Origin: Bacteroidota bacterium
Lineage (GTDB): Bacteria > Bacteroidota > Bacteroidia > Cytophagales > Cyclobacteriaceae
Length of the DNA: 64,000 nt
Assembly (NCBI GenBank): GCA_016178785.1
Contig: JACOSO010000058.1
Coordinates: forward strand, 1-64,000
Direction of reading: 5' to 3'
Part shown: one piece after another, positions 1 through 64,000 of the stretch
Numbering within the stretch: position 1 is the stretch's first letter
Layout of the letters: each line of letters starts with the position of its first letter
Program-made: the position numbers and the translations under genes
The notes under the pieces: model-generated
What the model saw: the letters and a program-made list of their open reading frames with translations, nothing else
What the model was told of the DNA's origin: nothing
Database searches by the model: none

Positions 1-51
1 AAAGACGACACCTGGGCCGTCTTTAAAACACACAAACAAACAACTATCTTT

Positions 52-747
52 TTACCTGCTGATTTTCACTATTCCAAAATTGACTCCCAAATTGAACGTG
101 ATTGCATTCATCACTTTGGTTTGAGAAAAAGAGCTGTTAGACGCTGACGAGCTAAGGGGAGCTCCGTAAGTAACTTCGGCAAACACGTGGATGAACTTCT
201 GAAAATCGTTTTCCAACTGGAGCTCAACACCTGCCCCTACATTCATTCTAGTAGAATTAACTTTGCCAAGAAGAGGTTGGCTGGTTGAACTTGATACGTT
301 TTGAGGATCATTTGATAAATAGTTTCCATAGAACTTTGATACCTGCTGGCTCATACCCAAAACCGCATAGGGCTCAAAGAGGTGAGCTTTTACTTTACTT
401 AATCTTAACAAGTAAATATGGCCAGAGATGCTTCCGCGGAGCACATCGATCTCGTAAGGCGTTGACGAACCTGAATAATACGAGCCAATGTTTGCTTTTA
501 GCTTACCGTACTTATTGGCTATCATTCCACCCACGTTGTAGCCCACAAGATTTACTTTCAGCCCGTTCAACTGAGAGATATTACTGCTGAGTGTCTGCTG
601 AGGCACACTCAGCGAGAGTCCGTACCCATAATAAGTATAGTTATGTGCTGATTGAGCTCTTACTATGCAAGATTTTGCTCCAACAAGGATGATCAAGAGG
701 ACAAACATTATGCCTCTGATCGATTTTCTTTTGATTGACTGGTTCAT
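52..747 (-). CDS. Putative outer-membrane beta-barrel protein
   Basis: About 231 residues from the ATG at 745-747; a longer frame extends to 819, but the internal start is preferred because it places a basic N-terminus and hydrophobic segment (MFVLLIILVGA) at the beginning, followed by an AQS-type signal peptidase site. The mature part is rich in alternating aromatic/hydrophobic strands with Gly and Asn turns, and it ends in a strand (FNLGVNFGIVKISR), as in small eight-stranded barrels. Length fits an OmpA-like/porin-type barrel of Bacteroidota. No specific family was recognised, and no substrate can be inferred. It stands alone, transcribed away from the next gene. Confidence 0.6.
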   Translation of the reverse strand: MNQSIKRKSIRGIMFVLLIILVGAKSCIVRAQSAHNYTYYGYGLSLSVPQQTLSSNISQLNGLKVNLVGYNVGGMIANKYGKLKANIGSYYSGSSTPYEIDVLRGSISGHIYLLRLSKVKAHLFEPYAVLGMSQQVSKFYGNYLSNDPQNVSSSTSQPLLGKVNSTRMNVGAGVELQLENDFQKFIHVFAEVTYGAPLSSSASNSSFSQTKVMNAITFNLGVNFGIVKISR

Positions 748-1154
748 GTTGTTTGTGTTTAGCTGTTGTGTTTTGATGATACAAATGTGCAGCAAATAGC
801 AAGACTGCGAATCGGGCAAAACCTGAATTTGAATAAATCAGGAAAGCCTGATAAAGGGGGCCCAAGCTGGCGGTGACGAACTAAAAACAGTTAATTTGCT
901 GTCCATTCAAGGTATTTTATTCCCCGAGATGTAAGGGATTTCCCTACAACTTCTTAGGAACCCCGGAAGTTTGAAACAGTTACTCTAAATGATGCGATAG
1001 CATTCGTAACTAATGCCTTTTCAATACCTACAACGATTATGCTTTATAAATGCTACTAACTAATGAATGGGCTTTCATCTGTAACTATTACTTTACTAAA
1101 TTTAATTCTCAGAAAAATTAACAATACCACAAACACCCGATAAACCAGATCAAC
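748..1154. other. 407-bp divergent intergenic region, no gene seen
   Basis: Lies between two divergently oriented genes and so should hold both promoters. I found no convincing TTTG/TAnnTTTG pair, no RNA gene and no ORF with protein-like composition. The part from about 1060 to 1150 is AT-rich and is the likely promoter zone of the gene starting at 1155. Confidence 0.4.
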
Positions 1155-1946
1155 ATGGACAATAGATGTTTCATTATTATGCCTCCGGGCGAGCCGAGTG
1201 GGTATTCGCAGGGGCACTTCAATAGAGTTTATGATTATGTTATTGTTCCCGCGTGCCGTGCAGCCGGGTATTGGCCAACACGATCAGACAGTGTGACCTA
1301 TGATAACCCCCTGGACGTTGTAAAGAATATTATTGACAGCGAGGTAGTTCTCTGCGATTTGAGTGCAAATAATTCAAATGCACTTTATGGACTTGCGGTT
1401 CGACACTCACTTGATCTTCCGGTGACGGTGGTAAAAGACGTGAAATCGGTGGTCATGTTTGATGCGAATGCCTTTGGCCTGTTGGAATACGATGAATCTT
1501 TGAGGATTGACACCGTTCAGAAAGAGGTTGAAATTTTGGGTGAAGCTTTAAAGAAGGCTGTTGAAACCAAAAAGGCGAGACACCAATTACTCGATCGCCT
1601 AAGCATCGGGCTTCCTCAATTTACATCGCAAAATGCAATGGTTGAGGACATAACCCCCAGCCCGGCACCAATCGAGCAATCTGCTCCGGAAGAAGAACCC
1701 AGACACAAAGAACCCCGCTTGCCAATCATTTCACCGCTTCCCGAATATGTTGGCAATGCATTCACCGAAGAACAAATTGGTAAACTAAAAGCGGGTGATT
1801 CTCTCTTCCACCTGAACCATGGCAAAGGAAAAGTGAACTTTGTTAAAAACTCAGGAAAAGAGAAGCTGGCAAGTATTCAGTTTGATTCAGGAACAAAGTT
1901 ATTGGTATTGGTCGCTTCCGATTTTTTTAGGAAGGTAAATAAATAA
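1155..1946 (+). CDS. Rossmann-like nucleoside-deoxyribosyltransferase/TIR-like protein with C-terminal Tudor-like domain
   Basis: 263 residues in three parts. Residues 1-145 begin with a strand of the FIIMPPG type and carry CDLSANNSNALYGLAVRHSL, which matches the 'xxDLSxxNPNVxYELGxRHAL' signature of proteins related to nucleoside 2-deoxyribosyltransferases and TIR-like domains; such domains are common in bacterial stress and immune effectors. Residues about 146-205 are a charged, Pro/Glu-rich linker. Residues 206-263 contain GDSLFHLNHGKGKV followed by a beta-rich stretch, similar to the small Tudor-like domain at the C-terminus of UvrD/PcrA helicases. Catalytic activity cannot be assigned from sequence alone. 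It is a single gene with no visible partner, so a role in defence is inference only. Confidence 0.6.
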   Translation: MDNRCFIIMPPGEPSGYSQGHFNRVYDYVIVPACRAAGYWPTRSDSVTYDNPLDVVKNIIDSEVVLCDLSANNSNALYGLAVRHSLDLPVTVVKDVKSVVMFDANAFGLLEYDESLRIDTVQKEVEILGEALKKAVETKKARHQLLDRLSIGLPQFTSQNAMVEDITPSPAPIEQSAPEEEPRHKEPRLPIISPLPEYVGNAFTEEQIGKLKAGDSLFHLNHGKGKVNFVKNSGKEKLASIQFDSGTKLLVLVASDFFRKVNK

Positions 1947-2047
1947 TCCATCCTCAATCTTAAGATAAAGAGGGCCAGCGAGACGCACTATTAATAAGGA
2001 GAAAACGCTCGCTACAAGCTTCCGCGAACGGGGTTGCCTTATTTATT

Positions 2048-2491
2048 CTATTCCAAAATGCGTCTGAGATAATTTACCTGTCCGAGGTGATAGTTTAAAT
2101 GAGCAAGCAGTTGCACTAATACATAGCTGTTAGAAGTTTTTGGTTTGTCGAAAAATATCGGGTACTCAGCCTCCATCTGGTCTGGAGTGAGGGCGTTCAA
2201 TGTTTTGTTGATCATCTGAATAAGTTCTTCCAACTGCGCAACGAGATCTTTTCTTGCCACGCCTTTTCTGATAAATTCCTGATCGCGGTCGCGAACATAT
2301 GTCGTATGAGCAAGTGTAGTTCCGATAAGATGATTCAAACCACCAATGATATGTAAAACAAGATTGCCGCATGAGTTCTTCACAGACCCGTGGGTTCTCC
2401 ACAGGTTTTCTTCATTTCTAAATAAGTTGACCTCTTCGACCAGCTTACGGATGTCTCTCTCATAAAAATTTGCCAATACATTATTCAGCAT
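2048..2491 (-). CDS. DinB-like (DUF1572-type) four-helix protein
   Basis: 147 residues. The pattern matches the DinB/YfiT superfamily: an N-terminal helix, HIIGGLNHLIG in the second helix region, and HLNYHLGQVNYLRR at the C-terminus, where the spaced His residues would form the metal site. Members of this fold include thiol transferases (bacillithiol, mycothiol) and many uncharacterised proteins; the DUF1572 subgroup has no settled reaction. It is transcribed alone, convergent with the gene ending at 1946. The start ATG is at 2489-2491; the short upstream gap contains a REP-like element. Confidence 0.75.
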   Translation of the reverse strand: MLNNVLANFYERDIRKLVEEVNLFRNEENLWRTHGSVKNSCGNLVLHIIGGLNHLIGTTLAHTTYVRDRDQEFIRKGVARKDLVAQLEELIQMINKTLNALTPDQMEAEYPIFFDKPKTSNSYVLVQLLAHLNYHLGQVNYLRRILE

Positions 2492-2542
2492 ATCAATGCT
2501 ATTTACTTGTGAAATTAGTTAATCTGAATTTTATAAAATTTC

Positions 2543-2614
2543 GGCATCGTTTCCTCTTGTCTCTAGGGCGATGCAACACATCATGCAACATCGTATCGTC
2601 TCCAGGGCTGAAAA
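2543..2614. repeat. REP-like palindromic element, copy A
   Basis: A sequence starting GGCATCGTTTC and containing GGGCGATGC and ATCGTATCGTCTCC. It shares order and wording with elements at 16711-16780 and 30139-30220 and is the most diverged copy. It can form hairpins of the ATCG...CGAT type. Confidence 0.6.
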
Positions 2615-2681
2615 CACGGCTGAAAAAGAACGATCGATGCAGTCGATTTGGGTTAGAATTTAAGTACAACTCTTCAGTCCG

Positions 2682-4454
2682 CTATTTCTTCGTTCCTATC
2701 TTTTGAGGAACGATCCATTGGTTCATCTTAGACTCGAAAATGGTGAGTGGCATAGCCCCATCTTTAAGCACCTGGTCATGAAATTCGCATGCGTCAAACT
2801 TTTTTCCCAAGGAGCTTTCAGCTTTCTTGCGCATCTCCAATATTTTTAATTCTCCAAGTTTATATGAGAGTGCCTGCCCCGGCATCGAGATATAGCGTTC
2901 AATTTCCTGAATTGCATTGGCCTCGGTGATCGGTTCGTTATCAAGACTGTACTGTATGGCTTGCTCGCGTGTCCAACCTTTCGAGTGAAGACCTGCATCT
3001 ACTACCAACCGCACGGCCCGGTGCATTTCTCCCTGCAGTTGCCCCATGCGTTGGTAGGGGTCGGTATATAAGCCCAGTTCTTTACCCAGCCGCTCCGAAT
3101 ACAAGCCCCAGCCTTCAGTGTAGGCACCATAACTTCCGATTTTCTGATTGCCTGGTAAGTTTGTGTTTTCTGCGGAAAGGGAACGCTCGAAGTGATGCCC
3201 TGGAATGGCTTCATGCAGGAAGAGATCTTCCATCCTCCAATACGAATATTTGGTCGCATCTAGCACAGGAAAATAAAATACACCCGCCCGCGAACCATCT
3301 GGTGTGCCCGTCATGTAATGAGCCGCGGTGGTAGCGGCCCTGTATTTTTCTACAGGCCTTATTTCGAATCGAGTCTTGGGAACGATGTTAAATTGCTTCG
3401 GCAAATTAGGTTTCATCTTTTCGTAAATCTGCTGAAAGGCGTTCACGACATCCGTTTCGGTTTTGAATGGAAAGAATTTCGGATCAGTCGACATGAACTC
3501 AAAGAACGTTTTCAAGTCGCCTTTAAATCCTATTTCATCTTTGATCGACTCCATTTCTTTACGGATGCGGGCCACCTCGCTTTTACCTAATTCAAAAACT
3601 TCATCAGGCGTGATATTGGTGGTAGTCCACGACCGCACTCTGAAATTATACATCTCTCTTCCGTTAGGCAGTGCAAGCAAACCTACGCTTTCGCGTGTGG
3701 CAGGCATATATTCTTTTTCAATGAAATCGAGTAAACGCTTGTAGGCAGGGTTGATCAAATTTACGATGGCTTGCTCATAAGCTTTTGTAAGGCGCGCCTT
3801 GTCATCAACTGAAAATGATGATGGAAAATTAGTGATGGGTTTGTAAAACATACTCTTCTGTGCAGAGTCGGTCATCACATTTCTGATTTGGGGAATGACT
3901 TTAACCATTACTACCCGCGGCTGCACGATACCGAGCTTCATTCCTTTCCTCATGTTGGCGATGGCAGTGTCTGTCCACGCAACAAAACCATTCATGCGTT
4001 TCAGGAAGTCGTCATAGTCTTTCACGGTTTTGAATGGATGTATGCCTGCGCCAGATCCCATTTGTGAAAATGAAATCCGGAAGTCGTTCATCTGCGACAC
4101 AGGAGTAAGGTAGGTATCATACTTCGATCCCTCGAGACGGTTTTGCAATTCGTATTCAAAAATCCGGTAACTCAACTGGTCTTTGTCAGAGAGTTTGGTG
4201 AATTCATAATGATGGAGCGAGTCTGTATATCGTTTGATCAATGACAGGGACTGCTTCCGATAATCTGCGCTGATCGGGTTTTCGATCTGGTCGTTGTAGC
4301 GGTCGTCTCCCTTAAAGGTGGCGGTGGTAGGATTAAGCTTGAGGTAATCTTCGTAGTAGAAGTCAAGCATTTTCTGAAGCCTACTTTGCTTGCCCTGCTG
4401 CGCATTGCAAATCGATGCAACAAAGAGAAATAAGAGGAGAGTAACTTTATTCAT
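2682..4454 (-). CDS. DUF885 family secreted peptidase-like protein
   Basis: 590 residues with a cleavable signal peptide (MNKVTLLLFLFVASICNAQ). The diagnostic zinc-site motif HEAIPGHH is at residues 414-421, followed about 25 residues later by YTEGWGLYSE, which supplies the downstream Glu; this is the DUF885 arrangement, distantly related to M32-type carboxypeptidases. Length is normal for the family (about 560-620). The export signal indicates a periplasmic or surface location. Substrate is unknown. It is a single gene, divergent from doxX-like 4614. The start is fixed by the signal peptide. Confidence 0.85.
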   Translation of the reverse strand: MNKVTLLLFLFVASICNAQQGKQSRLQKMLDFYYEDYLKLNPTTATFKGDDRYNDQIENPISADYRKQSLSLIKRYTDSLHHYEFTKLSDKDQLSYRIFEYELQNRLEGSKYDTYLTPVSQMNDFRISFSQMGSGAGIHPFKTVKDYDDFLKRMNGFVAWTDTAIANMRKGMKLGIVQPRVVMVKVIPQIRNVMTDSAQKSMFYKPITNFPSSFSVDDKARLTKAYEQAIVNLINPAYKRLLDFIEKEYMPATRESVGLLALPNGREMYNFRVRSWTTTNITPDEVFELGKSEVARIRKEMESIKDEIGFKGDLKTFFEFMSTDPKFFPFKTETDVVNAFQQIYEKMKPNLPKQFNIVPKTRFEIRPVEKYRAATTAAHYMTGTPDGSRAGVFYFPVLDATKYSYWRMEDLFLHEAIPGHHFERSLSAENTNLPGNQKIGSYGAYTEGWGLYSERLGKELGLYTDPYQRMGQLQGEMHRAVRLVVDAGLHSKGWTREQAIQYSLDNEPITEANAIQEIERYISMPGQALSYKLGELKILEMRKKAESSLGKKFDACEFHDQVLKDGAMPLTIFESKMNQWIVPQKIGTKK

Positions 4455-4613
4455 ATGGAATGAAATTTATTTCATCACCTCAATGTAAAATGTTTTGCCG
4501 AGATTCTACCGATGATTGTGGTGAGCGGCCAATCGACAAACGTCATTTTTGTTCTGCCAAGTGCTACTTGAAATACATAACTTACACGTTATAAAATCAA
4601 GGCTTAACCAAAT

Positions 4614-4979
4614 ATGAAATCTGATATCATACTTCGATACACTATAGTGGTGATTTTGCTGATGCATGGAGTTACTGCTCTTGCTAACGGGAGCATTCAT
4701 GACTTCGGGCAATTTCTGAATCAAAAGGGATTTGCACCTGGCGGTGTGCTTTTAGCCTGGGTGATCAAGCTCTCGCATGTGGTGTGTGCAGTTTTATTGG
4801 TGGTAAATAAATATGTGCGTGCGGCTTGCATCGTTACTATTTTCATTTTGGTGATGGGTATCATCTTCGTGCACGGTCAGCACGGTTGGTTCGTGGTAGG
4901 AGGTGGGACTAATGGTGTGGAGTTCAATTTGTTATTGATAGCCGGACTTACTCACTTCCTGATTTCGGGAAAGAATTAA
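4614..4979 (+). CDS. DoxX family membrane protein
   Basis: 121 residues with four predicted membrane segments and the DoxX-like ending GQHGWFVVGGGTNGVEFNLLL. DoxX proteins are small integral membrane proteins, some linked to quinone or thiosulfate oxidation, most without known role. A close paralogue is at 28359-28772 (minus) and a degraded copy of the C-terminal part lies at 6854-6925. Followed by a strong hairpin terminator at 5067-5110. Confidence 0.85.
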   Translation: MKSDIILRYTIVVILLMHGVTALANGSIHDFGQFLNQKGFAPGGVLLAWVIKLSHVVCAVLLVVNKYVRAACIVTIFILVMGIIFVHGQHGWFVVGGGTNGVEFNLLLIAGLTHFLISGKN

Positions 4980-5066
4980 ATCTTGGTTCCCCAAGCTGAC
5001 GCGCTTTTGTAAAGAGTGCCTTTCCTTAGTTAAGCGAGCTGGCTAATGTTGCCGTGAGATAACTTT

Positions 5067-5110
5067 AAAAAGCAAAGACCTTCGAATTAATCAGGAGGTC
5101 TTTGCTTTTT
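5067..5110. terminator. Bidirectional intrinsic terminator
   Basis: A perfect 14-bp stem, AAAAAGCAAAGACC (5067-5080) with its complement (5097-5110), around a 16-nt loop, with A-tract and T-tract at the two ends. It sits between the convergent genes ending at 4979 and 5135 and can stop both. Confidence 0.9.
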
Positions 5111-5134
5111 GTGATAGTGTGTTACAAATTCACC

Positions 5135-6793
5135 TTACTTGCAATTCTGTTCGAAAAAAGTCAGCGCCTTGACCTGTCCATCCAGTTCATTCATCTTGCC
5201 AAACTCATCTGCGAGAATTTTGGTTTTCAGGGGTTCACAGCTGGAGTAAAATTCTGCAGTCTTTTTGGACGCGTGGCCGGCAAGTCTTGCACCAACGGAT
5301 TTTATATCGCCAGATGCTTTTTTCATAATGCACATTTCACTTCCATTGTTTAAATCAATGATCCCACCCGTGGCCTCGGTGCCTTCATTTGAGCGAAGGT
5401 ATTTTAAGATTTTCGAATTGGTGCTTTCGTGTAATACCTGGAAAAACATGTTGTTGCCTTTATACTTTAGTCTTGCGAACTTCTCTCCGCTCTCGAGGGT
5501 AATCCCCTCGATTTCATTCAAATCAATAGACTGCTCTTTCGCTTCATTATTTTTTTCATAAACAAATCTTGTTTCATCTCTGGGCTCAAAACTCAAAGCT
5601 CCTGAAGCCTTTGCCCAAAGCGCGCCCTTGTATTGTTCGCCTGTGACAGTAGTCATAATTCCTGGATAAGATTTGAATCCGGCTGGAGGGTTTGGGGCTT
5701 TAAATGGGATGGGTTTTATCTCTGAAACGCTGAAACGCGTGGCAGAAGTAAATCCGTCCCTGGTGAGGTGTCTTGACCCATTAGGCGAATTTTTCAATTC
5801 TTCCCTGAGTAGGTTCACGGTACGTAATAAATTTTTTCCGTCTAATTTGTCATAGTCGTTATCAATAACTTGCTGCGCAGTGACAGCACATTCATCAAGC
5901 ATTTCCAACCACAGCTGGGTCTTTCCTAAATTAAGGAGATATGCGTATTTCAGTTTTCTGCCTTTCTTATCTTCTGTTGCCTGCTTATCGGCATTTTCAC
6001 GCAGGTATTGCATCGTTGGTGCGAGTTTCTCCCGTGTAGACTTGACATCATCGGAAGCCTTTTGATTGGCGAATATTTCCTTGGCTGCCGTTAGTTTTTC
6101 ATTGAATTCGGCAAACTCAGGACTCTTCTTCAAATCCACATGCCAGAAAATGTCAGATTCTTTGGTAATAGTGAAATCATATTTTTCCTTGAAACCATTT
6201 AATTCGTTAGTAAGCATCGTAAAATATTTTTCCTTAAAGCTCTCCAACCTTTTATCACTACTTCCTTTGAATTGCGCACTGGCGGCATCATACGTGGAAA
6301 ATTCTCCAGATCCTATAACAACAGGATTTTGGTCTCCGCCTATTTTGCTATTTACGATCACCTCTTTGGTTAAAGCTTTCGTTATTTTAATAGTGCTGGG
6401 TATGGCGTAAGAAGTGGCAGGTATGTAAATTTTTTTGGTCACGTTTTTACCGCCCTCATATACTGTTGATTCCTGGGTTCTGACTTCTTCAGAAATTTTT
6501 CTAAGATTTTCAATGGTCACTTCAATTAAGATATCAGCCATCCCGGCAGAGTATACAAAGCCATCCAATTTAAAAGCCGCTTCAATTTTGTCAGAACTTA
6601 GACCTATGCGATTCAGATTGTCCGTGTTGGCAAACATGGTAATCGAATAGGTTTTCAAGCTAGATAGATCTTTGCTTTTGGGAATACTAACGTAACTGTG
6701 AGTCCACGTTTCTTTGTCCAAATCAATTTTTTGCGAATAACCTTTCCCAAAGGAAAGGCCAACGATCGCGAGACAATAAATAATCTTTTTCAT
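5135..6793 (-). CDS. Exported protein of unknown function
   Basis: 552 residues from the ATG at 6791-6793, chosen over the frame start at 6847 because it opens directly with a signal peptide (MKKIIYCLAIVGLSFGKGYSQ). The middle (about residues 215-330) is helical and charged, with alternating Ala/Leu positions that suggest TPR-like helices (AYLLNLGKTQLWLEMLDECA). The C-terminal third has beta-rich segments and ends in helices with three Cys. No known family was recognised. It is probably periplasmic. Single gene; ends at the shared terminator. Confidence 0.65.
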   Translation of the reverse strand: MKKIIYCLAIVGLSFGKGYSQKIDLDKETWTHSYVSIPKSKDLSSLKTYSITMFANTDNLNRIGLSSDKIEAAFKLDGFVYSAGMADILIEVTIENLRKISEEVRTQESTVYEGGKNVTKKIYIPATSYAIPSTIKITKALTKEVIVNSKIGGDQNPVVIGSGEFSTYDAASAQFKGSSDKRLESFKEKYFTMLTNELNGFKEKYDFTITKESDIFWHVDLKKSPEFAEFNEKLTAAKEIFANQKASDDVKSTREKLAPTMQYLRENADKQATEDKKGRKLKYAYLLNLGKTQLWLEMLDECAVTAQQVIDNDYDKLDGKNLLRTVNLLREELKNSPNGSRHLTRDGFTSATRFSVSEIKPIPFKAPNPPAGFKSYPGIMTTVTGEQYKGALWAKASGALSFEPRDETRFVYEKNNEAKEQSIDLNEIEGITLESGEKFARLKYKGNNMFFQVLHESTNSKILKYLRSNEGTEATGGIIDLNNGSEMCIMKKASGDIKSVGARLAGHASKKTAEFYSSCEPLKTKILADEFGKMNELDGQVKALTFFEQNCK

Positions 6794-6853
6794 CGGTTGG
6801 TTATTGGTTTTTATAGGTTTAAAATAATACAATTTTAAAGTGAACACGACTAG

Positions 6854-6925
6854 CGCGGATGGTTTGTGGTGATGGCACCAGTGGTATTGAGTTCAACTGT
6901 TATTGATAGCTCACCTTTCTCATTT
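6854..6925 (+). pseudogene. Degraded DoxX C-terminal fragment
   Basis: About 70 bp that align with the end of the doxX gene at 4614-4979 (the GWFVVGGGTNGVEFNLLLIA region). The wording TGGTTTGTGGT, GGCAC(C/T)A, GGTATTGAGTTCAA and TTATTGATAGC is kept, but two frame changes are needed and no start exists. The rest of the 6794-7197 gap shows no gene. Confidence 0.55.
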
Positions 6926-7197
6926 AATGAGTGCGGCAAAAATACTTTGTAAAACAATTGAGCGACCGAAGAATAAAACGATTTTCTTACTTCAATTTTG
7001 ATACTCCTTTTTAAGTAGAGAATATTCGTTAGTTGCTCGTCATCAGGTATTTATAAAAAGAGAATTGTATTTGTGGTTCTTAGCGAGGTAAATTTTATGA
7101 AATGAAGATTTTCTTGAATTCCTGGTTCTTTTTTGGAAGTTGCGGCTTGCAAGATAAAAGAGTTACAAAGAGAGGGCCAGATAGTTCTTTCAGAAGA

Positions 7198-8433
7198 TCA
7201 CGATTTCTCTTTCGCGCTCGACTCATTCACAATCTTTATCGACATATATGCAAGTACAGCTATCACAGTTATGATTGCCCCCCAGATGAACTTCTTGCTT
7301 GTGAAGAACGTGGTTGACTTTGGAGTTTCACTGGCTGCAACCACAAGCTTATCAGCCCTGATAACTGGCGGATTGGTAGGAATACTATCACGGAAGTATC
7401 CGATATCATAGCTGGGGGCTGGCATGTTTGTGTCACCGATTTTGATTGAATAGATCTCGCCCTGTTCAAGATAAGCTTCAAGGTAGCGGTTGAGTTGGAG
7501 TGCTTGCACCGAACTGAACTTGAGAGGCGTGTTGTCTTCGTTTTTTACTTCGATGTTGACCTCCTTTGTTTTGATCGAGTTAATGCGATAAGATGCCTGG
7601 TGCGTTGATGTAAACTCGAGTGTCTGAATAAACTCTTTAGATTTTACAAGTTTGCCTTTCCTGTTTTTCGTCAGAGCGGGAATGTATAGATCGGCATACC
7701 TGTGATATAATGGTGCACCGGAAATTTCGAATTCGAGCTTGTCAATAATTTTTTCCGAGTCAAACTCTAATTTCAATTGCGTTGTCTTTTCTTTCAGGCT
7801 GTTTGTTTTAGTCAATTGCGATGGAGAGATGGGGGAGTAATTGCCCGTCACTTCTGACGTTTGATAAAATCCAGCCCGGATGATATTCAAAGGAGCGGTC
7901 AGCGAGTCGTTGATGTTTAAGGCAACGAATTCGTAATTACTCAAAGGAAAATCCACAACTCTGACTTCGTAAGTTTTATCTGGCGCTTGAACAGCGCTAA
8001 GAAAAAAATGCTCTTTCAAAGCATACCATTTCTTTTGATCGTCACTTCCCAGCAGCGTTGCCTCTTTAATTGTTTCGGCATTTTTTATAGCAAGTGAAAT
8101 ATTATTGATTGGCCTTTTCTCCCGGTTGCGAAAGATGATCCGGGTGCAGCACTGTGGTGTATTTGTTTTCTCGATAATCGGATATTCAATAAACGTGGTG
8201 GAGGAGAACACCGGCACTTCTTCTTCAGTCAGGTAAGGTACCTCGTGATTTTGCTTGTCATAGATTCTGATGTTTGTGAAGCCTCGATTAAGGTACGCAA
8301 CAAATTCAGGTGTGATAGTTACCCGGTAAAAGCCATTTTTGCTTACAGGAGGTAGAGAAGCTTCAGCAACAAACTTCTGAGCAAATGAAAAAGTGGCTAA
8401 GAAGAAAGTGATGGCAAAAAAAATCTTTTTCAT
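7198..8433 (-). CDS. DUF3999 family protein
   Basis: 411 residues: signal peptide (MKKIFFAITFFLATFSFAQ), a long beta-rich extracytoplasmic part, one C-terminal membrane segment (about residues 386-404, FIWGAIITVIAVLAYMSI) and a short basic tail. This is the layout of DUF3999, which is regularly encoded next to DUF2339, as here (6 bp gap). Function is unknown; the pairing suggests a joint role at the cell envelope. Start fixed by the signal peptide. Confidence 0.8.
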   Translation of the reverse strand: MKKIFFAITFFLATFSFAQKFVAEASLPPVSKNGFYRVTITPEFVAYLNRGFTNIRIYDKQNHEVPYLTEEEVPVFSSTTFIEYPIIEKTNTPQCCTRIIFRNREKRPINNISLAIKNAETIKEATLLGSDDQKKWYALKEHFFLSAVQAPDKTYEVRVVDFPLSNYEFVALNINDSLTAPLNIIRAGFYQTSEVTGNYSPISPSQLTKTNSLKEKTTQLKLEFDSEKIIDKLEFEISGAPLYHRYADLYIPALTKNRKGKLVKSKEFIQTLEFTSTHQASYRINSIKTKEVNIEVKNEDNTPLKFSSVQALQLNRYLEAYLEQGEIYSIKIGDTNMPAPSYDIGYFRDSIPTNPPVIRADKLVVAASETPKSTTFFTSKKFIWGAIITVIAVLAYMSIKIVNESSAKEKS

Positions 8434-8439
8434 ATAGGA

Positions 8440-10839
8440 TCAGTCTTGGTTTCCGGCAACTTCGTCTGCTAATAAAAGTTTCTTAAGCCTCTGATACATA
8501 AATGAAACGATGAGCAGAAGAATCCCCAACGAAATGAACGCAGCAATTTTTCCTCCTTCGGAAATTCCCCTGATATCAATAAGGAATAGTTTTAGCAGAG
8601 TTATTAGAAACATTGTCAGCGAAATAATTCTTAACGTTTTGTTCTTTTTCTTTAAGCCGACAGCTATCAAAATGAATGAGGACAAGCCCCATAGAATTGG
8701 GAATCCTATTTTGTGATTTTGTATCAAAACGTAATCCATTGAATCAAAAGAACCTGACAGAAGAAGCAAAACAGAATTATCAAGCTCTTCGCTTGCAAGC
8801 ACAACAAAGAAAATTACATACAGCCATGCATACATATTGTAAGTCTTTGCATTCAACTCTGTTAATTTTCTGAACCTGATTATAGTTAATGCTGAAATAA
8901 AAACCAGTAAAACCAATAACACATAGTGCAGCGCAAAGCCTAAAAAACTTTCAGAGTTGCTGAGAAAATTATCGCGTGCTGTGAGCATGGCTTTTTCGTA
9001 CATGGCGAAATAAGACAAGACAGCGAGTACACCAAACCCTGCAAACAAAACCCTCACATCTTCAGGGATGAAAAGTTTGGGTTCGGCCAAAAGTAATCCC
9101 AAGATAAATAGCATGTTGTAGATGCCAACAGTTAATGTGCTGGCCGGCCAGGACAAAGTCGAGTTATCCAAATGATATCGAAGTTCAATCAAGTTGGCTA
9201 TATATAGCACGATGATGAAGACTAACGCAAGAGCGGTCTTGTAGATGCGAACATTTAAAATGCTGCTGTCTGTTTCATTTTTCATTAAAGAGAATGTCAC
9301 AGTAAGGGAAATCAACGAAACAGCACTTGTGATGTACCCTTTGTTGAGCATGATGTAGTACGATGTGTTCTGCGCCAGGATATAAATATTATTCCAGTCC
9401 ATGATCAGGCTAATAAGCATTAGAAACAAGACGATGTAGGAAGCAATTTTCATCAACTTGATTCCTGACTTTTGGCTAAGCCACAGAAGCAGAACCGCCT
9501 CGGCCGACCAGAATAGTGTGATGTAATTACCTTCCAATTGAATTGGAGCAGCGAGACTTATAAATGTTAAGACTAATCCAATTAATAGGAACACGAGGTT
9601 TCTGTCAACTCTGGAATTCCTGAAAAGGACATAAGCAAAACCAAAATTAGATACACCGAGTAAGGTTGTGAAGAGTCCTCTGAAGTTAATTCCAATATCA
9701 TTATTGAGAATGAACATGCCAGCCGCGTAGTAAAAAAAAGTATTACTCAGGAGCATGCCGAATTCCATTGCTTTAAATGCAGTCCTTTCTTTGAGATTAT
9801 TGATGATGTTCATCGCAAAGAAAATAAGATAAAATAATGTTGAGAAGATCATTGAGCCCCTGATCATGGAGACGTTCCCTTCGTTGAACTTAGATGCCAG
9901 CCATGACCCGAAAAGAATGAGTGTTAAAACATATGAAATAATGTTTACGAGGTTCCACTTTTTAAAGTAAGCAAGCGCGAGCATTCCGACATTAAGAACA
10001 AGCATGTAAGTAAACAGTACAACATAGTTTCCTTCGCCAGTGCTCACCATAAAGGGTGAGCCAAACCCGCCAAGTATCGCCAGAATTGCAAGCTCAATTT
10101 TATTATATCCCAATGACAGGAAAACAGTAAATGCTGTTATCACTGCCATGATTGCGAAGGCAGCCGTCTGACTGAAGATGTGATACTCTTGAAACGCAAT
10201 GGTGATGGTTAAATACAATACCGCTATTCCTCCGCCTACCAGCACCGAACTGAAAGTGTTAAAAGTTTTGCGAAGGCGATGGGCCACTCCCAATAAAATT
10301 CCCCCGCATAGAATTCCGATGAATACCCGGCCGATTTCGTTTATCCAGTTTTGATCGATAGCGTATTTCACGAAAAAACCGATGCCTACTACGAGAATTC
10401 CAATACCGATTTTATTGGCCAGGTTCTCACCAATAAATTTTTCAAGGTCAGGATTTCGCTCAAAAAATGAAGGGCTTGGATTTTGGGTTTCAAGTATGCC
10501 TTCTTTGTAAACGACTTTTGTTTCTTCTTTTATGATCTGCTCTTGTGTTGGTTCGCTTACTATTTCCTCCTTCACTGGCTGAACTTCTTCTTCAGGTTGC
10601 AGAACAGGAATAATTTCTTGCTCTGAAAGAGGAATTATAGGCTTTAGAGATTCTTTGAATGTGCGTGTATTTTCAACCTCAGTGGAAGTAGTATCCTTTT
10701 CAAATGACTTTCTTCTTAGCTCGTCAGATAGAAGATCAATTTGCCTTCTTAGATCACTTATATTTATATTGAAAGTGCTCTTTAGGTTGTAGATCATCGC
10801 GATGACGATTACGAACGCGACCAGAATCAAAAATTCCAT
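8440..10839 (-). CDS. DUF2339 polytopic membrane protein
   Basis: 799 residues. An N-terminal membrane anchor is followed by a short coiled coil (about residues 25-48), a Glu/Pro-rich linker to about residue 125, and then more than twenty hydrophobic segments to the end. This matches DUF2339 (predicted membrane protein) in length and layout. First gene of a two-gene unit with the DUF3999 gene 6 bp downstream. Its biochemical role is not known. Confidence 0.85.
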   Translation of the reverse strand: MEFLILVAFVIVIAMIYNLKSTFNINISDLRRQIDLLSDELRRKSFEKDTTSTEVENTRTFKESLKPIIPLSEQEIIPVLQPEEEVQPVKEEIVSEPTQEQIIKEETKVVYKEGILETQNPSPSFFERNPDLEKFIGENLANKIGIGILVVGIGFFVKYAIDQNWINEIGRVFIGILCGGILLGVAHRLRKTFNTFSSVLVGGGIAVLYLTITIAFQEYHIFSQTAAFAIMAVITAFTVFLSLGYNKIELAILAILGGFGSPFMVSTGEGNYVVLFTYMLVLNVGMLALAYFKKWNLVNIISYVLTLILFGSWLASKFNEGNVSMIRGSMIFSTLFYLIFFAMNIINNLKERTAFKAMEFGMLLSNTFFYYAAGMFILNNDIGINFRGLFTTLLGVSNFGFAYVLFRNSRVDRNLVFLLIGLVLTFISLAAPIQLEGNYITLFWSAEAVLLLWLSQKSGIKLMKIASYIVLFLMLISLIMDWNNIYILAQNTSYYIMLNKGYITSAVSLISLTVTFSLMKNETDSSILNVRIYKTALALVFIIVLYIANLIELRYHLDNSTLSWPASTLTVGIYNMLFILGLLLAEPKLFIPEDVRVLFAGFGVLAVLSYFAMYEKAMLTARDNFLSNSESFLGFALHYVLLVLLVFISALTIIRFRKLTELNAKTYNMYAWLYVIFFVVLASEELDNSVLLLLSGSFDSMDYVLIQNHKIGFPILWGLSSFILIAVGLKKKNKTLRIISLTMFLITLLKLFLIDIRGISEGGKIAAFISLGILLLIVSFMYQRLKKLLLADEVAGNQD

Positions 10840-11090
10840 ATTACAGTGATTGGGAATAGAGTAATTACAGGCAATCTAACCTTTGAATTTTATTCCAACA
10901 AAAATCGACCGATGTACCCTGGCCAGCTATAATGGTGAAGGGATAAACTTTGTCATAATCGGAGCCTCGCCCGAACTCTGGCGCATGAACAAGCTGTTAG
11001 TAATTAAGCTTTGAAAAAGTCAGCAAGAATCAGGTTTTATAGACCTGTTATTCATTTCATTTTTGTATCGAAACAAACATCAAAATAGAA

Positions 11091-11813
11091 ATGAAAACAT
11101 TTATTCTCATTCATGGATCATGGCACAGCGCCTGGAACTGGCATAAAGTAAAACCCTTGTTGGAAAAAAATGGGCATAAGGCTATTGCCACCGATCTGCC
11201 AGGCATGGGCCGGGATAAAACTCCCATTGCTGAAGTCAAAATGAAATCGACAGTCGAAAAGATTTGCGGATTAATCGACAGCATCGAAGGAAATGTAATT
11301 TTAGTCGGCCACAGCAAAAATGGGATCATGATTTCGCAGGCCGCTGAATACAGACCTGATAAAATCGAAAAGCTGATTTACCTGGCTGCCTACATGGTTC
11401 AAAATGGCAAGACTCAAAGGGAATATTCAGTACAAGATACCCAGGGCTGGCTGAAGCCTTACGTCACGCAACATCCGGAGACCAACTCGCATACATTGCA
11501 AACAGAAATTTATAAGGAGGGATTGTATCATGACTGCGGCAATGAAATCACGGAAATGGCCAAAGTCATTTTAAGTAATGAGCCGGTCGAGTCTGGCATC
11601 GCTCCGCTCGAGCTTACCGATGAAAATTATGGCCGCGTGCCGAGGTACTACATAGAATGCACTGAAGACCGGGCTGTAACCCCTTATATCCAAAAGGTGA
11701 TGTACACGGAGACCGTCTGCAAAAAAGTGTATTCTCTGGCCACCAGTCATTCACCTTTCTTCAGTAAGCCCAATGAGTTGGTAGAGATTCTTGAAGAGAT
11801 CGCCCAAAATTAA
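11091..11813 (+). CDS. Alpha/beta hydrolase (esterase-like)
   Basis: 240 residues. The fold is recognised by the oxyanion region FILIHGSWHSAWNW near the N-terminus, the nucleophile elbow GHSKNG with Ser75, an acid in CTEDRAV (about residue 192) and His in TSHSPF (about residue 218). This places it with the salicylate/methyl-ester hydrolase and pyrethroid-hydrolase-like branch. No signal peptide, so cytoplasmic. The substrate cannot be read from sequence. Single gene, convergent with the broken gene at 11822-12066. Confidence 0.85.
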   Translation: MKTFILIHGSWHSAWNWHKVKPLLEKNGHKAIATDLPGMGRDKTPIAEVKMKSTVEKICGLIDSIEGNVILVGHSKNGIMISQAAEYRPDKIEKLIYLAAYMVQNGKTQREYSVQDTQGWLKPYVTQHPETNSHTLQTEIYKEGLYHDCGNEITEMAKVILSNEPVESGIAPLELTDENYGRVPRYYIECTEDRAVTPYIQKVMYTETVCKKVYSLATSHSPFFSKPNELVEILEEIAQN

Positions 11814-11821
11814 TAAGACTG

Positions 11822-12066
11822 TCAAATAATAAGTGCGGCAAGAGTAAAATCCTTGCCAACTCTTCGCAGCAGGTAGACGACCAGGTATGAGTTGAAGATG
11901 TCGCTGAGAAAAATGAATAGATGGTCGGGCATTTCGCCTTTCGATAGGCCCTCGTAAGTTTGGGTGTTTGCCTGGTAAAAACCCTCGAGCACGATACCGA
12001 AGATGAGCAGCCCAGAAAATTAAACACGGTTCCTGCAATGGTAGCCAATATGGTTTTTGTGTTCAT
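11822..12066 (-). pseudogene. Frameshifted and truncated small membrane protein (DUF1761-like)
   Basis: The frame from 12066 starts MNTKTILATIAGTVFNFLG, a typical start of a family of about 140-residue membrane proteins in Bacteroidota. It then loses sense; shifting frame by one base near 12007-12010 restores a continuation (LIFGIVLEGFYQANTQ, then PDHLFIFLSDIFNSYLVV) to a stop at 11822-11824. One missing base explains the break. The restored product is only about 81 residues, so the C-terminal half is also gone. Overlapping longer frames here are artefacts. Confidence 0.65.
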
Positions 12067-12081
12067 AATAGATTGAGTCGG

Positions 12082-12981
12082 TTATATCCGCACAATTGCG
12101 GAGTTTCGCTTTAAGACTGGATAATTAAATAGCACCAACGCAATGGCAATAATACCGTAACCCACTATTTGAATCGCAGAAGCGCCTTCGTTAAAAACCA
12201 AAAAGGCTATTATAAAATTGATAAGCGGATTGATGTACATCAGAATTCCAATCGTAGCAGCATTGATCTTGTTCAATGCATACAAGTTGAGGAAAAGCGG
12301 CAACACCGTAAAAACAATTGCAACGCACAACGTAATCACGTAGAATCTGATATCAATCACTATTTCACCAACCAGCTGGCCGAAAAATATATTCATAATA
12401 AAGAATGCGAAAAATACTTGAATGCCTAGTACAATCATGCGATTGAATCCTTGATTTTTTCGCTGCGATATTAAATAGAGTGCATACGAGAACGCAATGA
12501 GCAGGCTATAACCCAACTCTGAGATATTATTAATCCCCATCAGTACGCAACTGATTGCGCAGAGTACGATAGCCAGCCATTGAACGAATACCATTTTTTC
12601 TTTCAACAGAACATAACCCAATACGGCCGTCACCACGGGGCAAATCAGATACGAAAAGGAAGCTGTCTTGATATTTACCTCGTTGACGACATAGATAAAC
12701 ACCAACCAGTTGATGGTGAGCAACGCTCCACCCGACAGCGTCAAGGCGACAACGGTGCGCCTGGCCTGCGGGGCAAGTGATTTTAATCGAGCTAAGTTTT
12801 CTTTGGTTCGGTCGCGCATGAATCCCAAAAGGATCGCCACGAGTAGCAGCAGAGAAAATAAAATGCGGAAGTACAAAATCTCCCCGGCAGGGTGAGTGTT
12901 AATGGAGCGCAACACCAATGGGAAGAATCCCCAAACTAAAAAGGCTGCCACAGCCGATGCATAATGTTTTTTTATGTCCAT
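12082..12981 (-). CDS. rarD: EamA family transporter RarD
   Basis: 299 residues with ten predicted membrane helices in two EamA repeats. The opening (YASAVAAFLVWGFFPLVLRSI...PAGEILYFRILFSLL) is the RarD signature rather than that of general EamA exporters. RarD proteins are drug/metabolite-superfamily permeases whose physiological substrate is uncertain. Single gene; the start directly precedes the first membrane helix. Confidence 0.85.
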   Translation of the reverse strand: MDIKKHYASAVAAFLVWGFFPLVLRSINTHPAGEILYFRILFSLLLLVAILLGFMRDRTKENLARLKSLAPQARRTVVALTLSGGALLTINWLVFIYVVNEVNIKTASFSYLICPVVTAVLGYVLLKEKMVFVQWLAIVLCAISCVLMGINNISELGYSLLIAFSYALYLISQRKNQGFNRMIVLGIQVFFAFFIMNIFFGQLVGEIVIDIRFYVITLCVAIVFTVLPLFLNLYALNKINAATIGILMYINPLINFIIAFLVFNEGASAIQIVGYGIIAIALVLFNYPVLKRNSAIVRI

Positions 12982-13053
12982 CTCTCACTCGATTGAAATC
13001 CTAAAAAATATAAGCTGCGAAGTAATGAAAAGATTTTGAGAAAGAGCTAGAAA

Positions 13054-13341
13054 TCATCGGTTGTCGGTCAGGCGTTTTCTGTACCCGTCAGGTCGAAAGA
13101 CTTGATGTTCAAAAAAAATTCTCCATAATTTGACAGCTACAGGTGGTTGTTTCCCTTTTAAGTAAAACATAGCACTCGAATGAGGCCAAGCTTCTGGTTG
13201 CGACACAAGGTTCCAACGTTCCTGCAGCGGGTTGGTGTGAATATAACCAGTTTGGTTTATAACTTTCTTTTGCGACAGGTAAACATCATCAAACCTGTCT
13301 TGCCAAACTTTGAAGACTTGTTTTTTCTCGGGCACCCGCAA
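13054..13341 (-). pseudogene. C-terminal fragment of a REP-associated tyrosine (Y1/IS200-like) transposase
   Basis: An open frame of up to 95 residues with VWQDRFDDVYLSQKK, GYIHTNPLQERWNLV and PEAWPHSSAMFYLKG, the pattern of the C-terminal third of RAYT transposases (helix with the catalytic Tyr region, then the 'YIHxNPV' motif). The HUH-containing N-terminal half is missing upstream, so this is a remnant. It is relevant because REP-like palindromes occur elsewhere in the window. Confidence 0.7.
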
Positions 13342-13597
13342 TTATTCGAGTAGATCCCATTACAATGCGTGCTAACTTTAGAGCAGTTTCTTTATGAAGC
13401 AAACAATCCGGTTGACTTCCGTAAAACCAGCTTGTTTGTGAAAGTCAATGCTCGCCTGGTCAAAGGGCAAAACACTTTCATCGCATTTATTCATTTGTTC
13501 GTGCCGGAAGGACTGGACAGTAGATGTTGTGCTGAGAAGTTGGGTCAATTGTTAAGACAAGTATTGAATGAACGAAAAAAGGCTCTATCTTTTCAGT

Positions 13598-14521
13598 ATG
13601 ATTTCTGTTTCAAATTTGAGTAAAAACTATGACGCAATACAAGCGTTGAAAGGAATTTCATTCGGTATAAAACAAGGTGAGTTCTTTGGATTGCTTGGAC
13701 CCAACGGTGCGGGGAAAACAACGACCATATCTATCATGAGCACCCTTCTGGAACCCAACGCAGGTAGCGTGAGTATTGCCGGTTTTGATCTCAAAAACAA
13801 CCCAACGGAATGCAAAAAAATCATTGGTGTTGTGCCCCAGGAAATAGCTTTGTATAACGAGCTTTCAGCTTACGACAATTTAATGTTCTGGGGAAGTTTG
13901 TACAATGTAACTAAAAGTGAATTGAGATTACGGATTGATGAAACGTTAAAGCTGTTCGGATTATTTGAAAGAAGAAACGACAAAGTAAAAACATACTCAG
14001 GTGGAATGAAACGCAGGATCAATATAGCCTCGGCACTGCTCCATAAACCAAGGGTTTTGTTTATGGACGAACCTACGGTAGGAATTGATCCACAGAGCAG
14101 AAACCTGATCTTTGAAGTTGTTGAGAAGTTGCACAAAGAGGGAATGACTATTGTATATACTACTCATTATATGGAAGAAGCAGAACGCTTTTGCGACAGG
14201 ATCGGAATAATTGACAATGGGCAGATCATTGCACAGGGGACATTAGAAGAACTGAAATCATTAAGCAAAATCAGCGAAACGATTGTTGTTTCTTTTTTGA
14301 ATCTATCCGATAGTTTGTATGAAAAGATTTCTTCAGAATGGGAAGGGCTGACACGCACGGAAGATGTAGTCCATTTTATTTCTTCTGATGTAAAAAGGGA
14401 TCTGTCAGTAATCGTATTAAAATGTAGTCAGGCGGGGCTAAGCATTTCTCATATTGACATTAAGAAAGTAAATCTTGAAACGATATTCTTAAGCTTAACA
14501 GGCAAACAACTTCGCGATTAA
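13598..14521 (+). CDS. ABC-2 type exporter ATP-binding protein
   Basis: 307 residues from the ATG at 13598; an upstream in-frame ATG at 13568 would add ten residues not usual for the family. Walker A GPNGAGKT at 34-41, Q-loop Gln81, signature YSGGMKRR at 133-140, Walker B VLFMDEP at 153-159 and an H-loop TTHYMEEAE near 187. The C-terminal extension is typical of drug/antibiotic (DrrA-type) and NatA-like ATPases. The membrane partner starts one base after its stop, so the two form one exporter operon. Confidence 0.9.
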   Translation: MISVSNLSKNYDAIQALKGISFGIKQGEFFGLLGPNGAGKTTTISIMSTLLEPNAGSVSIAGFDLKNNPTECKKIIGVVPQEIALYNELSAYDNLMFWGSLYNVTKSELRLRIDETLKLFGLFERRNDKVKTYSGGMKRRINIASALLHKPRVLFMDEPTVGIDPQSRNLIFEVVEKLHKEGMTIVYTTHYMEEAERFCDRIGIIDNGQIIAQGTLEELKSLSKISETIVVSFLNLSDSLYEKISSEWEGLTRTEDVVHFISSDVKRDLSVIVLKCSQAGLSISHIDIKKVNLETIFLSLTGKQLRD

Positions 14522-14522
14522 T

Positions 14523-15746
14523 ATGGTAAGACTAGCTCTCAAAGACCTGAAATTATTTTTTGCTGACAAGAGGTCACTGATGCTCACGTTCGCGGTTCCG
14601 ATTGCCCTCATCACTCTTTTTGCTTTTGCGTTTGGAGGAGTGGGACAAGAAAAAGGAAAGGCCAGGCCAACGAGGGTGGTGGTGGCCGATGAAGACCAAA
14701 CAGTGACTTCAAAAAATGTAATTGCAAAACTGGATTCATCGAAAGAATTAGAAGTATCGTTAATCGGTATTGACGTGGCAGAGAGCCTTGTAAAGAAGGG
14801 GGATGAAGCGGCTGTCCTTATTTTTCACAAAGGGTTTAGCGATTCATTGAATGCAGGGAGCAAGCCTCCGATAGAATTCAAATATGATGCTGCGAAAGAA
14901 GCTGAGGTAGGGATTCTGCAAGGCGCGCTCATTGGAAAACTCATGGGCATCATTGGCGGAAGGTCAATGGAAAAAAATGTACTCGCTAAGGTTGATTCCG
15001 ACAACCCTGGCATGGACGAAGCCACGCGAAAGAAAATTCACGAGCAGATTTCCAAAAACTTCTCAGACGAAACAAAAAAAGTATCTGAAACTTTTATTAA
15101 GGCTACACCTCTTGTTGCCGAAGAGGAAACTTCTCCGGGGCTTATTCAGGCGGTAGCCGGCACGTCAATCATGATGTTGCTATTTTCGGTTGTAAGCGTA
15201 GGCGCGAGCATGCTTGATGAAAAACAGGAAGGCACACTAAAAAAATTACTGTACTCTCCGCTTCACCCAAATAGTATTTTATTTGGAAAAATGATTTTCG
15301 CGAATTCAGTTTCAATACTCCAGCTATCGGTAATGTTTTTGTATTCTAGGCTCGCTTTCGGGCTGGATATTTTTTCTCATTTGCCTTCACTACTGCTAAT
15401 GATCTTAGCGACAGCTTATGCTTGTTCAAGTTTTGGGGTATTGCTTGCATCCATTGCAAAAACGCGCCAGCAAGTGCAGGGATTATCTACCCTTGTAGTG
15501 CTTATAATGAGTTGTATAGGCGGCAGCATGATTCCAACATTCATCATGCCACCCTTTATGCAAAAAATTTCTGTGTTATCAGTAAACTACTGGGGCATTC
15601 AGGGTTTCTATGACATCTTCTGGAGAGCGCTTCCTTTCTCTGACACCACATTCCTTTCCAGGATTTTTGTTTTAGTATTGATAGGCACGGTAATGAACTT
15701 GATCGCCCTCCAAATGTTTAAGAAAAACGTCTTGAAGATTGCTTAG
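14523..15746 (+). CDS. ABC-2 type exporter permease
   Basis: 407 residues. One membrane helix near residues 19-38, a large extracytoplasmic domain to about residue 205, then five membrane helices, the YhgE/ABC2_membrane_3 layout. The C-terminal cluster includes GGSMIPTFIMPPFMQK, often seen in this family (consensus GGAxxPxxxLPxxLQ). Follows its ATPase after 1 bp. Substrate unknown; drug or lipid export is likely by family. Confidence 0.88.
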   Translation: MVRLALKDLKLFFADKRSLMLTFAVPIALITLFAFAFGGVGQEKGKARPTRVVVADEDQTVTSKNVIAKLDSSKELEVSLIGIDVAESLVKKGDEAAVLIFHKGFSDSLNAGSKPPIEFKYDAAKEAEVGILQGALIGKLMGIIGGRSMEKNVLAKVDSDNPGMDEATRKKIHEQISKNFSDETKKVSETFIKATPLVAEEETSPGLIQAVAGTSIMMLLFSVVSVGASMLDEKQEGTLKKLLYSPLHPNSILFGKMIFANSVSILQLSVMFLYSRLAFGLDIFSHLPSLLLMILATAYACSSFGVLLASIAKTRQQVQGLSTLVVLIMSCIGGSMIPTFIMPPFMQKISVLSVNYWGIQGFYDIFWRALPFSDTTFLSRIFVLVLIGTVMNLIALQMFKKNVLKIA

Positions 15747-15768
15747 GTCCTCCAAAAGCACAGAAGCT

Positions 15769-15838
15769 AGATTAGATCTGATTGATTGAATCTGGTTTAG
15801 ATTGATCAAATCAGACATCAAACCCATCAAGTCAGAAA
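15769..15838. repeat. Imperfect 7-bp-period array with internal inverted symmetry
   Basis: About ten consecutive heptamers built around ATCTGAT/TGATTGA in the first half and TCA-rich units in the second half, so that the halves are partly complementary (GATTTGATC-like core). It lies just after the ABC exporter operon and may act as its 3' end. Less regular than the arrays further right in the window. Confidence 0.4.
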
Positions 15839-15951
15839 AGGACTCTGACGTAACACAATGCAGCGCCCCTGAACTGGGGATCACTATGAAGATATGCTAT
15901 AGAAAATGCAACCTTGGCATTACCTCGAGCGTCTTAGTTAAAAATACAATC

Positions 15952-16650
15952 ATGCGCCTATCTACTTTACTATTTTTGCTGGTTGCTTTCACAGCTACCA
16001 ATGCACAAACCCACGAAATTAAAGTTTCACAATTCACTGATATCAGTGTCTTCGGGCCTTTCAAAGTGAAATTGATAAAAGCACCGGCCTGCCGTGCAGA
16101 GATTGATTACAATGGGATCGATGCCAGTGATGTGATTACCAAATGCGATGGTGACGAATTTCAAATCAAGATCCGAAACAAAGGCTTTTTCGATTTCATG
16201 GATGATTCCGATCGTAAAGGAAATCGGCCTCAGGCGATTGTTACGATTTACTATACCTCGTTGGAAAACATCGAAATTAAAGGCGGTGCCTCGCTACGTG
16301 CGGTCGACCCGATTATATCGCCTAAGCTGATACTTGTCAGCCAGATGGGTGCAGATGTTAAGCTTCAGCTTCAGGTTAAAGAACTTGACCTTGAGTCATC
16401 GATGGGCAGCGAGGTAGTGCTCAGCGGTACAGCTAATGCGGCTAAAATCAGAGCTAAGATGGGTACCGAGGTTGATGCCTCTACGTTGAAATGCCAGGAA
16501 GTTACCGTAAGTGCATCGATGGGAGCAGACGTTACGGTATTTGCCGAAAAGGAACTGAACGCGTCTGCTAATTTTGGTGCATCGATCTCTTGCAAAGGCA
16601 ACCCGCCTCTCAAACATACTTCCGGGTTCTTTGGTGCTGATGTTAATTAG
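15952..16650 (+). CDS. Exported GIN-domain (DUF2807) adhesin-like protein
   Basis: 232 residues from the ATG at 15952; the frame is open from 15802 but the internal start begins a clear signal peptide (MRLSTLLFLLVAFTATNAQ). The rest is a right-handed repeat-rich beta structure with recurring 'xGAxLRAxDxI', 'SSMGSEVVLSG', 'AKMGTEVDAS' and 'ASMGADVTV' turns, characteristic of the putative auto-transporter adhesin head GIN domain. Length is usual. It is probably periplasmic or surface exposed. Function unknown. Confidence 0.8.
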   Translation: MRLSTLLFLLVAFTATNAQTHEIKVSQFTDISVFGPFKVKLIKAPACRAEIDYNGIDASDVITKCDGDEFQIKIRNKGFFDFMDDSDRKGNRPQAIVTIYYTSLENIEIKGGASLRAVDPIISPKLILVSQMGADVKLQLQVKELDLESSMGSEVVLSGTANAAKIRAKMGTEVDASTLKCQEVTVSASMGADVTVFAEKELNASANFGASISCKGNPPLKHTSGFFGADVN

Positions 16651-16710
16651 GCAAAGATTCCTTGTTGGTCGATCAACAGCAACATTTCGAAGACTATGAT
16701 TCTATAGTTA

Positions 16711-16780
16711 AGCATCGTCCTGTCTAAGGGACGATGCGACATCGTGATCCATTGTATCCTAAAATGGAGATGAGACGGCA
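16711..16780. repeat. REP-like palindromic element, copy B
   Basis: Starts AGCATCGTCCTGTCTAAGG, then GACGATGCGACATCGTGATCC. GCATCGTC and GACGATGC form an 8-bp hairpin. The same module order occurs in copy C at 30139-30220 and more weakly in copy A at 2543-2614. Confidence 0.7.
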
Positions 16781-16825
16781 CGAATAAAAGACTGCTGTGG
16801 TCAGGTTTAAAGCAACATGTAAACT

Positions 16826-17245
16826 TTACTTCGCTACTTCGGGCTCACCCATAGCATAGTACCCAATAACACCTAACGCAGTGCCAATAACTTTGTCCAA
16901 AATGGAATATACAAAAGCTCCCTGGTAGTTTGCTGTAATAGAAAGATAAAAGGTGAGTTCAATTGCTGCGGCAGTCAAGAGAAAGACAAACAGGTAAGCT
17001 GGTGAAGCCATGGTGAATTTGTTCATGATCAAAAACACTACAGTAGCATACAGGATAAAACCGGGAATAAGAAAAATATAAAAACCACTTGACATCATGT
17101 ATTCGGTGCTGAAAGAAAAGGCAGATGCCGGGTTCTTGCTGTGGTAAATCGTCAGCAGCAGATACTGAACAAATACAAGAATCAATTCAATGGCTATACC
17201 ATAACCGATGGCATGGCCATAGGTAAAATTTTTCTTCGTTTTCAT
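16826..17245 (-). CDS. Small membrane protein (DUF4199-like)
   Basis: 139 residues from the ATG at 17243-17245; an upstream in-frame ATG adds 16 unlikely residues. Four hydrophobic segments: GYGIAIELILVFVQYLLLTI, an FYIFLIPGFILYATVVFLIM segment, YLFVFLLTAAAIELTFYLSI and VIGTALGVIGYYAMG. The layout resembles DUF4199 proteins of Bacteroidota, but the match is by general pattern only. Single gene. Function unknown. Confidence 0.6.
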   Translation of the reverse strand: MKTKKNFTYGHAIGYGIAIELILVFVQYLLLTIYHSKNPASAFSFSTEYMMSSGFYIFLIPGFILYATVVFLIMNKFTMASPAYLFVFLLTAAAIELTFYLSITANYQGAFVYSILDKVIGTALGVIGYYAMGEPEVAK

Positions 17246-17652
17246 GGCATTAGAAATTTTATTTGTTGAACATGTATGTTCCATCACCTCCATACGATAG
17301 CGTATGGGAAGCGTGAATTGTAATTAAGATTACATCATTCAAAGGATTTTTAAAATGATGAAAATCATCAACCCTTCCGTAATTCATCAATATCCGAACT
17401 GGATGTTTTAATACTAACGCTTGGAAGAACTCGCGCGCTGTTCTGGTCAAGCGTCACCCTTTGGACCTGTGGTTATGCATCGGCTCAGGAGGTTAGATAT
17501 CTGAGATGATCTTATTGTACACACTTTGTTGTTCTGAATATAGAACTAGGCGTTCGTAGTAATTTCAGCGTTGAAAGAGCTGATTCCTCGGTATTTGCAT
17601 CTTACTTTCCAGTACCCGCCTTCGCCCGAGCCTACAGTTGATTAATCGCGAC
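17246..17652. other. 407-bp intergenic region with a palindromic motif
   Basis: No gene seen. It contains a 29-bp stretch at about 17440-17468 (GTTCTGGTCAAGCGTCACCC...TTGGACCT) that recurs at 29934-29960 in better palindromic form, and a GTTCT/AGAAC inverted repeat near 17531-17547. The two may be remnants of small mobile repeats. Confidence 0.35.
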
Positions 17653-20600
17653 TTAATACTTCACAATTCTTATGGGTTTTTCACCGTCAATTTTCAGATT
17701 GTAGATCCCGGGCGGAAAATCGGACATATTGATTGTGTAGTCGAGAAGCTCACCAAAGGCTGCGATCCTGCCTGTGTTGTCATAAATATTGAAGTAGTTT
17801 CCAATCAAATTTTTTGATGGGTATATAGTTGCCTTGTTATCAGTTGGGTTTGGACTTAACACGGTTTCATCGTAAAGTTTGGTTTCGAGGAACTGAGAAA
17901 CATAAGGTGCCGTTTCACTAAGGCATTTGATATGAACCCTGGCTTCATATTTAGTGCCTGGCCTCAATTTATCCAAGGATAATGCGGTTGATGTTGTCTC
18001 CTTTGTTAACCAAACATTGCTACCTGAAATTGAATAGTCAACAAGAAAAGGAACGTTGCTGAAATTAGCATTCCATGATAGGTCAGCTGTGGTATATGTT
18101 ATTGCATCGATCGAGAGATCAGAAGGGACATAACAAGCGGTATTAAAAACTGCCGAAGTAAAAACTTTGGAGGTGCATTTTGGCGCAACTGATACCGAGT
18201 ATTGGGTGCCAGGGCTCAGACCAACTAAAGTAAAGGAAGTTGAATTAGTTTCCACCGTTGCTACTTTGCCATTAGCAGTCATCGCATAAGTTAAAGTATA
18301 GCTGCCAGTCTTTGATTCATCAACCCAATTTATTTTAGCACTGAAAAGCGTGACATTATCTGCTTGCAACATTGAGACTTTAGGGCAAGGCGTAATAAAC
18401 GAGGTGTAAATAAAACCTGAATTGAGATTAGTGCAGGCTAGCTTTCCCCTTACTGAGTATTGCTTTCCTGGAGTCAACAGAGACATGGTTTGGGTAGCGT
18501 CAATTAAAGTCCATTTAACATTATCAGCGCTGTACTCCAAAATGGCTTTGCCGCCATAAACGCTTGTCCAATTTACTTTGCCGCTGTTATAGACTAAGTC
18601 TGTGATATAGAGGGCAGATAGATTAGGACATAACGTGGTGAATTGTTTATAATTAAAATCAGCGAGTGTAAGGCAACGCCCTCTGAAACGAAGATCGTAA
18701 GTCGTGCCCGGTGAAAGATTTGAAATTTGAGTGGAATACTGCTGAAGTGTTGTCCACTGGTCTTTGCCCGTGAGGGAATACTGTATTTCGAAAGAACCAA
18801 TATTGTATGCACTCAGAGTTACATTGTTGATGTCAATTTTACTCACTGAAAAATTGTTTGTGTCGACACAATCCGTTACAAAATTAATGTAAGAATAGTC
18901 GGTGTAGCCAAGATGACATTTGGCGCGAGCTCTCAGCTGATAGGAAGAACCGTAGTACAGGTAATAAAGTGTTGTTGAATAAATTTTTGTCCAATAACTA
19001 GAATTGGCAGGAGCATAGTCAATCTCAAATTGATCCAGGGTTGTATTTGGCGGTAATTTTATCGTTGCAGAGTTATTTGTTGCGCTGACAGTAATGAGCG
19101 AAGGGTCGAGGCAGTTAGGAGCTGAGTTCTGCCAGATTTCCATTTGATAACCATCGTGAGGACCATAGTAATAAGAATTTGCGTTGATGACTTCTGGTCT
19201 GCCATCTCCGTTTAAATCGCTGACTGTCATTTTCACATAAACTTCGCTCGCGTTGATGTTAGCGTCAGGAGTACCAAACTCAGCAAATTTCTCTAAGGTA
19301 GATGCAGATAAATGTTCACCTGCAGTGCTTTTGTTTTTAAGAAAAATAAATTTTCTATTGGGGAGAGTAACCAGCAGATCTATCTTACCGTCACCATTGA
19401 TATCGCCCGGCTGAACATCTCTTTTAGCATATCCGGTTAGCGCAGCGATGGGGTTTGTAAACGTGATCGCAGGGGAGGCGCCATTGTTTTCTATGATGTC
19501 CAGATCTGATATTTGACTACCTGCCTGATTCAATGTAATGTCCTTTTGTCCATCCTGGTTCAAGTCCTGAATTACATACTGGTATATGCTTTGACCTATT
19601 GAAATCGGAGCGATATTTTCTACAAATTGAAATGAACCTGATTGGCTATTATTTTTTAAGATTGGCACAGCCGTGTTATTGTTTCCTGCCCCTGCTAAGT
19701 CAGGCTTTCCATCATTATTCAAATCATCACAAAATAAATAATAGGCAGAACCATGGAGTGACACTGGCGCTTGTTTTACAAAATTTTCGGCCAATAAAAA
19801 TCCTTTGGGGTTTTGATTGCGATAGATATTAATCGAAGAGCTGTCATTACGGACATAATAGGAAGCTGCAATATCAATATGGCCATCCTGATCGAAGTCG
19901 TTGTAGGCATAAGACCAGGAAGACTCGACAGTAAGGTCCACTGGTGGTCCAAAGAAAATGTAACCAGGCACAGAAAGATTCGGATATATTCGTAAGCTGG
20001 TTCGATAAAAACCTACAATGTCCTTAAGACCGTTTCCATCAAAATCGACCAGCGAAAAAGTTCCCAATGTATATTCTGTTGGAAACGTACTTCTGTTAAA
20101 TGACTGATCAGTGATGTCACCGCCCTGGTTTACATTCTGAAAAACGGAAAAGCCATGGTAGTGACGTGCAACGATATCGGGTCTACCATCCTTATCCATA
20201 TCCTCCACTAGTGTTTGATAGACATATAGATCATTAATACCTACCCTCATTGTCAGATTCCCTTTCTGGAAATCACCGGCAAAAGTGGGTACAAATTTCT
20301 GAACTGATTCTGCGATTAATCCAGACTCAGCATCCAATATGGAGATAGGTCCAAGTGACGCTCCGGCAGGCACCTTTACTTTTATTTGTGTAGAGTTAGA
20401 AGACTCTACTGTGGCTTTGGTGGCGCCAAAGCTGATTATATTTTTCTCTGGCACTGAATTAAAGTTCTGCCCGGTAATAGTTATCACTGTACCTATCGGT
20501 GCTGCTGACGGGGTGTATGAAGTGATTACAGGTTTTACTGCCGTAAAAAAACTTGCAGACTCAGATGTTGACGATGCAAACCCATTAGTCGCTATTAACC

Positions 20601-22752
20601 GGTAATAATATGTTTGTCGCGGCTGAAGATTTGCAATAGGTGCGGAAACACTCAGGAACTCAGTCGTATCTGGCAAAGGGTACGAAGGAGTAACTAAGCC
20701 AAAGGCGGGTGTCGTTCCATACTCAAAATAAAATGAAGTAGGTAGGCTGTTTGGATTGACCTTGCCATACACTGTTGCGTTGGTTTCAGTTACGTCAACT
20801 GTCTGTTTTATTTTTACTAAGGGCGCCAGTGAGATGGTTGTGAATTCCATTGAGGTACCATAAGAACTTCCGTTCTCGTTGGTGGCTACGATCCTTAAAT
20901 AATACTTAGTCTCAGGCTGTAGTGCTGTTACAATTCCCTTGATGCTGTCTGTGAAGTTGTAAATGGAAGATGAACTTCCGAATGCCGGAGTAGTTCCATA
21001 TTCAAAATGGTAAGTAACTGTGTCGCCCCTTGGCAACATGCTGCCCTTAATCTTTACCGTGGTAGCGGTGATATCATAAATTTTTTGCCCCGTGATGATC
21101 GGCTGGGCTATCACACCCACAGCATCCCAAGCGTTGGCTACTTGCTGGTAGGTGAAAGAATTTTTTCCATACAGATCTGCCGCAGCCAATAATGAACCGA
21201 TGCGGCTGTCGAGATAATCCGAAGTGTAAGTCAAGTACTCTGTTAGATTTCTATAAACAATATTAGCGGCAGCATCCATCCCTATAGAATTAACAGAATA
21301 GCTGAACTGCTTGTCGTTTACTCCGCTACCACCTTTGCATAAAAGATAATACCAAAAGTTTTGAACACCAGAATTGGTGTGTACTCCGCCACTGTCATCA
21401 TAACCCGTGTACCACAAATCACCCAGCCATGTATCCGGTTGATTTCTAAGATTGGGATTACTCATATCACGCAGACCACCATACTTATAATGCCTGGCGA
21501 GTTGCCATGTAGCTGTATCACCGAATACACTGAACTCAACAGCCTTACCTAAAATGTCTGAGAACGACTCGTTGAGTGCTCCCGATTCTTGGTAGTACTG
21601 AAGCTGTGCTTCGTACTGAGTTACACCATGCGTTAGCTCATGGCTTACCACATCCAACTCAACCAATGGGTTATTGTTGCTGCCATCTCCAAAGGCTAAT
21701 AATTTGCCCGTCCAAAAGGCATTATTATAATTTTGGTCTAGATGTACATAAGATTTGATGATACCACCTTTGTTATCAAAGCTGTTACGACTGTGTTTTG
21801 TGAAATAGTATTCGTATGCCTTCTCGGCCGCCCATTGAACCGATACTGCAGGTCTTTGATACGAGTTGTTGAAAACATTATTGGAAGAATAGAAATCATA
21901 TACAGGAACATCAAGCCCAAAAACAAGTGCTAAGACACTCGCATTATGGAAATCATAGGTACTGATGTTTCCGCCATGCTCTGTTTGTCCTTGCAATATC
22001 GAACCACCATTGTCGTATTTTTCTACTCTGATAGTCTGATTCCCGTAGTACCTCGTCAATCCAGTTCCAGTACCATAAGTCAGTGGTGGTTCTTTTTCTT
22101 TGAAGCAGTTGTTCACTAAGCTTATTTTATTGAGCATTTCCCCGCTATGGGCATCAATGGAAATTCTCCAACGCTCGATGAGCGATACATCTATATCGAA
22201 TTGAAAAGCCACAAAAAAACTTTCAGGCGTGAAAGTATAACCTTTGGAAACGATCAGTTTTTTTCCGGGCCTAAAGATGTTATCCTTTGTATTAAGATAT
22301 TTTACTGCAAGCGAAAACGCCTGTTCTTCACTGATTAAAGTTTGTATATCCAAATTGATATTTCGTACCGCTTTGCCATTGACTGATGTGACATAGCCTT
22401 CCTTCTCATGAACACGATAAACCATACCTTCCAACGGAGTATCTTTATAATATTGCTGCAAAAGGTGATGACTCATACCAAGATGATCCTTGTTAGATTC
22501 TGTTTCTACGAAAGTGAGCTCAGTTGATATGTTAAGATGGTGGTTGATGTTGGTCTTGAAATCGGAAGTAGTAACAGTTCCTGCCTTGAATTCTATTGCC
22601 CGGGGCGGTTCATTTATGTTACCATAATAAAAGATGCCAGGGCTCTGGTTAGAAGTACTTAGGGCGTTCGAGGCAAGCCGCGAATTTTTCTGCGCCATAA
22701 TGTTACCAGCAAAAATGCCTATGAAAATAAAAAGTAGAATTCGTCTATGCAT
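17653..22752 (-). CDS. Secreted thermolysin-like M4 metalloprotease with FN3, IPT, FG-GAP repeats and T9SS type A tail
   Basis: 1699 residues. Signal peptide 1-20; FTP/PepSY-type propeptide about 55-210; M4 catalytic domain about 225-550 with HELTH at 371-375, third zinc ligand Glu395, Asp399 and the catalytic His458 in GGVHTNSG, spaced as in thermolysin. Then two FN3-like repeats with 'FEYGTTPAFG', an IPT/TIG domain near 740-815, and seven FG-GAP/VCBS-type calcium-binding repeats (DxDxDGxxD, e.g. DMDKDGRPDI, DINGDGKIDL). Five Cys-containing FN3-like modules follow, ending in a type A T9SS sorting domain (LSPNPTDNKATIYPS...GIYNLKIDG). All active-site residues are intact. Secretion by the type IX system to the surface or medium is expected. 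It is unusually long for M4, due to the added C-terminal modules. Confidence 0.92.
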   Translation of the reverse strand: MHRRILLFIFIGIFAGNIMAQKNSRLASNALSTSNQSPGIFYYGNINEPPRAIEFKAGTVTTSDFKTNINHHLNISTELTFVETESNKDHLGMSHHLLQQYYKDTPLEGMVYRVHEKEGYVTSVNGKAVRNINLDIQTLISEEQAFSLAVKYLNTKDNIFRPGKKLIVSKGYTFTPESFFVAFQFDIDVSLIERWRISIDAHSGEMLNKISLVNNCFKEKEPPLTYGTGTGLTRYYGNQTIRVEKYDNGGSILQGQTEHGGNISTYDFHNASVLALVFGLDVPVYDFYSSNNVFNNSYQRPAVSVQWAAEKAYEYYFTKHSRNSFDNKGGIIKSYVHLDQNYNNAFWTGKLLAFGDGSNNNPLVELDVVSHELTHGVTQYEAQLQYYQESGALNESFSDILGKAVEFSVFGDTATWQLARHYKYGGLRDMSNPNLRNQPDTWLGDLWYTGYDDSGGVHTNSGVQNFWYYLLCKGGSGVNDKQFSYSVNSIGMDAAANIVYRNLTEYLTYTSDYLDSRIGSLLAAADLYGKNSFTYQQVANAWDAVGVIAQPIITGQKIYDITATTVKIKGSMLPRGDTVTYHFEYGTTPAFGSSSSIYNFTDSIKGIVTALQPETKYYLRIVATNENGSSYGTSMEFTTISLAPLVKIKQTVDVTETNATVYGKVNPNSLPTSFYFEYGTTPAFGLVTPSYPLPDTTEFLSVSAPIANLQPRQTYYYRLIATNGFASSTSESASFFTAVKPVITSYTPSAAPIGTVITITGQNFNSVPEKNIISFGATKATVESSNSTQIKVKVPAGASLGPISILDAESGLIAESVQKFVPTFAGDFQKGNLTMRVGINDLYVYQTLVEDMDKDGRPDIVARHYHGFSVFQNVNQGGDITDQSFNRSTFPTEYTLGTFSLVDFDGNGLKDIVGFYRTSLRIYPNLSVPGYIFFGPPVDLTVESSWSYAYNDFDQDGHIDIAASYYVRNDSSSINIYRNQNPKGFLLAENFVKQAPVSLHGSAYYLFCDDLNNDGKPDLAGAGNNNTAVPILKNNSQSGSFQFVENIAPISIGQSIYQYVIQDLNQDGQKDITLNQAGSQISDLDIIENNGASPAITFTNPIAALTGYAKRDVQPGDINGDGKIDLLVTLPNRKFIFLKNKSTAGEHLSASTLEKFAEFGTPDANINASEVYVKMTVSDLNGDGRPEVINANSYYYGPHDGYQMEIWQNSAPNCLDPSLITVSATNNSATIKLPPNTTLDQFEIDYAPANSSYWTKIYSTTLYYLYYGSSYQLRARAKCHLGYTDYSYINFVTDCVDTNNFSVSKIDINNVTLSAYNIGSFEIQYSLTGKDQWTTLQQYSTQISNLSPGTTYDLRFRGRCLTLADFNYKQFTTLCPNLSALYITDLVYNSGKVNWTSVYGGKAILEYSADNVKWTLIDATQTMSLLTPGKQYSVRGKLACTNLNSGFIYTSFITPCPKVSMLQADNVTLFSAKINWVDESKTGSYTLTYAMTANGKVATVETNSTSFTLVGLSPGTQYSVSVAPKCTSKVFTSAVFNTACYVPSDLSIDAITYTTADLSWNANFSNVPFLVDYSISGSNVWLTKETTSTALSLDKLRPGTKYEARVHIKCLSETAPYVSQFLETKLYDETVLSPNPTDNKATIYPSKNLIGNYFNIYDNTGRIAAFGELLDYTINMSDFPPGIYNLKIDGEKPIRIVKY

Positions 22753-22814
22753 CTTTATCTATTAGCGTCAATTCAATAATTGTCTTGCTTTCAAATTTAG
22801 ATCGGCTCGTGGCA

Positions 22815-25800
22815 TCACCTTACTATTTGAAGCCAGTTTTTACAATTCGCCAAGTCACCAACCTTGACGTGTATGTAGTATACACCTGTTGGCAGGCCAT
22901 GGCCGTTCCAATCATTCCTGTAATCGGGAGACTGAAAAACTTCTTTGCCCCAACGATCAACTACTGTCAATTCCACTTTTATTCCGACACCGGCTGGCGC
23001 TATTAAACCAGAACCAAGCAGTACCTCAAAAAGATCGTTATACCCTGGTGAAGATTCGGGTGTAAAGACATTTGGAATTAACGTCTTATAAATCGGTAGT
23101 TGCACTGTCTTTTCAAATGAGCAGAATTTTTTTTGGGCGATAAATTTCAGCTGATAAGTACCGTCTTTCTCATACGAATGATCAGCAGCGATGTCCTGTG
23201 AAGTTGTTCCATCACCAAAATCGAAACGAAAGAGTACCTCATCCTCATGGTCGCTCAGGTTTTGCACGTAGATAGAAGGGCGACCAATGCAATTGCTTAG
23301 AAGACGGTACCTCCACTTCAGAGCGACACTATCCAAGACAACTATTTTTACTGTGTCTTTCTTGGAGCAATTATTCGCATCGGTTACGGTAACAAAATAA
23401 TTTGTGCTGACTGTTGGGTGCACCACGGGTGATGAGACTGATGAAGTAAAAGTATGATCGGTAGTTGACCATGAATAAACGCTTCCGCCCCTGGCGGTTA
23501 ACTGGTACGAGCTGCCTTGGCAGACTTCAGCATCATCGCCCACCAGGATGTGTTCCTTGAAATAATTGATGGTGTGGGTTACAGAATCTGTTTTACTACA
23601 AGAGAAAAAATTATGTGCTATAAGTTTAACTTTGTAAACACCTTCTTGTGGAAATTTATGAAAGAAAGAAACGGTATCACTTTTTGTTTTGTTGACAGTG
23701 GTTCCATCACCAAAGTCCCATGTAAAATTTTCACCGTTCACGCTGAGGTTTTTGAATCTCAGTGAATCTGGAAAGCATATTTTGTTGTATCCCGGTTTAG
23801 AAAAATTCGCGTTGTAGGTTTGAAAAAGAGCATGAATGTTTTGCAATACCCCCACGGCTAAGGTATCAGACTTAGAGCAGCCATTAGCGTCAACCACAGT
23901 GACGAAATAAAGGGTGCCGCTTTTTGGGTAAACTGTGGGCGACTGTTGTGTAGAATAGAAAGTTCTTTCAAGGTTCGTCCATTTGTAACTGACCCCTCCG
24001 CTTGCTGTAAGTTGAAGGCTATTTCCTTCACACACCACTACACTTCCTCCAGCTACAATATTGTCCTTAAAATAGTTAATGACCTTGGTTGTGGAGTCGG
24101 TCTGACTGCATGTACTCAAGTCGATAATTTTAAGTTTTACTTTATACTTTCCGGCTTGCTTGTATTTATGGATGAGTGATCTTGGGTCTGTGTCTTTTTG
24201 AGTTACGATCGTTCCGTCACCAAAATCCCAAATGATAGTTCTTCCTCCTGTGCTGATGTTTTGAAATACGATCGAATCCGGGTAGCAAACATTGTTATAA
24301 CCCGGCTTGGTTAAGTCTGCAGAGTTGGTCTGGAACATTGCCCTTAATGAAGACAGGTCGAACTTGAATGCTGCGTTGTTGCAATTCAAGCTGAGGTTTT
24401 GCCGCGATTTTGCATTGGGTGTCGTTGGGAAATCTGAAGCTGGTAAACTGTTTGGGGTGCCAAACGCACAGCCAGAGCACACCGCATGATAAACAATTCC
24501 GTATTTATCAAATCGTGAAGTTCCTCCGTCTACGTGTGTTTTTGAAATATTGCCGCCCAGATACGTTGCGTACACCAGCTCAGTGGCATTGCCGTTCAAT
24601 ACAATAAAATAAAAATCAGAACCCGAAGTAGTTTTTTGATAGGCATCGGTGGTTATAGGCATGCCATTCGTGGTGCTCTGCCAAAAACCTGTACTTGGGC
24701 TCGAGTTGACAAAACCTCCCCAGCCTGCCATGTAGATGTTATCACAATCGTTCACTAAGAACGCTGTTGGAGAAATATTTGGGATGACCAACCCGGTGCC
24801 AGAACCCGAGCCAAAAACGGTTGAGAATTTTAACGCACTTAAGTCAGGAGAAAACCTTTGTAAAAACTGCCCGCTGTTTGGATTGTAGTAAACTCCGGAT
24901 GTAATCGGCATGTGCCCGGCAGTTTGCCCATAACAAAAAACATCACCACTGGAATTCAGATCTACAAAGTAAACCTGGTCGAACGATGTTGTGCCCGTGA
25001 AAGTAGCATTCATTATAGTGCTTCCATCGGCAGCGAGTCGGGCAATCCAGCCATCTACAATACCATTGAAAGTAGTTTGATAGGCACCAACGGAGACGGG
25101 AAAATTGGAACTAGTCGTTCCTCCGGCTAATACAAGGTTTTTATTCCTATCAAATCGTATAGAGTAGGCAGCGTCAAAGCCTGATCCGCCCACGTAGCTC
25201 GACCAAAGAATGGATGATAAGTCAGGAGTCAGCTTGACCACAAGCCCATCGGTAGTGCCGCCATTAAAAGAACTATCGAACCCGTTAACGATCGGAAAAT
25301 CATTAGATGAGGTGACAGAACTGATGTACACATTTCCCAACTCATCAGTAATAACATCGCCTCGCATCTCATCGCCATAGTTCACTACCAATGGGCCGCC
25401 CGATTGTTTAGGAATGTTCAAGCCGTCATTACCTGATCCCCCGAGAAATGTTGAACCAACCAAATGATCCCCGTTGGGAGACAATCGGGTAAGTACTAAA
25501 TCCCACTGATCATTGGTATCGAGTACACGGTTAAAAATGGTGGTGCCGAAATTGAATGTTTTGTCGAATGAGTTAGCGCCAGTCGGGTAGTCTGGCGAGC
25601 TTGAAATACCCAGAACAATCAAATCGCCTGAAGTTTTGTCTACCACAAGGCTTTCGGGGGAGTCGTTATTAGCACCGCCAAGGTGCGTGGCATATAAGAA
25701 TCTGGTTCCGGCCGAATCATATTTAATGATTGCCATATCAAAGCTTCCGTGGTTGGCCGTTTGAAATGCGCCCGGAGTAGCCGGGAAAACACCACCCAAA

Positions 25801-26636
25801 TTTTGATGCGTTACACCGGCCGAATAAAGTGTGCCGTGTTCGCCAGGGGTGGCCGTGCTTCCCCAATTATCGGCTGTCGAGCCTGAGTAAGTCGAGAAAA
25901 TTAAGAGCGGATCGATGATCAACTCATTCGAACGATCATACTCGGCAGATAAAGAAAACGAAACAATGTTGTTCTCGAGTCTATATTCACTGGCCACAGT
26001 TTGTTTGTTTTGGCCAACGAGCTGGTAGCAAAATGGTTTTAGTTCGGTAAGCAACCCCACTCTCGTTTGAATTTTTAGTTCGTCATTAACTTTTTCAGTG
26101 TGGTCTACTCCGTTGTAGTGAATTTTGATTTGCGAGGGGTCGGCTCCAGGGCTTACGATGAAATCGTATTTTAGATTTTTCCCGATCGATGACACACGGA
26201 AATCTATTCCTGGATAAACATCGGGGTAGAGAATTGATGCAAACGCAAGGGAATTGGTGGCCCACTTGCTTGAATCATTGCCGATAAAATAATTGTAATA
26301 GCCATCCAGCGGCCGCTCCACTACCGGCTTTGAATGCAGGTTTGACCCTAAAAGATTAATCTGGAAGTAATGCCCTTGGATTGGCTCTGCAGATGAGTGC
26401 CCATTGGATTCACTAATTTCTTCATGACTTGCCAAATGGCGCTGCTCTATTTCTTCCATATCAAGGAGCAAAACCGAAAAACCCTTGGCTGAAACACCTA
26501 AGCGCCCGCCCGGTACCTGAGCCTGAAAGTCGATTCCCTCACCCCATTGGCCCTTGTTCTGAATAAACCGCAGGCCGCCACTATTTTGGCCAATAACCTC
26601 AATTGAAATCAATAAAAGCACGAAAGTCAGTCGCAT
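22815..26636 (-). CDS. Secreted SBBP/PKD-repeat protein with gliding-motility-type (CHU_C, T9SS type B) C-terminus
   Basis: 1273 residues. Signal peptide (MRLTFVLLLISIEVIGQ), an N-terminal DUF7948-like domain opening with RFIQNKGQW, and beta-propeller-like SBBP repeats between about 240 and 740 (YATHLGGANND, GSTFLGGSGND, WSSYVGGSGFD). Three PKD domains follow, each with W/F-DFGDGT, separated by Cys/'GxxYxWST' Ig-like units. The last 90 residues are the CHU_C domain (PNVFTPESSPGYND...VVDRWGKEVFQS...WNGHGLPTGVYYIHVKV), the type B sorting signal of the type IX secretion system. It is likely a surface protein or adhesin; no enzyme domain is seen. The adjacent M4 protease gene lies 62 bp downstream on the same strand. 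Confidence 0.9.
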   Translation of the reverse strand: MRLTFVLLLISIEVIGQNSGGLRFIQNKGQWGEGIDFQAQVPGGRLGVSAKGFSVLLLDMEEIEQRHLASHEEISESNGHSSAEPIQGHYFQINLLGSNLHSKPVVERPLDGYYNYFIGNDSSKWATNSLAFASILYPDVYPGIDFRVSSIGKNLKYDFIVSPGADPSQIKIHYNGVDHTEKVNDELKIQTRVGLLTELKPFCYQLVGQNKQTVASEYRLENNIVSFSLSAEYDRSNELIIDPLLIFSTYSGSTADNWGSTATPGEHGTLYSAGVTHQNLGGVFPATPGAFQTANHGSFDMAIIKYDSAGTRFLYATHLGGANNDSPESLVVDKTSGDLIVLGISSSPDYPTGANSFDKTFNFGTTIFNRVLDTNDQWDLVLTRLSPNGDHLVGSTFLGGSGNDGLNIPKQSGGPLVVNYGDEMRGDVITDELGNVYISSVTSSNDFPIVNGFDSSFNGGTTDGLVVKLTPDLSSILWSSYVGGSGFDAAYSIRFDRNKNLVLAGGTTSSNFPVSVGAYQTTFNGIVDGWIARLAADGSTIMNATFTGTTSFDQVYFVDLNSSGDVFCYGQTAGHMPITSGVYYNPNSGQFLQRFSPDLSALKFSTVFGSGSGTGLVIPNISPTAFLVNDCDNIYMAGWGGFVNSSPSTGFWQSTTNGMPITTDAYQKTTSGSDFYFIVLNGNATELVYATYLGGNISKTHVDGGTSRFDKYGIVYHAVCSGCAFGTPNSLPASDFPTTPNAKSRQNLSLNCNNAAFKFDLSSLRAMFQTNSADLTKPGYNNVCYPDSIVFQNISTGGRTIIWDFGDGTIVTQKDTDPRSLIHKYKQAGKYKVKLKIIDLSTCSQTDSTTKVINYFKDNIVAGGSVVVCEGNSLQLTASGGVSYKWTNLERTFYSTQQSPTVYPKSGTLYFVTVVDANGCSKSDTLAVGVLQNIHALFQTYNANFSKPGYNKICFPDSLRFKNLSVNGENFTWDFGDGTTVNKTKSDTVSFFHKFPQEGVYKVKLIAHNFFSCSKTDSVTHTINYFKEHILVGDDAEVCQGSSYQLTARGGSVYSWSTTDHTFTSSVSSPVVHPTVSTNYFVTVTDANNCSKKDTVKIVVLDSVALKWRYRLLSNCIGRPSIYVQNLSDHEDEVLFRFDFGDGTTSQDIAADHSYEKDGTYQLKFIAQKKFCSFEKTVQLPIYKTLIPNVFTPESSPGYNDLFEVLLGSGLIAPAGVGIKVELTVVDRWGKEVFQSPDYRNDWNGHGLPTGVYYIHVKVGDLANCKNWLQIVR

Positions 26637-26777
26637 AAAATGCGCAAAAATAGTAGATAGTATACGGAGTAACTACTTCAATATGAAAGTTCTTGGCAAA
26701 TTTGCTATTTCTAACTGGGATAAAATGTGAGATTTAGCCCAAATCCTTGCCACCTTATTTGTACTTCTTTTGGAGTA

Positions 26778-27074
26778 TTACTTGTTTGAACCTGGGAGTG
26801 GGTGACTCGGTGACATGGCTAATAATGCCCCCTTGCACTTTACTATGATTATTTGGGATTCAGAAACTTTATAAACAAGCCGGTGTTCATGATTGATTCT
26901 TCTGCTCCAATAGCTTTTCCAATTTCCTTTTAGTGGTTCAGGCTTACCAAGACCGCGAAACGGATCTCGGTCAATATCACGAAGCAGGATTTTTATTTTA
27001 TCAATAATTTCAGCGTCTTCGAACCAATCGTTGTACTCCTTGAACGCATCAGGAGTAAAGGCAATTTGTCTCAT
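26778..27074 (-). CDS. yoeB: YoeB/Txe-type mRNA interferase, C-terminus changed by a frameshift
   Basis: The open frame gives 98 residues, but residues 1-82 align position for position with E. coli YoeB: Glu46 (in GKPEPLKG) and Arg65 (in NHEHRLVY) are present. The family ends CKGHY or similar at residue 84, where His83 and Tyr84 are catalytic. Here a run of five G on the coding strand (C5 at 26828-26832) shifts the frame right after CKG; removing one G restores His-Tyr-stop at 26819-26821 and exactly 84 residues. As written, the product has an unrelated 16-residue tail and should lack ribosome-dependent RNase activity. It overlaps its antitoxin gene by 4 bp. Confidence 0.85.
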   Translation of the reverse strand: MRQIAFTPDAFKEYNDWFEDAEIIDKIKILLRDIDRDPFRGLGKPEPLKGNWKSYWSRRINHEHRLVYKVSESQIIIVKCKGALLAMSPSHPLPGSNK

Positions 27075-27304
27075 CCTTTTTTGGTCGGCTTATAAGCTAT
27101 GAACTCTTCCATAGTAAAGCTGATCAGGTTTTTCTCGTCTTCTGCCTGTTGAATTGAAGCAGACAACTCTTGCAGATAGTCAGCGTCCATTTCTTTCAGA
27201 GAAATGGTGACATCGATGTTTTCTTTTTTACCGATGAATTCTTTGATTTTATTAAGCAGGTTCATATCCAGTTCAGATGGACTAACCTTGATTATCGTTT
27301 CCAT
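27071..27304 (-). CDS. Antitoxin of the YoeB-type pair
   Basis: 77 residues directly upstream of the yoeB-like gene, overlapping it by 4 bp (ATGA), as in type II toxin-antitoxin operons. It is acidic with an N-terminal part (METIIKVSPSELDMNLLNKIKEFI) that could bind DNA and a C-terminal toxin-binding segment (ISFTMEEFIAYK). It is not a standard YefM/Phd sequence, so assignment rests mainly on gene order and size. Likely autorepressor of the operon. Confidence 0.7.
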   Translation of the reverse strand: METIIKVSPSELDMNLLNKIKEFIGKKENIDVTISLKEMDADYLQELSASIQQAEDEKNLISFTMEEFIAYKPTKKG

Positions 27305-27438
27305 AGATTTCTGTTTCAGTCAGTAAAGTTAGATAAAGTCGGGAACAAGATAAATGTAGGTTTGGATCACTTCTTCTTCAGAAATTATTTGAATAAATTA
27401 ATCAGTGTAATGCCAGTGATTGAGCAGAGCAGGGGCCT

Positions 27439-28275
27439 CTAAGAGAGGATAACTTTCAGAGTCGCTGCATTGGCTCGCTCTATTAATTTGGTTGCCCCAA
27501 CTTTTGTGGCAAATGCGTTGAAGTCTGGCGTAGGTCCGTGCCATCGCAATTCGTCAACGTTATCAAATAGCTTTGCATCGGTGCGCAGCGTGGCAAGTTG
27601 TTTGAATAGTAGTGCTTGTTTACGTTGCCCCTGCAACAGCTCTTTTGGAAAATTTTCAATTGCTCCGTATTGATTCAATAACCTCGCAGCGCCTTCTTTG
27701 CCGATGCCGGGTATGCCGGGATAGCCATCGGCACTGTCGCCTACAAGAGCAAGAAAATCAGGAATGAGTTGTGGACTCACACCAAACTTTATTTTCACTC
27801 CTTTTTCGTCCCTGATCACTTTTGTTCTGCGATCGATCTGCACGATGCGATCCTGACGCACACACTGCGCAAGATCTTTGTCGGGAGTCCAAATGCAAAC
27901 CTTCAGGACACGAGCATCGGTGGCGGCCAGATGTGCTGCGGAGGCCAGGGCATCGCCTGCTTCCAACTCTACCATTGGCCACACCATTACACCCATCGCA
28001 GTTAATGCTCTTTCTAAAGGATGAAACTGTTTATAGAGTGCAGGCTCAATTCCTTCTCCCGTTTTGTAATCAGGCCAGAGTTCATTGCGGAACGACTCGA
28101 TCACGTGATCGGTAGCAACACCAATGTGAGTTGCGCCTTCTTCAATCATTTGAAGTATTCCATTGAGTACACCAATGACGGCACCGAAGGGTTTGTCTTT
28201 GCCCTTGTTAAAACTTCGCTGCCCATAAAAATGCCGATACAATTCGTAGGTACCGTCAATGAGATGGATGATCAT
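27439..28275 (-). CDS. FEN-family 5'-3' exonuclease (stand-alone PolA exonuclease-like)
   Basis: 278 residues. N-terminal PIN-like FEN core with IHLIDGTYELYRHF, WTPDKDLAQCV and the acidic cluster, then VGDSADGYPGIPGIGKEGAARLL, the helix-three-turn-helix DNA-binding motif of 5' flap nucleases. Length matches stand-alone 5'-3' exonucleases rather than full DNA polymerase I. It probably removes RNA primers or flaps during DNA replication and repair. Single gene, downstream of the DoxX gene on the same strand. Confidence 0.88.
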   Translation of the reverse strand: MIIHLIDGTYELYRHFYGQRSFNKGKDKPFGAVIGVLNGILQMIEEGATHIGVATDHVIESFRNELWPDYKTGEGIEPALYKQFHPLERALTAMGVMVWPMVELEAGDALASAAHLAATDARVLKVCIWTPDKDLAQCVRQDRIVQIDRRTKVIRDEKGVKIKFGVSPQLIPDFLALVGDSADGYPGIPGIGKEGAARLLNQYGAIENFPKELLQGQRKQALLFKQLATLRTDAKLFDNVDELRWHGPTPDFNAFATKVGATKLIERANAATLKVILS

Positions 28276-28358
28276 ACGATAAATGTAACACTTAGGCTGC
28301 TGGTCAAGTGAGAGAAATCACCAACGCAGCCTTAAGGTATACCTTGTGACACAAGGCC

Positions 28359-28772
28359 CTAAGGCAACTTCTTAGTTCCTAGAGTTAACCCGTTGGGAAA
28401 AATAAAAATTGAAAAGGAGAAAATTAGCAGGACGTTGAACTCAATACCTTCACTTCCTCCGCCCACCACATACCACCCGTGTTTCCAGTGAATCAACACA
28501 ATGCCCATTATGAAGATGATAATGTTGAGTATGGCCAGTGGCTTCAAATATTTATTGAGGAATAGTGCAGGGATACTTGCCACGTGAATCAACTTCACCA
28601 GAATCGCCATGGGAATACCCATGACCCCGAATCCAAACACCTCGTCAAGAGCTTTACCAAAATCTATGACGCTTCCTTCTACAAATGAGGGGATGCCATG
28701 CATGATCATAATCACCATAAGGCCAAAACGCAGCAGAAAAGTACGGTCGAGGTTCGCTTTTATCCATTCCAT
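28359..28772 (-). CDS. DoxX family membrane protein, second copy
   Basis: 137 residues with four hydrophobic segments and the same core as the gene at 4614-4979: MHGIPSFVEGSVIDFGK, LVKLIHV, and WKHGWYVVGGGSEGIEFN near the end. Clearly paralogous to that gene. Divergent from the AraC-type regulator starting at 28891, with 118 bp between them, which suggests that the regulator controls it; this is inference from position. Confidence 0.85.
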   Translation of the reverse strand: MEWIKANLDRTFLLRFGLMVIMIMHGIPSFVEGSVIDFGKALDEVFGFGVMGIPMAILVKLIHVASIPALFLNKYLKPLAILNIIIFIMGIVLIHWKHGWYVVGGGSEGIEFNVLLIFSFSIFIFPNGLTLGTKKLP

Positions 28773-28890
28773 AATATACAGTAGTTAAATTGTTTCTGAT
28801 TTGTTGCAATTATACTCGATCAGAGCTTTATAGTGATGTGCCAAAATTCTCAAAAACAAAAACTTGTATCTTTTCGTTTTTTAACGTCAT

Positions 28891-29841
28891 ATGTATTTCA
28901 CGTCTTTGCCTGATCATAACCAACCCGGATTTGACGAGCAATTGCATTTCAGTCGCTTCAGAAAAAGTAATGTGATATTCAATACTACCGCACAAGCAGG
29001 CGGTTGCGATGACCACGTGGGTTGCTTATCGATAAAGACTACCTTACGTGGAGAGGAATGGTATGGCATTGGAAAACGAAATTTAGTGGTGAGGCCCGGG
29101 CAATTTCTTATCCTGAATGATAATCAGGCCTATTCCTGCCGTGTTGACCGGGCGCGAGTGTTTTCTATCTTCTTTAAAAGAGAATTTGCTACGAGTGTAT
29201 TCTACGATTGCAAAGCCAGCGAAGAGGCATCGCTCGACAATCCGTTTATCGCGGGCACAGGGACTCCCGAATTCTTTCAAACCCTGCACGGCATAGATGG
29301 TGCCCTTCAATCAAGGCTATTTGCACTGGCATCAGCTTTGGAAAAGAACGGTTATGATTCCGATGAAATCAGTGAACACTTGCTTTATCTGTTACGCCAG
29401 CTCATTCATGTTCACAACATGGAAGCTCACCAGGCCATGCGAGTGAGTGCCGTTAAGAAAAGCACCAAAACGGAAGTTTATAAAAGATTGTGTTCTGCGA
29501 AAGATGTTCTTCATTCTTCTTTCATGAATAAGCTTGATCTTGATACGATCAGTTCTGTCGCCTGTCTGTCGATGCCTCAGTTGATCCGTCAATTCAAGTT
29601 GGTATTTCATTGCACCCCTCATCAATACCTGATGAGGCTGAGACTTCAGCACGCAGCTGACCGACTGACCAGAGATAAAGACCTGGTGAGCGAGATTACT
29701 TTGCAAAGTGGATTTGAAAACACCAGCGCATTCTGCCGGGCATTTAAGGCAGCTTACGGTGTTTCACCGGAGGCGTTCAGAAAACAAAATGGAACCCTTG
29801 TTTCTGATGGAGTGATCACTTCTTTTTCAGAAACTGCTTGA
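28891..29841 (+). CDS. AraC family transcriptional regulator
   Basis: 316 residues. N-terminal part is cupin-like (VVRPGQFLILNDNQAYSC). The C-terminal ~100 residues are the double helix-turn-helix of AraC/XylS proteins: LDTISSVACLSMPQLIRQFK, then TPHQYLMRLRLQHAADRL and GFENTSAFCRAFKAAYGVSPEAFRK. The inducer is unknown. It is divergent from the DoxX gene at 28359-28772. Its last 22 codons plus about 60 bp downstream are duplicated at 30007-30128. Confidence 0.88.
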   Translation: MYFTSLPDHNQPGFDEQLHFSRFRKSNVIFNTTAQAGGCDDHVGCLSIKTTLRGEEWYGIGKRNLVVRPGQFLILNDNQAYSCRVDRARVFSIFFKREFATSVFYDCKASEEASLDNPFIAGTGTPEFFQTLHGIDGALQSRLFALASALEKNGYDSDEISEHLLYLLRQLIHVHNMEAHQAMRVSAVKKSTKTEVYKRLCSAKDVLHSSFMNKLDLDTISSVACLSMPQLIRQFKLVFHCTPHQYLMRLRLQHAADRLTRDKDLVSEITLQSGFENTSAFCRAFKAAYGVSPEAFRKQNGTLVSDGVITSFSETA

Positions 29842-29940
29842 AATAATTAGTAAGCACAATGTCAGTGGGGAAGGTGGGGCTAGTTCGAAGACTCGATAAT
29901 AATCTTCGGGGTGACAATTGTTGTCTCCACGGTTCTGGTT

Positions 29941-29994
29941 CAAGCGTCACGCTTGGACCTCGCACAAGCAGAGAAGAGCACAAGCGGACGCTTG
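29941..29994. repeat. Pair of CAAGCG/CGCTTG palindromes
   Basis: CAAGCGTCACGCTTG (29941-29955) and CAAGCGGACGCTTG (29981-29994) are two perfect 6-bp stems with tiny loops, 25 bp apart. The first, with its flank TTCTGGTT, recurs in decayed form near 17440. They sit between the two copies of the araC 3' end. Confidence 0.6.
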
Positions 29995-30006
29995 CGCTAG
30001 AGAGGG

Positions 30007-30128
30007 GGCGTTCAGAAAACAAAATGGAACGCTTGTTTCTGATGGATTGATCACTTCTTTTTCACAAACTGCTTGAAATAATTAGTAAGGGGTAATGTCG
30101 GTGGGGAAGCTCGAAGACTCGATAATGA
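30007..30128 (+). repeat. Direct duplicate of the araC 3' end (original copy 29772-29903)
   Basis: Starts with GGCGTTCAGAAAACAAAATG as does 29772, and encodes the last 22 residues of the regulator with only two or three changes (AFRKQNGTLVSDG...), its stop codon and about 60 bp downstream to TCGAAGACTCGATAAT. The spacing between copies is about 100 bp. It is a remnant without a gene of its own. Confidence 0.8.
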
Positions 30129-30138
30129 TCTGCTACTT

Positions 30139-30220
30139 GTCAAGCATCGTCTCTTGTCTCAAGGACGATGCGGCATCGTGAACCATCGTATCGTCCCCGA
30201 AACGGGAGACGATACTTGAC
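30139..30220. repeat. REP/MITE-like element, copy C, with terminal inverted repeats
   Basis: 82 bp bounded by GTCAAGCATCGTCTC and GAGACGATACTTGAC, complementary in 14 of 15 positions. Inside are two hairpins, GCATCGTC/GACGATGC and TATCGTCCC/GGGAGACGATA. It is the best preserved of three copies (others at 2543 and 16711). The stretch 30221-30513 that follows has no convincing gene. Confidence 0.8.
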
Positions 30221-30451
30221 CAAGGAAATATTCTGACAGATGTGTTCACGTTTGCCTACTTCTACCCACGTAATGAAATCATGTTTATAAAGGACCGATA
30301 CGGCTGTCATGCCAAAAGCGTGGTCGGAGTGGAATGCCATGAATTGGCTTCGCTCCCTGATCATCTTTGCCGGGGTATGTGCTTCTTTTGTTTCGTTGGA
30401 TATGATCTATTCGAAGTAGTATCAGTGCCTACCTTCGTTGGTGTTTATTCT

Positions 30452-30479
30452 CGCCAGAGTCTCGCCTCGGACTCTGGCG
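30452..30479. repeat. Perfect 10-bp hairpin
   Basis: CGCCAGAGTC and GACTCTGGCG around an 8-nt loop. A partial match (GAGCCTCGCC...GAACTCTGGCGC) is present at about 10962-10984. No T-run follows on either strand, so it looks like a small dispersed palindrome rather than a terminator. Confidence 0.6.
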
Positions 30480-30513
30480 CAAAGCACAATACAATGATCA
30501 TCGCGCTGACTGG

Positions 30514-30702
30514 TTAGGATTGTAAAGTCCTGATTAAAACTTTCAGCCCTACAAAAAATAGTCCCAGTCCCAGCAATAAACAAATGGTACTTATCGGATG
30601 CCCCAAAGTTGTGGTCAATGCAAATGCGTCTAATAACCAACCTGAAATTATTGCTCCAATTGAACTTAATATTTTTTGATTTCGGGTCAAGGTTACTTTC
30701 AT
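30514..30702 (-). CDS. Possible small two-helix membrane protein
   Basis: 62 residues: a short basic start, then ILSSIGAIISGWLLDAFAL and ISTICLLLGLGLFFVGLKVLI, two hydrophobic helices, and a basic tail. The composition is protein-like and it lies 14 bp downstream of the gene at 30717-31346 on the same strand, so it may be co-transcribed. No family recognised; could be a spurious frame. Confidence 0.45.
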   Translation of the reverse strand: MKVTLTRNQKILSSIGAIISGWLLDAFALTTTLGHPISTICLLLGLGLFFVGLKVLIRTLQS

Positions 30703-30716
30703 CCTTAGGCATTTTA

Positions 30717-31346
30717 TTACACTCTATTAAACTCAAAAGCTTCTCCGATAATGTAAGAGTCACCGATGATCAAAACTTGAACGATCTCGGTTTCATCAAC
30801 TTGATGTCCGTTCAACCATCTTTTAGGACTGTGCCCACCTACAATTGTTGGATTCATGTCATGGGCTTCAAGTTCCTTCTTGTATTGTTCCATTAACTTA
30901 ATTGGCCCGCTTGCAAAAAGTCCTGAAGTCGATTTACAAAGGTCTAAGACCGAAAGGTGAGTGTTTATATACTTGCGCAATGGAATCCAATTCCGAGTTT
31001 CTCTATTATGAATTGTGTAGATGTTAGCAAATAGCTCATAAGATCTCGAAGTGGGTTTTGAGAAGTACAGATTTGTCTGTCGTTGATTGTAAGCCCAAAG
31101 CAATGGATGTTCCTCAAGCAACTCTAATTTCTCCGACATCTCCGCTTTGATCATTTCCTCTCTAACTCCTTTGATTTGTGCTTCCCAAAGTTGGTTCTGC
31201 TCTTCGACACCAGTTTTAATCGCAAACTCAAGTTTTAAATCGTCAGAAAACCAATCTGCACCTGTTATGTGAATGCCTCCATCTTCTTCAAACTCGATTG
31301 ATGAGAAGATATCTTCAAGTTCTTTGTTCAACTGTTCTAATTTCAT
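30717..31346 (-). CDS. Hypothetical cytoplasmic protein
   Basis: 209 residues with no signal peptide and no membrane segment. It is acidic and rich in Glu, Leu and Trp, with a helical centre (WEAQIKGVREEMIKAEMSEKLE) and a C-terminal beta-like part (EIVQVLIIGDSYIIGEAFEF). No known family recognised. It sits in the accessory stretch between the REP-like elements and the cyclase cassette and is divergent from it. Confidence 0.65.
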   Translation of the reverse strand: MKLEQLNKELEDIFSSIEFEEDGGIHITGADWFSDDLKLEFAIKTGVEEQNQLWEAQIKGVREEMIKAEMSEKLELLEEHPLLWAYNQRQTNLYFSKPTSRSYELFANIYTIHNRETRNWIPLRKYINTHLSVLDLCKSTSGLFASGPIKLMEQYKKELEAHDMNPTIVGGHSPKRWLNGHQVDETEIVQVLIIGDSYIIGEAFEFNRV

Positions 31347-31492
31347 TTAGTGTTATGCGGAGCTCGAAAGATAAGTTGAATGAGCACGCGTTACAAGCGC
31401 GCTAGCCGTGGAAGAGCACTGACGATGTTAAGGAGGAATTATTAGGTTGTATGCCTTTAAAGTTCAGTTAATTCCTGTTAATTTTCTTGGCG

Positions 31493-31516
31493 CCCATTCT
31501 TTCTAACTAGAATGGG
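31493..31516. promoter_or_regulatory. Inverted repeat upstream of the cyclase cassette
   Basis: CCCATTCT (31493-31500) and AGAATGGG (31509-31516) form a perfect 8-bp palindrome around 8 nt, 36 bp before the ATG at 31552. No T-run follows. Its place fits an operator or a 5' leader hairpin. Confidence 0.4.
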
Positions 31517-31551
31517 TGACTTTTATTGTTGACGAACAAACCCTTACTAAT

Positions 31552-32058
31552 ATGGCCGAATACAAAATTCACTTAGCAGCTGGTAGCACAACCATTGAAA
31601 TTGCATCAAGCGATAAAAAATGGGTGGCTGCCCAAGAAAAAAAATACGCGACACTAATTGAGCATATTATAGAAGGAAAAGCAGCCTTGATCCGAAAGCC
31701 ACCGGAAGAAGGAGGCTCTGGCAATGATGTATCGGGCATTAGCTCAAAACTTTCGATCAATGAATTTTATAGAAAATATATAAAAGGGAAAGTCATATCA
31801 AGAAATGATATTGCTACATTCTTTATTTTCTTTTTGACGAAGACTGGAGAGAAAAAGGAATTTGCCCCGAGTGAAATCAAAGAGCTATTTAAGTCCGTTG
31901 GCTATCCCGACTGGAACTCAATAAACATAAGTGATGTACTAAATCAGGCTCGAAAAAAGGCACTCCTAAACAGCGTGAATAACCAGTGGTCACTATCAAT
32001 AACTGGAGAAGATTTCGTCTTGAACGCTATTGAACCAGATGGCGAGGGAGAAAAGTAA
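31552..32058 (+). CDS. Cyclase-associated protein with N-terminal beta segment and winged-helix-like C-terminus
   Basis: 168 residues from the ATG at 31552; a GTG at 31516 would add twelve residues and lies in the hairpin. Residues 1-45 read as a beta hairpin and helix (YKIHLAAGSTTIEI...WVAAQEKKYATLIEHII), the type found at the start of some effector-associated proteins. After a Gly/Ser/Glu linker, residues about 65-165 have a winged-helix-like pattern (LSINEFYRKYIKG, FAPSEIKELFKSVGYPDW, ISDVLNQARKKALLNSVNNQW). The stop overlaps the cyclase gene by 20 bp, which argues for coupled translation and joint function. It may sense, regulate or respond to a cyclic nucleotide; this is inference. Confidence 0.6.
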   Translation: MAEYKIHLAAGSTTIEIASSDKKWVAAQEKKYATLIEHIIEGKAALIRKPPEEGGSGNDVSGISSKLSINEFYRKYIKGKVISRNDIATFFIFFLTKTGEKKEFAPSEIKELFKSVGYPDWNSINISDVLNQARKKALLNSVNNQWSLSITGEDFVLNAIEPDGEGEK

Positions 32059-32662
32059 TCGTGCTGCGATTCTTTCGGACTTAATTGAATCACTTAGCGA
32101 GTCACGGGATATCTATATTCTTTTTCTGGACCTTTGCGATTCAACTGCTTTTAAGGAGCACTGCCTTAAGCTGAACATCCCCGAAAGTATATGGATTACG
32201 AGACAAAAAGTCTTTTTGTCTCGCACGGCAAAAATTATTCAGCATTATCGCGGAACAATCGTCAAAACAATTGGAGATGAAATTATGGCAACATTTTCTG
32301 TTGATGTGTCTCCATCAAGTATACTAAACTGTTGCTTAGAAACTTTTAAAGCATTCAATTCTCTCAAGTCTTACAATAAGGGTGAATTCAAAATTTCATG
32401 TAAAGCGGCTGTTGACTTCGGATCTTGTTATGATGGAGAAATTTTAAAAAACTCAGTCTTTGACCCGATAGGAACTCCCGTTGACAGGTGTGCAAGGATT
32501 GCAAAACATTCTGGAGCTAACAAAGTTGTAATGTCGCAAGCTTTTTTTGAAACATACACTGGATCGCACGGTGCATTTGACTCAAAATTAATAGTCGAAC
32601 AGAAGGATACGTTTAAGGGACTTGGGGAAATTACATTCTACACATATTCTGGCGATATCTGA
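32039..32662 (+). CDS. Stand-alone class III nucleotide cyclase (CHD domain)
   Basis: 207 residues from the ATG at 32039; a TTG three codons earlier is less likely. The whole protein is one cyclase homology domain: metal-binding Asp31 in ILFLDLCDST and Asp80 in TIGDEIMATF, Lys122 in the FKISCKAAVDFG strand, and PIGTPVDRCARIAKHS, where Arg153 keeps the transition-state position but the usual Asn is Asp149. No receiver, HAMP or membrane part is attached. Stand-alone CHD cyclases next to a small partner gene occur in Pycsar antiphage systems, which make cyclic pyrimidine nucleotides. The partner here is neither a TIR nor a membrane effector, so Pycsar membership is only a possibility. The product (cAMP, cGMP, cCMP, cUMP) is not predictable by eye. 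Confidence 0.75.
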   Translation: MAREKSNRAAILSDLIESLSESRDIYILFLDLCDSTAFKEHCLKLNIPESIWITRQKVFLSRTAKIIQHYRGTIVKTIGDEIMATFSVDVSPSSILNCCLETFKAFNSLKSYNKGEFKISCKAAVDFGSCYDGEILKNSVFDPIGTPVDRCARIAKHSGANKVVMSQAFFETYTGSHGAFDSKLIVEQKDTFKGLGEITFYTYSGDI

Positions 32663-32665
32663 GAA

Positions 32666-32742
32666 ACTTGCGTGAGCGATAGGAAAGCCCGAAGTGTGCT
32701 GGCATGTGGGTGGCCGGACTCGCAACGGAAATGCACACGCCA
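32666..32742. repeat. Dispersed GCGTGAGCGAT element, copy 1
   Basis: Begins ACTTGCGTGAGCGAT and ends GCACACGCC. A related element at 33862-33962 has the same opening and a similar GGCACGCCC end, with the middle replaced. GC-rich compared with the flanks; it lies at the 3' end of the cyclase gene. Confidence 0.45.
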
Positions 32743-32776
32743 TTCTTATTGCCTAATTTTCTTTTAAATTTGCTTT

Positions 32777-32974
32777 ATGGAATCTAAATGGATTGAGCGA
32801 ATCACTGTTGACCCTGAAAAGTGTGGGGGAAGACCTTGCATTCGGGGAATGAGGATTAGGGTGATTGATATCCTTGACCTTCTGTCGGCTGGCTTAACAC
32901 GTGCCGAAATCCAAAGCGATTTACCTGATCTTGAAGAAGCCGATATTGAAGCTGCATTAAAGTTTGTTAGTTAA
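32777..32974 (+). CDS. DUF433 antitoxin-like protein
   Basis: 65 residues with the full DUF433 pattern: RITVDPEKCGGRPCIRGMRI, a helix-turn-helix-like VIDILDLLSAGLTRAEI and DLPDLEEADIEAALKF. DUF433 proteins are usually the antitoxin of DUF5615 (PIN-like) toxins. Here the next gene is not DUF5615, unlike at the two other DUF433 loci (33591 and 38676). A TAAATTTG box lies at about 32764-32771. Confidence 0.85.
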   Translation: MESKWIERITVDPEKCGGRPCIRGMRIRVIDILDLLSAGLTRAEIQSDLPDLEEADIEAALKFVS

Positions 32975-32987
32975 ATGACTTTGAAAT

Positions 32988-33230
32988 ATGAACTACAAAT
33001 TATCATTTCAGGAGCTGGCCGAGATTCAAAAGCAAATCTTATTGAAGCAGCAGCCCACTACCTTAGACAAAGCGAGGAAGCAGGTGGAGACACTCAAGCT
33101 AACGAGTTCTCAAAAGATCAAGATGTCGCGTAAGGAATATGTGGAGCAGATAGATGAAGCAATAAGTCACGTCAATGAAGGGAAGTATTTAAGTGCGGAT
33201 GATCTTGAAAGGGAATCGGAGAACTGGTGA
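32988..33230 (+). CDS. Putative antitoxin-like small protein
   Basis: 80 residues, highly charged, with a C-terminal pattern (YVEQIDEAISHVNEGKYLSADDLERESENW) seen in RelB/ParD-like antitoxins that precede RelE/YoeB toxins. No toxin follows; the next gene converges 10 bp downstream. The ATG at 32975, right after the DUF433 stop, opens a different frame of 52 codons (32975-33133, starting MTLKYELQIIISGAG) that also looks protein-like, so the true coding frame of the first half is uncertain. Confidence 0.5.
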   Translation: MNYKLSFQELAEIQKQILLKQQPTTLDKARKQVETLKLTSSQKIKMSRKEYVEQIDEAISHVNEGKYLSADDLERESENW

Positions 33231-33240
33231 GCAATCATTT

Positions 33241-33594
33241 CTATTGATGCTCTACAATGCCTTCATTGTCGAGTTCTATAAAACTGCTTCTGCCAAGCGC
33301 ATTTTTGATGATGAGAATATTATTTCGGAAGAGATCAAATAGTTGACGGTTCTTTAAGTTGCCCGTGGTGATCAAGAAAAGCTTGGCAGGTCTGCCCACA
33401 GTCATGTGCGAGTGGTAGAAATCAAAATCTTTTGTGACGAGTGTGAGTTTTTGCTCATCAGCAAAAGTTGAAATTTCTGTGTCGGGTGTTTCATCACCTT
33501 TGGGCAGTGTGTCAACGTGAAGAGACTCTACTCCAAGTTGATTCAATATTTCGCAAAGCTTTTTTGGAAGTTGAGAATCAACGAGCAACTTCAT
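33241..33594 (-). CDS. DUF5615 PIN-like toxin
   Basis: 117 residues from the ATG at 33592-33594, which overlaps the stop of the DUF433 gene by 4 bp (ATGA); the longer frame to 33651 would run through the antitoxin gene. MKLLVDSQLPKKL carries the first acidic residue and LTLVTKDFDF the second, the PIN-like nuclease pattern of DUF5615 (Mut7-C-like). Likely an RNase-type toxin neutralised by the preceding protein. Confidence 0.85.
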   Translation of the reverse strand: MKLLVDSQLPKKLCEILNQLGVESLHVDTLPKGDETPDTEISTFADEQKLTLVTKDFDFYHSHMTVGRPAKLFLITTGNLKNRQLFDLFRNNILIIKNALGRSSFIELDNEGIVEHQ

Positions 33595-33827
33595 ACCGAT
33601 ACTCTGGTGTAGCTTGAGTATTTGGTGACTTTGGTAGCGTAAGCGAGGCAAGCCAAAATATCTTCTTCTTGCAGACTGGGATAGTCCTCCAATATCTCAG
33701 CATGTGAAGAGCCTGCTGCCAGAAGGTCAAGTATCAAATCTACTGTGTATCGTTTATTGCGAATGGTAGGTTTGCCGTGACAAATTTCAGGGTTCACTGT
33801 AATCCGGCTTAGCAACTGGTTATCCAT
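33591..33827 (-). CDS. DUF433 antitoxin
   Basis: 78 residues: RITVNPEICHGKPTIRNKRY, then the helix-turn-helix-like VDLILDLLAAGSSHAEIL and DYPSLQEEDILACLAYA. Operon with the DUF5615 gene (4-bp overlap), forming a complete type II-like pair. Compare the near-identical arrangement at 38676-39265; this copy has a slightly longer tail. Confidence 0.88.
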   Translation of the reverse strand: MDNQLLSRITVNPEICHGKPTIRNKRYTVDLILDLLAAGSSHAEILEDYPSLQEEDILACLAYATKVTKYSSYTRVSV

Positions 33828-33861
33828 GTGTTAAAATTACTAAAAGTTCTTCAATGTGCTC

Positions 33862-33962
33862 ACTTTGCGTGAGCGATGGAGCGGCATGTTTGAGCCCGAA
33901 ATGGAATGTGCGGCTGGTGGCGAGTAGCGACAGCGCGACCTGAGGCACGAAGGGCACGCCCA
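33862..33962. repeat. Dispersed GCGTGAGCGAT element, copy 2
   Basis: Opens ACTTTGCGTGAGCGATGG and ends GGCACGCCCA; the middle contains GCGGCATGTTTGAGCCC. Shares both ends with 32666-32742. It is immediately followed by heptamer arrays. Confidence 0.45.
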
Positions 33963-33968
33963 TGAAAT

Positions 33969-34003
33969 AGTTGAAAGTTATTAGTTAAAAGTTGAAAGTG
34001 ATC
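33969..34003. repeat. Heptamer array (AGTTGAA-like), 5 units
   Basis: Five units with exact 7-bp period and consensus AGTTRAA. It faces the array at 34021-34083, whose units read as the reverse complement (TTTCAAC), so the two could form a long imperfect hairpin. Confidence 0.75.
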
Positions 34004-34020
34004 TGAGTCGTTGGCTTATA

Positions 34021-34083
34021 CTTTAGGCTTTCTGCTTTCCGCTTTGAACTTATTACTTTCAACTCCCAACTTTCAACATAATC
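34021..34083. repeat. Heptamer array (CTTTCAA-like), 9 units
   Basis: Nine consecutive 7-bp units with consensus CTTTCAA (variants CTTTAGG, CTTTCTG, CTTTGAA, CTCCCAA) and no phase slip. It ends 34 bp before the deoxyhypusine-synthase-like gene, so it lies in the 5' leader or promoter zone. Confidence 0.85.
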
Positions 34084-34117
34084 CTGTATTTTCGCGTCAA
34101 AATTTGCAACCACGATT

Positions 34118-35092
34118 ATGAGTAACAGACCGATCTCTGCCTTCATTGAAAAGAATTATCTGCACTTCAACGCGGCTGCGTTGGTAGATGCGGCCAAAGG
34201 ATATAAAAAACACATTGCCGAAGGCAAGAAAATGCTGGTATCGCTGGCCGGTGCCATGAGCACGGGCGAACTGGGCATCAGCTTTGCCGAGATGATCCGC
34301 CAGAATAAAGTGCACATCATTTCATGTACCGGTGCCAACCTGGAAGAAGACATCATGAACCTGGTCGCGCACTCGCACTACAGGCGCATTCCCAACTACC
34401 GTGATCTCACGCCTGAACAAGAGTGGGATTTATTGAAGAATCACTTGAACCGTGTAACTGACACGTGCATTCCGGAGGAAGAAGCTTTCCGCAAGTTGCA
34501 AAAGCACCTGTTCAAAGTGTGGAAAGATGCCGAAGACAAAGGCGAGCGTTTGTTTCCGCATGAGTTCATGTTCCGCATGATCAACAGCAGTGACCTGAAA
34601 CAATACTATGAGATCGACCCGAAAAATTCGTGGATGATCGCGGCTGCCGAAAAGAACATGCCGATGGTGGTGCCGGGCTGGGAAGACTCTACGATGGGAA
34701 ATATTTTTGCTTCGTACTGCCTGACGGGCGAACTGAAAGCGAGCACGATGAAGAGCGGCATTGAATACATGGTGTGGCTTGCCGACTGGTACACGAACAA
34801 TGCTGGCGAAGATGGCATCGGCTTCTTCCAGATTGGCGGTGGTATCGCTGGCGACTTCCCGATTTGTGTTGTGCCAATGTTGCATCAGGATTTGGAACGC
34901 GATGGCGTTCCGTTCTGGAGTTACTTCTGCCAGATTTCTGATTCCACTACAAGCTACGGTTCATACTCAGGTGCTGTGCCCAACGAAAAAATCACGTGGG
35001 GAAAACTGAGCATCGACACTCCGAAGTTTATTGTAGAGAGCGATGCGACTATTGTGTGTCCGTTGATGTTTGCTTATATACTTGACATGTAG
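34118..35092 (+). CDS. Deoxyhypusine synthase-like protein
   Basis: 324 residues. The NAD-binding core (LVSLAGAMSTGELG, HIISCTGANLEEDIMN), GIGFFQIGGGIAGDFPIC and the C-terminal active-site region KITWGKLSID with Lys296 match the deoxyhypusine synthase family (human Lys329 is in the same setting, SWGKI). Bacteria have no eIF5A, and bacterial members are thought to act on small molecules, for example as homospermidine-synthase-like enzymes, or to have an unknown role. All recognisable catalytic features are kept. Cytoplasmic, probably tetrameric by family. Confidence 0.88.
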   Translation: MSNRPISAFIEKNYLHFNAAALVDAAKGYKKHIAEGKKMLVSLAGAMSTGELGISFAEMIRQNKVHIISCTGANLEEDIMNLVAHSHYRRIPNYRDLTPEQEWDLLKNHLNRVTDTCIPEEEAFRKLQKHLFKVWKDAEDKGERLFPHEFMFRMINSSDLKQYYEIDPKNSWMIAAAEKNMPMVVPGWEDSTMGNIFASYCLTGELKASTMKSGIEYMVWLADWYTNNAGEDGIGFFQIGGGIAGDFPICVVPMLHQDLERDGVPFWSYFCQISDSTTSYGSYSGAVPNEKITWGKLSIDTPKFIVESDATIVCPLMFAYILDM

Positions 35093-35206
35093 GCCTCACC
35101 CCCAACCCCTCTCCGGTTGGAGAGGGGAGCAAGTTCCTCTTCGGGGAGAGGGACTTTTCAACTTTAAATTCTCCCTTCTCCCCCGGAGAAGGGCCGGGGA
35201 TGAGGC
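35093..35206. repeat. GCCTCA...TGAGGC palindromic element, long copy
   Basis: 114 bp starting GCCTCACCCC and ending GGGGATGAGGC. Contains CCCTCTCC/GGAGAGGG and TTCTCCC/GGGAGAA-type stems. It fills the space between the stop of the preceding gene (35092) and the argS ATG (35207) to the base. A short copy is at 58013-58081. Confidence 0.85.
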
Positions 35207-36994
35207 ATGAATCTCGACTTAGCACTACGTACTTCAATTCAGCAAGCAGTAACTGCTCTCTTCAATCAGCAAGTAGAGCAGCTGCAAATACAACCTACCA
35301 ACCAGGAGTTTGAAGGCTCGCATACGTTGGTGTGTTTTCCTTTGACGAAGATTTCGAAGAAGGGGCCGGAGCAGACGGCTACTGCGATTGGTGAATATCT
35401 TGTTGTTAATTCTGGAATTGTTTCGCGATTCAATGTGGTGAAGGGTTTTTTGAATTTGGTGATTGCGGATAAAGTTTGGGTGGAAGTTTTTCAATCCATC
35501 TTCGCGAATAAGAACTTTGGTTTGTTAGAGAAGAATGGGAGAGAGGTGATGGTGGAGTATTCTTCGCCTAATACCAACAAGCCTTTGCACTTAGGTCACC
35601 TGAGAAATAATTTCCTCGGCTATTCTGTTGCTGAAATTTATAATGCGCTTGGCTTCACAGTGCACAAAGTACAGATCATTAACGACCGCGGTATTCATAT
35701 TTGTAAAAGTATGGCTGCGTGGAAATTGTATGGTAATGGTGAAACTCCGCAGAGCAGTGGGTTGAAAGGCGACAAGCTTGTAGGGAAATATTATGTAGAG
35801 TTCGACAAGAATTACAAGGCTCAGATGAAGGAGCTTGTGGAGAAGGGGATGAGTGAGGCGGAAGCAGAGAAGAAAGCTCCAATCATGTTATTGGCAGTAG
35901 AGATGTTGCAGAAGTGGGAGGCGAAAGATGAAGCTACTGTGCAACTCTGGAAGGCAATGAACGGCTGGGTGTATGACGGCTTTGAGTCAACGTACAAGAG
36001 AATGGGCGTTGACTTTGAGAAGTTGTATTACGAATCGAATACATATCTGCTAGGAAAAGAAGAAGTGTTGAGAGGAGTGGAGTCAGGCGTGTTCTTTAAA
36101 AAAGAAGATGGTTCTGTTTGGGTTGATTTAACTTCAGATGGTCTTGATCAAAAAGTGTTGTTGCGTGGCGATGGAACTTCGGTGTACATGACGCAAGATA
36201 TCGGCACTGCTATTTTGCGTTTCCGCGATTTCCCGAAAATAGAAGGACAAGTTTATACAGTTGGTAACGAGCAGGAATATCACTTCAAAGTGTTGTTCCT
36301 GATTTTGAAAAAGCTTGGCTACAAGTGGGCCGAGAAGTGTTATCACCTTTCGTATGGAATGGTTGATCTGCCATCGGGCAAAATGAAATCGCGCGAAGGC
36401 ACTGTTGTCGATGCTGATGACTTGATGCAAGAGATGGCAGACGATGCTGAAAAGCAGACTCGTGAGATTGGTAAAACCGAAGGCGCTACCGATGCCGAGA
36501 TCAAAGATCTTTCTGAAATGATTGGTCTTGGTGCGTTGAAGTTTTTCTTGTTGAAGGTGGATCCGAAGAAAAGAATGTTGTTCGACCCGAATGAGTCCAT
36601 TCAATTGCAAGGACATACAGGGCCGTTTATTCAATACACACATGCGCGCATTCGCGCGATCATACGCAAGGCGGAGTCGATGGGGGTGAAGCCAACGAAA
36701 TCTGAGTTGACTCAGGTGACTTCATTAGAACCTGCCGAACGCGAAGTAGTTTTCATGGTCAACAACTACATCAACAAGTTGAGTGAAGCTGCACGCGATT
36801 ATTCTCCTGCAGTGGTTGCTAACTTTGCTTTTGATCTGGCTAAAGGATACAACCATTTCTATCAGTCCATTCCTATCTTCAACGAAACGGATCAGGCGAA
36901 ATTGAAATTCAGAATTGCCTTTTCACAAGTGGTGGCTGATGTGCTGAAGAAGTCTATGCGCGTGTTGGGGATTCAAGTTCCTGAAAAGATGTAA
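35207..36994 (+). CDS. argS: Arginyl-tRNA synthetase
   Basis: 595 residues, normal for ArgRS. N-terminal Add-1 domain, class I signature region SPNTNKPLHLGHLRN with the HIGH-type HLGH at 128-131, and KMKSREGT in place of KMSKS, as in many bacterial ArgRS, and the C-terminal anticodon-binding domain (GHTGPFIQYTHARIRAI). Charges tRNA-Arg; essential. The start codon touches the palindromic element at 35093-35206, leaving no other leader, so expression must come through or from that element or from the gene upstream. Confidence 0.96.
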   Translation: MNLDLALRTSIQQAVTALFNQQVEQLQIQPTNQEFEGSHTLVCFPLTKISKKGPEQTATAIGEYLVVNSGIVSRFNVVKGFLNLVIADKVWVEVFQSIFANKNFGLLEKNGREVMVEYSSPNTNKPLHLGHLRNNFLGYSVAEIYNALGFTVHKVQIINDRGIHICKSMAAWKLYGNGETPQSSGLKGDKLVGKYYVEFDKNYKAQMKELVEKGMSEAEAEKKAPIMLLAVEMLQKWEAKDEATVQLWKAMNGWVYDGFESTYKRMGVDFEKLYYESNTYLLGKEEVLRGVESGVFFKKEDGSVWVDLTSDGLDQKVLLRGDGTSVYMTQDIGTAILRFRDFPKIEGQVYTVGNEQEYHFKVLFLILKKLGYKWAEKCYHLSYGMVDLPSGKMKSREGTVVDADDLMQEMADDAEKQTREIGKTEGATDAEIKDLSEMIGLGALKFFLLKVDPKKRMLFDPNESIQLQGHTGPFIQYTHARIRAIIRKAESMGVKPTKSELTQVTSLEPAEREVVFMVNNYINKLSEAARDYSPAVVANFAFDLAKGYNHFYQSIPIFNETDQAKLKFRIAFSQVVADVLKKSMRVLGIQVPEKM

Positions 36995-37002
36995 CCCAAT
37001 CG

Positions 37003-37554
37003 ATGAAATATCTTCTCGATGGACAAGAGACTGAGAGACTAATCTTTCGAAAGATTCAAAGATCAGATTTTGACCAGTGGCTGGAATTTTTCAAAGACCC
37101 AAGAACATCGGAACATTGGATAGAAGAAAAAGAATCACCTGAAAAGGAATGTACCAAGTGGTATGAAAAACAATTCAGCCGTTATAAAAACGACAAAGGA
37201 GGAATGAATGCCTTGATCGAGAAGAAGGGCGGCAAACTGATTGGCCATTGCGGGCTGCTAGTGCAAACTATCGACAATACCTTTGAACTTGAGATAGGGT
37301 ATTCACTTTTGTCTGAGTTCTGGAACAGAGGTTTCGCTACCGAAGCAGCGAACTATTGTAAGGATTTTGCTTTTCAAAATGAACTAACAGAATCGCTGAT
37401 TTCAATTATCAGTCTCACCAATATTCAGTCAGGGAAAGTGGCAATAAAAAATGGAATGACCGCGGAGAAAACTACCACTTATAACGGGAATCTTGTAAAT
37501 ATATTCCGTATTAAGAAGGTTGATTGGGAGAAATTAACCGTTCACAAAGAATAG
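37003..37554 (+). CDS. GNAT (RimJ/RimL-type) N-acetyltransferase
   Basis: 183 residues. ETERLIFRKIQRSDFDQW is the usual start of RimJ-type enzymes; acetyl-CoA site GYSLLSEFWNRGFATEA (Q/RxxGxA-like NRGFAT). Probable cytoplasmic acetyltransferase for a protein N-terminus or small molecule. Starts 8 bp after argS and may be co-transcribed. Confidence 0.85.
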   Translation: MKYLLDGQETERLIFRKIQRSDFDQWLEFFKDPRTSEHWIEEKESPEKECTKWYEKQFSRYKNDKGGMNALIEKKGGKLIGHCGLLVQTIDNTFELEIGYSLLSEFWNRGFATEAANYCKDFAFQNELTESLISIISLTNIQSGKVAIKNGMTAEKTTTYNGNLVNIFRIKKVDWEKLTVHKE

Positions 37555-37637
37555 CGGGAGCGTCACAATTTTTCATTTAGCAAACACAAACTTTTTTCAG
37601 TCATTTGTATTACAAGTAACGTTAAACCAATTCCCGT

Positions 37638-38129
37638 ATGAAACTCGCAGTAATTCTTTCGTTTATGCTGGCAGCTTCCTCTTTATACGATTTCAAAATG
37701 AATTCGCTTGAGGGCAAAGAAATCGATTTCGCAAAATTCAGGGGCAAAACACTTTTGATTGTAAACGTGGCATCGAAGTGTGGATACACTCCGCAATATG
37801 CCGACCTACAAAAGCTACATGACCTTTATGGTGACAAAGTAACTCTACTTGGATTCCCTGCCAATAATTTTGGAGCACAGGAGCCCGGCACCAATGCAGA
37901 GATCGGTGAGTTCTGCAAGAAAAATTATGGAGTTACATTTCAAATGTTCGAGAAGCTTTCTGTAAAGGGAGAAGATCAGCATCCACTATACGCATGGCTG
38001 AAAGAAAAAACAGGACAAGAACCAACCTGGAATTTCTGTAAGTATTTGGTAAAGCCCGATGGTACTGTAAAATTCTTCAATCAAAAAGTAAAGCCGCTCG
38101 ATGAGCAGATTGTTAGTGAACTAAAATGA
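37638..38129 (+). CDS. Glutathione peroxidase-like thiol peroxidase 1
   Basis: 163 residues. Peroxidatic Cys48 in NVASKCGYTPQY, NNFGAQEPG with the active-site Gln, a conserved Cys in EFCKKNYGVTF and WNFCKYLV with Trp and Asn complete the catalytic tetrad. A hydrophobic N-terminus (MKLAVILSFMLAASS) suggests export. Cys enzymes of this family generally use thioredoxin rather than glutathione. Its stop overlaps the next gx-like gene by 4 bp: a tandem duplicate. Confidence 0.9.
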   Translation: MKLAVILSFMLAASSLYDFKMNSLEGKEIDFAKFRGKTLLIVNVASKCGYTPQYADLQKLHDLYGDKVTLLGFPANNFGAQEPGTNAEIGEFCKKNYGVTFQMFEKLSVKGEDQHPLYAWLKEKTGQEPTWNFCKYLVKPDGTVKFFNQKVKPLDEQIVSELK

Positions 38130-38650
38130 GATTAGCTCATATTGTTTCTTTTTTCTCGGGACTATTTTCACCATCTAAAAAAAAAGAGGTTGCCAGTTCT
38201 ATTTACGATTTCAAAATTAAGAGTCTGAGCGGGAAAGAAGTTGATTTCTCTCAATATCGTGGACAGCAACTTCTATTGGTAAATACAGCTTCCAAGTGTG
38301 GCTTTACCCCGCAGTATAAAGGACTTGAGAAATTGCATGAACAGTTCCGAGACAAGATAAAAGTGCTTGGATTTCCGGCAAATAATTTTTTGAGACAAGA
38401 GCCAGGAACAAATGCTGAGATCGCGGAGTTTTGCGAACTCAATTATGGAGTGACATTCCCGATGTTCGAAAAAATCTCAGTTAAAGGATCTGACCAGCAT
38501 CCGCTGTATCGATGGCTTGAGTCGAAAACGGGTAAAAGACCTGACTGGAATTTCGCAAAGTATTTGGTGAGTGAGGATGGTAACAAAGTTATATTCTTTA
38601 AGGCTTCCGTGCAGCCGATGGATCAGAGGATTATTGAGAGGATCAACTAA
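38126..38650 (+). CDS. Glutathione peroxidase-like thiol peroxidase 2
   Basis: 174 residues, roughly two-thirds identical to the preceding gene. Peroxidatic Cys58 in NTASKCGFTPQY, NNFLRQEPG, AEFCELNYGVTF and WNFAKYLV keep the active site. The N-terminus is different and longer (SFFSGLFSPSKKKE) and may be a weak anchor or signal. Translationally coupled to the first copy through the ATGA overlap. Both likely remove lipid or organic hydroperoxides. Confidence 0.9.
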   Translation: MRLAHIVSFFSGLFSPSKKKEVASSIYDFKIKSLSGKEVDFSQYRGQQLLLVNTASKCGFTPQYKGLEKLHEQFRDKIKVLGFPANNFLRQEPGTNAEIAEFCELNYGVTFPMFEKISVKGSDQHPLYRWLESKTGKRPDWNFAKYLVSEDGNKVIFFKASVQPMDQRIIERIN

Positions 38651-38675
38651 TAAGAAACTTTCGTAATTTTGATTT

Positions 38676-38915
38676 ATGGATGAAAAGAAGTTGCTTTCAC
38701 GGATTACAATTGATTCCGAAATTTGTCATGGCAAGCCTGTGATCAGAGGTTTGCGTTATCCTGTTGAAAACATGATTGAGTTGATGGCTTCAGGTATGAC
38801 AATTTCCGAATTGTTAAAAGATTATCCAGATCTTGAGGAAGAAGATTTTTACGCATGCCTTTTGTTTGCAGCGAACTACTTAAGAGCAAAAGAAATATAT
38901 AAGGTTGCTTCTTGA
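38676..38915 (+). CDS. DUF433 antitoxin
   Basis: 79 residues: RITIDSEICHGKPVIRGLRY, helix-turn-helix-like VENMIELMASGMTISELL, DYPDLEEEDFYACLLFAANYL. Third DUF433 locus in the window. Its stop overlaps the TTG start of the DUF5615 gene. A TAATTTTG box at about 38660-38667 may be its own -7 element. Confidence 0.88.
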   Translation: MDEKKLLSRITIDSEICHGKPVIRGLRYPVENMIELMASGMTISELLKDYPDLEEEDFYACLLFAANYLRAKEIYKVAS

Positions 38916-39265
38916 AATTTATTTTAGACGCTCAGTTGCCCGTTTTTCTTTGCCATTGGTTGACCGAAAAGGGATATCCAAGTATTCATACATCCTTTCT
39001 TCCCTATAAAAATAAGACCCCTGATAGTAAAATTCTGGAGTTGGCAGAAGCAGAGGGGCGTGTTGTAGTATCAAAGGACACTGATTTTTATAAAAGTTTT
39101 TTTGTGAGAGGGAAACCTAAGAAGCTTCTCCTTGTCTCAACAGGAAATATTAAGAACTCAGAATTGAAACACCTATTTGAGTCAAATATAGATCGAATCG
39201 CAGGATTTTTCGAGCAACACTCTGTTCTTGAATTAACTAGAAATAATATCATCATACATCAATGA
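38912..39265 (+). CDS. DUF5615 PIN-like toxin
   Basis: 117 residues from a TTG start that overlaps the DUF433 stop (TTGA); no ATG fits. KFILDAQLPVFL and VVVSKDTDFYKSF carry the acidic residues of the PIN-like core, and LVSTGNIKNSEL the third motif, as in the copy at 33241-33594. Its stop overlaps the menA start by 4 bp (ATGA), so a toxin gene is translationally joined to a respiratory-quinone gene. Confidence 0.85.
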   Translation: MKFILDAQLPVFLCHWLTEKGYPSIHTSFLPYKNKTPDSKILELAEAEGRVVVSKDTDFYKSFFVRGKPKKLLLVSTGNIKNSELKHLFESNIDRIAGFFEQHSVLELTRNNIIIHQ

Positions 39266-40149
39266 AAATCTGGCTTTCCGCATTTCGGCTTCGCACACTT
39301 CCACTTTCCCTTTCTTGCATTGGCATGGGAGGTTTTCTTGCTGCAGCACAAGACAAGTTCAATGGATTGATTTTTTTTCTTTGTTGTGCCACCACTGTAT
39401 TTCTTCAGATTCTTTCCAACTTGTCGAATGATTATGGAGACACAGTCAACGGTGCAGACCATGCCGACCGAAAGGGACCGCAACGCGCTGTGCAGTCAGG
39501 AGCGATCTCTGCATCACAAATGAAAATTGCGATTTTGATATTCGTTGTTCTTTGCCTGATCAGCGGAATTTTGTTGCTGTACACCTCCTTTGGATTTGAA
39601 CTCAAATCGTTCCTCTTTTTCCTCGGGCTGGGGTTTCTTTCCATCATTGCCGCGATTGCTTACACGGTAGGTAAAAAACCATACGGTTACATCGGCCTTG
39701 GCGATCTTTCGGTTTTGATTTTCTTTGGATTAGTTGGCGTAATGGGTTCTCAATATTTGTTTACAAAAAGTTTTTTTGTGATTCAGATTTTGCCAGCGTT
39801 AAGTTGTGGTTTCTTTTCAATTGCCGTGCTCAATATCAATAACATCCGCGATATCGAATCAGATAGGTCAGCTGGAAAATTTTCTATTCCGGTGCGCATC
39901 GGCAAAGAGCGTGCAACCACCTATCATTGGGTATTGCTATTTGGAGGCATGGCGAGTGCATTGATTTTTGTTGTTATCAACTTCCACTCTCCCTGGCAAT
40001 TATTGTTTCTCCTGACTGCTCCCTTAATGTTTCTCAATGGAAGGAAAGTCTCAGCTCTTCCTTCAGAGGAGCTTGATCCGTTGCTAAAACAAATGGCTCT
40101 TTCCACTCTTTTGTTTGTTCTGCTCTTCGGAATTGGAAATTTGCTTTAG
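39262..40149 (+). CDS. menA: 1,4-dihydroxy-2-naphthoate polyprenyltransferase
   Basis: 295 residues, UbiA-superfamily membrane enzyme with about eight to nine helices. First prenyl-diphosphate motif region NDYGDTVNGADHADRKGPQR, second region NNIRDIESDRSAGKFSIPVR. The opening WLSAFRLRTLPLSLSCIGMGG is characteristic of MenA. It joins the polyprenyl chain to DHNA in menaquinone synthesis. Start fixed by this N-terminus, which proves that the overlap with the DUF5615 stop is real. Confidence 0.93.
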   Translation: MKIWLSAFRLRTLPLSLSCIGMGGFLAAAQDKFNGLIFFLCCATTVFLQILSNLSNDYGDTVNGADHADRKGPQRAVQSGAISASQMKIAILIFVVLCLISGILLLYTSFGFELKSFLFFLGLGFLSIIAAIAYTVGKKPYGYIGLGDLSVLIFFGLVGVMGSQYLFTKSFFVIQILPALSCGFFSIAVLNINNIRDIESDRSAGKFSIPVRIGKERATTYHWVLLFGGMASALIFVVINFHSPWQLLFLLTAPLMFLNGRKVSALPSEELDPLLKQMALSTLLFVLLFGIGNLL

Positions 40150-40224
40150 TAACCTCAAATCGCTTAAAAAAATCATTATCTTGTTTCCTTATACCTGCGA
40201 CACAATAACTCAAAAACATTTCTT

Positions 40225-41073
40225 ATGAGAAAAATTCTGGTTCCCGTAGATTTTTCAAAAACATCGGCTACCGCGTTTGATGTAGCATTTGACATTGCAA
40301 AGAAAGATGGCGCTGAACTTGTCGCTATGAATGTGGTAGAAGAAATCACTCCTGAGTCTTACCGTGTGACTGGCGAGTGGCACAAAGCCGATTGGCAAGA
40401 CAGAATTTTTACCTATGAGCTTCTAAAAAAATCGAAAGCACAGTTGGAGAAACTGGTGAGCGACCCAAAATATGCAGCCGTGAAAATTACTGGTGAATTG
40501 CGGGTTGGAAATCCTTATCATGGAATCACAACAATTATTACCGAGAAGAAAGTTGATTTAGTGGTGATGGGCACGAAGGGCCATTCTAAACTTGAAGAAA
40601 TGGTGATCGGCACCAACACTGAGAAAGTAGTTAGACTGTCGCGCTGCCCTGTATTGACTGTTCAGAAGAAACCTGCTACAACTGATTTTAAAAATATAGT
40701 TTATGCTACATCGATGTCGCCCGAAGAAGAAGTGTTTTCAAGATTTGTGAAGCGTACACAGCAGATATATGATTCAACCATTCATTTAGTCCGTATTAAC
40801 ACACCGTCTAATTTTCAACGCGACAGCATTTCAAAAGATAACTTATCCAGATATGCAAAAAAACTAGGCATAAAGAATTGTACCATCAACGTGTACAATG
40901 ATACTTCTGAGGAGGAGGGCATTATTTATTTTGCCGAGAGCATCAACGCAGATTTGATAGCTATGGCCACGCATGGGCGCACCGGCTTCGCGCACGTGAT
41001 GGCCGGAAGTATTGCCGAAGATGTAGTTGGCCACTCGAAAAGGCCGGTTCTTACTTTTGTTGTTAAGCACTGA
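40225..41073 (+). CDS. Tandem UspA universal stress protein
   Basis: 282 residues with two Usp domains (about 1-148 and 153-282). First ATP-binding loop VVMGTKGHSKLEEMVIGTNTEKV, second IAMATHGRTGFAHVMAGSIAEDV; both keep the Gly-x2-Gly-x9-Gly-Ser/Thr pattern. Two-domain forms are common in Bacteroidota. Followed by a terminator at 41094. Role in stress or energy limitation by family. Confidence 0.9.
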   Translation: MRKILVPVDFSKTSATAFDVAFDIAKKDGAELVAMNVVEEITPESYRVTGEWHKADWQDRIFTYELLKKSKAQLEKLVSDPKYAAVKITGELRVGNPYHGITTIITEKKVDLVVMGTKGHSKLEEMVIGTNTEKVVRLSRCPVLTVQKKPATTDFKNIVYATSMSPEEEVFSRFVKRTQQIYDSTIHLVRINTPSNFQRDSISKDNLSRYAKKLGIKNCTINVYNDTSEEEGIIYFAESINADLIAMATHGRTGFAHVMAGSIAEDVVGHSKRPVLTFVVKH

Positions 41074-41093
41074 TTGCCTTCATTTCAATATTC

Positions 41094-41123
41094 AAAGCCT
41101 GCCACGAGCGGGCTTTATTTTTT
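41094..41123 (+). terminator. Intrinsic terminator
   Basis: AAAGCCTGC and GCGGGCTTT form a 9-bp stem with one G-T pair around CACGA, followed by ATTTTTTT. Ends the uspA transcript. Confidence 0.85.
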
Positions 41124-41146
41124 AGCTTTGTGATAGAATTGACGGG

Positions 41147-41941
41147 TTGAAAAATTACTACTTCATATTAAGCCTGAATATTTATGCTAGCGATGCCGAA
41201 ATAAAAAGGGCCTATCGAAAGCTGGCGATTCAATTTCATCCGGATAAAAATAAATCACCGGAAGCGGAGGAGATTTTTAAAGAAGTAAATGAAGCCTATG
41301 AAGTGCTTGGCGATCCTGAGCGGAAAGTGATGTACGATCAGATGCTGCGAGGAGAAGAAGTTGTTGAGCAACAACCCGAGCCACCCAGGCATCGCGATCC
41401 GCGCTACCGCCCTCGCCCGCAAGATCAACCGAGACAGCGAAGACCAACCCATCGTGATGAGATTTTGGCAATGATGGCAACTAATCTGCGCTATGCACTG
41501 ATGATTTCGAGGTTGACGCTTGTGTTTTCCATTGTACTCATAACAGATTATTCGTTGCCTCCGGTTAAAACCAGAACCGAAGTCATTACCGAAAACCCCA
41601 CCAATCGGGGCTCCACTTTCAGGTTGGAATTGCGTGATGGAAAAACGGTGAGTGTTTCTCGTGAAGCTGCGCGAAATTTAAGACGAGCAGATCAGATAGC
41701 TATCTACCGATCGGCATGGTTTTCTGTTCCATTGGCATTGGAAGATGAACAGACTCATTATAAGACTTCCGTTCAGTTATCGATTTATGGAAATTTTATT
41801 TTCTGGCCGATTCTTTTGCTCCTCACTTCTCTGGCAGGAACATTTTACTGGAAAGGAGTGGAGTTCCGCTTCAACGTAGCGATTGTGAACTTTATTTTGC
41901 TTTTACTAACACTTGTCTTTCTTCAAGTTCATAAATTTTGA
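41147..41941 (+). CDS. J-domain (DnaJ-like) membrane protein
   Basis: 264 residues from a TTG start at 41147; the sequence right after it is a canonical J domain ([22 protein letters not shown]), so the start is well supported. HPD at residues 31-33. No G/F or zinc-finger region; instead an Arg/Pro/Gln-rich linker (residues about 82-100), then three hydrophobic segments near 115-135, 205-227 and 238-255. It likely recruits DnaK at the inner membrane. Client unknown. Confidence 0.85.
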
Positions 41942-42164
41942 CCACTGATGGTTCATTGGCTATGTTCTGAAGGTTGAAAACTGTTGCAGCACATTTGCAT
42001 ACTTAATGATACTTCTGATTCCCGTGATTTATTTGCAACTAAAGTTATCTGTCCAGTTATGTCAATGCAAAATGATCATGGGAATCACATGAATCATCAG
42101 TTTTACAGGGGATGAATTATATTGTAACAGAGAACTATATTTTTAGCAAATCAAGGTTCAGATA

Positions 42165-42512
42165 ATGGCAAAGAAAAATGAATGGAAAAATCGCGATGGT
42201 GTAGTTTATTCTACAAATCAGAATTTTCAATATGAATATTCGGGAAACAATGAAGCTGATACTCTTCCTGCTCAGCAGCAGAATCTGAAAGTACTTCTCG
42301 ACAAAAGCGGGAGAGCTGGAAAACAAGTGACTCTCGTTACGGGTTTTCTCGGCAAGCCGGGAGATTTGGAATCACTCACCAAACTACTAAAGACAAAATG
42401 TGGTGTTGGGGGTTCATCCAAGAACGGAGAGATCATTTTACAAGGAGATTTGCGTGACAAAGTCGTACAGGCACTGATCAAGGAAGGATATAAGGCGAAG
42501 AGGATTGGGTGA
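42165..42512 (+). CDS. SUI1/eIF1-like translation factor (YciH family)
   Basis: 115 residues. GKQVTLVTGFLGKPGDLESL, LKTKCGVGGSSKNGEIILQGD and VVQALIKEGYKAKRIG are the conserved SUI1 segments. Bacterial YciH is thought to influence start-site fidelity, mainly under stress, and is not essential in E. coli. Single gene followed by a decayed methyltransferase. Confidence 0.92.
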   Translation: MAKKNEWKNRDGVVYSTNQNFQYEYSGNNEADTLPAQQQNLKVLLDKSGRAGKQVTLVTGFLGKPGDLESLTKLLKTKCGVGGSSKNGEIILQGDLRDKVVQALIKEGYKAKRIG

Positions 42513-42521
42513 GATCAAACA

Positions 42522-42714
42522 TGGAGCGAGAATCAAAATTTATTAGGCCCATGACGTTGAAGCCGGTCGCCTTGAAACCGAAGCGTTTAAACTTGAAGGG
42601 ATAAGGTCGAAAGAAATAATTGAGCACCATCTTCAAAAGAACAATATTGAAATCTTGGATGTAGGGGGAGTGGGACATTATTCTTTTTGGCTTCAGAAGA
42701 AAGGGCCGCAATGA
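42522..42714 (+). pseudogene. Decayed SAM-dependent methyltransferase, N-terminal remnant
   Basis: An ATG at 42522 gives MERESKF; a one-base shift then yields AHDVEAGRLETEAFKLEG, SKEIIEHHLQKNN and ILDVGGVGHYSFWLQKKG to a stop at 42712-42714. This is the start of a class I methyltransferase with motif I (DVGGxxGxYS), cut short before motif II. The frame break and the early stop both show decay. The gap to 42910 is AT-rich with no further gene. Confidence 0.7.
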
Positions 42715-42910
42715 GCCCGCATATTATAGCGGTGGCCCGAAAGATATAACAATTCAGTGCCTATTTTAATTGACCGATAAGCTCGATTTTGAGCTGAAAT
42801 CATTCATTTTGGAATTTATTTAATATAATCTGCAATTACGAATGAAATAATGCAACTATATTTACTGCAATTACGATTAATATAGCGTATAAATTTTTAT
42901 TAAGAGAGTA

Positions 42911-43630
42911 ATGGAATCAAGAGCTGAATCAAACAGCCGTATAGTGCGAATTGCAGCTTCGCTATTTTTCTTCCTGTGTGTTCCCATGTCGATATGGGAA
43001 ACCGGCTATGTACACGCAAAAGTATTTGTGCTTCAAGACCCTGCAGCTACAGCTACTAATTTGACAGCTAATGAATTTATTTTCCGCGTCTCGATCATAA
43101 GTCACATTATAGGCAATGTGATTTTCATTCTGATGGTTATGCTATTTCTCAAAGTCTTCAGCCCAGTAGACAAACATTTGTCTCGACTCGTGGTGATTCC
43201 GCTCGCAGCTCAGCTTGCCATTGTTTTTGCTTTAGAAATTCTCAACTATGCTGCAGTCATGACGCTCAAGAGTGATGCTCGCGCCACATTCGATGTCGCC
43301 CAACAGCAGGAGGCTGCTTATTTCTTATTGCGACTTGCCCGACTTGGAGTTGGCGCTGATAAGATAATCTTCGGCTTGTGTCTCATCCCTTTCGGGATGT
43401 TGGTTTATAAATCAGGATTTGCCCCGCGTGTCATTGGTATTTTCATGATTGTTGGTGGAGTTGGCTACTTGATTGATACTACTCTTTATGTGGTGCTGCA
43501 GCGAGCCGATTACCTGACAATTCAAACATTAAAATTGTATTCGTCTGCCTGCTATTCGCTGAGCTTCCTTTGGTTTCTAATTAAAGGTGTGCGAGACGAA
43601 AAAAACAATGCACCAGCCTACTTGATATGA
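42911..43630 (+). CDS. DUF4386 membrane protein
   Basis: 239 residues, six to seven hydrophobic helices. NEFIFRVSIISHIIGNVIFILM, the conserved LLRLxRLGxGxDxIxFGLCLIPFG stretch and the 'SGFxPRxIGxFMIxGGVGYLID' motif identify DUF4386. Function unknown. Precedes the PadR-permease pair; a paralogue at 47647 precedes the second permease block. Confidence 0.85.
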   Translation: MESRAESNSRIVRIAASLFFFLCVPMSIWETGYVHAKVFVLQDPAATATNLTANEFIFRVSIISHIIGNVIFILMVMLFLKVFSPVDKHLSRLVVIPLAAQLAIVFALEILNYAAVMTLKSDARATFDVAQQQEAAYFLLRLARLGVGADKIIFGLCLIPFGMLVYKSGFAPRVIGIFMIVGGVGYLIDTTLYVVLQRADYLTIQTLKLYSSACYSLSFLWFLIKGVRDEKNNAPAYLI

Positions 43631-43659
43631 ATGAAAACAATTACGAATAATACACTGTT

Positions 43660-43998
43660 ATGAAAAAAACAAAACTCGGAGAGTTCGAAGAGTTGGTTTT
43701 ACTCACTGTGGCTGCTTTACAACGAGATGCCTATGGCGTTGAGATCAAGCGAGAACTGGAAGACAGATTAAAAGAGCGATTAAGTGTTGGATCGATTCAG
43801 TCAGCCCTTAAGCGCATGGAAGAAAAGGGATTTCTTACTTCCGAATTCGGTGAGGCTACCCAAAAAAGAGGAGGGAAGCGCAAACGCATTTACGCTACAA
43901 CCTCTCACGCACACAAAGTGCTTGCCGAAATGAAGGAAATCAGAGCAGGTCTGTGGAGCGCGATGCCTAAACTTGCTTACGAACTGAAATTGATTTGA
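43660..43998 (+). CDS. PadR family transcriptional regulator
   Basis: 112 residues: LGEFEELVLLTVAAL start, DAYGVEIKRELEDR, and the winged helix SVGSIQSALKRMEEKGFLTSE with a basic wing (TQKRGGKRKRIYATT). Small PadR with a short C-terminal dimerisation helix. The last base of its stop is the first of the permease ATG (TGATG), so the two are coupled, and PadR probably represses this operon in response to an unknown ligand. Confidence 0.92.
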   Translation: MKKTKLGEFEELVLLTVAALQRDAYGVEIKRELEDRLKERLSVGSIQSALKRMEEKGFLTSEFGEATQKRGGKRKRIYATTSHAHKVLAEMKEIRAGLWSAMPKLAYELKLI

Positions 43999-46622
43999 TG
44001 ATAGAGTCGAAACATATCGTTCCGCCTCAATGGCCACTGAAGCTCCTGCGTTTCTTCGTGAAGAAAAGATACCTCGAAGAAATTGAAGGAGACATGGAGG
44101 AGCTTTTCTACGATAATGTCGAGCAAGTGTCGTACCGAAAAGCACGAAGAATTTACACTTGGGAAATGGTCAAGTTGCTCAGACCGATCCTAATCAAAAA
44201 CCTGGAAGTATTGGAGAAAATAAATCAGTACGCTATGTTCAAAAACTACTTTAAAATTTCCATCAGGGGCCTGGTGAAAAATCCATTGAATTCTTTCATC
44301 AACGTATTTGGTTTATCGGCTGCCATCGGGATTTGCGTATTCGCTTACGCTTTTGCCCGGTGGACTTACAGCACAGATCAATTCCATGAGCATAAAAATG
44401 AGGTCTATCTAATTACCTTTTCTGCCAACAGGGATGGAACCGCCCAACAGTTCGGAATCACTCCACGGCCTCTTGGCGAAATGCTCAGAGGAGATTTTGC
44501 ACAAATCAAAAAAGTTTGCCGCGTTGAAGACAGAAATGTGGTCATGAAATACAAAGACAATGTCTTTCATGAACGCGTGCGCTATACAGATCCTGAATTT
44601 CTGGAGATGTTTACGTTTCCATTAAAGTGGGGAGTATCCAAATCTCTTTCGGATGTAAACAGCATCATTCTCAGTGAAGAAATGTCGATCAAGTATTTTG
44701 GAGACGAAAATCCGGTGGGCCAGGACATCATCATGATATTCGCTAAGGATCGCACAAAGGCTTTTAAAGTTGCAGGTGTCGCTAAAAAATTCCCTGACGC
44801 TCACACGATTGATTTCAATTTTCTGATCAACATCGAAAACTTCCGCACATCAGAACCCAACTATGATTTTCATGACTGGAATACGTTTGTAAGTGCCACC
44901 CTCGTTCAAGTCAACAATTCATCTGATCTAAAAACGATCGAACATGGGATGGGAAAATACAAGAAGTTTCAAAATGAAGCAGCACAACCGGACTGGGCTC
45001 TATCCTCTTTCACTTTTGAACCTCTGGCAACATTGCATCAAAGAGCAGGAGATATCAGAGACGACATTTCACATAGCTCTGGCGACAATTACAAAACGAT
45101 TGTTTACTTGATCGTATTGGCTCTGTTCATTCTTGCGCTTGCCTGTTTCAACTACATCAACATCGCCATTGCCACGGCAGCGAAAAGACTAAAGGAAATC
45201 GGTTTGAGAAAAACCATCGGAGCTACCCGAGGACTCGTAATCGTCCAGTTTCTTTCGGAAAATTTGGTGATCACTTCTTTCGCACTGATCATTGGGCTCA
45301 TTCTGGGATACACCATTTTCATCCCGGGGTTTGAACAGATGTGGCATTTCAGTATGGAATTCAAACTCAATGATCCAAATCTTTGGATTTACCTGCCCGC
45401 GATTTTAGTCTTCACCAGTATTGCATCGGGCATTTACCCATCGCTGTACATATCAAGATTTCAGGTGGTCGGAATTTTGAAAGGCTCCGTGAAGTTTGGG
45501 CAGAAAAATCCAGTAACGAAAATATTCCTGTGCATGCAGCTGATATTCGCTTGTATCTTCATCACCATCGCCAGCATGTTTACTTTAAATACCGATTACA
45601 TGGCCGAGCGGAGTTGGGGATACAATCACGATGAAACTCTGTATGCCAATGTTCCCGATTATGCCTCTTATGAGGAACTGCACGCCCTGATGGCGCAAGA
45701 TCCTGAGGTCCTTTCCATTTCCGGATCTACCCATCACCTTGGCAAAAGTAACACGACTGCAGTTTTACATTTTCCCGATCGCGAATTGGAAGTCGATCAA
45801 CTTTCGGTTGATGCAAAGTATTTTGAGACGATGGGTTTGCAGTTGAAAGAAGGCCGCTCTTTCAACGATCATGAGGGGAGTGATAAACATGCGGTAGTGG
45901 TGAACGAACTTCTGGTCAAAAACATGTCCCGATTGCTATCGGGAGGAAAAAATGCAGTCGGTCAGCATTTCACCATCGACAGCACTCAGTATGAAGTAAT
46001 AGGTGTAACAAAAGATTTTCATAGTTACAGTTTTGCGAAAAAGATTAAGCCAACCATTTTCAGAGTTGCAGATAAAGCAGATTACCGGTACCTGTCGATG
46101 AAAGTTCGGCCGGGCTCAGAGGTTAAAGCTTTTAGAAAGTTGCAGGCAAAATGGGCGCAACTTTTTCCACAGATTCCTTTTGAAGGCGCGCACCAGGAGG
46201 ACACTTGGGTTGGCTATTTTGAAGCCAATAGAATCTATGGTATCGTCTGGAGAGTATTCACATTCATCGCTGTCTCACTCGCAAGCCTGGGGCTATATGG
46301 ATTGATCACCCTCAATGTTGCAGGTCGGGTAAAAGAATTTAGTATCCGGAAGATTTTGGGAGCAGGAATACAGAGCATTGCCGCCAGCATCACGAATCAA
46401 TACACTATTCTATTTGTCATCGCACTTATCCTTGGCGCCCCGGCCGGTTATGTGTTAACAAAATTGCTGTTTGAATACTCCTTCCCCTATCACATGCCTG
46501 TGGGTATTTCGTGCTCTATCATCGCTATGGTGATTCTAATCTTGATTTTATTTACAACTGTTTTTACTCAGGTGAGAAAAGTATCAAAAGCTAATCCTGT
46601 GGATGGGTTGAAGGTGGAGTAA
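43998..46622 (+). CDS. FtsX/MacB-type ABC permease with PadR-linked prefix domain, copy 1
   Basis: 874 residues from the ATG at 43998. Residues 1-75 are the permease prefix domain (PPQWPLKLLRFFVKKRYLEEIEGDMEELF), then two MacB-like periplasmic domains and two FtsX transmembrane units: helices near 96-118, 370-395, 420-445, 470-490 and 515-535, then three in the last 150 residues (LGLYGLITLNVAGRVKEFSIRKILGA). No ATPase is encoded nearby. Such giant permeases are frequent in Cytophagales; substrates are unknown. A close paralogue is at 49387-51996. Confidence 0.9.
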   Translation: MIESKHIVPPQWPLKLLRFFVKKRYLEEIEGDMEELFYDNVEQVSYRKARRIYTWEMVKLLRPILIKNLEVLEKINQYAMFKNYFKISIRGLVKNPLNSFINVFGLSAAIGICVFAYAFARWTYSTDQFHEHKNEVYLITFSANRDGTAQQFGITPRPLGEMLRGDFAQIKKVCRVEDRNVVMKYKDNVFHERVRYTDPEFLEMFTFPLKWGVSKSLSDVNSIILSEEMSIKYFGDENPVGQDIIMIFAKDRTKAFKVAGVAKKFPDAHTIDFNFLINIENFRTSEPNYDFHDWNTFVSATLVQVNNSSDLKTIEHGMGKYKKFQNEAAQPDWALSSFTFEPLATLHQRAGDIRDDISHSSGDNYKTIVYLIVLALFILALACFNYINIAIATAAKRLKEIGLRKTIGATRGLVIVQFLSENLVITSFALIIGLILGYTIFIPGFEQMWHFSMEFKLNDPNLWIYLPAILVFTSIASGIYPSLYISRFQVVGILKGSVKFGQKNPVTKIFLCMQLIFACIFITIASMFTLNTDYMAERSWGYNHDETLYANVPDYASYEELHALMAQDPEVLSISGSTHHLGKSNTTAVLHFPDRELEVDQLSVDAKYFETMGLQLKEGRSFNDHEGSDKHAVVVNELLVKNMSRLLSGGKNAVGQHFTIDSTQYEVIGVTKDFHSYSFAKKIKPTIFRVADKADYRYLSMKVRPGSEVKAFRKLQAKWAQLFPQIPFEGAHQEDTWVGYFEANRIYGIVWRVFTFIAVSLASLGLYGLITLNVAGRVKEFSIRKILGAGIQSIAASITNQYTILFVIALILGAPAGYVLTKLLFEYSFPYHMPVGISCSIIAMVILILILFTTVFTQVRKVSKANPVDGLKVE

Positions 46623-46623
46623 G

Positions 46624-46668
46624 GATCAGGATCAGGATTTAAGGATTAAAGGATTAATTGGATTATTA
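46624..46668. repeat. GGAT-rich short tandem repeat
   Basis: Six units beginning GGAT at spacings of 6, 6, 8, 8 and 9 bp, right after the first permease gene. Mean spacing near 7, but less regular than the other arrays. Confidence 0.5.
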
Positions 46669-46730
46669 AAAATAAATGACTTAGGTCATGATTAAATTAT
46701 ATTGACTTTAAAAACTAAAATCATTACAAA

Positions 46731-47528
46731 ATGAAAATAAAGGTTAAAACTATCATACTTATAATTGGATTACTTTCTTCCACTTGCTTGTTTGGTCAAT
46801 CAAGTATTGATAAAGGCAAAGTCCTTTATGAATCTAAGAAATACCCTGAGGCTGAAAAAGTATTTAAAGCGGTGCCTGAAAAAACTACCGATTATGCAGC
46901 AGCTCAGTATTATTTAGGCCGCATTGCATTCGATAAAAAGGAATATGATGATGCTGCAGATTATTTTGAAAAGGCAAAAGAGCTCAACCCTAAGAACGCA
47001 GAGTATTTTAATTGGCTTGGAGATACTTATGCCACAATAGGAAAGGACGCCAATATATTTAAACAAATGTCGGTAGGGCCAAAAGCGCTACGCGCCTGGG
47101 AAAAGGCTACACAACTGGATGCTAAAAATATTAATGCGCGTGTTTCACTTGTGGGAGCTTATATGCAAGCGCCTGCATTTATGGGCGGAGGAACTAGCAA
47201 GGCGAATAAAATGGCAGTAGAAGCCTTTCCATTGCTTGACGAAGAATTGAAGAAAACTCCTGATCATCACCTTTATCTCTACTGGTATGGAAAATCATCT
47301 GCAATAACCGGTTTGAATTTAGATCGTGGGGAAGAGTGCATGATGAAATATTTGAACTACACGCCCAAAGATGATGAGCCACCAATTGCAGGCGCGTACA
47401 TGAGATTAGGTCAAATAAGAGAAAAGAAAGGCAACAAGGCCGAGGCAAAGAAAAATTATGAAACGGCAGTGAAGCTGGACAAGAGCTTAGATCAAGCGAA
47501 GGAAGGGTTGGAGAGAACTTCAAAGTAA
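46731..47528 (+). CDS. Exported TPR-repeat protein
   Basis: 265 residues with a signal peptide (TIILIIGLLSSTCLFGQ). Tetratricopeptide repeats between about 25-110 (AAQYYLGRIAFDKKEYDDAADYFEKAKELNPKNAEYFNWLG) and again at 215-262 (AYMRLGQIREKKGNKAEAKKNYETAVKLDKS). Likely a periplasmic scaffold. It is inserted between the two permease blocks; functional link unknown. Confidence 0.85.
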   Translation: MKIKVKTIILIIGLLSSTCLFGQSSIDKGKVLYESKKYPEAEKVFKAVPEKTTDYAAAQYYLGRIAFDKKEYDDAADYFEKAKELNPKNAEYFNWLGDTYATIGKDANIFKQMSVGPKALRAWEKATQLDAKNINARVSLVGAYMQAPAFMGGGTSKANKMAVEAFPLLDEELKKTPDHHLYLYWYGKSSAITGLNLDRGEECMMKYLNYTPKDDEPPIAGAYMRLGQIREKKGNKAEAKKNYETAVKLDKSLDQAKEGLERTSK

Positions 47529-47532
47529 GAGT

Positions 47533-47560
47533 CGGCAGTTGGCAGGTAGCAGTAGGCAGT
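47533..47560. repeat. Heptamer array (NGGCAGT-like), 4 units
   Basis: Four exact 7-bp units with consensus YRGCAGT directly after the TPR gene. Different wording but same period as the other arrays in the window. A vaguer AAAGTTA-type repeat follows near 47604-47626. Confidence 0.7.
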
Positions 47561-47646
47561 CCGAAAACGAAATTTGAGAGTGAACCCTTATTGGACGATT
47601 GGCAAAGTAATAGTAGTTAAAAGTTAAAGAACACAAACATAACAAC

Positions 47647-48351
47647 ATGGAGCATAATGACACTTCACTCAAAAAGACTGCAAGACTTGCTGGTCTATTA
47701 TATCTTGTTTGGATAATCATGGGCATGTATGGAATGCTTTATGTATCGCCAAAGATTATGGTCAAGGGAGACGTGGTTGCCACTGCCAATAATATGCTCG
47801 CTAATGAATTTTTATTTCGAACGAGCCTAATTACCGATCTTATAGGCAGTGCCATTTGGGTGTTTATGGCATTGGTTTTTTATCGTTTGCTCAAACAGGT
47901 AAATGAGCATCAGGCTAAACTTTTGGTTGCATTGGTGATTGTGCAAATTCCTGTCGTATTCATTGCGGAGGCTTTCAGTATTACTTCCCTCATGATTCTT
48001 AAAGGAGAAATATTGAAAACATTTGATCTTAGTCAGAGGCAAGATATAGCGATGCTTTTTCTTAAAATAAACGACTACGGAGTAATGGCATTAGAAATGT
48101 TCTGGGGGTTTTGGCTTTTCCCTTTAGCCATCCTTGTCTACAGGTCAAACTTCCTTCCCCGCTTTCTTGGCGTTTGGCTAGTCATCTGCGGCCTCGCCTA
48201 TTTGATCTTGAGTTTTACAGTCTTACTGCTGCCTCAATACAACAGCACGGTCTTTTACCTCTCCATCCCGGCCTTCCTCGGAGAGCTGGCGTTTATGCTA
48301 TGGCTTTTGATTATGGGAGTGAAAAATACAACAGTTATTAGCGAAGCTTGA
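47647..48351 (+). CDS. DUF4386 membrane protein, second copy
   Basis: 234 residues, six to seven helices. Shares with 42911-43630 the NEFLFRTSLITDLIGSAIWVFM segment, LFLKINDYG and the FWLFPLAILVYRSNFLPRFLGVWLVICGLAYLI stretch. Function unknown. Starts the second block DUF4386 - oxidoreductase - permease. Confidence 0.85.
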   Translation: MEHNDTSLKKTARLAGLLYLVWIIMGMYGMLYVSPKIMVKGDVVATANNMLANEFLFRTSLITDLIGSAIWVFMALVFYRLLKQVNEHQAKLLVALVIVQIPVVFIAEAFSITSLMILKGEILKTFDLSQRQDIAMLFLKINDYGVMALEMFWGFWLFPLAILVYRSNFLPRFLGVWLVICGLAYLILSFTVLLLPQYNSTVFYLSIPAFLGELAFMLWLLIMGVKNTTVISEA

Positions 48352-48402
48352 TGGATTCACTGTATCTTAATTACTATTGTTCGTCTTCACTAAAAAAGTA
48401 AG

Positions 48403-49368
48403 ATGAAAGCAGCCGTTCGCTCAAAATATGGGATACCGGGAGATCTAACTGTAAAGGAGCTTGACACCCCAACTCCGAAGGACGATGAAGTGCTGATAAG
48501 AGTGTATGCCGCCACAGTAAACAGAACAGACTGCCATGTGCTTTCGGGCAAGCCTTTTCCCATGAGGTTTTTTACAGGATTATTCAAACCAAGAAAATCA
48601 ATTATCGGAACTGACTTCGCAGGACAAATTGAAGCTGTAGGATCATCGGTGCAATCTTTCAAAGAAGGCGAAAAGGTTATGGGGTTTGGCGGAGTTTTCG
48701 GATGCGGATCTCTCGCGCAATATTTTACAATGTCCGAAGCGAAGGCAAACAAGACGATGGTATCCATTCCTGACAATCTCACTAACGAACAAGCAGCTGC
48801 TTTCCCGGAAGGAAGTTTTTACGCTGCTTCCATTATTATTCAACTAAAGCCAAGGGCAGGACAAAAAGCATTGGTGTATGGAGCAACGGGTGCGATCGGT
48901 TCGGCTTACGTTCAGTATCTGAAATACTTTGATGTTTATGTCACAGCTGTTTGCAAAGGCGAAAATGCGGATTTAGTAAAATCATTAGGCGCGAGCAAAG
49001 TAATTGATTTCGAAAAAGAAGATTTTACCAAAGACAACGAGCAATACGATTTTGTTTTTGATGCCGTAGGCAAAAGCAGTTTTATCAAATGCAGGCGATT
49101 GTTAAAGCCAAATGGAATTTATACATCGTCAGGTGGAGCTGAGAATCTGCTCTGGGTACTTATCACCCCGTTGCTGGGTGGTAAGAAAGTTCCGTTCCTT
49201 CCTCCGAAAGACATCAAAGGAAGCTTAAACTTTATCAAAGATCTCTTTGCTAATGGAAACTTCAGGCCAGTGATCGACAGAAAATATCCCATGGAAAAGA
49301 TAGCAGAGGCATTTACATACGTAGCATCTGGTCAAAAAATAGGCAACGTCATTGTGACGATGGATTAA
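48403..49368 (+). CDS. NAD(P)-dependent zinc-free alcohol dehydrogenase / quinone oxidoreductase-like
   Basis: 321 residues, medium-chain dehydrogenase/reductase fold. GroES-like N-terminus (MKAAVRSKYGIPGDLTVKELDTPTPKDDEVLIRVYAATVNRTD), cofactor loop ALVYGATGAIGSAYVQ, and no structural-zinc Cys cluster, as in the quinone oxidoreductase branch. Cytoplasmic; reduces quinones or enones by family. 18 bp before the second permease gene, so likely co-transcribed. Confidence 0.88.
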   Translation: MKAAVRSKYGIPGDLTVKELDTPTPKDDEVLIRVYAATVNRTDCHVLSGKPFPMRFFTGLFKPRKSIIGTDFAGQIEAVGSSVQSFKEGEKVMGFGGVFGCGSLAQYFTMSEAKANKTMVSIPDNLTNEQAAAFPEGSFYAASIIIQLKPRAGQKALVYGATGAIGSAYVQYLKYFDVYVTAVCKGENADLVKSLGASKVIDFEKEDFTKDNEQYDFVFDAVGKSSFIKCRRLLKPNGIYTSSGGAENLLWVLITPLLGGKKVPFLPPKDIKGSLNFIKDLFANGNFRPVIDRKYPMEKIAEAFTYVASGQKIGNVIVTMD

Positions 49369-49386
49369 TGAGTACTCGACTTTAAT

Positions 49387-51996
49387 ATGATTGAATCGCA
49401 AAATATCAATCCTCCTAAATGGCCGCTCAAGTTCATGCGGTTCTTTATGAAGAGAAAATACCTCGAAGAGATCGAAGGCGATATGGAAGAAATTTTCATT
49501 GACAATGTGGAGCGGTTCTCGGTAAAGAAGGCAAAGCGAATTTATACATGGGAAATGATCAAGCTGCTCAGGCCGATACTCATGCAGAATTTTGAAGGAG
49601 TCGAAAAACTAAATCAATACGCTATGTTCAAAAATTACTTTAAAGTGTCGATCAGAGGTTTGGTGAAAAATCCGATGAACTCATTCATCAACGTATTTGG
49701 TTTAGCCATCGCCATTGGCCTTTGCATATTCGCGTACGCATTCGCGCGATGGACATACAACACAGATCAGTTTCATGAGCATAAGAACGAAGTTTACCTT
49801 ACCACCTTCTTTGCCAATCGCGATGGCTCTTTGCAAGAGTATGGAACCACCCCACGGCCGCTGGGAGAAATGCTAAGGGAAGATTTCGCACATATAAAAA
49901 AAATATGCCGGGTGGAGGATAGAAATGTAATCGTAAAGCACGAAGACAATGTATTCCACGAACGTGTACGGTATGTGGATCCGGAATTCCTTGCGATGTT
50001 TACTTTTCCCATGAAGTGGGGGACAGCGAGCTCATTGCGAGATGTGAGCAGTATTATCCTAAGCGAAGAAATGTCAATCAAGTATTTTGGTGATGAGAAT
50101 CCCGTTGGTCGAGATATGCTTCTGAAATTCAATGAATCGAAGGGCAAGGCTTTTAAGATCGCGGGAGTTGCTAAGAAATTTCCTGATGCTCGCACCATTG
50201 ATTTTAATTTCCTAATCAATTTTGAAAATTTCCGCACCTCCGATCCTAAATATGATTTTCATGACTGGAGCACATTCGTCAACGCCACGTTAATTGAAGT
50301 GGACAAACCATCCGATCTTAAATCGATCGAGCGTGGAATGGAAAAATACAAATTGCTGCAAAACAAAGCTGTTCAAGAAGACTGGGCCATTTCTTCATTT
50401 GGTTTCGAGCCGCTAGCTACGCTGCATTTGCGATCAAGCGATATAAAAGATGATATCTCGCTTAGTTCTGACGCCAAGACACAATCCATTATTTTCATCG
50501 CTATTATTTGTGTATTCATGCTGGCATTGGCCTGCTTCAATTACATCAATATTGCCATCACAACAGCAGTCAAGAGACTGAAGGAGATTGGCGTGAGAAA
50601 AACCATTGGAGCCACTCGCAGAATCGTGATTGTTCAGTTCCTGACGGAGAATATAGTAGTCACTTTTTTTGCACTTGTAGTTGGAATTGTTCTGGGAACA
50701 TTCGTTTTCATCCCTTGGCTTGAGAACCTCAATCATTTCGATATGGAGTTCACGCTGAACGATAAGAATCTCTGGATCTATCTTCCTGCCGTTTTACTTG
50801 TTACAGGAATAGCATCCGGCATCTATCCGTCACTTTACATTTCCGGGTTTCAGGTGGTGGGGATATTAAAAGGCTCTGTAAGATTTGGTCAAAAAAATCC
50901 TTTGACAAAAGTTTTCCTGGGTATTCAGCTCGTGTTGGCATGTGTGCTTATCACTGCAGGTGTGATGTTTACTATGAACACCAATTACATGGCAAAACGA
51001 AGCTGGGGATACGATCAGCATGACGCGCTTTTCGTTGCTGTACCCGATCAAGCTGCCTTCGAAAAGATGAATGCGCTGATGGTGCGTAATCCAAATGTTA
51101 TTTCAATATCGGGATCACAGCATCATTTAGGTAAAACTCATACGAGAACTGTTTTACATTTTCCCGATCGTCAATTAGAAGCGGATCAATTGAGCGTTGA
51201 TGCCAAATATTTCGAAACGATGGGACTCCAACTCATAGCAGGCCGCGCGTTCAAAGAGAATTATGAAAACGACAAAAAAACTGTTGTGGTGAACGAAGAG
51301 CTGGTTAAAACGATGAAAGTTGCAAATGCTGTGGGGCAAGTATTCAAAATCGATAGTGTGCAATACGAAATTGTCGGGGTGGTAAAAGATTTTCATAGTT
51401 ACAGTTTTTTCAAAAAAGTGAATCCGGCCATTTTCAAAGTAGCCGACAAAGAAAGTTATCGCTATTTGTCTCTCAAGATTCGTCAAGGCGCACAACTTGA
51501 AACAGCAAAGACGCTTCAAATGCATTGGTCGGAACTGTATCCTGAAATTCCTTTTGATGGAGGCTTTCAGGAGGACGTTTGGGGAGATTACTTTGAGCAA
51601 ATCAACATCCATGCAAGGGTATGGAAGGCATTTGCTCTCATTGCTGTATTGCTCGCCAGCCTTGGACTGTATGGATTAGTGACGCTCAATGTAGCAGGCA
51701 GAGCAAAAGAATTCAGTATCCGAAAAATACTCGGGGCAGGAATTGGCAACATTTCAAGCAATATCACGAAACAATATGTTTTACTTTTTGTTGTCGGGCT
51801 GAGCATTGGCGCCCCTGTGAGTTACTTTTTGATCAAGACGCTATTCGACATGATCTACAATTATCATGTTCCAGTAACATATACAGGTGTATCAATAGCG
51901 ATCGTGATTTTGATTTTTGTTTTGCTGGCTACCGTTTCCACTCAAGTGAGAAAGGTGTTGAAATCTAATCCGGTGGATGGATTGAAAGTGGAGTAG
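49387..51996 (+). CDS. FtsX/MacB-type ABC permease with prefix domain, copy 2
   Basis: 869 residues, about three-quarters identical to 43998-46622 by eye over the whole length, including the prefix domain (PPKWPLKFMRFFMKRKYLEEIEGDMEEIF), both periplasmic domains and the C-terminal SIRKILGAG...VDGLKVE. No PadR gene of its own and no ATPase; an oxidoreductase gene takes the PadR position. Some regions (e.g. near residues 230-245) have diverged more, so the copies are not recent. Confidence 0.9.
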   Translation: MIESQNINPPKWPLKFMRFFMKRKYLEEIEGDMEEIFIDNVERFSVKKAKRIYTWEMIKLLRPILMQNFEGVEKLNQYAMFKNYFKVSIRGLVKNPMNSFINVFGLAIAIGLCIFAYAFARWTYNTDQFHEHKNEVYLTTFFANRDGSLQEYGTTPRPLGEMLREDFAHIKKICRVEDRNVIVKHEDNVFHERVRYVDPEFLAMFTFPMKWGTASSLRDVSSIILSEEMSIKYFGDENPVGRDMLLKFNESKGKAFKIAGVAKKFPDARTIDFNFLINFENFRTSDPKYDFHDWSTFVNATLIEVDKPSDLKSIERGMEKYKLLQNKAVQEDWAISSFGFEPLATLHLRSSDIKDDISLSSDAKTQSIIFIAIICVFMLALACFNYINIAITTAVKRLKEIGVRKTIGATRRIVIVQFLTENIVVTFFALVVGIVLGTFVFIPWLENLNHFDMEFTLNDKNLWIYLPAVLLVTGIASGIYPSLYISGFQVVGILKGSVRFGQKNPLTKVFLGIQLVLACVLITAGVMFTMNTNYMAKRSWGYDQHDALFVAVPDQAAFEKMNALMVRNPNVISISGSQHHLGKTHTRTVLHFPDRQLEADQLSVDAKYFETMGLQLIAGRAFKENYENDKKTVVVNEELVKTMKVANAVGQVFKIDSVQYEIVGVVKDFHSYSFFKKVNPAIFKVADKESYRYLSLKIRQGAQLETAKTLQMHWSELYPEIPFDGGFQEDVWGDYFEQINIHARVWKAFALIAVLLASLGLYGLVTLNVAGRAKEFSIRKILGAGIGNISSNITKQYVLLFVVGLSIGAPVSYFLIKTLFDMIYNYHVPVTYTGVSIAIVILIFVLLATVSTQVRKVLKSNPVDGLKVE

Positions 51997-52008
51997 AATA
52001 ATCAACAA

Positions 52009-52164
52009 CCCAATGTCGTTTCTAGTTAAGGGCTTGTAAGTTCAGGATACCAGTTAACGACATTGATTCAAGATTTAAAATTCGAGATTCAGCATTGTTT
52101 GGACTAAGCTAATTTTGAACCTTGAATCTGGAACTTAATTGCCTCGCTTAATTAAACGACATTG
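52009..52164. repeat. Inverted-repeat-bounded element containing two heptamer arrays
   Basis: CAATGTCGTTT (52011-52021) and AAACGACATTG (52154-52164) are exact inverted repeats, with matching AGTTAAG/CTTAATT just inside. A third AACGACATTG is at 52056-52065. Two 7-bp-period arrays lie inside: 52067-52094 (TTCAAGA-like, 4 units) and 52113-52140 (YCTTGAA-like, 4 units). The rest of the gap to 52328 has no gene. Confidence 0.6.
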
Positions 52165-52328
52165 ATCGACAACTGAAGACACGGATTATTTGCGCAGAGC
52201 CGAGCAAAGGTAAATTTTACTCCCTACCTTTAATAAGAAATCAGATGAGTTTAAGGGGACATAATGCTTAGGCAGAAAGGAATTTTAAGCTGAGGTGTCA
52301 GAGTCTTAACCAACTAACTAAAAATACC

Positions 52329-52649
52329 ATGGAAGAAAGAATCACAATCGCCTGCTACAAGCCCAAGTCCGGTAAAGCAGAAGCGCTCCGCCAGTTGATG
52401 AAAACGCATCTACCTACGCTCAAAGAACAAAAGTTAGTAACAGAGAGAGCATCTATAATGATGGAAGCAAAAGACGGCACCATCCTTGAAGTTTTTGAGT
52501 GGAAATCTCAGGCGGCAATAGATCAAGCCCATAGCAATCCTGCCGTTTTAAAAATGTGGGAAAAATTTGGTGAAGTTTGTGAATATATTCCTATCGGTAA
52601 AGTAGAAGAGGCTGCAGATCTATTTTCCGGATTTACTCCGTTTATTTAA
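52329..52649 (+). CDS. Antibiotic biosynthesis monooxygenase-like (ABM) protein
   Basis: 106 residues, ferredoxin-like fold of the ABM/DUF family: RITIACYKPKSGKAEALRQLMKTHLPTLKEQ, EVFEWKSQAAIDQAHSNPAV. Small ABM proteins include heme-degrading and quinol monooxygenases and many of unknown role. The usual His of monooxygenases is not clear here, so enzymatic function is doubtful. Single gene. Confidence 0.75.
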   Translation: MEERITIACYKPKSGKAEALRQLMKTHLPTLKEQKLVTERASIMMEAKDGTILEVFEWKSQAAIDQAHSNPAVLKMWEKFGEVCEYIPIGKVEEAADLFSGFTPFI

Positions 52650-52797
52650 AAACAGTTACAATCTTACTTTAAACAGGCGTATGAGGTGTGCGAAGTTTTA
52701 AAAATATTACTCAGCTAAAATGAATTCGAACAACTCAAACACAAATGGACCGGAAGACTTCAAATAAATGTGAAGTTTAAACTTTAACCGTTATTAT

Positions 52798-52825
52798 AAA
52801 AAAACCCAAGGCTATTCACCTTGGG
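52798..52825 (-). terminator. Terminator of ahcY
   Basis: CCCAAGG (52805-52811) and CCTTGGG (52819-52825) form a perfect 7-bp stem around CTATTCA, followed on the minus strand by a run of seven T (A7 at 52798-52804). Lies 35 bp after the ahcY stop. Confidence 0.88.
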
Positions 52826-52859
52826 GACTCTCTTTTTTGCAAGCAGAGAGTGAAGTTTG

Positions 52860-54164
52860 TTAATATCTGTAGTAATCAGGCTTGAAAGGTCCCTTCACTT
52901 CTACACCAATGTATTTAGCCTGGTCAGCGGTAAGCGTATCCAGTTCAACACCGATTTTCTTTAAGTGGAGTTGAGCTACTTTCTCATCCAAATGTTTAGG
53001 CAGCATGTACACCTTGTTTTCATACTTGCCATTATTTGTCCAAAGCTCAAGTTGAGCAAGGGTTTGGTTAGTGAACGAGTTACTCATTACAAAAGAGGGG
53101 TGGCCCGTTGCACAACCTAAATTCACTAAGCGTCCTTCAGCCAATAAAATCACCTGACGGCCACTCTTTAATGTGTAAAGGTCTACCTGAGGTTTCACTT
53201 CGTCTTTGGTTGCATTCTTATTCAACCATGCTACATCGATTTCATTATCGAAGTGACCTATGTTACAGACAATGGCTTTGTCTTTCATGCTCATGAAGTG
53301 ACGATCGAGTACGATGCCGTAGTTACCAGTGGCAGTTACTACGATGTCAGCCTCCTTTACAGCATCATCCATTTTCTTCACGGCAAATCCGTCCATGGCG
53401 GCCTGCAATGCACAAATTGGGTCGATCTCAGTTACGATCACACGTGCACCCGCACCGCGAAGAGATGCTGCAGAACCTTTGCCCACATCACCGTATCCGG
53501 CAACAACAGCAATTTTTCCAGCCATCATCACATCAGTGGCTCTTCTGATTGCATCTACCAATGATTCTTTGCAGCCGTATTTATTATCAAATTTTGATTT
53601 TGTCACTGAGTCGTTGATGTTGATTGCAGGCAATGGAAGTTTACCATTGTTCATGCGTTCGATCAAACGGTGAACACCCGTTGTTGTCTCTTCAGAAATT
53701 CCTTTGATGCCTGGTACAAATTCAGGGAAGCGGTCGAGCACCATATTGGTAAGGTCGCCACCGTCATCCAAAATCATGTTCAACGGTTTGCCTCCTTCAA
53801 AAGCGTGAAGCGTCTGCTCAATGCACCAATCGAATTCTTTTTCGTTCATTCCCTTCCAGGCATATACAGGTATGCCTGCTGCCGCAATTGCAGCCGCAGC
53901 ATGGTCTTGAGTTGAGAAAATATTGCATGAGCTCCACGACACCTCTGCGCCAAGCTCTTTCAATGTTTCGATCAGCACTGCAGTCTGGATCGTCATATGC
54001 AAACAGCCCGCAATGCGAGCACCTTTCAAAGGTTTCTTTGCACCAAACTCTTCGCGAATGGCCATTAAGCCGGGCATCTCTGCCTCAGCCAGTTTGATTT
54101 CTTTGCGGCCCCATGCGGCCAGCGACATGTCTTTTACTTTGTAAGCTACTTTTTCAGCTACCAT
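52860..54164 (-). CDS. ahcY: Adenosylhomocysteinase
   Basis: 434 residues from the ATG at 54162-54164 (the frame is open to 54197, but the family starts near [18 protein letters not shown]). [24 protein letters not shown]-like region and the NAD site [29 protein letters not shown]; ends KPDYYRY as in the family. Splits S-adenosylhomocysteine into adenosine and homocysteine, keeping methylation running. Single gene with its own terminator. Confidence 0.97.
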
Positions 54165-54325
54165 ATGATTTGTATTTATTTCCTTAAAGAGTTGCAAAGA
54201 TAAAAGAAAGGATTGAGACGTCAGAATGGTTTTTTTGTGACATATAATAGGAGAAACATTGCCTTAAAAGCCGGGCTTTTGAACCTTCCCAGTCCCTCAT
54301 CTGTTGTTACTTCCAAACTTGAATA

Positions 54326-54988
54326 ATGACTAAGCCTGTTATTAAAATCGATGTAGTATCAGATGTGGTTTGCCCGTGGTGCTACATTGGCAAACGAAGA
54401 TTAGAGAAAGCCATCGATCAACTCAAAAATGATTTTGACTTTGAAGTAGAGTATCATCCCTTCGAGCTCAACCCAACCATGCCTGCGGAAGGCCGCGACC
54501 AAAAAGAATATCTATCCGCAAAATTCGGAGGTGAAGAACGGTATCATCAAATTACAGATCGCACTGCAAAGGTTGCTGCTTTGGAGGGTTTGAAATTTGA
54601 TTTTAGCAAACAAAAAATTTCTCCCAACACGTTAAATTCTCATCGTCTGATTGCCTTCGCAAAACGTAAAGGAAAACAGGCTGAAATAAAAGAAGCATTG
54701 ATGAGTGCGTATTTTGAGAAAGGGACAGATTTATCCAAAGTTGAAAACTTAGTCAGCATCGCTGCCGAGCACGGTTTGGATGCAAGGGAGACCGAACTTT
54801 TTCTGAATAGTGATGAACTCATAGCCGAAGTGAAACTTGAAGAGCAACTTAATTATCAGCGTGGTATTTCGGGAGTTCCTTTTTACATCATCAACAACAA
54901 GTACGGAGTTTCAGGAGCACAGCCCACGGAAGTTTTTGTAAATACATTCAAAGAGATTGCAGAATCCAAATTACAGATGACGAATTGA
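54326..54988 (+). CDS. FrnE-like DsbA family oxidoreductase
   Basis: 220 residues. Thioredoxin fold with CPWC at 16-19 (DVVCPWCYIGKRRLEKAI), long helical insertion and the cis-Pro loop GISGVPFYIINNKYGVSGAQP. No signal peptide, so cytoplasmic, as for FrnE and 2-hydroxychromene isomerase-like relatives. Likely disulfide isomerase or oxidoreductase under oxidative stress. Confidence 0.9.
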   Translation: MTKPVIKIDVVSDVVCPWCYIGKRRLEKAIDQLKNDFDFEVEYHPFELNPTMPAEGRDQKEYLSAKFGGEERYHQITDRTAKVAALEGLKFDFSKQKISPNTLNSHRLIAFAKRKGKQAEIKEALMSAYFEKGTDLSKVENLVSIAAEHGLDARETELFLNSDELIAEVKLEEQLNYQRGISGVPFYIINNKYGVSGAQPTEVFVNTFKEIAESKLQMTN

Positions 54989-54993
54989 TTTCA

Positions 54994-55042
54994 AATCTGA
55001 AAATATGTAATCTGTAATCTAATACTGCCAATCTGAAATTGA
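54994..55042. repeat. Heptamer array (TAATCTG-like), 7 units
   Basis: Seven consecutive 7-bp units with core AATCTGA/TAATCTG, without phase slip, directly after the frnE-like gene. The same core AATCTGT occurs in the array between trpE and trpG (59524-59551). Confidence 0.75.
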
Positions 55043-55063
55043 TAAAGTGTAAGCTAAGCTTCG

Positions 55064-56347
55064 TTATTTTTTTATTTGAGATTTAGGCAAATCACTCTCT
55101 TTGATAATCGAAGTCCAAGTACTTGTTTGACCGTTGTCCATCCGCGTCCAGATGGGCGTGATGACATCAGCATGTGCATCAATATTGATGTGACTCCCAA
55201 AAAACTTCGAAGCATCAGGAGTAAAAGGTGTTTCATTGATTTTTACTTCGCTGAAATTATTCCCACCGTCAAAAGAATAGGCAAGATAGACATCGGTTTG
55301 AAGGTCATCATAGTCTCTTCGGTCATAGTAAATAATATAAACGCTCCCATTTGTTTGATCAACAGCAATCCACGGTAAAAACTGATGACTGCCTGCTTCG
55401 TCTTTGTTTATCCGCAGTGGCTTTGACCACATGTCTCCCCGGCTTCTCGATTTCATTAACCAGATGTCGGTGTCATTGGCTCCGTTCCGTTGATCGGCCC
55501 ATAATAAATACAATGTTCCATGGTATCGACCCATACTGTTATCAATGGCGAGCACAGGCAGGCCGTTGCATCTTTCAATTCCAGGAATGTTCAGCGCCCA
55601 GCCACCCTCTTGTTTTGTAACTATCAAATCGTTCGAAAGCCATGTGTTGCCGTCATCGTAAGAACGATCGAGATAAATCTTTTCCTGATTTGCCCAAGTC
55701 ACGTAAATTTTTCCATCCGTACCAATGGCAGTCATTGCGCCCATCGCAGTGTTATCATCGTTGAGACAATCGCCAGAGGTTTCGTTGACATGTATGGGCT
55801 TTGAGAATCTATTTCCATTTCCGGACTTGCTGAATAAAATGTTGGATTGACAGCCTGCTTCGCTGCTTTCATTATCGAATTGAGTCCATGTTACAAAGAC
55901 TTCATTTTTTTTCGGATGAACCGCTGGCCAAACTTTGTCTTGATCTGCGGGAGGATTGTTTCCAATAGATACCTCCTCACCCCATGTTGCTCCGTCATCA
56001 ATTGAATTGCGGCAAACGATTCCGCGACCCTTGCCACCAGGGTCAGACAGGTGAAAATAAAAGAAGTGTCCTTTGGAGTTGGAGATAACTGCAGGCTTAC
56101 CATAAACACCAAATGAAGACTTTATTTCGGTTGTGGTCCAAGCCTGTCCGCCATCGCTTGTTATGATCACTCGATTGCGCCCCGTAACCGCGACAATGTT
56201 CTTTGGATTCCTTTTATTGATGGCAATCGAAGGATCTGCAGGCGGATAAGATTTGTCATCTTGCTCCGCCAGCTTGATGTTTTTGAATTGAGAAAATGAG
56301 TTTAAAGAAATGAATAATATTAAAAGGACAGAATAGAATTTTTTCAT
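55064..56347 (-). CDS. Exported BNR/sialidase-like beta-propeller protein
   Basis: 427 residues from the ATG at 56345-56347, which opens a signal peptide (MKKFYSVLLILFISLNSFSQ). The rest has Asp-box (BNR) repeats of the S-x-D-x-G-x-x-W type: TSDGGQAWT, SIDDGATWG, SYDDGNTWL, SRSRGDMWS, SFDGGNNFS. A six-bladed propeller is expected. The catalytic residues of sialidases were not identified, so it may only bind glycans or protein. Likely periplasmic or secreted. Confidence 0.82.
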   Translation of the reverse strand: MKKFYSVLLILFISLNSFSQFKNIKLAEQDDKSYPPADPSIAINKRNPKNIVAVTGRNRVIITSDGGQAWTTTEIKSSFGVYGKPAVISNSKGHFFYFHLSDPGGKGRGIVCRNSIDDGATWGEEVSIGNNPPADQDKVWPAVHPKKNEVFVTWTQFDNESSEAGCQSNILFSKSGNGNRFSKPIHVNETSGDCLNDDNTAMGAMTAIGTDGKIYVTWANQEKIYLDRSYDDGNTWLSNDLIVTKQEGGWALNIPGIERCNGLPVLAIDNSMGRYHGTLYLLWADQRNGANDTDIWLMKSRSRGDMWSKPLRINKDEAGSHQFLPWIAVDQTNGSVYIIYYDRRDYDDLQTDVYLAYSFDGGNNFSEVKINETPFTPDASKFFGSHINIDAHADVITPIWTRMDNGQTSTWTSIIKESDLPKSQIKK

Positions 56348-56462
56348 CAGAACAGAATCGATCAATACCAATTGCAATTCTCATGAATATTTTTCTTCTA
56401 TCAAAATTTGATTGTCAATTGTTCAAAGTCATTGATCCAGTGCATTTGATCAAATCATAAAT

Positions 56463-56490
56463 TGTACATTGTAAATCTTAAATCTATTTA
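56463..56490. repeat. Heptamer array (TGTAAAT-like), 4 units
   Basis: Four 7-bp units (TGTACAT, TGTAAAT and two CTTAAAT-like) that end exactly at the nhaA start codon, so they form its 5' leader. The 7-bp rhythm can be followed weakly upstream to about 56407. Confidence 0.6.
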
Positions 56491-57630
56491 ATGAGAACTT
56501 GGGCGCGCCATTCATTGGCATTTCTCGAAAGGGAAAAATCAGGAGGAATCATATTACTCTTATGCACCTTCATTTCATTGATATGTGCCAATACTCTCCT
56601 CAGTTCAGGTTATCAGCATTTTTGGCACTCAACTTTCTTTTCAAAGCCTATCGAATTCTGGATCAATGATGGCTTGATGACTATTTTCTTTTTGCAAGTG
56701 GGTCTCGAGATTGAGCGAGAGATCTATGTGGGTGAATTGAATAATTTCAGAAAGTCATTACTGCCGGTGATCGCAGCCCTTGGTGGAATGCTGGTACCTG
56801 CTACCATTCATTTTATTTTCAACAAAGGAACAATAGCGCAAAGTGGGTATGGTATCCCGATGGCTACGGATATCGCGTTTTCGCTGGGTATTCTTTCTTT
56901 GCTGGGCAATCGTGTTCCACTTTCGCTTAAAGTTTTTCTTACGGCTCTAGCTATCATCGATGACTTAGGGGCTATTCTTGTTATTGCGGTATTTTATTCA
57001 ACTCATTTTTCATTTTTATACCTGGGGCTCGCCTTCTTAATTTTTGCTTTTCTGGTTTTACTGAATCGCATGAACGTGATTTCGCTTTGGATTTATTTAT
57101 TACTGGGCTGTGTGATGTGGTTTTGCATGCACCGCTCTGGTATTCATGCTACAATCACAGGTGTATTGCTGGCCTTCGCGATTCCATTTCGTCATGGTGA
57201 TGGAAAATCGCCTTCCAGTATTTTACAGCATCGCCTTCATAAGCCAGTAACGTTTCTTGTACTCCCGCTTTTTGCGTTGGCAAATACGGCTATTGCTTTA
57301 CCATCAACATTTATTGCAGATCTGACTTCGCTCAATAGTATAGGGATTATCTTCGGCCTGGTGCTTGGTAAGCCGCTTGGTATTTTTCTTTTTTCTTGGA
57401 TAGGACTAACAATTGGTTGGTGCATTCTTCCCCATACGCTGAAAATGAGAAACATTCTGGCCTTGGGAATGTTGTCAGGCATCGGATTCACTATGTCTAT
57501 ATTCATTACGCTGCTCGCATTCAACGATCTGCATTTAATAGACGGTTCAAAGATTGCAGTGCTTGTGGGCTCAATGCTTTCAGGAGCGCTTGGATTGCTG
57601 TGCTTACAACTGACGCTTAAGAAAAAATAG
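56491..57630 (+). CDS. nhaA: Na+/H+ antiporter NhaA
   Basis: 379 residues, about twelve helices. PMATDIAFSLGILSLLGNRVPLSLKVFLTALAIIDDLGAI contains Asp127, Asp157 and Asp158, equivalent to the E. coli Asp133, Asp163 and Asp164 ion-binding residues; GIHATITGVLLAFAIP and GIGFTMSIFI are also typical. Exchanges sodium or lithium for protons at the inner membrane. Single gene. Confidence 0.95.
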   Translation: MRTWARHSLAFLEREKSGGIILLLCTFISLICANTLLSSGYQHFWHSTFFSKPIEFWINDGLMTIFFLQVGLEIEREIYVGELNNFRKSLLPVIAALGGMLVPATIHFIFNKGTIAQSGYGIPMATDIAFSLGILSLLGNRVPLSLKVFLTALAIIDDLGAILVIAVFYSTHFSFLYLGLAFLIFAFLVLLNRMNVISLWIYLLLGCVMWFCMHRSGIHATITGVLLAFAIPFRHGDGKSPSSILQHRLHKPVTFLVLPLFALANTAIALPSTFIADLTSLNSIGIIFGLVLGKPLGIFLFSWIGLTIGWCILPHTLKMRNILALGMLSGIGFTMSIFITLLAFNDLHLIDGSKIAVLVGSMLSGALGLLCLQLTLKKK

Positions 57631-57640
57631 TCTGCCGATT

Positions 57641-57671
57641 TTTGTATCTCCGAAAATCATCCTTATACTTG
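57641..57671 (+). promoter_or_regulatory. Bacteroidota-type promoter of thx (and probably trp)
   Basis: TTTG (57641-57644), 19 nt, TATACTTG (57664-57671), matching the Bacteroidota housekeeping consensus TTTG-N19-TAnnTTTG. It lies 21 bp before the thx ATG. No comparable promoter was seen between thx and trpE, so this one may drive the trp leader too. Confidence 0.7.
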
Positions 57672-57692
57672 CGACATAATTTTTAATATTAA

Positions 57693-57875
57693 ATGGGAAG
57701 AGGAGATAAAAAATCCAAAAAAGGAAAACGCACGCAGGGGTCATTCGGTGTTTCAAGAAACCGCAAAAAGATCAAAGCCAGATTGAAAAGAACAGCGAGC
57801 AAGAAACCAGCAAAAGCTGCCGGTGAGGCGGCAAAACCAAAAGCCCGTAAAGTAGCTAAGAAGAAAGAAGAATAA
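57693..57875 (+). CDS. 30S ribosomal protein THX (bTHX)
   Basis: 60 residues, extremely basic. MGRGDKKSKKGKRTQGSFGVSRNRKK is the THX signature (short peptide bound in the head of the 30S subunit), followed by a Lys/Ala-rich tail common in Bacteroidota. Length is longer than Thermus Thx because of that tail. Stop is 3 bp before the trp leader ATG. Confidence 0.9.
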   Translation: MGRGDKKSKKGKRTQGSFGVSRNRKKIKARLKRTASKKPAKAAGEAAKPKARKVAKKKEE

Positions 57876-57878
57876 ACA

Positions 57879-57953
57879 ATGATACTATTTTCAAACAATG
57901 CATGGTGGTGGCACAGGTCAAACTTTGATCGGTGCAGGATTGCGCTTTGTTGA
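57879..57953 (+). CDS. trpL: trp operon leader peptide (trpL)
   Basis: 24 codons from ATG 57879 to TGA 57951: MILFSNNAWWWH then RSNFDRCRIALC. Three Trp codons in a row (57903-57911) in so short a frame, directly upstream of a strong terminator and trpE, are the hallmark of a leader peptide for ribosome-mediated attenuation. Low charged tRNA-Trp would stall the ribosome at these codons and favour an antiterminator. Confidence 0.85.
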   Translation: MILFSNNAWWWHRSNFDRCRIALC

Positions 57954-57975
57954 AAAACAATAAATCTCATTTGAG

Positions 57976-58012
57976 AAGCCCGCCCGATCATTCGAGCGGG
58001 CTTTTTTTTTGG
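57976..58012 (+). terminator. trp attenuator hairpin
   Basis: AAGCCCGC (57976-57983) and GCGGGCTT (57996-58003) form an 8-bp GC-rich stem followed by a run of T. The loop holds CCGATCA (57984-57990), complementary to TGATCGG (57926-57932) in the leader, just after the Trp codons, and GAAGC/GCTTT can extend this, giving a competing antiterminator. Confidence 0.85.
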
Positions 58013-58081
58013 GCCTCACCTAGATCCTCTCCAGAGGAGAGAATTCTGCGTTCTCCTCTGGAGAAGAGTTGGGGATGAGGC
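58013..58081. repeat. GCCTCA...TGAGGC palindromic element, short copy
   Basis: 69 bp, GCCTCACC at one end and GGGGATGAGGC at the other, with an inner long hairpin (TCTCCAGAGGAGA/TCTCCTCTGGAGA-like, around GAATTCTGCG). Same ends and style as 35093-35206. It is inserted between the trp attenuator and trpE. Confidence 0.85.
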
Positions 58082-58116
58082 TTAAAGATGAAAAGGAAAA
58101 AGATATCAACGAACCA

Positions 58117-59514
58117 ATGAAAACTTATAAACTGAATACTCACTATAAAAAACTCCTGGCCGACACGCTAACACCGGTGAACATCTACTTAAAAGTGCGC
58201 GATGTTTTTGCGGGGAGCATTTTGCTTGAGAGCTCCGACTATCACGGGCGAGAGAACAGCTTGTCACTGATTTGTTGTGAACCTATCGCTTCATTTGAAA
58301 TGCAAAACGGAAAAGTACAAATGCAATTCCCTGACGGAATGGCAAATGAAATAAACATTGAGAGGGGGCGTACGAATCTTCCGCATCTTCTTGACGAATT
58401 CAAAAACTCATTTGAATTGGAGGCAAACGGAAACTTTAAGTCGATGGGTCTCTTCGGTTACACAGCTTATGATGCCGTTCGCTATTTTGAAGATGTAAAA
58501 ATAGAGCCAGTGCTTTCGTCAATTCCAGACATGGTATACAAACTGTATCGCTATGTAATTGTAGTTGACCATTTCTTCAATGAGTTGAAATTGCACGAGT
58601 TTGCGTTTGGAGATCAACCCAGTTCGCTGGATCGTGTCGAACAAATTATTTTTAGCAACCGATTCTCCACTTTCAAGTTTCAGGGAGATGAAAATGAAAC
58701 TTCCAATATATCAGACAACGAATTCTTAGAGGCAGTTGAAAAAGCCAAACAACATTGCAACCGGGGCGATGTTTTTCAAATGGTTTTGTCGAGAAGATTT
58801 ACCAGGCCATTCAAAGGCGATGAGTTTAATGTTTACCGCTCACTTCGCTCGATCAACCCCTCTCCTTATCTTTTTTATTTTGACTACGGAAGCTTCAAAC
58901 TTTTTGGTTCATCACCTGAGGCTCAATTGCAAGTTAAAGGCAATCAAGCCTTCATTTACCCGATTGCAGGAACGTTTAGAAGAAGCGGAAACGATCAGGA
59001 AGATGCAGTCATTGCTGAGCGCTTGTGTGCCGATGAAAAAGAAAATGCTGAACATGTGATGCTGGTAGATCTCGCTCGCAACGACATGAGTCGAAATGCT
59101 GATCATGTGACCGTTGAAGTGTTCAAAGAAATCCAATACTATTCTCACGTCATCCATTTAGTTTCAAAAGTGTCGGGTAAGCTTAGTAAAGATTCGCCAA
59201 CGGTGCAGATTTTCGCTGATACTTTTCCAGCAGGCACACTATCAGGCGCGCCTAAAGTGATGGCAATGAATTTGATTAACAAGTATGAAAATGTGAATCG
59301 GGGTTTTTACGGTGGAGCAATTGGTGTGATTGGTTTTGATGGTTCATTGAATAAGGCCATTATGATCCGAACTTTTTTGAGCAAGGGCAATCAATTGATT
59401 TATCAGGCAGGAGCAGGGATTGTTTCTAAGTCGGACAAAGAGAAAGAATTGCAAGAGGTGAACAACAAACTTGAAGCCTTACGTAAGGCAATAAAAATCG
59501 CTGAATCAATTTGA
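58117..59514 (+). CDS. trpE: Anthranilate synthase component I
   Basis: 465 residues from the ATG at 58117 (MKTYKLNTHYKKLLADTL); the frame is open from 58069, but the earlier part lies in the palindromic element. LLES in the N-terminal lobe (SILLESSDYHG) is the Trp feedback site. The C-terminal chorismate-binding part has GSSPEAQL, YPIAGTFRR, ERLCADEKENAEHVMLVDL, TFPAGTLSGAPK and AGAGIV. Converts chorismate and ammonia to anthranilate with TrpG. First gene of the trp operon under the attenuator. Confidence 0.96.
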   Translation: MKTYKLNTHYKKLLADTLTPVNIYLKVRDVFAGSILLESSDYHGRENSLSLICCEPIASFEMQNGKVQMQFPDGMANEINIERGRTNLPHLLDEFKNSFELEANGNFKSMGLFGYTAYDAVRYFEDVKIEPVLSSIPDMVYKLYRYVIVVDHFFNELKLHEFAFGDQPSSLDRVEQIIFSNRFSTFKFQGDENETSNISDNEFLEAVEKAKQHCNRGDVFQMVLSRRFTRPFKGDEFNVYRSLRSINPSPYLFYFDYGSFKLFGSSPEAQLQVKGNQAFIYPIAGTFRRSGNDQEDAVIAERLCADEKENAEHVMLVDLARNDMSRNADHVTVEVFKEIQYYSHVIHLVSKVSGKLSKDSPTVQIFADTFPAGTLSGAPKVMAMNLINKYENVNRGFYGGAIGVIGFDGSLNKAIMIRTFLSKGNQLIYQAGAGIVSKSDKEKELQEVNNKLEALRKAIKIAESI

Positions 59515-59523
59515 TAGTTTGAA

Positions 59524-59551
59524 AATCTGCAATGTGAAATCTGTAATCTTA
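59524..59551. repeat. Heptamer array (AATCTGN), 4 units, between trpE and trpG
   Basis: Four 7-bp units with consensus AATCTGW in the 44-bp trpE-trpG gap. Same wording as the array at 54994-55042. Confidence 0.7.
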
Positions 59552-59558
59552 AATAGAC

Positions 59559-60125
59559 ATGAAAATAGTAGTCATCGATAATTACGATTCCTTCACTTAC
59601 AATCTGGTGCATATCATTCGTGCGCTGGGTCATCAACCTGACATTTTCAGGAATGATAAAATTGAGGTAGATAAGGTGAATGGGTACGATAAAATTTTGC
59701 TTTCACCAGGACCTGGCATTCCCGATGAAGCCGGGATCATGAAACAAGTGATTGAAACTTACGCACCAATAAAGAGCATTCTGGGAATCTGCCTCGGCCA
59801 TCAGGGCATTGCGGAAGTGTTTGGAGCAAAGCTGTACAACATTCCGGATGTGCTGCATGGAGTGACTTCAGAGGCGCAAGTGAAAGATCGCTCGGAGAAA
59901 ATGTTCGATAATGTTCCAGACTTGTTTCAATGCACGCATTATCATTCGTGGGCAGTTAGACCTGAAAGTATCCCTTCTGAATTGAAAGTTACTTCAGTGA
60001 ATGGCGAAGGATTGGTTATGGCGCTCAGGCACGTGAAATATGATGTAAAAGGCCTTCAGTTTCATCCTGAATCAGTGATGACACCCGAAGGACCAAAGAT
60101 GATTGAGAATTGGCTGAAAACTTAA
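59559..60125 (+). CDS. trpG: Anthranilate synthase component II (glutamine amidotransferase)
   Basis: 188 residues, class I glutamine amidotransferase. Nucleophile Cys78 in GICLGHQGIAEVFGAKL and the His-Glu pair in QFHPESVMTPEG near the C-terminus. DNYDSFTYNLVH at the start is typical of TrpG/PabA. It passes ammonia to TrpE. No fusion with TrpD. Confidence 0.96.
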   Translation: MKIVVIDNYDSFTYNLVHIIRALGHQPDIFRNDKIEVDKVNGYDKILLSPGPGIPDEAGIMKQVIETYAPIKSILGICLGHQGIAEVFGAKLYNIPDVLHGVTSEAQVKDRSEKMFDNVPDLFQCTHYHSWAVRPESIPSELKVTSVNGEGLVMALRHVKYDVKGLQFHPESVMTPEGPKMIENWLKT

Positions 60126-60160
60126 TTCAAGCTGCTTCAAATTAATTGAGCCGTTGGATT

Positions 60161-60207
60161 TTCGAACTTTGAACCTTGAACTTTGAACCTGAACCTGAAC
60201 TTTGAAG
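60161..60207. repeat. Heptamer array (TTTGAAC), 7 units, between trpG and trpD
   Basis: Seven units of TTTGAAC type, two of them shortened to six bases (CTGAAC), ending 3 bp before the trpD ATG. Confidence 0.8.
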
Positions 60208-60210
60208 AAA

Positions 60211-61197
60211 ATGAAACAAGTACTCGCAGAATTAATCGACCACAAATCGCTGACCAAAGAAACAGCACGACAAGTGTTGATCGATTTGGCCTCAGGAAAA
60301 TTTAATCCGAGCCAAACTTCAGCATTCATGACTGTCTATATGATGCGTGGTATCACAGTAGATGAGCTCGCGGGTTTTCGCGATGCAATGCTTGAACTTT
60401 GCATTCCTGTAAAATTCGAAGAGCCTGTGATGGATTTGTGCGGCACTGGTGGCGATGCAAAAAACACTTTTAATATTTCAACGATGTCTTCTTTTGTGGT
60501 GGCTGCCGCAGGGCAACCTGTGGCAAAACATGGTAATTATGGTGTGTCATCGCTATCAGGCTCTTCCAACATTCTGGAATACTTTGGTTACAAGTTTACC
60601 AACGACAAAGATGAATTGAAACGCTGTCTTGACCGGGCGAATATTTGCTTCATGCACGCACCATTATTTCACCCGGCCATGAAAAATGTGGCGCCTATTC
60701 GTAAAGAACTTGGAGTAAAAACTTTTTTCAATATGCTGGGGCCAATGGTGAACCCCGCTTTTCCAAAGAGACAATTGGTGGGAGTGTTTAACTTAGAGCT
60801 GGCAAGACAGTACGGCTACTTATATCAACAAACAGAAAAAGATTTCGTGATTTTGCATTCGCTCGATGGCTATGACGAGATTTCATTGACAAGCGCATTC
60901 AAATATTTTTATAATGGAGGTGAAGAGATGAGCACAGCTTCACAACTTGGCTTGCCCCAATTAGCCCAGTCGGATTTGGTAGGAGGAAACACGATGGATG
61001 AATCTGCAAGAATTTTCATAAGTGTACTCGAAGGAAAAGGAACTCCGGCACAAAATGCAGTAGTGACCGCCAATGCAGGGATGGCGCTGTATTGTGCTGA
61101 CCAAAATTCAGGATTGCAGAATGGATTGACGAAAGCAAAAGAAGCATTGGAATCGGGAAAAGCGTTGAATGCTTTTAAGAAATTGATTGAGAAATAG
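60211..61197 (+). CDS. trpD: Anthranilate phosphoribosyltransferase
   Basis: 328 residues from the ATG at 60211; a TTG at 60202 is unlikely. DLCGTGGDAKNTFNISTMSSFVVAAAG and KHGNYGVSSLSGSSNILE are the PRPP and anthranilate-binding motifs; FFNMLGPMVNP follows. Transfers phosphoribose to anthranilate. The RBS region overlaps the end of a heptamer array. Confidence 0.96.
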   Translation: MKQVLAELIDHKSLTKETARQVLIDLASGKFNPSQTSAFMTVYMMRGITVDELAGFRDAMLELCIPVKFEEPVMDLCGTGGDAKNTFNISTMSSFVVAAAGQPVAKHGNYGVSSLSGSSNILEYFGYKFTNDKDELKRCLDRANICFMHAPLFHPAMKNVAPIRKELGVKTFFNMLGPMVNPAFPKRQLVGVFNLELARQYGYLYQQTEKDFVILHSLDGYDEISLTSAFKYFYNGGEEMSTASQLGLPQLAQSDLVGGNTMDESARIFISVLEGKGTPAQNAVVTANAGMALYCADQNSGLQNGLTKAKEALESGKALNAFKKLIEK

Positions 61198-61203
61198 AGG
61201 TTG

Positions 61204-61259
61204 GGACTTGGGGATTAGGACTTTGGACTTAGACATTAGGACTTAGGCATTAGGACTTG
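61204..61259. repeat. Heptamer array (GGACTTA/GGCATTA), 8 units, between trpD and trpC
   Basis: Eight consecutive 7-bp units with consensus GGAYTTA and no slip, starting 7 bp after the trpD stop. A TAGACAT repeat follows to about 61279, then TTTTGAA units to 61309. The most regular array in the window. Confidence 0.88.
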
Positions 61260-61317
61260 GGTATAGACATTAGACATAGAAATGGGATCTTGAATTTTGA
61301 ATTTTGAAACGTTATCG

Positions 61318-62100
61318 ATGAATATACTTGATCAAATTATAGCACATAAAAAGAAAGAAGTTGCTGAAAGACAGACCATCTATCCCGTAAAGCAACTCGA
61401 GCAAAGTGTTTTGTTTTCTCGATCTACTTTTTCTTTAAAAGAGTCTCTTCAACAAAAAAACGTATCAGGAATTATAGCTGAATTCAAGCGGCAATCACCA
61501 TCGAAAGGAGTGATCAACGCTGATGCGGATGTTGAGCAAACAACGAAAGGGTATATTGATGCAGGGGCAAGTGCACTTTCTATTCTTACCGACAAATATT
61601 TTTTTGGTGGGAGCAATACTGATTTGATCAAAGCCCGATCAATTAATGCTTGTCCGATCTTAAGAAAAGACTTTGTCGTTGACGAGTATCAAGTCATTGA
61701 AGCAAAATCGATTGGGGCTGACGTTGTGCTTTTGATTGGGGCAGCGCTTTCACCTCAGCGATTGCGCACGTTGGCGACTTTTGCTCACTCGCTAAATCTT
61801 GAAGTTTTATTGGAAGTTCATTCCCTTGAAGAATTGCAAATGCATTTATCTTCAAAAGCAGATTTGATTGGAGTGAACAATCGTGACCTGAAAACTTTTG
61901 AAGTGAATTTGGATGTATCCAGAAAATTATCTGAACATATTCCCGAGGAAGTAGTTAAAATCTCTGAGAGCGGGATTGCCTATCCCGAAACTGTTATTGA
62001 ATTGCGAAAGTTCGGCTATGAAGGATTTTTGATGGGCGAGAATTTTATGAAGCAAAATCGACCGGAAGTTGCGGCAAGAGAATTTATTGAGTCATTGTAG
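61318..62100 (+). CDS. trpC: Indole-3-glycerol phosphate synthase
   Basis: 260 residues from the ATG at 61318 (MNILDQIIAHKKKEVAER, standard for the family). TIM barrel with GIIAEFKRQSPSKG (catalytic Lys), ALSILTDKYFFGG, PILRKDFVVDEYQV, LIGVNNRDLKTFEV and KISESGI. Closes the indole ring from CdRP. Separate from TrpF, unlike E. coli. Nine bases separate it from trpF. Confidence 0.96.
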   Translation: MNILDQIIAHKKKEVAERQTIYPVKQLEQSVLFSRSTFSLKESLQQKNVSGIIAEFKRQSPSKGVINADADVEQTTKGYIDAGASALSILTDKYFFGGSNTDLIKARSINACPILRKDFVVDEYQVIEAKSIGADVVLLIGAALSPQRLRTLATFAHSLNLEVLLEVHSLEELQMHLSSKADLIGVNNRDLKTFEVNLDVSRKLSEHIPEEVVKISESGIAYPETVIELRKFGYEGFLMGENFMKQNRPEVAAREFIESL

Positions 62101-62109
62101 GACTATCTG

Positions 62110-62751
62110 ATGAGAAAAAGAATAAAACTGAAAGTCTGCGGAATGCGCGATCCGAAAAATATTATGGAGATCGCAGGACTAAGCCCCGATTTCATGGGTT
62201 TTATTTTTTATAAAAAATCGAAACGTTTTGTGGGGGAAGAATTTTCTGTCCCGCGAGGCTTTCCCGATAACATAAAAAAAGTAGGGGTTTTTGTGAACGA
62301 AAGTGTTGAGATTGTTTTAAAACAAGTGTCTATGCACCGACTTGATTTTGTTCAACTGCATGGCGATGAATCTGCAGAACTGTGTGGAGAATTGAAGAAA
62401 AAAACTAAAGTGATTAAAGTTTTTCGAATAGATGAATCATTTGATTTCAATTCAATCAGGGAGTTTAATTCTTATGCCGATTTCTTTTTGTTCGATACGA
62501 AAGGAGATAATTTTGGCGGCACCGGAAAAAAATTCAATTGGGACTTGCTGAAACAATATGATCAGCAAATTCCTTTTTTTCTGAGCGGGGGGTTATCAAC
62601 TGAGAATGCTCATGAAGCGGAAAAACTCAAAAGCATGAACCTCCATGCTATTGATGTAAACAGCGGTGTTGAATCGTCTCCTGCTGTGAAAGACTTGAAA
62701 AAAATAAAACAAGTGCAAGAAATACTGACTTCTAACTTCTTTTCAAAATGA
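62110..62751 (+). CDS. trpF: Phosphoribosylanthranilate isomerase
   Basis: 213 residues, TIM barrel: [12 protein letters not shown] with catalytic Cys10, [32 protein letters not shown] and [12 protein letters not shown]. Converts PRA to CdRP. Overlaps trpB by 4 bp (ATGA). Confidence 0.95.
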
Positions 62752-63929
62752 AATACCAAGTAGATGAGCGCGGTTACTATGGAAAATTTGGCGGGGCCTT
62801 TATTCCGGAAATGCTCTATCCCAACGTAGAAGAGCTTCGAACAAATTATGTGTCTATAATTGAGTCCGAAGATTTTAAAAAAGAATTTGATGACTTGCTG
62901 CGCAATTATGTCGGCAGACCAACACCCCTGTTCTTGGCAGAACGCTTGTCAGAAAAGTATAAAGCTAAAATTTATCTAAAGCGCGAAGATCTTTGCCACA
63001 CAGGTGCGCACAAGATCAACAATACAATTGGGCAGATCTTATTGGCCAAAAGATTAGGTAAACAAAAAATCATTGCTGAGACAGGGGCAGGTCAGCATGG
63101 TGTAGCTACAGCGACCGTGTGCGCACTGATGGGTATGGAGTGCATTGTATACATGGGCAAGCTCGACATGGAGAGGCAACGACCAAATGTCGAACGTATG
63201 CGAATACTCGGAACAAAAGTAGTGCCGGCAATCTCGGGTAACATGACATTGAAGGACGCCACCAATGAAGCGATGCGACATTGGATAAACCATCCAACCG
63301 ATACGCATTATATTATTGGTTCGGTCGTAGGTCCACATCCATATCCTGATATGGTTGCACGATTTCAGTCGGTGATTAGTCAAGAAATTAAAAATCAATT
63401 GACCAATGAAACAGGAAACCCATTTCCGGATTACGTGATTGCTTGTGTCGGTGGCGGAAGCAATGCCGCTGGCGCTTTCTATCATTTTTTGGATGATGAG
63501 CATGTCAACTTGATTGGTGTGGAAGCAGCAGGTAAGGGGGTAGATACAAATGAGTCGGCCGCCACAACTGCCTTGGGTAAAATCGGAATTTTGCACGGGA
63601 GCAAATCGCTGCTCATGCAAACCGAAGATGGTCAAGTGATCGAACCTTACTCTATTTCTGCGGGACTGGATTATCCGGGCATCGGGCCGATGCACGCACA
63701 TTTGTTTAGCACCGGCCGAGTACAATTTTTAAACGCAACTGATGATGAAGCGATGAATGCAGGAATTGAGCTGAGCAGGCTGGAGGGAATTATCCCAGCG
63801 ATTGAAAGTGCTCATGCAGTGGCTGTGTTAAAAAAGCTGGAATTGAGTGATGAAGATATTGTAGTTGTAAACCTTTCCGGTCGAGGAGACAAAGATTTGG
63901 AAACTTATATTAAGTGGGGGAAATACTGA
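62748..63929 (+). CDS. trpB: Tryptophan synthase beta chain
   Basis: 393 residues. PLP Lys89 in HTGAHKINN, phosphate loop [30 protein letters not shown] and [14 protein letters not shown]. TrpB1-type that works with TrpA. Coupled to trpF through a 4-bp overlap. Condenses indole with serine. Confidence 0.97.
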
Positions 63930-63937
63930 AACAGCAA

Positions 63938-63973
63938 TTCAAGATATAAAATTCCATATTCAAAAATTCAAAG
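63938..63973. repeat. Heptamer array (ATTCAAA-like), 5 units, between trpB and trpA
   Basis: Five 7-bp units with one 1-bp slip, consensus ATTCAAA, filling the trpB-trpA gap. Confidence 0.65.
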
Positions 63974-63976
63974 TTA

Positions 63977-64000
63977 ATGAACCGAATTACGCATCTCTTC
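63977..64000 (+). CDS. trpA: Tryptophan synthase alpha chain, 5' end only
   Basis: ATG at 63977 opens MNRITHLF at the window edge, as many TrpA proteins begin (MNRIxxLF). Position right after trpB supports the call; the rest lies outside the window. Confidence 0.75.

Follow-up and report, generated by a model that had tools for sequence, protein, structure and literature searches.

Tandem heptamer arrays between the genes of a Cyclobacteriaceae bacterium often form the arms of imperfect palindromes

In this work we describe tandem arrays with a 7-bp period that lie between the genes of a Bacteroidota bacterium of the family Cyclobacteriaceae (assembly GCA_016178785.1), in a stretch of 64,000 nucleotides from contig JACOSO010000058.1 (referred to here as the window), elsewhere in the genome and in its relatives. 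These loci are probably single arrays or imperfect palindromes with arms of 7-nt units, or also 8-nt units in relatives, that grow and shrink through slippage, are tolerated outside genes and are mostly neutral. The arrays have the look of by-products of DNA copying rather than of switches.

The period-7 signal was assessed in a 464 kb genome sample comprising the window, C28:1-160000 and C85:1-240000 and containing 256 gaps 20 bp or longer (41,260 bp in total). Genes were called with a simple codon-score script, so that gap edges are approximate. At a segment score of at least 12, and with expectations taken from 20 shuffles, gaps held 23 period-7 arrays compared with 0.2 in dinucleotide-shuffled sequence; periods 3-6, 9, 10, 12 and 13 gave none, period 11 one, period 8 two and period 14 nine. 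The 422 kb called as coding contained three period-7 segments, one of which (34016-34077) is in fact a gap that a weak, spurious ORF call covers. The 7-bp arrays of the preliminary description extend beyond the window, and their location in gaps is upheld, as is the absence of the signal from shuffled sequence. Relative to 40 shuffles, intergenic autocorrelation rose to z=7.5 at lag 7, z=9.0 at lag 14 and z=4.0 at lag 21, and hence the excess at lag 7 on which the idea had been staked was present; the peak had, however, been expected at 7 only in a scan of lags 3-15, and lags 6 (z=5.5), 5 (z=4.0) and 3 (z=3.8) were raised as well, such that it is the array count and not the autocorrelation that is confined to 7. 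A 50 kb E. coli control with 4.7 kb of gaps yielded no arrays at periods 4-15, and no Rfam family reached threshold in the window. Intergenic tandem 7-nt units in excess of shuffles are a property shared with heptanucleotide STRR/LSSR repeats, and a common process seems needed, as had been argued at the outset.

Within the window, each place listed initially was compared with 1000 dinucleotide shuffles of its gap (lowest attainable p 0.001; all coordinates are given for the + strand). Ten of the twelve were significant; the best period-7 segment near 15769 (15810..15823, p=0.15) was not, nor was a weak candidate 3' of trpB, listed at 63938 (63951..63975, p=0.10), where period 8 outscores period 7. 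The places listed at 33969 and 34021 (p=0.001 each) share the identical best segment, 34016..34077, an (ACTTTCA)n array that forms the right arm of a palindrome and is the inverted complement of the left arm, (AGTTGAA)n at 33969..33999, in a divergent gap; the inverted partner score of this left arm, 18.5, was equalled in 0 of 30 other array-bearing gaps. No inverted partner was found for the single (AGTYGGC)n array at 47530..47560 (listed at 47533; p=0.001) in a co-directional gap. Left and right arms, (GATTYAA)n at 52065..52090 (listed at 52067; p=0.017) and (TTGAAYC)n at 52113..52133 (p=0.019), lie within a 154-bp dispersed repeat (52011..52164) with 10-bp inverted ends, CAATGTCGTT and AACGACATTG. 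The unit (AATCTGT)n occurs in a convergent gap at 55002..55020 (listed at 54994; p=0.002) and occupies most of the trpE-trpG gap at 59524..59554 (p=0.001), and an (AAATYKT)n array lies 5' of an NhaA antiporter gene at 56452..56485 (listed at 56463; p=0.001). The trpG-trpD gap carries (TTGAACY)n at 60154..60188 (listed at 60161; p=0.001), and the trpD-trpC gap carries (GGACTTA)n at 61201..61261 (listed at 61204; p=0.001) together with a second array, (TTGAATT)n, at 61287..61308; inverted second arrays are absent for the arrays in all trp gaps of the window.

A feature overlooked in the preliminary description is that arrays frequently pair up as the arms of an imperfect palindrome. Among 40 arrays, inverted partners scored 10.1 in the same gap compared with 6.0 in other array-bearing gaps (p=3.5e-5), whereas direct partners of the same arrays did not differ (6.5 vs 6.1, p=0.59). 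In other species, pooling periods 7 and 8 (96 arrays), inverted partners were again raised (9.8 vs 6.4, p=5e-6), but so were direct partners (8.2 vs 6.3, p=0.0008); restricted to period 7, the advantage of inverted over direct partners was not clear (paired p=0.059). A later set, consisting of 5 new stretches and 51 of 60 sdhB and glpK loci (the other 9 come from this genome or G002, G013, G024, G031 and G063), departs in composition from the set laid down in advance and is partly dependent on the earlier data, as some gaps had been seen before and trp loci of several of its genomes belonged to the discovery set; its 15 arrays gave a suggestive result for inverted partners (p=0.064) and p=0.12 for direct partners. 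A simpler palindrome test, in which at most 3 of 60 shuffles reach the score, separated the classes more weakly (16/30 array gaps, 12/40 sampled other gaps). Furthermore, polarity is fixed: clustering matches that fall on both strands with neighbours at most 130 bp apart, one heptamer occupied the 5' arm in 46 of 46 listed cases from three families, a count that includes 12 copies of the 154-bp repeat and was drawn from 76/76, 100/120 and 100/121 of the families' matches. A rule placing AG on the 5' arm (41 vs 4, with 7 ties, among 52 hairpins), chosen after six dinucleotide pairs had been inspected, was dropped when array hairpins of the later set gave 1 vs 2 in 5; non-array hairpins of that set followed it in 14 vs 2 of 22, where none or a much weaker bias had been predicted. 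As a lead only, the 5' arm was the G-rich one in 35 vs 12 of the 52 hairpins (p=0.001) and in 4 vs 1 of the later set.

The arrays had been thought to differ in sequence at each locus, a view that our data do not sustain, since the heptamers fall into dispersed families. Genome matches exceeded those of reversed controls for TAGTCSA (76 vs 4), GTTAATS (120 vs 1) and RGATTYAA (121 vs 0), and these three families together account for 132 listed match clusters. The 40 arrays reduce to 25 distinct consensus units, AT-rich for most, and 16 pairs of identical consensus heptamers were shared between different gaps, when 500 letter permutations gave 1.9 such pairs on average and never more than 8; this null disregards neighbour preferences. 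The 154-bp repeat has at least 16 genome copies including this one, the others being 82-93% identical over the matched part; the listed loci are thus not unrelated, as the 52067/52113 pair lies inside it, and with its short length, terminal inverted repeats and multiple copies the element is a candidate MITE. Between species, the pattern TTGAACY is rare, matching in 12 of 58 relatives (own genome included) and, across the phylum, in 4 of 60 genomes; its reversed control also matches a few genomes (G006 6, G099 1, G103 9), as expected if other heptamers exist. Heptamers of trp loci compared between species showed no excess at 7/7 identity (8 pairs; permuted mean 2.5, maximum 9), and at 6/7 identity or better formed 70 pairs compared with a permutation maximum of 55.

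Relatives of this bacterium carry similar arrays, which differ between orthologous gaps. In 80 named loci, 40 period-7 arrays were found with 0.7 expected; a period that is always 7 is true of this genome, but the relatives also carry period-8 arrays (22 vs 0.7), and both periods recur in the later set, where 8 arrays of period 7 and 5 of period 8 were counted with 0.1 expected for each. In the operon gaps of trp, sdh and glp, orthologues hold an array in some species and lack it in others: counting the own genome each time, arrays were present in 7/30 sdhA-sdhB, 4/30 glpF-glpK and 6/21 glpK-glpD gaps, the names sdhA-sdhB and glpF-glpK having been assigned by reading proteins. Perfect arrays also exist: one species has (ATTCTAA)x7 in its trpF-trpB gap, a second has eleven or more copies of (ATTCTAA) there, its contig beginning within the array, and a third has (CTTCTAA)x8. 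The comparison of copy number that had been proposed for strains, made here between relatives and between copies of one repeat, revealed whole-unit changes in sevens at few comparable loci, a behaviour characteristic of heptanucleotide STRR/LSSR repeats. In one gap of the G013/G024 pair one arm differs by 7 and the other by 14, and among the 15 distinct full-core copies of the 154-bp repeat one is shorter by 7 and another longer by 14. Excluding the G002/G033 pair, indels divisible by seven made up 3/7 in array gaps compared with 6/115 in other gaps (p=0.009); the remaining 4/7 array-gap indels are not multiples of seven.

These patterns probably reflect replication slippage with a 7-8-nt step that lengthens and shortens arms at hairpin-prone sites, with some hairpins having dispersed (one family inside a dispersed repeat) and others presumably arising in place. 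Selection would purge arrays from genes because steps of 7 and 8 break the reading frame, and the hairpins would be mostly neutral, serving neither as terminators nor as sites of a shared regulator. Slippage alone, however, yields neither inverted arms nor fixed polarity, so that ancestral dispersal or selection is also needed, and the restriction of the step to 7-8 nt counts against the slippage account, which gives no reason for it.

A possible but less favoured explanation is that the families are transposase-moved copies of an ancestral hairpin, as in a mobile REP-like palindrome, with the 7-nt units secondary. Dispersed palindrome families, as seen in REP/RAYT systems, do occur here, spread over tens of sites and fixed in polarity, and one of them is carried in a repeat with inverted ends; most TAGTCSA hairpins inspected by eye start with GTC and end with GAC, and the Y1_Tnp (IS200/RAYT-type) model PF01797 has 4 matches above cut-off in this genome. 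However, none of these four transposase loci has an array or family motif in the surrounding 3.2-3.3 kb, so that no repeats flank the transposase gene within that distance. Twenty TAGTCSA regions, viewed by eye without alignment, displayed no common flanks or loops and varied in unit order, and the families found in the glpF-glpK gap differ between this genome and its relative G031 (L249, L250). Somewhat less likely again is a sequence-agnostic hairpin-growing process with a 7-8-nt ruler, at work throughout the Cytophagales, which would extend both arms from many seeds with strand polarity fixed, and of which the heptamers of Xanthomonas, Nostoc and Beggiatoa would be outputs.

We regard as rather unlikely that the arrays are selected RNA or DNA regulatory elements, i.e. 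translation enhancers, mRNA stabilisers or protein-binding arrays, comparable to what has been proposed for TAACTGA in Beggiatoaceae. The fixed polarity of heptamers and the location of hairpins within likely operons (e.g. sdhA-sdhB and glpF-glpK) are consistent with such roles, but presence and sequence in the same gap change from species to species. In the larger set, mismatches in co-directional gaps showed no wobble bias (15 G.U vs 18 A.C), which speaks against selection at the RNA level; those of the later set (5 G.U vs 0 A.C) count against a DNA-only reading.

Intrinsic transcription terminators with stems periodic by accident are rated low, as a distinctly improbable source of the arrays. 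Fifteen folded regions gave -8.9 to -20.2 kcal/mol (raw values without shuffle comparison), and convergent gaps also hold arrays (1/27 here, 8/145 in relatives). The A-left/T-right bias is nevertheless missing in the 52 array hairpins (25 vs 23; other gap hairpins, 192 vs 118), and arrays here are commonest in co-directional (17/181) and divergent (6/46) gaps. Gap preference differs in relatives, where divergent gaps are the poorest in arrays (8/223). Chance or assembly artefact, to which the G065 contig beginning within an array might point, is scarcely credible given the shuffle and E. coli controls and the arrays in the single-contig genome G024 and in named isolates.

Contrary to the initial suggestion that no Bacteroidota counterpart had been described, MacGregor 2015 (PMC4679880) records TAACTGA, as well as 'other heptamer direct repeats', in Bacteroidetes gaps. 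As presented there, TAACTGA resembles our arrays in being an intergenic heptamer; five Bacteroidetes have it too, and in some of them other heptamers share its gaps. It is proposed as a translational control site and differs in being one unit in direct repeats, the main genome having a single indirect repeat. The GGGAATC arrays of Xanthomonas (Rehm et al. 2015, PMC4692102) are likewise intergenic heptamers whose length differs among relatives, and 70 and 75 cases are reported of two convergent arrays forming an inverted repeat, an arrangement found here for part of the arrays. Xanthomonas has one G-rich unit, whereas here there are many degenerate and mostly AT-rich units, with octamers in relatives. 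Kaasalainen et al. 2015 (PMC4476775) describe the P6b stem of the Nostoc tRNA-Leu intron as a string of 7-nt repeats (TDNGATT or NNTGAGT) in which units are gained and lost and one class can take the place of another at that position, but this is a single intron site. REP elements (PMC3733652) are also dispersed palindromes in numerous gaps; they measure 20-40 bp and are tagged on one side by GTAG or CGTC, and the portion of that source cited here describes no 7-nt period. The arrays may best be viewed as a variant form of two described systems, the Xanthomonas inverted heptamer pairs and the P6b stem of Nostoc trnL.

A preference for seven among longer simple sequence repeats in bacteria has been noted since 2007, its cause being guessed as slippage over a polymerase-sized DNA segment (Mrazek et al. 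2007, as cited in PMC4679880 and PMC4692102); the passages citing that work mention neither palindromes nor families, both of which mark the present arrays. For annotators, the many degenerate gap hairpins in Cytophagales need be neither terminators nor regulatory sites. In this bacterial group the preference for seven nucleotides is pronounced, accepts many sequences and goes together with palindromes; as close relatives differ in the copy number of perfect arrays, the step size and the enzymes involved become testable.

The period-7 feature is real, strong and widespread. In the 464 kb sampled from this 4.47-Mb, 100-contig genome (the window, C28:1-160000 and C85:1-240000), 256 intergenic gaps totalling 41,260 bp held 23 period-7 segments scoring at least 12, against 0.2 in 20 dinucleotide shuffles. 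The same gaps gave two segments at period 8, one at period 11 and nine at period 14, a multiple of seven, and none at periods 3-6, 9, 10, 12 or 13 at this threshold. Tested against 1000 shuffles of the gap in question, ten of the 12 heptamer sites listed in the preliminary description reached significance; those at 15769 and 63938 did not. Intergenic autocorrelation was highest at lags 14 (z=9.0) and 7 (z=7.5), although the peak predicted at 7 only was accompanied by raised values at lags 3, 5 and 6. Confinement to intergenic DNA, also claimed, held in the main, with three period-7 segments in 422 kb of called coding DNA, one of them in a false ORF covering a gap. No arrays at periods 4-15 were found in a 50-kb stretch of E. 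coli (4.7 kb of gaps).

Across relatives, 80 named loci around trpD (591 gaps, chiefly Cytophagales with some Flavobacteriaceae) gave 40 segments at period 7 and 22 at period 8, each against 0.7 in shuffles, four at period 11 (against 0.5), and 0-1 at each remaining period from 4 to 13. A further 17 genomes of the order (20 fetched stretches minus three below 8 kb) yielded 13 against 0.4 at period 7, seven of them from genome G037 alone, and six against 0.7 at period 8. Another 20 stretches, less three below 5 kb, gave four segments against 0.6 in nine genomes from the class's other orders, one against 0.0 in seven genomes from the phylum's other classes, where the genome concerned had been picked for an earlier heptamer-pattern match, and one against 0.0 in a different genus of the family. 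Load is uneven even within the window's own genus, where 100 kb from four species gave 2, 1, 1 and 0 segments. Period-8 arrays in relatives, including Algoriphagus, occur at loci L081, L082, L091, L110, L147, L151, L153 and others, some forming hairpins; L091 carries an additional 15-base unit readable as 7+8. In G037, which belongs to another family of the order, a long GGCAGTC/GACTGCC hairpin array occupies C1:16912-17461 (L160), and its unit recurs in a further gap. Locus L151 also has two insertions of 91-93 bp with similar sequence (ATGAAATCGAGC..), near 3403-3495 and 7836-7928, which are not present in close Algoriphagus relatives and resemble two copies of a single small mobile element.

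Many arrays form one arm of a palindrome. For 40 arrays in 31 gaps of the window's genome, the remainder of the array's own gap gave a best inverted match averaging 10.1, whereas other array-bearing gaps gave 6.0 (Wilcoxon p=3.5e-5; p<=0.05 for 16 of the 40). Direct matches showed no excess (6.5 against 6.1, p=0.59). The 96 period-7 and period-8 arrays of other species gave 9.8 against 6.4 for inverted matches (p=5e-6) and a smaller rise, 8.2 against 6.3 (p=0.0008), for direct ones; paired, inverted exceeded direct at p=0.003 for the two periods combined, 0.0095 for period 8 and 0.059 for period 7 alone. A plain best-palindrome search separates less well, exceeding shuffles in 16/30 array gaps and 12/40 sampled other gaps. 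For example, (GTTAATC)n..(GATTAAC)n fills the sdhA-sdhB gap at C85:74435-74534, C85:184816-184886 carries (TAGTCCA)n..(ATCGACC)n, and the window has an arm pair at 33969-33999 and 34016-34077. At 35093-35206 of the window, a C-rich inverted repeat, GCCTCACCCCCAACCCCTCTCCGG..CCGGAGAAGGGCCGGGGATGAGGC, lies in a gap and overlaps no period-7 or period-8 array.

The arrays had been thought to differ in sequence at every locus; instead, 16 pairs of different gaps share an identical consensus heptamer (mean 1.9, maximum 8, over 500 letter permutations), and families recur genome-wide, with 76 matches to TAGTCSA, 120 to GTTAATS and 121 to RGATTYAA against 4, 1 and 0 for reversed controls. Among the matches listed, both-strand clusters place the family unit first and its complement second in 46/46 cases (10, 19 and 17 per family). 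Random growth from a seed would be expected to give either arm order, unlike this fixed one. Twelve of the 17 RGATTYAA clusters are copies of a dispersed repeat and thus share one common origin; for TAGTCSA, inspection of 20 fetched regions by eye revealed no common flanks or loops.

This repeat is a 154-bp element (window 52011-52164) that encloses the arrays at 52067 and 52113 and ends in 10-bp inverted sequences, CAATGTCGTT and AACGACATTG. A genome search that scored 40 of 94 candidates found at least 24 matches; in at least 16 of them, the window's own copy among these, identity was 82% or more across no fewer than 103 bases of the query, and a further match spanned 62. Seventeen loci were aligned, of which L346 and L357 are one copy anchored twice and L361 is truncated. 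Core length in the 15 distinct full-core copies was 58 in ten, 59 in three, and 51 and 72 in one each, the outliers being minus one and plus two heptamers; the scripted core of 44 in L353 comes from a spurious end match, the copy being aligned without a gap. GATTYAA-type arrays also occur without the element's flanks (L338-L342).

Copy number changes between relatives at a few loci, a comparison that the preliminary description had proposed. Between G013 and G024, whose aligned blocks are 92-95% identical, one hairpin differs by 7 in its left arm and 14 in its right, and the glpK-glpD gap measures 100 and 117 bp. Indels were multiples of seven in 3/7 cases in array gaps against 6/115 in other gaps (p=0.009), the 115 counting pieces of one compound indel. 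A trp operon (trpE-G-D-C-F-B) takes up the window's final 6 kb and has array-bearing gaps of 44, 85 and 120 bp, whose arrays have no inverted partner in their own gaps; orthologous gaps are mainly short (medians 7.5 to 33 bp), and 10/385 hold period-7 arrays. In the trpF-trpB gap, G142 has (ATTCTAA)x7, G011 (CTTCTAA)x8 and G065 at least eleven ATTCTAA units; the G065 contig begins within this perfect array (L293:1-77), a sign that arrays may be under-counted in draft assemblies. When the top 30 loci per search were taken (58 and 62 genomes matched), with the window's genome included each time, period-7 or period-8 arrays occupied 7/30 sdhA-sdhB gaps, 4/30 glpF-glpK gaps and 6/21 glpK-glpD gaps. 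The sdhA-sdhB gaps can be as short as 2 bp, and weaker hairpins are visible in some gaps without a called array. The glpF-glpK gap carries different heptamer families in this genome and its relative G031 (L249, L250). A process copying any 7-bp seed, as first proposed, survives in part: slippage fits the length steps; recurring families in fixed order speak against random growth from a seed.

Period-7 and period-8 arrays occupied 17/181 co-directional, 1/27 convergent and 6/46 divergent gaps here, and 66/946, 8/145 and 8/223 in relatives. In co-directional gaps the transcribed strand carried 15 G.U and 18 A.C mismatches. AG lay on the 5' arm in 41 against 4 array hairpins of the discovery set; array hairpins lacked an A-left bias (25 against 23), which other gap hairpins showed (192 against 118). 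The 5' arm of array hairpins was also G-rich (35 against 12). Predictions were written down before a later set was analysed, although its make-up changed afterwards and some gaps had been read before. There, period 7 gave 8 and period 8 gave 5 segments, each against 0.1, with 0-1 at remaining periods from 4 to 13; the inverted-partner test was suggestive only (p=0.064; direct, p=0.12). In this small set the AG rule was not upheld, nor was the prediction that non-array hairpins have no AG bias (14 against 2), nor that of balanced mismatches (5 G.U, 0 A.C).

The feature's kind is ordinary, heptamer repeats and inverted pairs being already known. Published accounts describe heptamer arrays in Bacteroidetes (PMC4679880), for which the preliminary description knew of no described counterpart, the heptamer-repeat P6b stem of Nostoc (PMC4476775) and, in Xanthomonas, heptamer pairs in inverted orientation (PMC4692102). 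Searches of the open PMC literature found no description of palindromes built of degenerate heptamers throughout Cytophagales. What is new here is the sequence freedom, the palindromic build in this group and the 7-or-8 rule. We infer that the length steps arise by slippage, which by itself accounts for neither the 7-8 ruler nor the polarity.
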